From the NCBI GenBank assembly GCA_900128565.1, contig LT635975.1, positions 1 through 29,202 of the forward strand: a stretch of DNA of 29,202 nucleotides, in the 5' to 3' direction. Source of the stretch: Stramenopiles sp. TOSAG23-6. Taxonomy: Eukaryota > Sar. Both the position numbers and the translations under genes were made by a program. Under the pieces are notes generated by a model. It was given only the letters and a program-made list of their open reading frames with translations. It was not told the DNA's origin and made no database searches. This document shows, piece by piece, positions 1 to 29,202 of this stretch. Each line of letters opens with the position of its first letter. Position 1 is the stretch's first letter.

Positions 1-54
1 AGGTACAAAATTTCGTACGAAAAAAAATCGAATTTGAAAAAAAATAAAACGTAC
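1..54 (-). repeat. Introner-like intronic repeat, copy A (partial)
   Basis: Read on the minus strand, the HFM1 exon stops at a GTACGT donor (first base at 54) and runs into GTACGTTTTATTTTTTTTC, an AAATTCG box, a T-run, and the 19-mer TTCGTACGAAATTTTGTAC (plus-strand 3-21). The copy is cut off by the window edge just after the core, so its acceptor is not visible. It differs from copy D at only about two positions over the shared 54 nt, although the two host genes are unrelated. Orientation is sense with respect to the host gene. Confidence 0.85.
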
Positions 55-862
55 AGTCCGCCGATTTTTCTTCCGCGAGAGCTTTCAGCGCACAGATGTA
101 AATAATTTTACCACTATTATTTTTATTACAACCATAAAGTTGAATTTCATTGATTAGTGAAAGTTCAAGTATGACAGTTTTACCAGATCCAGTTGGGGCT
201 CCAACAACAATGTTACTTGTTTTGTAGAAAATTGTCGGGGAAACAATTTGCTGCATTTTATTAAATTCAAAAGGAAAAACAGTACTGAAATTACTGTGAA
301 TGTTTGATCTGATGTCTGTATTATTTGACAATTCATAAGATGTTTGTTGTGTTGTTTGTTTTGTATGAATGTTGGAGACATTTTGTTTATGATATCTATC
401 ATTTTGTTGTATACGAGTATGTTTTTGTTGTGAATGGGTGCAAAGAATATCATCGAAAGAGTTTTGTTCGTTCTGTTTTCTGTTCCTTTTATTACAGATT
501 CTTTTACGAGATTTAGTTGCTTTCGCACGAGCAATGCAAAGTCTCAAAGTAGACCCAGATAATCCGGTCTTTCGCTTTATACGCGGCGGTTTAGTTAAAG
601 GCAAGATTTGCGCACTATCATTGACAGTCTCATCTACTGTATTTATTGAATTCGTCGTCGTTGTGGTTTCTAGGGGAAAGAAGTTGTGGTTTAGTCCGTG
701 ACTCTCAACTTGGGTAATTTCTTCTGTTTCAATCATTGGAAGTTCAGACGACTTTTCCAATCCTGAACAAGTTTCTGTTGAAGTAAGATTCACTTTTGTG
801 AAATTTTCATCCATATGACGCTTTGGTCTAAAACTATTCTTAGCGAATGAAATTCGGGGCAT
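55..862 (-). CDS. HFM1: HFM1/MER3-type meiotic DNA helicase, 5' exon (partial)
   Basis: This is the first exon of a Ski2-family DEAD/DEAH-box helicase: 269 codons plus one base from the ATG at 862-860, ending at the GTACGT donor at 54 (phase 1), with the rest outside the window. Residues 1 to about 195 are polar and low in complexity, with basic clusters. The helicase core then begins with FPFEFNKMQ (Q-motif region), Walker A APTGSGKT at 222-229, and motif Ia region IIYICALKALAEEKSAD. The order of a short disordered N-terminus followed by a single cassette, and the wording around Walker A and Ia, fit HFM1/MER3 better than Brr2 or ASCC3, which have longer N-termini. HFM1/MER3 unwinds recombination intermediates and promotes interfering meiotic crossovers, so its presence implies a sexual cycle (inference). 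The DExH and later motifs are not visible, so a related Ski2 helicase is not fully excluded. Confidence 0.75.
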
Positions 863-1267
863 TTTGAATACAATTGAGTGAGTGCTGATGACTAAAGAGA
901 ATTAGTCCACTGCTATATTATATTTTATTATCAAAGGCCAACAAAAGCCTACCCAATGATTTGATCATCATGTGATGTGATGTGAGTTGACATCAAAATT
1001 TTGTTTTTTTGAAATTTTTTTAATTTTTCGTGTTTATGTTACGAATTTCTTTTATGGAAATCTAAATCAAAGTCGACAAATTGAAATCAGAAATATACGT
1101 TTAAAGTGGCACCACGGTAGGTACCAGGTAGGTGACGTTTAAAACTTGAAAATAAAGATTGCGGACCGACGTTGAACACCCTACCCTAACTTTTATCTAT
1201 TTTGCATGATAATTTGAAAATGTGAATGAAAATATTACAAATATTGAAATTTATTTTTTTTTGTTTT
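863..1267. other. Intergenic region, presumed HFM1 promoter and 3' flank of the next gene
   Basis: No coding signal is visible in these 405 bp. They lie between the HFM1 start (transcribed leftward) and the stop of the neighbouring minus-strand gene. Visible features are AT-rich runs, a GGTAGGT direct repeat flanking a GGTACC site (1116-1133), and a telomere-like CCCTACCCTAAC at 1179-1190. No TATA box can be assigned. Confidence 0.5.
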
Positions 1268-3190
1268 TTACTGTGTATAAATATCCTGCAACTTTTCACA
1301 GAGTTCTAGCAATCTACTCAATTCAGTCTGAGCAACTTTATAATTTTCAACTAATACTAAAGTTTGTAACACCCAATGAAGAGAATGTAAATACTTTTTA
1401 GGCTCTAATGATTCTGTGTCTTTTTTTAAGAGTCTTTGTAAAAAAATATTTTTTAAAAAAGCTTCTTTAGGCATCACTCTCGCCGAAACACCCGCCGAAA
1501 CACCAATCGGAACACCCTTTTCGTGTTTAAGATCAAGACTATCCGGAAGAAGTGAAATTATATGCCCCAAAAGTGACGAGATACATTTGATTAACATACG
1601 TACATTCTGATCAAGCAATCCTTGCAAATCGCCTTCCTTTGCGCTATTTGCGCTCTCTATTATTTTAATCATTTGACTGTTGACTGTTTCTAATTCTAAT
1701 TTAACTTGTTGCATTATTTTTCTAGCTTGCATTATTTTTCTAGCTCGACGGCCACGTTCAACAGCTTGAAGTTTTGTAGCAGCCTGATCTCTTTGTTGTG
1801 CGTCAGCAGCAGCCTTAATTGGTGTTGTTGGTGGCGCAGTTGTTGTTGGTTTTACTTCAGGCAGTGACTGTTGTGGTAGTTCAGGTACTTCTGTTCTTCC
1901 TTCTTCTGTTGCTTCTTCTTTTTCAAGACCACCACCAGCAGCAGCAGCAGCCTCAACATCACTAGCAGCATCAACAGCAGCATCACCTCCTCCTCCAGAA
2001 ACAGCAGCAGCACCTCCTCCTACATCAGACTCATCATCACCAACGTTAGCAGCACCACCACCTGATGCGGCTTTAGTTGGTTTTGTTGGTGATGCGGCTC
2101 CAGTTGCAGCAGAAACAGCAGCAGCATCTCCTCCTCCATCAGAATCATCATCACCACCACCTGGTGCGGCTTTAGTTGGTGGTGCGGCTCCAGCTGCAGC
2201 AGCATCTCCTCCTCCACCAGGATCATTACCATTAGAAGATTGACCACCAACAGTCTCTGGTTGAGCAGTACCTACAGCAGCACCACCACCAGTACCAGTA
2301 CCAGTTCCTATTCTACCACCAGAAGGAACACCATTAGGAGCAGCAGCACCACCATTAATTGGTGTTTTTGGTGGCGCAGTTGGTGCTGGTTCTGGTAGTT
2401 CAGGTAGCGGTAGTTCCGGTAGTGGCCTTTCAGTGGGGTAAAGTTTCAAATCGGAATAACGCAATCGAGTTGTAGACAACATTTTCTCAATAAGTACTAG
2501 AGTTTTAGACAACATATTCTCATTAGAATTAATCTCTGGATACGTAGGACACGTACATCCAGCCACGCATTTCATCCCAAACCAATGGAAACCGTCTTCA
2601 AAACAACCTAAGTATTGAAAACGAACTCGACAACCTTCACACGTAACATTAGTGGCGGCGGAAATTTGTGTTTTAATCCAGGCAACTTCTTTCTGTTCTC
2701 CATTACACTTTACTATTTCACCACCGGCAAGCAATCTCCGACCTCTCACTACAGATTGTACGTCTGTTCGATGTAGCTTATACCATACATTGTAATCTGT
2801 TTGAAAACTCTGACTCGGACCAGGAGAACGACGTTGGTGGAAAAAGGCGAAGAGGCCCATACAGGTAACTAGCCCCACAAATAGAACGGTCGCACAAACC
2901 AAGTGGATTTTAGATGTTTTATCCCATTTTTTCATTGGGCTATAGCTAGACACATTCTTATTACATGATTCCACCTCAGTGTGAGTGATGACAACTTCTG
3001 AGTTGGGGTTGTTGGATGCGTTGTCTTCAGTATTGGCTAATTTAGTGTTTGTCGTTTCAAACCCGTCTTCGAAGTTTGACGAAGCATAATCATTCTTGTT
3101 GCGATCTGTTGACGCTTCCCCAATAATTACAGTATTTTCTTCATTATGATTGAGATCTATTGAACTCGGTTCATCATTCGGGACGCACAT
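1268..3190 (-). CDS. Unknown single-pass membrane protein with Cys-rich segment, Pro/Ala/Gly-rich linker and IQ motif
   Basis: This is 640 aa if translation starts at the first in-frame ATG (3190-3188); the longer open frame begins with GTG, which is not used as a normal eukaryotic start. Residues 1-94 are acidic and polar. A basic stretch precedes one hydrophobic helix, about residues 96-117 (HLVCATVLFVGLVTCMGLFAFF), so it looks like a signal anchor. About 70 residues of Cys-rich sequence follow (CNGEQ, CEGCRVRFQYLGCF, KCVAGCTCP). Then come PELPLPELPEP, a long Ala/Gly/Pro/Asp low-complexity region, and an IQ-like calmodulin-binding motif, KLQAVERGRRARKI (about 465-480), whose tail is doubled by an 18-bp tandem duplication (about 1709-1744). 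The C-terminal 140 residues are predicted helical. No family is recognised. Signal-anchor topology would put the IQ motif outside the cytosol, which is odd; an inverted topology would resolve it. The stop is TAA. Confidence 0.75.
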   Translation of the reverse strand: MCVPNDEPSSIDLNHNEENTVIIGEASTDRNKNDYASSNFEDGFETTNTKLANTEDNASNNPNSEVVITHTEVESCNKNVSSYSPMKKWDKTSKIHLVCATVLFVGLVTCMGLFAFFHQRRSPGPSQSFQTDYNVWYKLHRTDVQSVVRGRRLLAGGEIVKCNGEQKEVAWIKTQISAATNVTCEGCRVRFQYLGCFEDGFHWFGMKCVAGCTCPTYPEINSNENMLSKTLVLIEKMLSTTRLRYSDLKLYPTERPLPELPLPELPEPAPTAPPKTPINGGAAAPNGVPSGGRIGTGTGTGGGAAVGTAQPETVGGQSSNGNDPGGGGDAAAAGAAPPTKAAPGGGDDDSDGGGDAAAVSAATGAASPTKPTKAASGGGAANVGDDESDVGGGAAAVSGGGGDAAVDAASDVEAAAAAGGGLEKEEATEEGRTEVPELPQQSLPEVKPTTTAPPTTPIKAAADAQQRDQAATKLQAVERGRRARKIMQARKIMQQVKLELETVNSQMIKIIESANSAKEGDLQGLLDQNVRMLIKCISSLLGHIISLLPDSLDLKHEKGVPIGVSAGVSARVMPKEAFLKNIFLQRLLKKDTESLEPKKYLHSLHWVLQTLVLVENYKVAQTELSRLLELCEKLQDIYTQ

Positions 3191-3511
3191 GTTTGTACAA
3201 AATGTACACACGAGTGCGCAATTATGTTTACGTCGTGTTGATTCTTACCAAACGGTCACACAGGAAACTGCAAAAATATGTTCAGTGCATTTTACATTTT
3301 TCAGCTATTGTGTTTTTCGTGTTTTTCGTGTTTTTTGTGTTTTTTCCTTGAGTTCTCCACTCTGTAAAAAGTTGACGCAGAGATTCTTCGGAATTCCACA
3401 ACAAGTACATTTCACATTGTATTTGCATTTTACATTACTACAGTAATCGAGATTGATTTGATTCCTCTTTCACAAGAAGAAGGATACACAATTAAATCGC
3501 TTCTTTAAATA
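3191..3511. promoter_or_regulatory. Divergent intergenic promoter region with GTGTTTTTC repeats
   Basis: These 321 bp separate the starts of the minus-strand membrane-protein gene and the plus-strand thioredoxin/hemerythrin gene, so they probably hold both promoters. A short tandem array of GTGTTTTTC-type units, about four copies of 9-10 bp, lies at 3310-3347. A TAA at 3506-3508, in frame just before the ATG at 3512, supports that start. No TATA box is evident. Confidence 0.5.
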
Positions 3512-4804
3512 ATGTCGGATATACCGATTGGCAGTTTTAACTTTGTTAGCCCCTTTCCAAATGTTGCACTGTCATCTAATTCTATGAGACTGTCCAAAGG
3601 AAAGCCAACGGTGCTTCATCTATACACTGGCTGAGGTGGATGCTGGCCTTGCGCTGCACAGATGGACGAGTGGGCTCAGCAGTATGTAGATGCTGTAGAG
3701 TTTGTTTGTGTCAGCTGTGGTGGACCAGGGTTAGCACTAGAAATGGGCCGGGAGATGAAATTGCGACACTGTACCAATGGTTTTATCGCCAGTAAGGAGA
3801 ATATGCCAAAGTGGGGTCAGTTGGGTTGTTCTGGTTTTATTATTTTTGACGATCAGCTGAATGTTGTGACAAGAAAAACTTCAGCTTATCTAGAAGTTCG
3901 AGAGAGAGCATTTGACGATGTACGTAATATAGTTGACGGACTTTTGAAAAATATGAGTTCATCAAAAGCAGAGGTAGCTGAAGATAAGGCAAGAAAAGAG
4001 TATGCACAAAACCACAAGTGCTATGTAGACAACTGGACCGCTTCTTCTTCTGCAAATAAAGCAGTGGAAATACCAAATATTGACACTGCATCCGTAAAAC
4101 AATTGAAATCGTTTATCGTAGCTTCTGGTTTATCGGTGCATGACTGTGTGAACAAGTCTGATTTGCGTGAGCGTGCTCAAATCGCCATGTCTTCGATAGA
4201 AACAACCAACGGGGGTGGTAGCAATGCAGCTGTTGATTCTAGTAGTCTTGATAAAATGAAAGCTTATTCTTTAAAAAAGGTGAAGAGTGTTAATATTTCT
4301 ATACTAGATGAAGAACATCGAATTTGTGAGGATGCCGTTGATCTCCTATTGTCTCAACAAGACAAAAATGCTTTAGAAGCTGTGAAAAAATCATTTACTC
4401 AGCATTTTTCAAATGAAGAAAAACTATTGGACCAATATTTATATGACTCCGTAGTCGATATCGATGCACCTCAAAAAAAAAGGCAAAAGTCGGAAAATAA
4501 TTTGTCAAATGCTTCGTTTAGTGCTTCATCGGGACAACGAAAGTCTCATTTTGCTGATCATCAGAGGATATTGCGTAATATTGATTTACAATTGGAGCAA
4601 GCTGAAAGTGATCTGAAGGCTAGTAAAAAATATCGTGTACCTGCAAAATTTATTGAAGAGTTATTGAATTCATGGAAAGCTCATGAAAAATATGATCAAG
4701 GGTACGCGGAGAAATTATCGAGTGCGATGCAGGGGTGTTCAAGTAATAATGAAAATAGTACAAAAAGTAGTACGAAAAAAATGGGTTGTTCAACAAAGTC
4801 TTGA
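3512..4804 (+). CDS. Candidate selenoprotein: thioredoxin-like + SAP-like + hemerythrin-like protein
   Basis: A single frame from the ATG at 3512 encodes 430 residues to TGA at 4802 (followed by TAG), interrupted only by TGA at codon 41. Sequence on both sides of that TGA forms one thioredoxin-like fold: strand TVLHLYTG (33-40), TGA, GG, then the CWPC active site (44-47), helix AAQMDEWAQQYVD, strand VEFVCVSC, and later LGCSGFIIFD. Starting at the next ATG (3662) would remove the first strand and the CWPC, leaving a headless fold, so read-through as selenocysteine is the better reading. About 191-225 (VKQLKSFIVASGLSVHDCVNKSDLRERA) resemble a SAP/MANF-C-type helical module. About 265-410 resemble hemerythrin: H269, H298xxxE302, H346xxxH350 and H391xxxD395, with a polar insert before the third motif. 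Together these suggest a redox protein with a di-iron (oxygen- or iron-sensing) domain; that role is inference. No convincing SECIS element was found by eye in the 3' flank. A nonsense mutation or sequencing error remains possible. Confidence 0.7.
3632..3634 (+). other. In-frame TGA, candidate selenocysteine codon
   Basis: Codon 41 of the frame that opens at 3512. It sits three residues before the CWPC motif (TGA-G-G-C-W-P-C) in the loop after the first thioredoxin strand, where redox-active Cys or Sec is expected. TGA is a normal stop in other genes here (for example those ending at 12698 and 17093), so wholesale reassignment is unlikely. Confidence 0.6.
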
Positions 4805-5548
4805 TAGATAGTGTAGGGATATTACCGTACAAATTCGAAATTAATTACGTATGAAATTTGCTATGAAATTTGCTATGAAATTACGTATGAAATTTGCTAA
4901 AGGTTCAATTTCGAATTTGCCACATGGTAAATAACCCTCTGAAGTCTGGACGTGTTGGCCATTTCGTTTTTTCCTCATTTTAATGTTGTAAGTATTTGTT
5001 ATGATTGTGTTGTGTATGAGCGTGTAGTGTATTATTTATGATTGTAGTGCATATTATGAGAGAAAGTTGTAGTTGATTGTCTACGGAATGTGAAAAGTAG
5101 GTGATTTCGTGTTACTTTGTTGTAGAAATTTATTGAATTGATGATGAAAATTTTCTGTATTGATGATTTCAGTGCTTCAAATATTATTATATTGCATTGA
5201 AATTTGAACAGTGAAAATTTGAGTTTGTTATAAATGTTATCACTAACGAATGACATTGTGAAGTCATAATAAAAAAATGAATAACACGAAATATTATTTT
5301 TCTCTTCAAAAGGTTAACGTTATTTATAACGGTTGGGTTGGATCTACAAAATCGGTTGAACACTTGATCGAATAAATATACTACTACCTAGTGCTAGTAG
5401 CTATTTACGTATATTTACACATGATCTAATTCTCGTTGTAGGATAGTATATTATCACTAGATCTTGCTCGAACAGATATACACAACGTAACTTTTATGAT
5501 GTTATCGAGTAAATAGTCATATTAATTATAATTTGTCTGGGTTAAATT
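4805..5548. other. Intergenic region, about 740 bp, no gene seen
   Basis: This holds the 3' flank of the candidate selenoprotein gene and the promoter of the gene at 5549. It is AT-rich, with no credible long frame on either strand and no tRNA-like fold recognised. It contains the inverted-repeat element at 4830-4919, a small hairpin CGTTAT-TT-ATAACG near 5318-5331, and an inverted repeat CTACTA...TAGTAG at 5381-5400. If the upstream gene encodes selenocysteine, its SECIS element should lie here; several ATGA quartets are present, but none has a clear paired helix with the apical AA. Confidence 0.55.
4830..4919. repeat. Inverted-repeat element related to the intronic repeats
   Basis: CAAATTCGAAATT (4830-4842) and its exact reverse complement AATTTCGAATTTG (4907-4919) flank a tandem run of TATGAAATTTGC units (about 4850-4898). 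The right arm, extended to CAATTTCGAATTTG (4906-4919), is identical over 14 nt to 28331-28344 inside intron copy C and over 13 nt to 6551-6563 in copy B. The minus-strand reading of the left end, AATTTCGAATTTGTACGGTAA, resembles the core-plus-TAAC part of the intron family. This may be a non-intronic or antisense relative of that family. Confidence 0.55.
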
Positions 5549-7333
5549 ATGTCAAATAATAAAAGTACGAACGCAATCACACCAGACGAAGTTCAATTCA
5601 TTCAACATATGGCACAGGAATTTTCCAGAGAGAACGACGAAAATGTCAAAATCTGGAAAGCTCTTCGGCTTATTTCAAATGAGGAAAAACTACTTCGTAA
5701 AAAGGAACAATTTCACACCACTGAGCAACTACATATGTATCAAAAGACAAGCTCTCCAGTGCAGTATCCAAAAACTCGAAGACAAAACCGTAAAAGCTGT
5801 AAAGTACCAAAAACTCAAAGTAAAAACTGTAGAGTTTCAATGCAACAAAAAGTTCCACAACCAGGTGCTAAAAATAGTGGTCATTCTAGAGTTACTATAC
5901 GAAATGCAATGTACAGACCAAATAGACGATCGAAACAAAAAGATAAGAAAATCTCATCAAAAACTATAATTTATTCTAACTTTTCTAGAACGCCCCGGTT
6001 TGAATGGCAGAAATATAATCAGCCAAAACAAAATAGTATTCCAGTATTAAGTCATATTGACATGCATAAAAAATACAAACCGACCCCTGGACCTGGTGAT
6101 TACAATGTTGCCACAGAATTTTCTCCGAATAGATTACCAAAGCCAGTTGAAAAGATCAATCATCGTCAATCTCAACAGCTATTCTCTACATCTAATACAT
6201 CTAATTCTCAACTTACTTTACAAGCTGTAGCCCAGGAAGAAAAGAAACAAAACGATTTAAGTGATACATCAATATTTTCTAATGATAAGTATTCCCGACA
6301 GACTCAAAATGAAATTGATTCTTCAATCAACGCAAAAAATGTAAAAGCATTTGCTGAAAATAGTATTGTAGGGAATGCGCTTCGAATATGGAAGAGTCAA
6401 AATTGGCTAGATAAAGACAAATATCCCCATACGGGTAAATGGATTTTAGTACCCACTGAAGGTTTATTAAAGGATGTTTCTTCTAGTGTACAGAAAAATG
6501 AGGCTGATGAAGTGATACCACTTGTCGATAATGTATGTTTAATTTTTTTTCAATTTCGAATTTATTTTTCGTACGAAATTTTGTACCTAACAAATTTTAG
6601 TGTTTTTTTTTGGAAATATTTTTCCAAAATATATACGAGCTTGGAAGAAGGTTCATCGAAAGATGACACTGTAATTTTTATGGAGAAAAAAATGGAAGAA
6701 TCACAGAAAGAAGTTTCATCGCTGAAGATGGAGATAGAAAAATTAAGACAAATTTCTGCTACAGCAATGAAAACTTCATCAGAAAGTGTCTCAAATTTAT
6801 CAGAAGAGCGCAAATCTTTAGAAAATCGATGTCAAGAGTTAGAAAAGGAATCAGAAAATCAACAAGATCAAATCATAAAATTGAAATCATTTGAAGGTAT
6901 TGTTGAGGAATTGAAAGAAACTATCAAGGTTAAGCAAAATCAGCTTGATAAGCGCGCCGTGGAACAACAGAAGCTTGAAAATTATGTGAAGCAAGCTTTA
7001 GGACATGCCAACAATACTGTTAAACAGAGTCAAATGAAGTACAAAAATTCGTTGCGAATGTTAAAACAACAATTAGAATCAAAACAGAAGGAAATCGAAT
7101 ATTTTTCTACCACTTTGGATAAAGTCAAAATTTCACACAAGCGCGAGGAAAGAATGATTATGTCAGTGATATACAAGCTTGGCATGCAGATGAACAATGA
7201 TATATTACATCGAAGTCCGGCATCAGGCGCTGGGCCAATGAATACTCCAACGCCCAACTCTGCTGTACCTGGGTCAGCGAAAAAACCAACATCATGGCTT
7301 GGTCAAAAAAGAATAGCGCAACGTGTTGGTTGA
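5549..7333 (+). CDS. PGPGxY (sperm-tail PG-rich) coiled-coil protein with an intron-like insert
   Basis: The open frame runs 594 codons from the ATG at 5549 to TGA at 7331-7333 if the insert is read through; the spliced protein would be about 560 residues. The N-terminal third is basic and polar (many KTxSKNC and RRQNRKSCK-type runs). A single STPGR/PG-rich motif, YKPTPGPGDYNV (about 176-187), is the type found in ODF3/SHIPPO and other axonemal proteins. After the intron-like copy B (from 6533, between codons 328 and 329), a long coiled coil follows (EKKMEESQKEVSSLKMEIEKLRQ onward, about 375-540), then a Pro/Ser tail ending KPTSWLGQKRIAQRVG. Both sides of the insert are in the same frame, so the insert must be a multiple of 3 nt or the frame is lost. 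The stretch read from the insert (VCLIFFQFRIYFSYEILYL) is hydrophobic and unlike its surroundings, which argues it is not protein. The likely role is a flagellar or cytoskeletal structural component; this is an inference from one motif. Confidence 0.7.
   Translation: MSNNKSTNAITPDEVQFIQHMAQEFSRENDENVKIWKALRLISNEEKLLRKKEQFHTTEQLHMYQKTSSPVQYPKTRRQNRKSCKVPKTQSKNCRVSMQQKVPQPGAKNSGHSRVTIRNAMYRPNRRSKQKDKKISSKTIIYSNFSRTPRFEWQKYNQPKQNSIPVLSHIDMHKKYKPTPGPGDYNVATEFSPNRLPKPVEKINHRQSQQLFSTSNTSNSQLTLQAVAQEEKKQNDLSDTSIFSNDKYSRQTQNEIDSSINAKNVKAFAENSIVGNALRIWKSQNWLDKDKYPHTGKWILVPTEGLLKDVSSSVQKNEADEVIPLVDNVCLIFFQFRIYFSYEILYLTNFSVFFWKYFSKIYTSLEEGSSKDDTVIFMEKKMEESQKEVSSLKMEIEKLRQISATAMKTSSESVSNLSEERKSLENRCQELEKESENQQDQIIKLKSFEGIVEELKETIKVKQNQLDKRAVEQQKLENYVKQALGHANNTVKQSQMKYKNSLRMLKQQLESKQKEIEYFSTTLDKVKISHKREERMIMSVIYKLGMQMNNDILHRSPASGAGPMNTPTPNSAVPGSAKKPTSWLGQKRIAQRVG
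6533..6637 (+). repeat. Introner-like intronic repeat, copy B
   Basis: Donor GTATGT at 6533, then TTAATTTTTTTT, CAATTTCGAATTT, and the 19-mer core TTCGTACGAAATTTTGTAC at 6568-6586. CTAAC, a good branch-point match, is at 6587-6591, and TTTTAG ends at 6600. A hairpin TTGGAAA/TTTCCAA and ATATATAC follow (to about 6636). The end is uncertain: AG at 6600 gives a textbook 68-nt intron but breaks the frame, while 6634 or 6637 keep the frame but lack AG. The element is in the sense direction of the host. Confidence 0.75.
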
Positions 7334-7341
7334 TAATTGAA

Positions 7342-7413
7342 ATTACATTATAGAACTAATACGACAACAATGAAGTGATTACATTATAGAACTAATACGA
7401 CAACAATGAAGTG
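7342..7413. repeat. 36-bp perfect tandem duplication
   Basis: Two identical 36-nt copies (7342-7377 and 7378-7413), beginning ATTACATTATAGAACTAATA, lie in the 3' flank of the plus-strand coiled-coil gene. The 225-bp convergent gap that contains them holds no gene. The identity suggests a recent slippage or unequal-exchange event. Confidence 0.9.
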
Positions 7414-7558
7414 ATACTATTTACATGAGACATCACACCTCTTCTTTGACAGGATAGTTTACAAAAATTCAATTAAACACTACAATATCAAATATATTTT
7501 GTTTATAGTACTAAGCGAAAATCCTTTACTAATATATCAGAAAAGTACAATAGTTTTA

Positions 7559-9124
7559 TTAGAAGCCAAAGTGAAATCCACCGCCTCCTCTCCCCCCTCT
7601 TCCTCCTTGCATAAACATGCTAAATAAGTCGGCTTGTGACATTCCACCCATGCCCCCTCTACCACCACCACAACAGTCATCGTCACCACGGTCATATGCA
7701 GCTTTCTTTTGTGGGTCGCTAAGTATTGAATATGCTTCATTTATATCTTTGAAAGTTTTCTCTGCTGCAAGTTTTTCAGCTTCAGATTTACCAGCTTGCT
7801 TATCCGGATGCCACTTAATAGCCATTTTACGATACGCTTTTTTAATCTCTTTATCACTAGCACTAATACCCACACCTAAAGATTTGTAGTGGTTCTTCCG
7901 ACTTGCACGTTTAAGAGCAACTTTAGCTTTTTGTAATTTTGCCTTGATATCACGGGAATCTACATCACTGCGGCTCATTGATAATACTTTTTCATAATCA
8001 CGGACACACATTTCTAAATCTTCTTTACGCCCTTGCTCAAATAAAGCTGCAGCACGTCGAAGGTAGGCTTTAGTGTACGCTGGATCAAGATTAATTGCTT
8101 CATTGCAATCCAGTATAGCACGTACAAATTGACGCTGTTTTGTGAAGCAAGCAGCACGGTTGCAATAGAGTTGTGCGTTAAAAGACTTGTGTGAAGGATC
8201 AATCGTAAGACAGCGAGTATAAGCATCGATTGCTGCCATCCATGCTTGACGCTTAAACGCATCGTTGCCTTCTTTTTTAGTGCGTTCTAACAGGCGCAAC
8301 CTTTTGAGGCGTACTTGTGCTTCTTTATCATCCGGGTCTCGGCGCAGAACTTGAGTGAGATGTTTCACAGCCAGGGAAAAGTTATTTTCAAAGTAAAAAC
8401 AATCTGCGCGTAAATTCAAGATTATGTTGTTATTAAGACCATCACGCATAAGTTGTGTGGAATATGTAATTGCTTCTGCATACATTTTACGTCTAACCAT
8501 ACATTCTAGTTTGATCAAATGAAGTTCGTTACTAGCTGAAGACCATTTCATAGCTTCTTGTACTGCAGCGTAAGCTTGACGGTATTGTTTTGATTCTATG
8601 AGAGCTTTCGCCCGTGAAAAATACATTTTCCCCTTCTCGACATCTTTACGACCTTGTAAAGCACCGGTATGGCGGGGATCACGAATAAGAGTGAGTGTAT
8701 ACTGCTTTGAAGCATTTTCGTAGTCACCTAGTTTTAAGTATGCCGTAGCTGCTCGGAGATATCCCTTGACGAATGTTTTGTCTATCTCAACCGACTTTAG
8801 GGAATCTGCTAAAGATTTTCTCACCTGATTACACTGAAGACGCGCAGCGGCACGATTGCCATAATAAGCAGGATTTTGAGGCTGTAACTTAATAGCAGCA
8901 GTGTATAAATCAATTGCAGCATAATAGTCACCAGCAGAATACTTTTCATTGCCCTGCTTCTTTAAATCCGCAGCAGTTTCCTCAGGGGAGATTTTTTCAA
9001 CCACTTCCTCGTCTTCCGTTTCATCAGTGTAATAGTCACTTAACTCTTCATCAGAAAATTCAATTTTAGGCTCCGGTGGCGATGCATTTGACATCGTTGA
9101 AGCTTTTGGAGAGCTGCGGGTCAT
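7559..9124 (-). CDS. DNAJC7: DNAJC7 (TPR2)-like TPR/J-domain co-chaperone
   Basis: 521 aa from the ATG at 9124. The N-terminus (1-50) is acidic ([17 protein letters not shown]). TPR units run from about 52 to 380 (for example [58 protein letters not shown] and [13 protein letters not shown]). A J domain follows at about 412-479, with the catalytic HPD at 439-441 ([10 protein letters not shown]). The tail is Gly/Arg-rich (GGRGGMGG...[15 protein letters not shown]). This order and length match DNAJC7/TPR2, which carries Hsp70 and Hsp90 clients between chaperones in the cytosol and stimulates Hsp70 ATPase through HPD. The Gly-rich tail is longer than in the animal proteins. TAA overlaps an AATAAA-like string (TCTAATAAAAC), a possible polyadenylation signal. 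It is divergently transcribed from the gene at 9366. Confidence 0.93.
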
Positions 9125-9365
9125 AATAACTAATAATATATATGGGGTGAGGTCATTCGGGAGAGACTATTAATGGCCACTGGTGGTGACGCGCGTGCCG
9201 ACTCTTTCTAAAAACACGAAATATCTTCAGAATTCTTTTCATTTCGCGAATTCAAACAATTCAAATTTAAATTCATTTTTCCATTTTTCATTATCTTTCC
9301 TACGTGAAACGAATTTAAATTTTAAATTGTTATTCTTCTCATATTATTTGTAGTCTGTTATACAG
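9125..9365. promoter_or_regulatory. Divergent promoter region
   Basis: These 241 bp lie between the starts of the DNAJC7-like gene (minus) and the gene at 9366 (plus). A GC-richer patch (GGTGACGCGCGTGCCGAC, about 9184-9201) lies near the DNAJC7 side in otherwise AT-rich sequence, and an ATATATAT string lies at about 9135-9142. Shared bidirectional control is inferred from the geometry only. Confidence 0.5.
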
Positions 9366-12300
9366 ATGCTTAGCCATGATAGTATAAAGCATAGTGAGAG
9401 TAATGTTTGGTGTGATCAGTTACGCATCAAGCTCGTGCAGCTTCAAATTATGCACGTAAAAATTAGTCATAGTGTTAGTTCTCCATCGGGAGACGCTGTA
9501 GTACAAGCTTTCGAGAAAATACGAGAGGAATATGTGAAAGATTTGACGAGGTTTGGTCTATCTCAAAGCGATATACCAGACCTTGGTAAAATATCAGATT
9601 TATTTGGACTTGGGCTTGCTCGTAAGATTTCTGGATTGCGGTGTACTTTAAAGGAAAAGTTTCGTTTAAAAGAGCAGGACACTGACAACAAAGCTAACAG
9701 TAATTCCTCTGACAACAAAGCTAACAGTAATTCCTCTGACAAAAAAGCTAGCAGTAATTTCTCTGACAACAAAGCTGACAATAATTCATCTGACAAAAAA
9801 GCTACCAGTAATTTATCTGACAAAAAAGCTAGCAGTAATTTATCTGACAAAAAAGCCAGCAGTAATTCCACTTCCAAGGATAAGGTCATTCCCGATGAAA
9901 AAGTTCAAGCAGAAACTGCAAAAACAGAAATAGATAGTACTACTAGAGTCAAACTAGACGAAACAAAAATTGAAAATGTTTCAGTAATACTCCCCAGACA
10001 TGATAAATCTTCGATAATATTACCGGAAGTCGTAGTTAAAACTATTGACAATTTTGCTAACTTAAAAAGAAATGAGAATGATATATCTAAACCTATTAAA
10101 AATATAGATGTATCTAGCAGTCGTGTAATGAGTACCGAAAAAGACACAGTACAAAGCAAAAATAATACACTTGATATAAAAGAAAAAAATGATACACTTG
10201 ATATAAAAGAAAAAAATGATATACTTGATATAAAAGAAAAAAATAATACACTTGATATAAAAGAAAAAAATGATATACTTGATATAAAAGAAAAAAATGA
10301 TATACTTGATATAAAAGAAAGTCCTGGTGATTCCTTTCAACTTCCTGTACCACCACTTTGGCTTGCTAGACTTTTAGCTAAACGCCAGTCTGAAAAGACT
10401 GCGAGAAATAATGAAGAAAAAAACCTGGATTTAAAGAAAAGCAGTATAAAAAATGCAAAAAATTATGGTGAGAATGAAGATTTAAAGCAAAATAGTGACG
10501 TTGTCTATGCAAAACGTGTAGAATTCGATTGTGAAAATAAAGATTCCATGGAAGAATTTGAGTCTCAAAAAGAGCAAGTACAAAAAATTGTCTCCGATAT
10601 TGATGTAGATGACGTTCAGGTAGTGTACAAAAATGATAAACATTTAAATGATGTTATAGATAATGCTCAGGTAGTGTACAACAATGATAAACATTTAAAT
10701 GATGTTTTAGATGATGCTCAGGTAGTGTACAAAAATGTAGCGTACAAAAATGATAAACATTCAAATGATGTTATTGTAAGTTTTGCTTCTGACGAAAGTT
10801 TTGCAAAACTTTTTACTGAAATAACTGAAGTTGATCATAAAAGTGAAGGAGATGATACCAATTTACAGTCAACAAGTGATTCTGAAGTAAGTTTGCATGA
10901 AGAAGCTATCAACCATGAAATAATGCGTGTCTTGAAATTTAGGAAAGATGCGAAGTTAGATCAGAATAAAGTAGAACCCGAGGAGCCATTCTATTTAGAT
11001 ACTAATAGTTCTAATAGTTCTAATAGTAGAGAAAATAAAAGTATAAATTACAATAAAAATAGGATGGTCAGCTCCCTGAGAAATGTCCATGAAAAAAACA
11101 TCTTCAATGGGAAACAAGCGCAAGCTTCAATCACACAGGAAAAAAATAGAAAAGAGTCTACCATCTTAATTGATGGCGACGCAAATTATGAGTGTACTGA
11201 ACCCGTACCAAGTTCCGTACCTAACGATTTAAAAACGGTCTCAAAAGGTGTAAGCAACCTTAGTGAAGATGAAATTCCCTATGAGGAGTTATCATTTGGA
11301 CTATTAGAAGAATTAGCAAGCAATGGTGATCCAACAGCGGGAAGAATCATTGCAAAAAAACGAGCAAAAAGACGTTTACAATTAGAAAGAAAAAAGTTAA
11401 CACCAAGAGAAAAAGAGAAAAATTGTATAATGAAATCGCAAAGGCCATGGGGAGTTGCACCAAAGTTTCGGAAATGTCCAAAACGATCTCCATTCATGCA
11501 TATTAGTAATATTCATCATAGTGATAGTTTAAATAATCTCTCTATACAAAGTAATAGAATAAAAATCATACCTGACACGTTGAATGGATCAATTTATCGA
11601 GATGAGCCTCTTAGAAAAAGTAAACGAAAATGTCGTCATTCACAAAGTTTTAGTAAATACAAGGAGGAAATAATGCCGGATATACCTGATGAAGTGCTTG
11701 TAGGCCAAGCTGAAAATAGAAATGTAAAAGCAGGAATGTCATTAGCAAAAAAGCGTGCACGTAAAATTCAGTTGACAGTTCAAAGAAAGAAAATGGAGGA
11801 TAAAAAACAAAAAGAAGACACAAAAACACGTTTAGAGAAGCTAAAAAAAGTCACAACAAAAGCACGCCTGCAATCATCAATGTCCTTGGAAAGCCGACGA
11901 GGGTCACCAAACGAATCATTTGCTATAAATGAATCATTCAGATTTCGGAAAAATGAAAAATGCTCAAGAAACACAAAAAATAAAAAAAGTCAATCTGAAA
12001 TTTCAAAATCTATCAAGGTGAATAGCCCAACACTCAGTGCCGAAGCTTTAGAAAATTCTCGATTGCGCGCTGCTCAAAGGATTAAAGTTGCTAGAAGAGA
12101 AAGTATGAAGTTGAAGAAACTCAAAGAAGAGCAAATTAAGCAACAAAAATTTGCAAAACGTGACCAAAGGATTGCTCTTTTTCGACAGCGACAGGCATTA
12201 CAGCAGCGTGAAACTTTGAAGAAGAACTGCAAAAGCAATGATAATAGCGATGTCCTACTTAGCGCATCTATGATGAACGATAGAGAGTTTGAACTTTTAG

Positions 12301-12698
12301 AAAAGGAAATGTCATTATTACAGTCACCAACTCCGCCGCAAACCTTTTCTGATAAAAAAAATGAAAATCAGTATTTATATTATGACGAAGCTGAAGAAAG
12401 CGGCCAATTTGATAACAATTTGAATGAACAGACAAAAAACTCGTCAAATATTGAGATATCAGAATCTAGCCAAACAATGCAGCGAATATTACCATCGCCT
12501 CAAGAAATGAATTCAATGCGTGTGATGGATGAGATGAAAAAAACATTGATGTATTCTCCTAGAAGAAAGCAGATTTCCCCAATTGTAAACCAGAGCCCAA
12601 TACCTCAACCCAGACCGAGACCTATTCCGCTGAAAAAACCAAGAGGTTTAGTTTACATCGAAAATAACAAGATTTCGGAAAGAAATACACTTACTTGA
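9366..12698 (+). CDS. Unknown repeat-rich basic protein, 1110 aa
   Basis: One exon from the ATG at 9366 to TGA. No known family is recognised. The N-terminal 100 residues look helical and folded. Three in-frame arrays follow: seven 9-residue units like DKKASSNLS (residues 107-169), six 9-residue units like NDILDIKEK (266-319), and three units of about 17 residues (DDVQVVYKNDKHLNDVI, 415-470). The C-terminal half holds two related basic motifs, GDPTAGRIIAKKRAKRRLQL and VKAGMSLAKKRARKIQLTV, each followed by a charged helix, and the sequence RPWGVAPKFRKCPKRSPF. A third basic coiled coil (about 895-955, RLRAAQRIKVARRESMKLKKL) and a Pro-rich tail (PIPQPRPRPIPLKKPRG) follow. The composition suggests a scaffold or microtubule/nucleic-acid-binding protein, but this is a guess. 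The gene shares a divergent promoter region with the DNAJC7-like gene. Confidence 0.75.
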   Translation: MLSHDSIKHSESNVWCDQLRIKLVQLQIMHVKISHSVSSPSGDAVVQAFEKIREEYVKDLTRFGLSQSDIPDLGKISDLFGLGLARKISGLRCTLKEKFRLKEQDTDNKANSNSSDNKANSNSSDKKASSNFSDNKADNNSSDKKATSNLSDKKASSNLSDKKASSNSTSKDKVIPDEKVQAETAKTEIDSTTRVKLDETKIENVSVILPRHDKSSIILPEVVVKTIDNFANLKRNENDISKPIKNIDVSSSRVMSTEKDTVQSKNNTLDIKEKNDTLDIKEKNDILDIKEKNNTLDIKEKNDILDIKEKNDILDIKESPGDSFQLPVPPLWLARLLAKRQSEKTARNNEEKNLDLKKSSIKNAKNYGENEDLKQNSDVVYAKRVEFDCENKDSMEEFESQKEQVQKIVSDIDVDDVQVVYKNDKHLNDVIDNAQVVYNNDKHLNDVLDDAQVVYKNVAYKNDKHSNDVIVSFASDESFAKLFTEITEVDHKSEGDDTNLQSTSDSEVSLHEEAINHEIMRVLKFRKDAKLDQNKVEPEEPFYLDTNSSNSSNSRENKSINYNKNRMVSSLRNVHEKNIFNGKQAQASITQEKNRKESTILIDGDANYECTEPVPSSVPNDLKTVSKGVSNLSEDEIPYEELSFGLLEELASNGDPTAGRIIAKKRAKRRLQLERKKLTPREKEKNCIMKSQRPWGVAPKFRKCPKRSPFMHISNIHHSDSLNNLSIQSNRIKIIPDTLNGSIYRDEPLRKSKRKCRHSQSFSKYKEEIMPDIPDEVLVGQAENRNVKAGMSLAKKRARKIQLTVQRKKMEDKKQKEDTKTRLEKLKKVTTKARLQSSMSLESRRGSPNESFAINESFRFRKNEKCSRNTKNKKSQSEISKSIKVNSPTLSAEALENSRLRAAQRIKVARRESMKLKKLKEEQIKQQKFAKRDQRIALFRQRQALQQRETLKKNCKSNDNSDVLLSASMMNDREFELLEKEMSLLQSPTPPQTFSDKKNENQYLYYDEAEESGQFDNNLNEQTKNSSNIEISESSQTMQRILPSPQEMNSMRVMDEMKKTLMYSPRRKQISPIVNQSPIPQPRPRPIPLKKPRGLVYIENNKISERNTLT
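9684..9872 (+). repeat. Coding 27-bp tandem repeat, 7 units
   Basis: Seven units of 27 nt encode DNKANSNSS/DKKASSNLS-type nonapeptides. The first two units are nearly identical at the DNA level and later units diverge. They are in frame within the 9366-12698 gene. Confidence 0.9.
10161..10322 (+). repeat. Coding 27-bp tandem repeat, 6 units
   Basis: Six units of 27 nt encode NDILDIKEK/NDTLDIKEK. Units differ at only one to three bases, so the array is young. The period equals that of the unrelated array 290 bp upstream in the same gene. Confidence 0.93.
10608..10775 (+). repeat. Coding 51-bp tandem repeat, about 3 units
   Basis: Units encode D-D-x-Q-V-V-Y-K-N-D-K-H-L-N-D-V-I. The third unit carries an extra five-residue insertion (VAYKN repeat). 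In frame with the host gene. Confidence 0.9.
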
Positions 12699-12841
12699 AC
12701 AGATGATGTTAAAAGAACCCTCTATTTTAAAAAATATTGTTGCACGATTACTTTTTTATTTTAGATATAAATAAGCTTTTTATAATATACGAGAAACTTT
12801 ATATGTGTATTTTAAATCAATTCAATCAGCACTAACACTTT

Positions 12842-15217
12842 TTAAAATCTCCTTCTTCGTCTTCTTCGTTTTTTTTTTCGCCTCTTTTTTTTTGCCTTGC
12901 GTTTAGCTTTTCTCTTGGTCTTCCTTGCTTTTCGTTTCTGCTTTCGGTACGTCTTCTTGGCTTTTTTGCGTTCTTTTTTTGCTGCTTTCTTCTTTCTCTT
13001 CTTCGTCTTCTTCGCCGCTTTCTTGTCTGATTTTCTCTTTCTACGATCATCCTTTTTCTGCTTGCGCAATTTTTTTCTCGCTGCTTTTCTCTCAGACTTT
13101 GGAAGCTTTCGGATCGCCTTCCTTTTCCCTTTCCTGGCTTTCCGAGCTGACTTTTTCTCTTTGCGTATATTTTTCTTGGCAGCTTTGTAATCTCTTTTTG
13201 CCTGACGTTTAGCCCGTCTTTTCTTCTTCTTTGACGCCTTTTTCTTTTTGCGTATATCTTTCTTGGCTTTTTTGAAATCTTTCCGTGCTTTGCGTTTCTC
13301 TCTCCTCTTCGTCTTCTTCGATGCTCGATTTTCCTTTCTCCTCTTTTTTTTAGATGCTCTATATACTTTTTTTGCTTTACGCTTATCTTTTCTCTTCTTC
13401 TTCTTCGATGCTCGTTTCTCTTTTCGTCTTTTTTTCTTGGATTTTTTGTAATCTTTTTTTGCCTTTCGTTTATCTTGCCTTTTCTTCTTCTTAGATGCTC
13501 TTTTATCTTTGCGCCTTTTCTTCTTAGATGCTCTATAATCTTTTTTTGCCTGACGTTTATCTCGCTTTTTCTTTTTCCTTGCTGCTTTTTTGTCTGCTTT
13601 TCTTTGTTTGCGATCATTCTTTTTCTGCTGGCGCAATTGTTTTCTTGCTGCTTTTCTCTCAGACTTTGGAAGCTTTCGGATTTCCTTTCTTCTATTCTTT
13701 CTGGCTTTACGATCTGCCTTTTTCTTCCCCCGTAACTCTTTCTTTTTATTTTTGTAATCTCTTTTTGCCTGACGTTTAGCCTGTCTTTTCTTCTTCTTAG
13801 ATGCTCTTTTATCTTTGCGCCTTTTCTTCTTAGATGCTCTATAATCTTTTTTTGCCTGACGTTTATCCTGTCTTTTCTTCTTCTTAGATGCTCGTTTATC
13901 CTTTCTCCTCTTTCTCTTGGATTTTCTGTAAGCTTTTTTTGCCTGACGTTTATCGTATCTCTTCTTCTTCCTGGGGTTTCGATTTATCCTTTCCATTCGT
14001 TTATCCTTTCTCCTCTTTCTCCTTGCAGCGCGTCTCTGCTTGCGTTTCTCCGACTTGGACATCACTTTATTTACACCTTGTTTGACCAAAGCCTTTCCCC
14101 TTTTCACACCTTGTTTGACCAAACCCCCCAAACCCACCAAACCCCCCAAACCCATTGCTTGTTTTACACCAGATGAATCCTTGTTTTTATTATCCTCGTC
14201 ACCCCAATCATCATCATCATCATCATCGTCGTCGTCGTCCCAGCTATCGTCTTCATCGTCTTCAGCTTTAGCTTCCTTAGCTTCAGATTTCGCTTCCTCG
14301 GCTTCAGATTTCGCTTCCTCAGCTTCAGATTTCGCTTCCTCGGCTTCAGCTTTCGCTTCCTCGGCTTCAGCTTTCGCTTCGTCAGCTTTGACTTTTGCTT
14401 CCTCAGCATCTTCTTTCTGTTTAGCTTCAGCTTCATCAGCATCTTCTTTCTGTTTAGCTTTAGCTTTATCAGCATCTTCTTTCTGTTTAGCTTCAGCTTT
14501 ATCAGCATCTTCTTTCTGTTTAGCTTTAGCTTTATCCGCATCTTCTTTCTGTTTAGCTTTAGCTTTATCCGCATCTTCTTTCTGCTTAGCTTTTGCTTCC
14601 TCGGCTTCTTCTTTCTGTTTAGCTTTAGCTTCTTCGGCTTCTTCTTTCTGTTTAGCTTTAGCTTCTTCGGCTTCTTCTTTCTCTACAGCCTTCTCTAAAG
14701 CTTCTTCTTCTTTTTTTGCTTTTTCTGCTTCTTCCTCCTTTTTCTTTTGAGCTTCTTCCGCTTGTTCCTCATTCCTCTTTGTTTTTATTTCTTCTTCTTT
14801 TTTCTCGGTTTCTGTTGAGCTCGCGCTTTCACTAGTTTTTGAAGTTGAGGGACCGAGAAAGCACTTTTTACAGTCGTCACCGTCTTTCATTTTTTTAATG
14901 CAGTCGCAGTCAATCTTTCCAAGGTCGTCGACAGAGAAGAAAACACCTTCACCAAACGATGGAAAGACTCCAAAACTCTCTGTTGTATGATGAGTCGCTT
15001 TATCCTCGTATGCATCACATCCATTAATCATTTGTTTTCTAGTAGGTGTGGTGTCGAAAGGAACTAACTTTTTCTCCTTTCCTTTGCCGATTAACGTAAA
15101 CAATTGAATCCGCCTCTTTCGTCTCTTTCGAGACTCACGTTGGACTTTACTATCTGCATGAAATATCCTACTGAGCAATAATATTATTATCAGCTTGGCT
15201 GGTATAAAGCCCCACAT
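12842..15217 (-). CDS. Secreted two-block polyampholyte: signal peptide, acidic repeats, poly-Asp, very basic Lys/Arg repeats
   Basis: 791 aa from the ATG at 15217-15215; the codon before it is GTG. A hydrophobic leader (MWGFIPAKLIIILLLSRIFHADS, about 1-23) looks like a signal peptide. A small Cys-containing region follows (C67, CDC at 104-106, C116xxC119). Residues 135-320 are acidic helical repeats (EEAEEAKAKQK, DADKAKAKQKE). About 321-345 are nearly pure Asp (DDDSWDDDDDD...WGDED). A short GLGGLVGLGGLV hinge leads into residues 388-791, an extremely basic region of units such as KKDYRASKKKRRKDKRASKKKKRQ, with two longer units containing LPKSERKAARK. The basic half carries long DNA duplications. 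No family is recognised. A secreted polycation/polyanion of this kind could organise a mineral, wall, mucilage or extrusome matrix, by analogy with silica- or carbonate-associated proteins; this is inference. A nuclear basic protein is the alternative if the leader is not a signal. Confidence 0.75.
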   Translation of the reverse strand: MWGFIPAKLIIILLLSRIFHADSKVQRESRKRRKRRIQLFTLIGKGKEKKLVPFDTTPTRKQMINGCDAYEDKATHHTTESFGVFPSFGEGVFFSVDDLGKIDCDCIKKMKDGDDCKKCFLGPSTSKTSESASSTETEKKEEEIKTKRNEEQAEEAQKKKEEEAEKAKKEEEALEKAVEKEEAEEAKAKQKEEAEEAKAKQKEEAEEAKAKQKEDADKAKAKQKEDADKAKAKQKEDADKAEAKQKEDADKAKAKQKEDADEAEAKQKEDAEEAKVKADEAKAEAEEAKAEAEEAKSEAEEAKSEAEEAKSEAKEAKAEDDEDDSWDDDDDDDDDDDWGDEDNKNKDSSGVKQAMGLGGLVGLGGLVKQGVKRGKALVKQGVNKVMSKSEKRKQRRAARRKRRKDKRMERINRNPRKKKRYDKRQAKKAYRKSKRKRRKDKRASKKKKRQDKRQAKKDYRASKKKRRKDKRASKKKKRQAKRQAKRDYKNKKKELRGKKKADRKARKNRRKEIRKLPKSERKAARKQLRQQKKNDRKQRKADKKAARKKKKRDKRQAKKDYRASKKKRRKDKRASKKKKRQDKRKAKKDYKKSKKKRRKEKRASKKKKRKDKRKAKKVYRASKKKRRKENRASKKTKRREKRKARKDFKKAKKDIRKKKKASKKKKRRAKRQAKRDYKAAKKNIRKEKKSARKARKGKRKAIRKLPKSERKAARKKLRKQKKDDRRKRKSDKKAAKKTKKRKKKAAKKERKKAKKTYRKQKRKARKTKRKAKRKAKKKRRKKKRRRRRRRF
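13479..13867 (-). repeat. Long exact duplication inside the basic block
   Basis: The 83-nt stretch 13479-13561 is repeated exactly at 13785-13867, 306 nt (102 codons) away. A second pair (13081-13114 and 13648-13681, 567 nt apart) encodes the two RKLPKSERKAARK units. Both spacings are multiples of three, so the basic block grew by in-frame duplication, and the 83-nt identity points to recent exchange. Confidence 0.85.
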
Positions 15218-15407
15218 CACTATTCTTGGCTATAACCAATAAGAAGAATGGGTGAATTTGAACGTGGGCATAGAAAAGTATGTTGAACAGTCTGTGTTCG
15301 TTCTTCTTTCACCAAGTCAAAATTCAAATTTGAAATTTGAAAAATTTCAAAAAACTTCGTCGCGAAATGAATTTGCAATTTATTTTTAAATATTAATACG
15401 AATTTTG

Positions 15408-16827
15408 TTACTCAAGCTTCCGTTTCTTTAACTGTTCTACATTCTCTATATCATTACTATCATTACTGTGACCATGACAACAACCATCATCACATTTGAG
15501 CATTTTACGTGAATCTAGGTTTTGAATTTTTTTAGTCATACAGAGTTGTTGAAAAGTCGATTTTAGTTCATTTTCAGCACACGAAATGTCACGACCAATA
15601 AAAACAATGGACGATTTCCTTTTATTATTTTCTATTTTCCAGTCGTACCCAAAACTCGCACTAATATCTTGACCTACACCATTTACAACAAACATTCGAT
15701 TCTTTGCTAATTTCGGAGAAAGTACACCACTGTCTACATTTATGATTCCTTTAGTACGAAGCAGTTTTGTTCCAATTTTTTTGTAATACTGTTTCAAACC
15801 ACAAATGAAGTCCACGTGATGAGATTACAGCACCATGCGGGGTAGTTATAGTAAATGACTCAATAAAATCCTTTTTTAAAGCTTCCATATGAGACTTTGG
15901 TGATGTATTAATACAATCTTTAGACTCAAATTCAGCTGCTCTTTCAAACGCTGCAGACATGTTATGCATTCCATTATTAGTAGAAAATAACCTTTTCAGT
16001 GACAAGTCACAATAATTACATTCAATAAAGGTAATCAAAGGGTTAATTTGCATAACATGGTTCTTTATCTTATTCACATTAGCCGAAGTTTGTGAGTCAA
16101 CTTTATTCAATATTAAAAAATCAGCAAAAACGACTTGTCGCTTTTGAATCCAAATAGAAGAGTCATTTTGATATAGTTTTGAAAAATGATTATTTTTCTC
16201 AATATCCAAACCTAACTGTACATTCTTTGCATCTACAACTGTAATAACCGATTGCACATAAAATCTAGATCCTTGAATACGCATTCGTTCAAATGTGCGT
16301 AAAATTGGCTCAGGAATTGCCAAGCCTGTAGTCTCAATAATAACATGATCAAAGTTTTGGTTGTCCATGAACAGAATTAATTTATCCAAAACACGCTCCA
16401 ATTCATTTCCAGGTGTATCTTGTGAACAACAAATACAACCATTCTTCATTACATATATTCCATCTTGTTCAATACTCGAAGTTTCAGCGACATCGTTGTT
16501 CAGGGTTAGTTTCTGACGAACTTTTAAAAGAGCATGATCTATAGAAATTTGTCCAAATTCATTCACAATTACAAGGAATTTCTTTTTAATATCTGAAGAA
16601 CCAAGAATTCGATTCAATAAAGTTGTCTTCCCTGCACCGAGAAAGCCAGTAAGTAATGTTACAGGCACATCTTTCAGACGTTGAGACTCTTTCGATGAAC
16701 AATTAGACAACTTGTTCGACTTTCTGTCAATTCGCTGCTGCTGCCAAAATTCCACCAACCAAGCAAGAGCATTTGCAACGAACAATGAAACTAAAAGGAA
16801 ACATGCAATCAGAAAATATGAAGGCAT
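15408..16827 (-). CDS. CobW/COG0523-type metal-chaperone GTPase, interrupted by a +1 frameshift
   Basis: The ATG at 16827 opens 358 codons to a TAA just before 15751. The C-terminal domain continues in another frame to TAA at 15408. The first part has a hydrophobic N-terminus (FLIACFLLVSLFVANALAWL, 5-24; signal anchor or targeting signal), Walker A GFLGAGKTT (61-69), the metal-binding CICC motif (131-134), ETTG (165-168) and NKVD (241-244). The second frame supplies the conserved C-terminal piece (LRTKGIINVDSG, SSIVFIGRDIS). A Cys/His-rich tail (CDDGCCHGHS) may bind metal. Such proteins use GTP to deliver Zn or other metals to client enzymes. The frame changes between about 15827, where TAA closes the second frame upstream, and 15751; dropping one G in CGTGGAC (15816-15810) would join SSR to DFICGLKQYY. 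A 40-nt GT-AG intron (15828-15789) also restores the frame but deletes part of the fold. Sequencing error, pseudogene and true frameshifting are all open. Confidence 0.8.
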
Positions 16828-17092
16828 ATACTAGACTAATAAACGATAGCTATTTGAACCGAGTCACAATATTGTGCAATACTAAATTACTCATAAAAGT
16901 GTCACGTCGATTTGATTGAGAGACATGCGTCGCTGGCGCCGGCCAACCGAAACCGAACTTCGAAAAGGCCCCTAACCCTACATAGTATAATAACAAATAT
17001 AGCAAATTGAAATTGAAAAGACCAGAGTCAATTTCAAATTATTATTCAATCAAACACTCATCACTTAAAAAACTGATAAAACTGATATTGTA
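16828..17092. promoter_or_regulatory. Promoter region of the CobW-type GTPase with GC-rich island and telomere-like box
   Basis: 265 bp lie between the stop of the 17093-21286 gene and the start of the GTPase, both on the minus strand. A GC-rich patch at 16928-16970 (TCGCTGGCGCCGGCCAACCG) stands out from its AT-rich surroundings and ends in CCCCTAACCCTAC (16969-16981). An inverted pair AATTGAAATTGA / TCAATTTCAAATT lies at about 17004-17040. Its position just upstream of the start suggests a core promoter. Confidence 0.45.
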
Positions 17093-20000
17093 TCATTTAT
17101 TTACCATTTGAATAAATAGTTTTGAATTTCTAAGTGCTAATTTTGAACTGTGATTACTTGAGTCTATACTTTCCTTAAGAGTACTTTCTGATGTACAGTT
17201 GGCAGGTCTTTCCAATATTATCTGTGCAATATCAATACTTCCCCTAGATTTTTGCATTGCTTGATATATGATAGGTTGGCTAGATTTTATCAATGTATCT
17301 CTTGGACCTCGAAGTAAAGCATTTTGATTAGTCATCATTTCACATTCAGGTGAAGCATTTTTCAGAGATACCAAAAGAAGTTTCTCAAGAGCACGTTTGT
17401 GGTGAAGTTTAGCTTCTTTGAGATGATCCCTTGGAATTTCAAGTTTCTTTTCTGCGCGTTTCATTCTTTCATTGACAAGAGCTTGGCATTTTGCTACAGC
17501 AATCTCTGCCTTTACAACTTGAGCTGCAATATCTTTACATTGTTTTTCTGCATTGTTTTGTGAAGCTTTCATTGTTTCTGCAGATGTCGCATTAAAAGGT
17601 AACTGTAAATAGGCAACACATGTACGAATATTTTCTCCAGTTGTTTTTAAAATTTCATTCAAACCAGGTTGCTGAGCCAATGCTGCATTCAATAGTATAG
17701 AATTTTCAACCATATTAAATTTAATCTGAATTGGCTGTAATAAAGTATCAATTATACTTTGTCTTTTAATTTTCTCCTGTTCAAGGCGAAGGGCGAGCTT
17801 CATCTTTATTTTAATTATTTGACTCTTAACTTTCATGATTGTATTTCGGGCTTTCTCACATTTAGTTGCAAGATTTTCTATAAATACATCAGATATAACA
17901 TTGTTTGAATGATTCAAAGTAAGAGCATCATTGGCATGCCGGTGTCTTTCTCTTGAGAGTAGTAGTTCAATTTGAAAGGATTCATTGTTACTCAAGTTTG
18001 CAGCAAGACTGTTGCAAACTCGGCTTGAAGCTAAATTATTGGCATCCTCAAAAGAATTTTCATCAATGGTCAACAATTTTTCAATTTTCTTGAGAGATGA
18101 ATATGACTGTGGTAATCCTGCAATGTGTAATATCTGTAATGCTGACACAAGTGAATGTTCACAAGTAACTGCCATTTGCTTGAGAGATTTCGTCATTTCT
18201 TGATCAGATTCAATACATTTCAATACATTAGATAGCATTTTATACGATGAAACGACATTAATTTTTGCTCTATTCATCGCTACATGAATACATTGAGGTA
18301 AACGGCTTTCATCCAAAGTTTCACGTCTATTTTTTTTTTTGCCTTCCATTTTGTCTCCACTTTGTATCATTTTTTTACTTTTCATTGATAAAGTAGGTTC
18401 CCATCCTAGAGAAATCCAACCCTGAGGACTCCACTGAATAAGTAGTCTTTTTGCAATTTCAAGATGCGTTCTTGCTGGTTGTAAATACGCCTCTTTCATC
18501 TTTGCAATAGATATATTAACTATTTTTATTCGAGTGTCTATTTTTGTTGATTCTTCAGTGATACACCTGTATGCATCAACAGCTGCTGTGTATGCAATTG
18601 AAGCTGTGCCTTCTTCCAATATGGCACGTTTTCTTTCAGTCTTGCTAAATATATCCACCGGTACTAAAATTTTGGACGGCATCGAAAGATTTTTCCACTC
18701 GGATGCCAAAGTTGTTTCTGCTTCTACATTGGCATATTGATATTGTAGTTGAAAGAACTTTAGTTTCGAATCAACATTTTCGATACTCAGCAATTTTTGG
18801 GGGGCTTTTGATACCGCAGATTTGATCAAATCCAAGTGTAGAGGTAACCCAACAAGGCACTTGATGGAGTGGTGGGTTATTCTTGCTAGATAAAAACACT
18901 CTTTCATTTTTGTCTTCAACTCATTCTTTGCATTTTCCGTTATTTCTAAATTACCAAAATCGATGTATTTATACTTTAATTCTGAGTTAACTTGAATACA
19001 TTTTGATTGTAAGTTATCAATTCCATTAATTGTATTTTTTGAGAAGTTCTCAATATCACAAAGAGATGTATATGCCTCTCTTAATGCAAATCTTGCACAG
19101 TGTGATGCAAATACCTTGACAGTAACTGGTTTGCTATCATTCTGTCGAGCAATAAACCCTCGATGCAATGCCTGTATTCGGGTAATGGCTTCGATATCTT
19201 TGGAATTGTCTATAGCATCATGAATACTTACAGGTGACCCAAATACTCCAATTGCATGATTTACCATATAAGCACAGAACTCTTTAAAATCAATATACCC
19301 AGAAGAATCACTATCAATTTCATCAAACTGTTTTTTTAAATTTAAATAATCTTGCGAAGATTCTCCCTCAGTACACCCCTCTTTAGATTTTGAAGTGGTT
19401 TCACTTTTTACATTACATTTTCGTCGATTTTCTGGATTGCATTTTTGCAATTTCGATCTTTTTGAATTCAATCTTTTCCACTTGGATCGAAATATTTCCC
19501 ATGAAATTGACATATTCAACACGCTATTGTTCTCATTCTCTTTATCACTAAAAAATGCGGACCAGAGCTTTTTGAAATAAAATGCATTTTGAAGAAGTCG
19601 AGGAAATGTAAATTTCTGTAATCTATTTTCCTCAACAGTAAACTCAAATGCACTTTTTAGTATATCTATTGATGACTCATTGTTTGTATATTCCTCGAAT
19701 CCTGGTACATTAAATATGAACCGTTTAATATCATTAAATGAGCTACTATGTGCATTATCGGATGCCTCAACTAGTTTATTCCATAATTTTTTCAATGTTC
19801 TTCTGTCTTGTAAAAGTTCCATCATTTGATTTTTCTCGCCGTCATTGCCCCGACATTCAATCACTCTACCAAGTACACATTTTATATCCAAAGTATCATC
19901 ATTATACTTGCTCCGAGAAGTATCGTGCCATGCAACTCTACCACAAAACAAAGCATCTGCATCATTTATGATTTTCTTTGCAGGATTCAAATACAATTTT

Positions 20001-21286
20001 GAAAGGCGAACTCTTAGAGCTGCATACTCACAAGCTCGTTGATGGAAATTAATACAATGTCTGCGTATAGAAAAAAGTGATTTCCTCGACAAAACCAAAG
20101 CTTTTCGTCCTATTTGTGCAGCATATCGAACGGCATCTCGTATTTCATCACCCCACAGGCCCGAATTTGGTGGCAATCGAAGAATATCATCAATAGAACG
20201 AAATCCCTTTGTGAAAGTTACTTCCAACAATCGGCGCTCTATTTTTTTGAAAATCATATCTTCTGCTAAATTTAAAATACTTTCCGCTGCAGCTAACTCT
20301 TTTTCGAGCAATGATGTTGATGGTATAACTTCGTGGCCTATAACCCATTGTTGTTTATGTTTTTTTAGCAATGTATGTGCCATTGAAATATCATTCCTAG
20401 CAGGTACAATAGACAAGACATCAACAGCCTGTTTTGCTGCCTGACAAGCGCTACAACATGTTTTTGAAAGTAACTGAAAACCTTTAGCCTTTAGTGGATC
20501 TGGAGCCGAAACACCATGCACTCCTGCAAAACGACCACATCTATCTCCACCTAATAAACGATGTACTGGAAACTTCATTGCTTCCTCGGCCGCCTCTAAA
20601 GCAAAATCCCCTGCTATTATAGCAGCACGTATAACTATATATGTTGAAATATTCGTTTTAGGAAGAACATTTTTCTTATTTATTGTTGTGGATTCTCCAT
20701 CTACATTCTTTTGAAGAAATAACTTTTCATTTTGACTAACTTTGCTTTGTCTAGAAACATTTTTGTTTGATAAACGCAAATATTCTCTAACAATTTGCAT
20801 GGATTTTATCGCAGGCGTAAAAGAATTTAACCGAATGAAAGATTTCTGCAATTCTCCCTGTTTTATTCTTTCTGCGTTTGTAATACGTGAGCTATCTTTA
20901 TCGTCTTTAAATACACGATGTCCATTAAAAGCAGGCGAAGCTTCAATGCTTGCCACAATGACGTCACCACGGAGCTGATTTTTAACTGTAGACCAATTTA
21001 AAAATCCATTTCCTGGATCAAGATCACGAAATAAATCACCAACGCTTGTTGACGTTGGTGCTTTTACATCAAGAGTTTCTAAAAGAGCTCTAAAGGCTGC
21101 TAAGTCCATCCTACTACACTGGACACTAGATAGTAATTCGATGGGCAAAGATGTTCTAGCAAAAATTCGGCGTCTAAGCATACGCCGCAAGGACGATTTA
21201 TGCTTACTGCGTGTCTGCTCGGATCCCGAAAGATTAGGCAACGTAAGTCGAACTTTTTGCTTCATACGTTGCCATTTTGACGACAT
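17093..21286 (-). CDS. Large EF-hand/IQ-motif protein, family unknown
   Basis: 1397 aa in one exon from the ATG at 21286 to TGA. The N-terminus is basic (SSKWQRMKQKVRLTLPNLSG). A degenerate EF-like segment (DLFRDLDPGNGFLNWSTVKNQL, about 84-105) and a canonical EF-hand loop DSDSSGYIDFKE (658-669; acidic X, Y and -Z positions and G at 6) are visible. An IQ motif, IQALHRGFIARQ, follows at about 703-714. Most of the rest is predicted alpha-helical, with stretches such as KALVLSRKSLFSIRRHC and KCEKARNTIMKVKSQIIKIKMKLALRLEQEKIKR. A Ca2+-responsive, calmodulin-binding scaffold, possibly axonemal, is the natural guess, but no named family is recognised. It is transcribed divergently from the kelch-MORN gene across 245 bp. 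No frame breaks are seen. Confidence 0.8.
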   Translation of the reverse strand: MSSKWQRMKQKVRLTLPNLSGSEQTRSKHKSSLRRMLRRRIFARTSLPIELLSSVQCSRMDLAAFRALLETLDVKAPTSTSVGDLFRDLDPGNGFLNWSTVKNQLRGDVIVASIEASPAFNGHRVFKDDKDSSRITNAERIKQGELQKSFIRLNSFTPAIKSMQIVREYLRLSNKNVSRQSKVSQNEKLFLQKNVDGESTTINKKNVLPKTNISTYIVIRAAIIAGDFALEAAEEAMKFPVHRLLGGDRCGRFAGVHGVSAPDPLKAKGFQLLSKTCCSACQAAKQAVDVLSIVPARNDISMAHTLLKKHKQQWVIGHEVIPSTSLLEKELAAAESILNLAEDMIFKKIERRLLEVTFTKGFRSIDDILRLPPNSGLWGDEIRDAVRYAAQIGRKALVLSRKSLFSIRRHCINFHQRACEYAALRVRLSKLYLNPAKKIINDADALFCGRVAWHDTSRSKYNDDTLDIKCVLGRVIECRGNDGEKNQMMELLQDRRTLKKLWNKLVEASDNAHSSSFNDIKRFIFNVPGFEEYTNNESSIDILKSAFEFTVEENRLQKFTFPRLLQNAFYFKKLWSAFFSDKENENNSVLNMSISWEIFRSKWKRLNSKRSKLQKCNPENRRKCNVKSETTSKSKEGCTEGESSQDYLNLKKQFDEIDSDSSGYIDFKEFCAYMVNHAIGVFGSPVSIHDAIDNSKDIEAITRIQALHRGFIARQNDSKPVTVKVFASHCARFALREAYTSLCDIENFSKNTINGIDNLQSKCIQVNSELKYKYIDFGNLEITENAKNELKTKMKECFYLARITHHSIKCLVGLPLHLDLIKSAVSKAPQKLLSIENVDSKLKFFQLQYQYANVEAETTLASEWKNLSMPSKILVPVDIFSKTERKRAILEEGTASIAYTAAVDAYRCITEESTKIDTRIKIVNISIAKMKEAYLQPARTHLEIAKRLLIQWSPQGWISLGWEPTLSMKSKKMIQSGDKMEGKKKNRRETLDESRLPQCIHVAMNRAKINVVSSYKMLSNVLKCIESDQEMTKSLKQMAVTCEHSLVSALQILHIAGLPQSYSSLKKIEKLLTIDENSFEDANNLASSRVCNSLAANLSNNESFQIELLLSRERHRHANDALTLNHSNNVISDVFIENLATKCEKARNTIMKVKSQIIKIKMKLALRLEQEKIKRQSIIDTLLQPIQIKFNMVENSILLNAALAQQPGLNEILKTTGENIRTCVAYLQLPFNATSAETMKASQNNAEKQCKDIAAQVVKAEIAVAKCQALVNERMKRAEKKLEIPRDHLKEAKLHHKRALEKLLLVSLKNASPECEMMTNQNALLRGPRDTLIKSSQPIIYQAMQKSRGSIDIAQIILERPANCTSESTLKESIDSSNHSSKLALRNSKLFIQMVNK

Positions 21287-21531
21287 CTCACGTGCGTTTC
21301 CCTTTTACGAAAAGATCGAATATTCAAACTTTAGATACTTCTAGTAGTAGGTAAGTAACTGCTGTTGACTGGTGACTAGGCAGACTGACTGGAACAATTT
21401 TTTGTTTCGATTTGTTTTTTTTGTGAACAAAAAACAGTTTCACTTTTGCCGTTTCAACCGTTTTGAAGTGAGGACATTTTACGTAGATAGTCATTATTTC
21501 TATTGTATTATTGTCAAATACTGTAGACAGA
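21287..21531. promoter_or_regulatory. Divergent promoter region
   Basis: These 245 bp lie between the EF-hand/IQ gene (minus) and the kelch-MORN gene (plus). There is a CTGACTGG-type repeat near 21371-21391 and a T-rich run at 21401-21423. No clear TATA box is seen. Bidirectional activity is inferred from the layout. Confidence 0.45.
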
Positions 21532-24216
21532 ATGCCTGTTAAAGATCAAAAATCCACAAAGTCGCCAAAGACTGATGGTGTATGGTTTTGTGCTCCCTCC
21601 GGAGATGCAGGACAGAATAGTCAATGTGTAGTTGTACCAAGTCAAGACAGTGCGTACTTTTTTGGTGGGTTTAAGCAGAATAAAGTTGAAGATTATACAA
21701 TGAAAACGAAAAAATTAGATATGAAACGAATGTGTTGGATAGAAACAGATATCGCGTGTTCATTCCCAAACCGGGCTGGTGCTGCATGTGTTTCTTTCGA
21801 AAACATTGTTTACCTTTTTGGTGGAGAAAGCACGGAACTTCGTGAAACACTTGGCGACTTTTATTGTATTGATCTTTGTGCACAAAATCCCAAGTGGGAG
21901 ATTGTTACCATTGATTCAAATAGTAGAATGAATACTGTAGTGAATTCAAAGCAACTTCCAAATACATCAGATACAGAGACGATTCCAGTGGAAAACACAG
22001 GTCCAGTGGAAGAAACCTCTGATGAAAACGAGGCTTCCATTGAGAAAGACAGTGAGGAAAATAAAAATGAGAACAGTAATGAAAGTGAGAACAGTAATGA
22101 AAGTGAGAACAGCATTGAAAATGAGAATAGCAATGAGTTAGATACAAGTGAAAACATCAATGAAATTGATACTAATACTGAACCTACTCAAGAGATTCAG
22201 CAGAAAATAATAGAAAAATCGATATCATGTTTATCTGTACTACCACCAGCGCGTAGATGGCAGTGTTCTTCACGTAGTGGTAAAAATTCATTCATAGTAC
22301 ACGGAGGTTTATCCGAAAATGGCGAATACTTGGATGACCTCTGGTGCTTTGACAGATCAACATGTGAGTGGACAAAAGGTTTGGGAAAAGGAACACCACC
22401 TTCTGCAAGAGCGTATCACACAGGCACATATCTATCTAATTCAGAATCAGTCGTATTCTTTGGGGGGAGAAATGAAAAAGGTCTCCTCGGTGAAATTTTT
22501 GTGTTACATCAAAATACTTGGTCAAAACCTGAATGTTCGGGAGTTGCGGCATCTCCAAGATGTTGGCATACAATGGTACGATACAAAAGTCCTGATGAAG
22601 TAGCAGATGTTGATGAGAACAGAGATGATAATAAAGCTATTTCATGTTCTCAAGACTCTTCAAAGATTATAATCTTCGGAGGTTGTGACGCCTGTGGTTT
22701 GGCGTCACCTAGTGTCTTCACCTGGGAATTATCCAGTGGAAATTGGTCAGAATTACACACTGTTGGTAATACACCATCCTCCAGGTTAGGTCACTCATGT
22801 TTATTAGTTCCTGGTGAACACCGCACTGTTATATATGGTGGAAACGATGGAAGGGATCGTCTTGATGAAGTGTATGTATTATCTACAAGTAAAAGTGAAG
22901 TTGAAAAGGAAACAAAACGAGCATCAGGATTTGGCGTCGTTAATTATGATAATGGAGATAGATATGAAGGATTCTTCAAATCAGGTACGAAAGATACTCG
23001 TCATGGTCAAGGAAAAATGGTATATACTAATGGAGATCATTACGAGGGTAATTGGAATAACGGAGTTCGAGCTGGTCAGGGTACTTTGCGTTTTACAAAT
23101 GGTGATAAATACGTTGGAGCGTGGAAAAATGACACAATTACTGGTCATGGATATATGCAATACTCAGAAGATCTAGGTGTGATAAGTGATAATTCAGATG
23201 ATCCTGTGCGATTGATGCATTACGATGGAATGTTTTATCGAGGTGTTCTACAAGGAGAAGCTCGTGCAGAATATAGTGATGGCTCTGTATATTTTGGCAG
23301 TTTTTCTAAAGGATTGCGATCAGGCGAAGGAACAGCAACTTACGTGTCTGGTATTGTATATAAAGGAATGTGGAAAGATGATAATTTCCATGGTCTTGGA
23401 AGTGAAAAGAATTCCATTGGGGATAGATACTATGGCCATTTTATTAAGGGTAAGAAATGTGGTCAAGGTAAATACCAGTATGTAGATGGTAGTGAGTACA
23501 TTGGTAAATGGAATAATGATATGCGCAATGGCAAGGGTAAAATGACTTATTTCAATGGCGACGTTTACGATGGTAAATGGTTTAAAGATAAACGCGAAGG
23601 TGCTGGACAATGCTCGTTTTCTTCAGGGCATATTTACTCAGGAATGTGGAAAAATGATAAACAAGATGGTGAAGGAGAAATAAAGTTCGTATCAGGTGCA
23701 AAATACACTGGTACATGGTTAGCTGATAAGCGTAATGGAAATGGACAAGAAACAAGCGCCACGGGTGACGTCTACATCGGCCTTTGGTACAATGATCTAA
23801 GGCACGGAAAAGGTCGTACAGTTTATTCAAATGGCGACATTCATGAAGGTGTGTATGTTCGTGGTAATGCAGGTGGAGTGGGAACATGGACTTCAGGAGA
23901 TGGAAAATCTTCTTACAAAGGGCACTTTGAAGATGGAGAAAAGAGTGGCGAAGGTACTTTCAATTATGCTAATGGCGATGTATATAAAGGTGAGTGGGCG
24001 AAAGGTGGGCGTAGCGGAACAGGTGTGATGCAGTATAAACAACCTAGTGTTGTAGGAGACAAAAGTGATGCACGGGGTACAATTACAAATTATTCTGGTC
24101 AATGGGAAAATGACCTCCGCCACGGTATGTCTCAGTGCACATTACCAGATGGCACATCATTCAAATGTCAATGGAAAAAAGACAAGAAAATTGAACAAGC
24201 TATTTCCTGGCAATAA
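21532..24216 (+). CDS. Kelch-repeat + MORN-repeat protein
   Basis: 894 aa from the first ATG (21532); the open frame reaches seven codons upstream, but only with a TTG start. The N-terminal half is a kelch beta-propeller with paired-glycine blades: VYLFGGESTEL, SFIVHGGLSENGEYLDDLWCFD, VVFFGGRNEKGLLGEIFVL, IIIFGGCDACGLASP and TVIYGGNDGRDRLDEVYVL. It is split by an acidic Asn/Glu/Ser low-complexity insert (NENSNESENSNESENS, about 180-200). From about 467 to 885 it carries about 16 MORN repeats (pattern YxNGDxYxGxWxxxxxxGxG). MORN arrays bind phosphoinositides or act as membrane-linked scaffolds, and in protists are frequent in radial spokes and basal structures. Kelch propellers bind partners. 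A flagellar or cortical scaffold is likely. The TAA lies inside CAATAAAATT, a possible polyadenylation signal, only 39 bp from the stop of the convergent ankyrin gene. Confidence 0.92.
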   Translation: MPVKDQKSTKSPKTDGVWFCAPSGDAGQNSQCVVVPSQDSAYFFGGFKQNKVEDYTMKTKKLDMKRMCWIETDIACSFPNRAGAACVSFENIVYLFGGESTELRETLGDFYCIDLCAQNPKWEIVTIDSNSRMNTVVNSKQLPNTSDTETIPVENTGPVEETSDENEASIEKDSEENKNENSNESENSNESENSIENENSNELDTSENINEIDTNTEPTQEIQQKIIEKSISCLSVLPPARRWQCSSRSGKNSFIVHGGLSENGEYLDDLWCFDRSTCEWTKGLGKGTPPSARAYHTGTYLSNSESVVFFGGRNEKGLLGEIFVLHQNTWSKPECSGVAASPRCWHTMVRYKSPDEVADVDENRDDNKAISCSQDSSKIIIFGGCDACGLASPSVFTWELSSGNWSELHTVGNTPSSRLGHSCLLVPGEHRTVIYGGNDGRDRLDEVYVLSTSKSEVEKETKRASGFGVVNYDNGDRYEGFFKSGTKDTRHGQGKMVYTNGDHYEGNWNNGVRAGQGTLRFTNGDKYVGAWKNDTITGHGYMQYSEDLGVISDNSDDPVRLMHYDGMFYRGVLQGEARAEYSDGSVYFGSFSKGLRSGEGTATYVSGIVYKGMWKDDNFHGLGSEKNSIGDRYYGHFIKGKKCGQGKYQYVDGSEYIGKWNNDMRNGKGKMTYFNGDVYDGKWFKDKREGAGQCSFSSGHIYSGMWKNDKQDGEGEIKFVSGAKYTGTWLADKRNGNGQETSATGDVYIGLWYNDLRHGKGRTVYSNGDIHEGVYVRGNAGGVGTWTSGDGKSSYKGHFEDGEKSGEGTFNYANGDVYKGEWAKGGRSGTGVMQYKQPSVVGDKSDARGTITNYSGQWENDLRHGMSQCTLPDGTSFKCQWKKDKKIEQAISWQ

Positions 24217-24255
24217 AATTTACTCTACTATATGTAATCCTTTTAGCAAAGTTAT

Positions 24256-27099
24256 TTATTTATGAATTGATTGTTTTGATATCAATGTTTTTTCGAGCAA
24301 AGAAACGATTTCTTCATTTTCATCGTGTTTTGCAATCTCCAATGCTGAATCTATGGCATCTATCTTTACAATACTGCCATACGACAAAAGTAATTGCACA
24401 ACTGACAGCTGCCCTCCACTAACTGCGCTATTTAATGCTGTCACACCATCAGCGTCTGCTGCATTTAGGATACTATCCCCCGTGAGAGTCAGTACTTCTT
24501 TGATAGCTTCTATATCTCCATTGGAGCATGCACGTCTGAGATTATTTCCATGAATTTTCCACTGTTGTCGCTCAGAATCAAGAATCCTTGTTTCCTCTGC
24601 ATTTTGTTTTTTCAAAACTGAACGATTTATAATATATTGGTGTCGTGATAAAAGTGACAAATCCTCAGTTGGATGATTTTCATTTTGCTGTCTTTCCTTT
24701 TCTGTTGCTTCTTCAGCGATAGTGATAAGCTGCATTACCTGGGAATCTACAGGCCCTGTTACTAAATCCCTTGGTTTTAAACCTGCTTTTGTCCGGGAAA
24801 AGCAGTTTGCACCCTGTTCTAGCAGAATTGCGACAACAGTGGAATGCCCGCTGAAGCATGCGAGATGTAATGGTGTACGATGACTAGCGTCTATTACATC
24901 AATGTCTGTTAAACGTAAAAGGGGAGCCGATGGAAAAGCTGCTCTTGGGACAGCTAATAAGGCTACAATTTCTGCGTGTCCTTTATATGCTGCATGGTGT
25001 AAAGGTGTCCAGCCAATTTCTGGACCACCTTTAGCCTTACATTTAGGATCTGCACCTTGTTCAACCAAAAATTTGGCAACAACAATATTTCCTTCTCTAC
25101 ATGCAAAATGAAGTGCTGTTTCACCAAGTCTACTTTGATCATTTACATGAATATGGGAGCTATTTAGTAATTCCTTTACTTGATCTAAACTTCCAGTGCC
25201 ACATACATGTCTAAACTTTCTTTGTTTCGATTCTTTTCTAAGCTGAACATCTTCCGTTTCGACGAGAATGCCCTTCACCTCAGGTGTTGATGCTAACTGT
25301 AGTGGTGTCATACCACCAGAATCAGTTGAATCTAATAGAAAAGGTATGATACTAGTAAATCCTCTATTCAAATTAGTATTATATCGCATTACCTCTCCGT
25401 TTTCTGCATCGCGTGCTTCGATGTTTGCACCACTATGCAAAAGAAAACGTACAGTCTTAGCGTGGCCTCCGAGACTGGCATGATGTAAAGGTGTACGCTT
25501 CATCGCATCGCAATAATGCACATGTGCACCCTTGGCAATAAGCATTTCTACAGCTTCCGTATGACCCATCGCCGATGCTAACAGCAGTAGTTCATTCATC
25601 TCATGTATTGTACTTTGTGCACTTATAATACTTTCTATTGTACCTCCAAAAGAAGTATGAGGGTATTCTTCGTTTCGATGATTCTTGAATCGATCAATAT
25701 GTTTTGCCGCTCTTGATATCCTTGTTTGAGTTAGTGCTGCATTCGAACCTCTAGCTATTGTTGATTGCCTAGAATATTCTAAAGGTGTGCGGCCCCTCAT
25801 ATCCCGTGCTTCAGTATCTGCCCCTGCTTTTATTAATGCTTGTGTGGCATGTAAGTGCCCCTTTGCAGCCGTAAAATGTAATGCTGTTCTACCTGTACTA
25901 AATACACGGGAATTGACAACAGCACCACGAGCGATAAGTGAATTAATTTGAGATGTATTTCCTATTTGTGCGGCATGGCGCAACTTCTCCTCAAGCCAAC
26001 CTTCCTTCCTAGCAATCGATTTACGGTGTCGGTTATCAATGGATGTATATGGACGACGAACTTTTGTTTTTTTCCATCCTGTTGAGGATTGTTTAGATAT
26101 TGGCCGCGATATATCAACTGTCCTCAACGATCCCCGTGATGACTGTCGAGAAGGTTGTCTGGATTGTGCTTTCGTTAATTCTGAAGACTTTTCCAATGTG
26201 TTATTTTCGAGACTTTTTGTTGATCGTATTGCAGTGCCTGCGTTTGCAGCTTCTTTCATTCTCTTTCGACGCAAACGACTAGCTTCAACTCTCCAAGGCT
26301 TGCGGAACCCAGCAATCTTCTTTGCTTGGATTTCAGTGTCAACTTCAAGTTTTTTCTTTTTTAACTTTTGTTTTTCTCTTTTACTTTTTCTTAATACCAT
26401 TAATGCTTCCTGCCCATACTCTATTGCCTTTTTTTGCATGTGCATTCTTTCACTTATAGTAGTTGGAGTATATGGTCTATTTTTGCTTTTCACAGTTTCA
26501 TAGAGGTTTATATGCATATATTTTGGATATTCAGCAATTGGAAAACTGAATGGTTCTTTTAACCATTTAATTTTACTTGTACTTTTATTTTCCCTAACCC
26601 TAATTTTACTTGTACTTTTATTTTGATCATATTGGGTTGAGCTGTTTCTGCTTCTTGATGTAAATGGTCTCACATTACCTGATAAAAACTCTGTTTGAAA
26701 TGAATATGAACCATTGCCTTTTGGAGATTTATTTTGTTGTACGTTTTGATTACTGCATAGACGTTGTTTCATGGCACCATATTTTTTTGATGACCTCGCT
26801 GAGGCATTCGCAGAGTTTGGTCTATTACTTGATGCAGCGAGTCTATGAGGAACACTTTTTTTATAACCAACTTTATTTCTTTTTGTTTTTGTATTGATCT
26901 TTGTTTTATTTGAAGTATTATGTTTCTTTGAGAGATCCCCCCCGAATCGATTATTACGTATGCGAACGACTTCTTTATCTCTAAGAGCTAATTGTCCTAG
27001 GCGCTGGTTAAGAACTCGACGGCCAAGTTCGTTTTTTTTATATATTTTGATCAACTTTTTTTCACTCCAGTCATCGTAATGAACATTTTCATTCTGCAT
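24256..27099 (-). CDS. Ankyrin-repeat protein with basic N-terminal region
   Basis: 947 aa from the ATG at 27099 to TAA at 24256. Residues 1 to about 365 are basic and mostly disordered, with Ser/Arg-rich parts (RQPSRQSSRGSLRT) and one helical segment (RMHMQKKAIEYGQEALMVLRKSKREKQKLKKKK). From about 368 to 770 there are roughly nine ankyrin repeats (TALHFTAAKGHLHATQALIKAGAD, TPLHHASLGGHAKTVRFLLHSGAN, TALHFACREGNIVVAKFLVEQGAD, TPLHLACFSGHSTVVAILLEQGAN), interrupted by a linker around 540-600. Two to three more repeats lie near the C-terminus (VTALNSAVSGGQLSVVQLLLSYGS). An 11-residue unit ENKSTSKIRVR is duplicated in the N-terminal region by a 33-bp tandem repeat (26569-26624). It acts as a protein-binding scaffold; the partner is unknown. 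It is divergent from the P5A ATPase gene. Confidence 0.9.
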   Translation of the reverse strand: MQNENVHYDDWSEKKLIKIYKKNELGRRVLNQRLGQLALRDKEVVRIRNNRFGGDLSKKHNTSNKTKINTKTKRNKVGYKKSVPHRLAASSNRPNSANASARSSKKYGAMKQRLCSNQNVQQNKSPKGNGSYSFQTEFLSGNVRPFTSRSRNSSTQYDQNKSTSKIRVRENKSTSKIKWLKEPFSFPIAEYPKYMHINLYETVKSKNRPYTPTTISERMHMQKKAIEYGQEALMVLRKSKREKQKLKKKKLEVDTEIQAKKIAGFRKPWRVEASRLRRKRMKEAANAGTAIRSTKSLENNTLEKSSELTKAQSRQPSRQSSRGSLRTVDISRPISKQSSTGWKKTKVRRPYTSIDNRHRKSIARKEGWLEEKLRHAAQIGNTSQINSLIARGAVVNSRVFSTGRTALHFTAAKGHLHATQALIKAGADTEARDMRGRTPLEYSRQSTIARGSNAALTQTRISRAAKHIDRFKNHRNEEYPHTSFGGTIESIISAQSTIHEMNELLLLASAMGHTEAVEMLIAKGAHVHYCDAMKRTPLHHASLGGHAKTVRFLLHSGANIEARDAENGEVMRYNTNLNRGFTSIIPFLLDSTDSGGMTPLQLASTPEVKGILVETEDVQLRKESKQRKFRHVCGTGSLDQVKELLNSSHIHVNDQSRLGETALHFACREGNIVVAKFLVEQGADPKCKAKGGPEIGWTPLHHAAYKGHAEIVALLAVPRAAFPSAPLLRLTDIDVIDASHRTPLHLACFSGHSTVVAILLEQGANCFSRTKAGLKPRDLVTGPVDSQVMQLITIAEEATEKERQQNENHPTEDLSLLSRHQYIINRSVLKKQNAEETRILDSERQQWKIHGNNLRRACSNGDIEAIKEVLTLTGDSILNAADADGVTALNSAVSGGQLSVVQLLLSYGSIVKIDAIDSALEIAKHDENEEIVSLLEKTLISKQSIHK
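26569..26624 (-). repeat. 33-bp imperfect tandem repeat with telomere-like CCCTAACCCTAA
   Basis: AATTTTACTTGTACTTTTAT plus TTT is repeated with a 33-nt period (26569-26601, then 26602-26624). The linker contains CCCTAACCCTAA (26592-26603). It is in frame (11 codons) inside the ankyrin gene. Confidence 0.85.
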
Positions 27100-27359
27100 T
27101 TCAGATTATATTATCGTAATTGCATCGTCTATGCTATGTCCATATGATATGTTTTTTTTTCAGTATTTATCTTGTCAACTATGGAAAACTATTCGCAGAT
27201 GAAACTGTCAGTCATGACTGATATTTTTTTACGAGGAGGAACAAACCTGCATTTCTTAGCGCGGCCAAAAGACGACGACGAGCGAGGTGACCGAGGTCCA
27301 TTGGCCAACTCGAGCGCAATTCTTTCATTTGTGTAATAGAGTAATCTGTAGTGAACAAA
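27100..27359. promoter_or_regulatory. Divergent promoter region
   Basis: These 260 bp lie between the ankyrin gene (minus) and the P5A ATPase gene (plus). A GC-richer patch, GCGGCCAAAAGACGACGACG (27261-27280), and a CCATTGG box (27298-27304, a possible CCAAT-type site on either strand) lie upstream of the ATPase start. Assignment as a promoter is by position. Confidence 0.45.
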
Positions 27360-29138
27360 ATGGTGATGGACCTACAGCACCCGCGAGCCTTAGTCCGTGT
27401 GACTGGGCACAAGCGAGCGGAAGGTCGTTACTACTTTGCATATGCGCTCTTAGCATTACTGTACTCGGTGATTTTGTACAATTGTTACATGACTGCTGGC
27501 CAGCCATACGCGAGAGCACTTGCTGAAGGTATGGATTTAGCAGTGAAAAAGGGAACTGCACCGCCCCCTATTGACTTCCATTCAAAGGCAGTTGGTGATT
27601 TGGCTAAACGGATGGGTGGTGCTCGATCATCGCCTAAGTTTGAATTTGATATTGGGAATGATGACTGGGGTGAAGAAGATTCTGATGAAGTCGAGAAAGT
27701 GGAAGAAACTGTATCAGATGGCAAAGTTGTAGATAACACAGAAGACACTGAAGATATAGATGATGATGATGATGATGATGATACGAGGTCATTGCCTTCA
27801 AAGTATTTGCCTGATGTCATTCCATCGATATGTTTGTTCCTTCTGTTAACTTTGACTGCTTTATTTCCATTATTATGTCATTGGTCTGTGGATTTCAAAG
27901 CACGTATGTTATTTTCAAACGCGACTGATATCTCCAGTGCTACACATCTATTAGTTCGACCTCATATGCATCGCGGAAAAGCATCACTTGAAAAAATATT
28001 TCGATCAAAATGCAATGGAAAACTTGGTTTTGAATTTCAAAGACAAAAATATATTTATTTATCCGCAGATGAGTTGAAGGCTCATCACAGAAGTCAAGTA
28101 GAATCGAAAGAAGAAAAGATTTCGAGTTCTTCTGATGGCATCGATGAAAATCCAAATGAAATTATAGGAAATGGTGCAGAAAATGGAGCAGTCCAACTCG
28201 TTCAGTGTGTCTGTAATGCGCCTCTTTCGTATTATGTAGATTCGGGTGGTATAGTTGGTAAAGACGTATGTTTTTTTCACCTCATTTTTTTTTTTCGTAC
28301 GAAATTTTGTACGTAACAATTATTTTTAAACAATTTCGAATTTGGTATATTTTTTCACAATACATGCTGTCAATAACGCAGAAGAAAAATTTGGTTTAAA
28401 TCGAATGTCCATTACAATGCCATCATTCTTGGAATTATACCGTAATCAACTTCTCGCGCCTCTTTGTATTTTTCAATTTTTTGTCGCTTTTTTATGGCTT
28501 TTGGATGAATATTGGCAATATACTTTATTTAGTATATTTTCTATTTTTATGCTTGAAAGTACTACGACATTTCAACGTCGTCGGACAATGCAGACTCTTG
28601 CAGGTATGGCACAGAAGCCTTATCCAATCCAAGTATTTCGTCATAATATATGGAGTGAGATGACAACAGCTGAGCTACTTCCAGGTGATTTAATTTCAAT
28701 TCGGGCAAAGATAAAAGAAAAAGTTCCAAAACCAATGGAGTTAATGAATCCAAAGGAAAAAGAAGAAGAATTAAAACGTCGCAAGGAAATTATGAAGCGT
28801 CGTAAGGAACAGGCCATTCGTGCTGGTGGTGTTGTTGGAGTACATTCCGATATTATACCATGTGATTGCGTTTTGATTAGTGGTAATGCAGTTGTGAATG
28901 AATCTTCTCTTACTGGAGAAAGTGTACCTCAAATGAAAGATGCGCTTCAATGCCGATCTGACTCAGATGCAAAGAGAAATCTCGCCCCTGATGGTCGTGA
29001 TCGAGTACATATCCTCTTTGCTGGCACATCATTGATTACAGCATCGCCAGGTAAAGTTGTTAGTAATGGTAAGAATACAAAAAAGACACCAATTATAACA
29101 CCACCAGACGGGGGGTCTCTTTGTTATGTAATGCGCAC
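27360..29138 (+). CDS. ATP13A1: P5A-type transport ATPase (ATP13A1/Spf1-like), 5' part, with introner-type introns
   Basis: Translation starts at the ATG at 27360 (the codons before it begin with GTG). Exon 1 runs to 28265 (302 codons, phase 0). It holds a first membrane helix (YYFAYALLALLYSVILYNCY), a lumenal-type acidic run of eight Asp, a second hydrophobic segment (VIPSICLFLLLTLTALFPLLCHWSVDF) and FEFQRQKYIYLSADEL, all typical of P5A ATPases. After intron copy C, exon 2 continues with AEEKFGLNRM, membrane helix APLCIFQFFVAFLWLLDEYW, PGDLISI, a charged insert rich in Lys/Glu (about 28700-28820), PCDCVLISGNAVVNESSLTGESVPQMKD (A-domain TGES at 28912-28923) and RVHILFAGTSLI. It ends at VMRT, where copy D begins (29139). 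The phosphorylation DKTGT site lies beyond the window. P5A ATPases sit in the ER and extract mis-inserted transmembrane helices. Intron C's exact acceptor is unresolved. Confidence 0.92.
28266..28365 (+). repeat. Introner-like intronic repeat, copy C
   Basis: GTATGTTTTTTTC at 28266, the 19-mer core TTCGTACGAAATTTTGTAC at 28294-28312, then GTAAC (28313-28317). After this comes a second family motif, CAATTTCGAATTTG (28331-28344), that matches copy B's 5' half and the 3'-flank element at 4906. Read-through meets TAA at 28315, so it must be removed. The first downstream AG (28380-28381) does not keep frame with donor 28266, but would with an alternative donor GTAAAG at 28258. Homology suggests the exon resumes near 28366 (AVNNAEEKFG), so the end given is approximate. 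Confidence 0.75.
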
Positions 29139-29202
29139 GTATGTTTTATTTTTTTTCAAATTCGTTTTTTTTTCGTACGAAATTTTGTACCTAACGATTT
29201 TT
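29139..29202 (+). repeat. Introner-like intronic repeat, copy D (partial)
   Basis: GTATGTTTTATTTTTTTTC, an AAATTCG box, a T-run, the 19-mer core at 29172-29190, CTAAC at 29191-29195, then the window ends. It interrupts the ATPase after CGC AC (phase 2). It is nearly identical to copy A at the other end of the window, 29 kb away in a different gene. Confidence 0.88.

Follow-up and report, generated by a model that had tools for sequence, protein, structure and literature searches.

Introner-like elements with non-AG 3' ends in a marine stramenopile genome

Families of similar introns that occupy many genes, known as introners, have been described in aquatic protists, together with target duplications (Gozashti et al. 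2022; PMC9860276). That survey reports that insertion followed by splicing usually leaves mRNA length unchanged and that one splice site sometimes comes from the target duplication. Related phenomena are described in several other papers. In Amoebophrya, the introners and non-canonical introns are repeated, carry direct and inverted repeats and have ends other than GT-AG (PMC7789003), whilst spliceosomal introns of the larvacean Fritillaria borealis can end in AT or AC (PMC13326754). The nonconventional introns of euglenids and diplonemids have non-GT-AG, pairable ends and a proposed MITE origin (PMC12621601), and ISL2EU transposons of the PHIS superfamily make a 2-bp AT target duplication (PMC4482050). 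In these respects each resembles the elements analysed here, which come from an assembly of Stramenopiles sp. TOSAG23-6. The best protein match carries the marine-stramenopile label GSMAST32, which probably denotes MAST-3.

Copies and anatomy of the elements

The window (the whole 29,202-nt stretch, equivalent to all of contig C25) contains exactly four occurrences of a core 19-mer, TTTTGTACCTAAC, where none is expected (100 shuffles), and two further places match it with three mismatches (Table 1). The initial annotation had described four insertions sharing this 19-mer, a donor-to-core spacing of 28-35 nt, CTAAC or GTAAC next in the three copies that reach far enough, and truncation of copy A at the window edge. 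Exact searching bears out each point, and copy D is cut in the same way, both copies lying at contig ends. Scanning with an introner profile built from 34 copies, the window's own copy at 6533 among them, detects just these four elements (E 2.7e-19, 3.3e-12, 2.9e-11 and 9.3e-10; next 0.033).

Table 1. Coordinates of the introner copies and their host exons in the window
Feature	Positions	Strand	Details
Introner copy A, 5' part only	1..54	-	donor GTACGT at 54, core 3-21; left dinucleotide CT; cut by contig end
Exon before copy A	55..862	-	ORF; putative helicase in the initial annotation
First exon part, gene hit by copy B	5549..6532	+	ORF start to donor
Left AT of copy B direct repeat	6531..6532	+	
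Introner copy B, complete	6533..6634	+	donor GTATGT 6533, core 6568-6586, CTAAC 6587-6591, end AAAATAT + AT (right repeat 6633-6634)
Second exon part, gene hit by copy B	6635..7333	+	
P5A-type ATPase, first exon part	27366..28265	+	start ATG as in P0124
Introner copy C, complete	28266..28365	+	donor GTATGT 28266, core 28294-28312, GTAAC 28313-28317, end CACAATAC + AT; left AC, thus no intact 2-bp repeat
P5A-type ATPase, second exon part	28366..29138	+	
Introner copy D, 5' part only	29139..29202	+	donor GTATGT 29139, core 29172-29190, CTAAC 29191-29195; left AC; cut by contig end

The genome-wide count proposed in the initial annotation gives 559 exact copies of the 19-mer in the 8.03-Mb assembly (286 forward, 273 reverse), a figure that takes in assembly duplicates (C13/C14 and an inverted duplicate within C2); the reversed-pattern control gives none. 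The near-equal numbers on the two DNA strands do not refute an introner identity, since it is orientation relative to the gene that counts. The elements coincide with contig breaks (C8, C11, C15, C25 and C47 among others), an effect that near-identical repeats produce.

The elements follow the plan XX-GTAYGTTTT...TTTTGTACCTAAC...TTTTTYCAMAATAC-XX, in which XX is a directly repeated dinucleotide, AT in most cases, and are mostly 86-115 nt long, last dinucleotide counted. The left and right dinucleotides are equal in 34 of the 44 copies with both ends and unequal in nine, the one further copy having a faulty end call. Amongst 16 distinct evaluable copies chosen for a non-A right base, left equals right in 10 (about 1.08 expected) and six are unmatched. 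Such target-site duplication is found in part of the known introner families. AT stands at 26 of 39 left and 29 of 40 right dinucleotides, a comparison that favours neither copy as the one that mRNA would keep. Across 580 exact 3' ends genome-wide, 515 are AT and only 12 are AG, the ending that a canonical U2-type GT-AG intron requires. At 38 insertion sites, the base before the dinucleotide is C in 16, T in 12, A in nine and G in one, and the base after it G in 19, T in 10, A in eight and C in one, giving a roughly palindromic empty-site pattern. Terminal inverted repeats mark some of the known introner families; the inverted ends here, judged by eye, extend to GTAT/ATAC only (~4 bp) plus imperfect, scattered inner matches. 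When 34 full copies are aligned, conservation is much stronger in the core and at the ends than in the spacers, which vary in length and sequence, and the similarity reaches close to both splice boundaries across different genes, the joined proteins being varied. The initial annotation had noticed neither the direct repeat of 2 bp nor the 3' end without AG.

Reading frames, host proteins and splicing-type motifs

Of 36 copies whose frame could be assigned with confidence, 29 stay in frame (P ~8e-9) when the element is cut out together with one XX, and the other seven are shifted. Exact removal makes six junctions gapless in five PDB alignments: PUS3, insulysin, a CaM kinase (two junctions, with acceptors GT and AT), a FANCJ/XPD-like helicase and a JmjC protein (acceptor TT). 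That frames are kept and conserved proteins are joined without gaps points to introns of the form GT...NT. The joined ATP synthase beta matches an uninterrupted relative, P0121, across the junction. P0121 and P0002 are continuous through the introner sites, although the comparison is of protein alone and either may derive from cDNA or a spliced model. The junction of the P5A ATPase in the window, compared with six relatives, has a one-residue gap within three residues in four cases and none in two. Pfam searches of four joined proteins name three of the genes, with no junction alignment shown. An introner-bearing WD-repeat protein may be the splicing factor Prp4: human Prp4 stands in its PDB list over query residues 1-145, the alignment printed being to another chain.

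Orientation could be called against coding flanks for 58 of 126 copies, and all 58 are sense, none antisense, with 68 undecided. The initial annotation had stated that all copies are sense and had proposed a check of strand bias relative to genes; the statement holds wherever flanks are callable. Its assignment of the elements to the introner-like class gains support from the many different host genes, the sense bias, the 2-bp repeat and the restoration of host proteins on removal.

The elements contain splicing-type motifs at fitting distances, combining a GT donor with a CTAAC-like branch site as in canonical U2-type introns. CTAAC occurs in 48 of 53 rows and GTAYGT in 45 of 54 pattern-selected rows, a set in which three introns are entered twice with alternative 3' ends (the later set holds 51); the presence of both motifs in a pattern search is by construction, because the search demanded them. 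An AG lies between branch motif and last dinucleotide in 17 of 53 rows and is absent from 36. In 27 frame-restoring copies that have no exact core, the most frequent letters of TTCGTACG are found at 100, 67, 52, 41, 81, 78, 48 and 44%, and those of the GTAC preceding CTAAC at 93, 96, 89 and 81%. Diverged copies keep the donor GTAYGT, the branch region and the 3' end. The nested palindromes of the core, for which a role in RNA folding had been entertained, are poorly kept in these 27 copies and appear not to be needed for splicing; a palindromic core as a splicing requirement was rejected on this weak conservation.

The U12-type consensus comprises the donor RTATCCTT and the branch site TTCCTTAAC. 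A U12-type (AT-AC) identity was rejected, as the consensus of the elements departs from it over their opening 26 nt as well as in the branch region. Searches for U1, U2 and U6 gave no matches, the controls of these RNA searches being silent too, and there were no matches to, or candidates for, a DDE_Tnp_4 transposase in the partial assembly. Scanning selected regions for GTRAGN...YAG introns yielded six candidates against five and four in two controls, no excess; by eye, these regions hold one candidate and one clear, ordinary-looking GT-AG case (L028 398-497), which carries the same CTAAC. As to the initial annotation's view that the other window genes are intronless, the profile sees only four introners in the window and the GT-AG scan has no power above its controls; the genome does hold this ordinary-looking intron outside the family.

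Spread to viruses was rejected: the core plus CTAAC (a 24-mer) has no match in IMG/VR, and the one match of a 3'-end 21-mer (L069) has neither donor nor branch motif around it. Spread to bacteria or archaea was likewise rejected, a scan of a set of their genomes giving no hits. These scans may omit records close to the window's own genome.

Interpretation and rival explanations

The elements are probably MITE-like introners that a U2-type spliceosome removes, accepting 3' ends other than AG. This reading builds on directly observed features: copy number, the duplicated dinucleotide, the bias towards sense orientation, the conservation of donor and branch motifs, and restored frames and conserved proteins. 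Short non-autonomous units resembling DNA transposons, moved by a transposase, would insert into exons, duplicate 2 bp of the target (mostly AT, within a Y/AT/R-like site) and function at once as spliceosomal introns, removed in RNA by the U2-type machinery. A 5' splice site, GTAYGT, and an extended branch site, AAATTTTGTACCTAAC, would both come with each element, whilst the 3' splice site would consist of the element end, TTTTTYCAMAATAC, and one copy of the target dinucleotide. With such an acceptor the uninterrupted gene would be restored exactly and the intron would end in NT rather than AG. The 2-bp repeat permits three cut registers (GT...NT, one nucleotide earlier, and NT...AC); we prefer the GT...NT register because GTAYGT resembles an ordinary donor. 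Evenly balanced, in our judgement, is the further proposal that the spliceosome here recognises the 3' splice site throughout an entire intron class by the element-borne motif TTTTTYCAMAATAC downstream of the extended branch site, rather than by AG, and cuts two nucleotides beyond this motif whatever these are (AT, TT, CT, GT or GG). Any YATR-like site could then receive an introner that is spliced from the outset without needing an AG from either the target or itself, the spliceosome having adapted to its own transposon.

It is unlikely that the elements leave the RNA without a spliceosome, their inverted ends (GTAT.../...ATAC) pairing to bring the cuts together as proposed for euglenid and diplonemid nonconventional introns. 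Predicted folds do pair the ends in 19 of 53 cases against 5.0 in mononucleotide shuffles, and the final dinucleotide is free, as in structure-defined introns. Yet the ends stay unpaired in 34 of 53 folds, the inverted repeat is just ~4 bp with scattered matches, diverged copies retain the donor GTAYGT and branch CTAAC, and CTAAC recurs in an intron of the ordinary GT-AG kind in the same genome. Internal eliminated sequences cut from DNA in the manner of ciliates, with a short flanking repeat leaving one copy, would fit the direct repeats of 2 bp, the exact restoration after excision and the shortness of the inverted ends. Such elimination needs no orientation, however, whereas all 58 callable copies (of 126) are sense, and splicing-type motifs are present at fitting distances; to our knowledge, ciliate-type DNA elimination is not known in stramenopiles. 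We rejected this candidate on the orientation bias and consider it most improbable.

That the introns are ordinary GT-AG ones, with the AG inside or downstream of the element, is what the public gene models imply: neither P0001 nor P0124 makes use of the element ends, and 17 of 53 rows do contain an AG beyond the branch motif. The other 36 have none, and the six PDB-aligned junctions are gapless on exact removal. In P0001 a conserved insulysin block is replaced by translated introner, and P0124 omits a stretch that aligns to other P5A ATPases, whilst copy D is translated as if it were coding. Judged by these alignments, the public models of both comparable introner genes are wrong at the elements, and frames and PDB alignments lead us to reject an AG acceptor, which we regard as extremely doubtful. 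A very slight probability also attaches to ancient, immobile introns kept alike by unusually long splicing signals. Core and ends are indeed conserved far beyond the spacers, and diverged copies keep the branch region and 3' end, but the dinucleotides on the two sides vary together (equal in 10 of 16, ~1.08 expected), a mark of insertion with duplication, and contigs are broken at the elements as by near-identical repeats.

If RNA data confirm the junctions, the preferred reading, MITE-like introners, would mean transposon-made introns that take their acceptor dinucleotide from the target site and do not require AG, and would open a direct route to studying the mutual adaptation of spliceosomes and introners. 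This reading bears on the origin of new introns and on how splicing finds intron ends. The elements occupy basic genes, including those for ATP synthase beta and the WD-repeat protein that is possibly Prp4. Gene annotation usually assumes GT-AG. Given this assumption and the wrong public models here, such introner families may go unseen in other plankton genomes.

Comparison with known systems

Searches of open-licence papers returned nothing on introners or on introns without AG in MAST-3. The word "intron" is absent from the main texts of PMC12614181 and PMC8163842 and appears twice in PMC5778133, both times in the methods; "MAST" is absent from the main text of PMC9860276. This large introner survey started from annotated introns and used GY/AG core nucleotides in its test for target-site duplication, whereas here the acceptor is not AG. 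The duplications it cites for earlier cases are 3-9 bp long, against 2 bp here. ISL2EU shares the AT duplication, but its target, A/AT/T (PMC4482050), differs from the Y/AT/R-like context of the 38 sites, in which AT fits and the flanking bases do not, and its DDE_Tnp_4 domain finds no match in the partial assembly.

In the euglenid and diplonemid introns both ends vary and pairing is extensive (PMC12621601), whereas here donor and branch motifs are fixed. Amoebophrya has widely variable splice sites, direct repeats of 3-5 nt and inverted repeats of 8-20 nt (PMC7789003), as against a fixed GTAYGT, 2 nt and very short inverted ends. Fritillaria borealis is an animal whose main intron classes start with AG (PMC13326754), unlike the GT donor and the copies of one family seen here, but YAY precedes the 5' splice site of its introns and also forms their last three bases, much like the YAT/GT...CAT/ of these elements. 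The stramenopile introners would parallel the introns of larvaceans and Amoebophrya in an unrelated lineage.

Copies and target duplication

The initial annotation had described four insertions sharing an identical 19-mer, and this core, TTCGTACGAAATTTTGTAC, has four exact matches in the window and none in shuffled sequence. It had also proposed a genome-wide count, which gave 286 and 273 exact copies on the two strands of the assembly (8.03 Mb, 408 contigs), assembly duplicates included, and none for the reversed pattern. Both ends of the window fall inside elements, and contigs beginning within one include C8, C11, C15, C25 (the window itself) and C47, also C18, C19, C21 and C37, as expected if near-identical repeats break assembly. 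Copy counts are inflated by duplication: contigs C13 and C14 carry an identical set of copies shifted by 2 bases, one end of C2 recurs inverted at the other (44 of 49 sampled 200-nt segments; region L009 versus L011) and regions L051 and L056 are near-duplicates. Duplications of this kind can result from single-cell whole-genome amplification.

An anatomy sample of 20 regions (biased, having been picked for holding copies), together with region L001 and the window, yielded 93 distinct cores with up to three mismatches, 50 of them exact. Both element ends could be recognised in 44 copies, giving the layout XX-GTAYGTTTTATTTTTTTTCAAWTTCGAATTT..TTCGTACGAAATTTTGTAC-CTAAC...TTTTTTGAAATATTTTTCCAAAATAC-XX, in which left and right XX are equal in 34 (AT 28, GT 2, TT 1, CT 1, AG 1, GG 1). 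A more stringent test used the 29 genome copies in which the exact 3' end, AAATATTTTTCCAAAATAC, precedes a non-A base; all were listed, 20 were fetched and 16 were evaluable, three being truncated and L056 a repeat of L051. The dinucleotides match in ten of the 16 (TT 6, CT 3, GT 1; one CT match, L059, with donor GTATGC, was scored by eye), against ~1.08 expected from left-dinucleotide frequencies (Poisson tail 2e-7). Those without a match are L049, L057 and L062 (AT/TT), L061 (TT/TG), L066 (AT/GT) and L055 (donor changed). The matching dinucleotides represent a target duplication of 2 bp, of the form NT in nearly every case. In 38 reconstructed empty sites, which include tandem paralogues from region L020, C or T is preferred before AT (C16 T12 A9 G1) and C is avoided after it (G19 T10 A8 C1). 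A related subfamily starting GTAYGTTTTCATCATGAATTTCAAATTT also has equal dinucleotides (TT/TT in region L021) and is older-looking.

The 3' end and restoration of coding sequence

Throughout the genome, AAATATTTTTCCAAAATAC is followed by AT in 515 of 580 copies and by AA in 9, AC in 15 and AG in 12 (36 together, counted by hand from the list), so that the predicted 3' end of the elements is not AG. Of 36 copies whose frame could be assigned with confidence, 29 stay in frame once GT...ATAC and one XX are excised (P ~8e-9), five go off by one and two by two; intron lengths modulo 3 are mixed. Seven copies with a non-A acceptor have a decisive coding frame, which is kept in six (L049, L053, L057, L061, L062, L068) and lost in one (L066). 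Excision also closes six junctions in five PDB alignments with neither gap nor insertion (table), and the ATP synthase beta sequence joined in this way, SWDKFDQQKRSKWTG, aligns with NWDKFDQQKRSKWTG of P0121, a 603-aa protein whose source is a JGI contig of 1984 bases. Evidence is mixed for the P5A ATPase junction of the window, gapless in two of six relatives (P0126, P0142), the other four being one residue shorter within three residues of it.

Introns of GT-AG look coexist with introners in this genome (table). In the regions sampled such introns seem to be rare, a GT-AG intron scan giving 6 candidates versus 5 and 4 in controls.

Junctions closed by excision, and other features with coordinates
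Feature	Location	Acceptor	Observation
tRNA pseudouridine synthase 3, PDB junction			closes without gap
Insulin-degrading enzyme, PDB junction			closes without gap
CaM kinase, PDB junctions (two introners)		GT and AT	close without gap
FANCJ/XPD-like helicase, PDB junction			closes without gap
JmjC protein, PDB junction		TT	closes without gap
Tandemly repeated exon stretches	L020, ~2057-2890		three diverged introner-like introns between the stretches, apparently duplicated jointly with them
FKBP-like gene, ordinary-look intron	L028, 398-497	AG	GTAAGT...CTAAC...ACAG, CTAAC as branch motif (by eye)
Start of ATP synthase beta, candidate ordinary-look intron	L013, 1520-1771	AG	GT-AG (by eye)
GC-rich stretch in otherwise AT-rich genome	L026 (C49), near 2334		possibly transferred or contaminating DNA
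Long ORF	window, 12842-15220 (-)		extremely rich in lysine, arginine, alanine, glutamate repeats

Splicing signals and proposed mechanism

The branch motif is CTAAC in 48, CTAAT in four and GTAAC in one of 53 rows (three introns counted twice), retrieved by a search in which a donor plus a branch-like motif was obligatory; the presence of both is by construction, the preference for CTAAC is not. The branch motif lies a median of 37 nt (range 30-58) ahead of the element end, with AG absent between it and the last dinucleotide in 36 of the 53. In 27 copies without an exact core the palindromic part has decayed, AAATTTTGTACCTAAC and the 3' motif being kept. Orientation relative to coding flanks, called by codon score on both strands, is sense in 58, antisense in none and undecided in 68 of 126 copies (18 matches were too close to an edge and 14 were duplicates), in keeping with the initial annotation, which had all copies sense. 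The ends pair in 19 of 53 predicted folds versus 5.0 in mononucleotide shuffles; such pairing may be left over from terminal inverted repeats or may assist in drawing the ends together.

The best-supported reading is of a MITE-like element that brings along a donor and an extended branch site and, presumably with a transposase, inserts at a YATR-like site with 2-bp duplication; the host spliceosome would then remove it from the RNA by cutting at GT and two nucleotides beyond ATAC, restoring the gene. The copies, the duplication, the orientation and the restored coding sequence are observed; removal from RNA, the spliceosome and the transposase form the proposed part. The dinucleotide data are compatible with more than one cut register within the repeat.

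Public gene models and known introners

The joined insulysin protein (region L012) best matches P0001 (86%; EukProt label GSMAST32.ASY1.ANO1.2100.1), and the aligned exons look letter-identical by eye, so P0001 probably comes from the same species as this assembly. Judging by the label's name and by PMC5778133, in which assemblies of MAST-3A and MAST-3F are described, the label probably stands for a MAST single-cell assembly, of MAST-3. At the introner P0001 reads VCPPV-FFLKYFSTIHAIS-SAGS in place of VCPPVEKHWKTKPMRYLSHLIGHESAGS, the element end being translated and a conserved block missing. P0124, which is recorded as a product of the window (27366-29202), is missing a stretch that precedes copy C and can be aligned to relatives; it has copy D translated as protein. 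Both public models are wrong at the introners, with element ends translated or conserved exon stretches omitted. According to PMC5778133, the public annotation drew on transcript and protein evidence together with ab initio models; the errors probably arise from GT-AG ends having been forced.

Judged from sequence, the family is real and its members, as predicted introns, would be introners of a new variety; no report of this family was found in the open-licence literature searched. They fit the introner class as set out in PMC9860276, the acceptor being the difference. The closest cases of non-AG ends are the introners of Amoebophrya (PMC7789003) and the introns of Fritillaria (PMC13326754); the latter are described with YAY in front of the donor and again where the intron ends, which closely resembles the YAT/GT...CAT/ of these elements.
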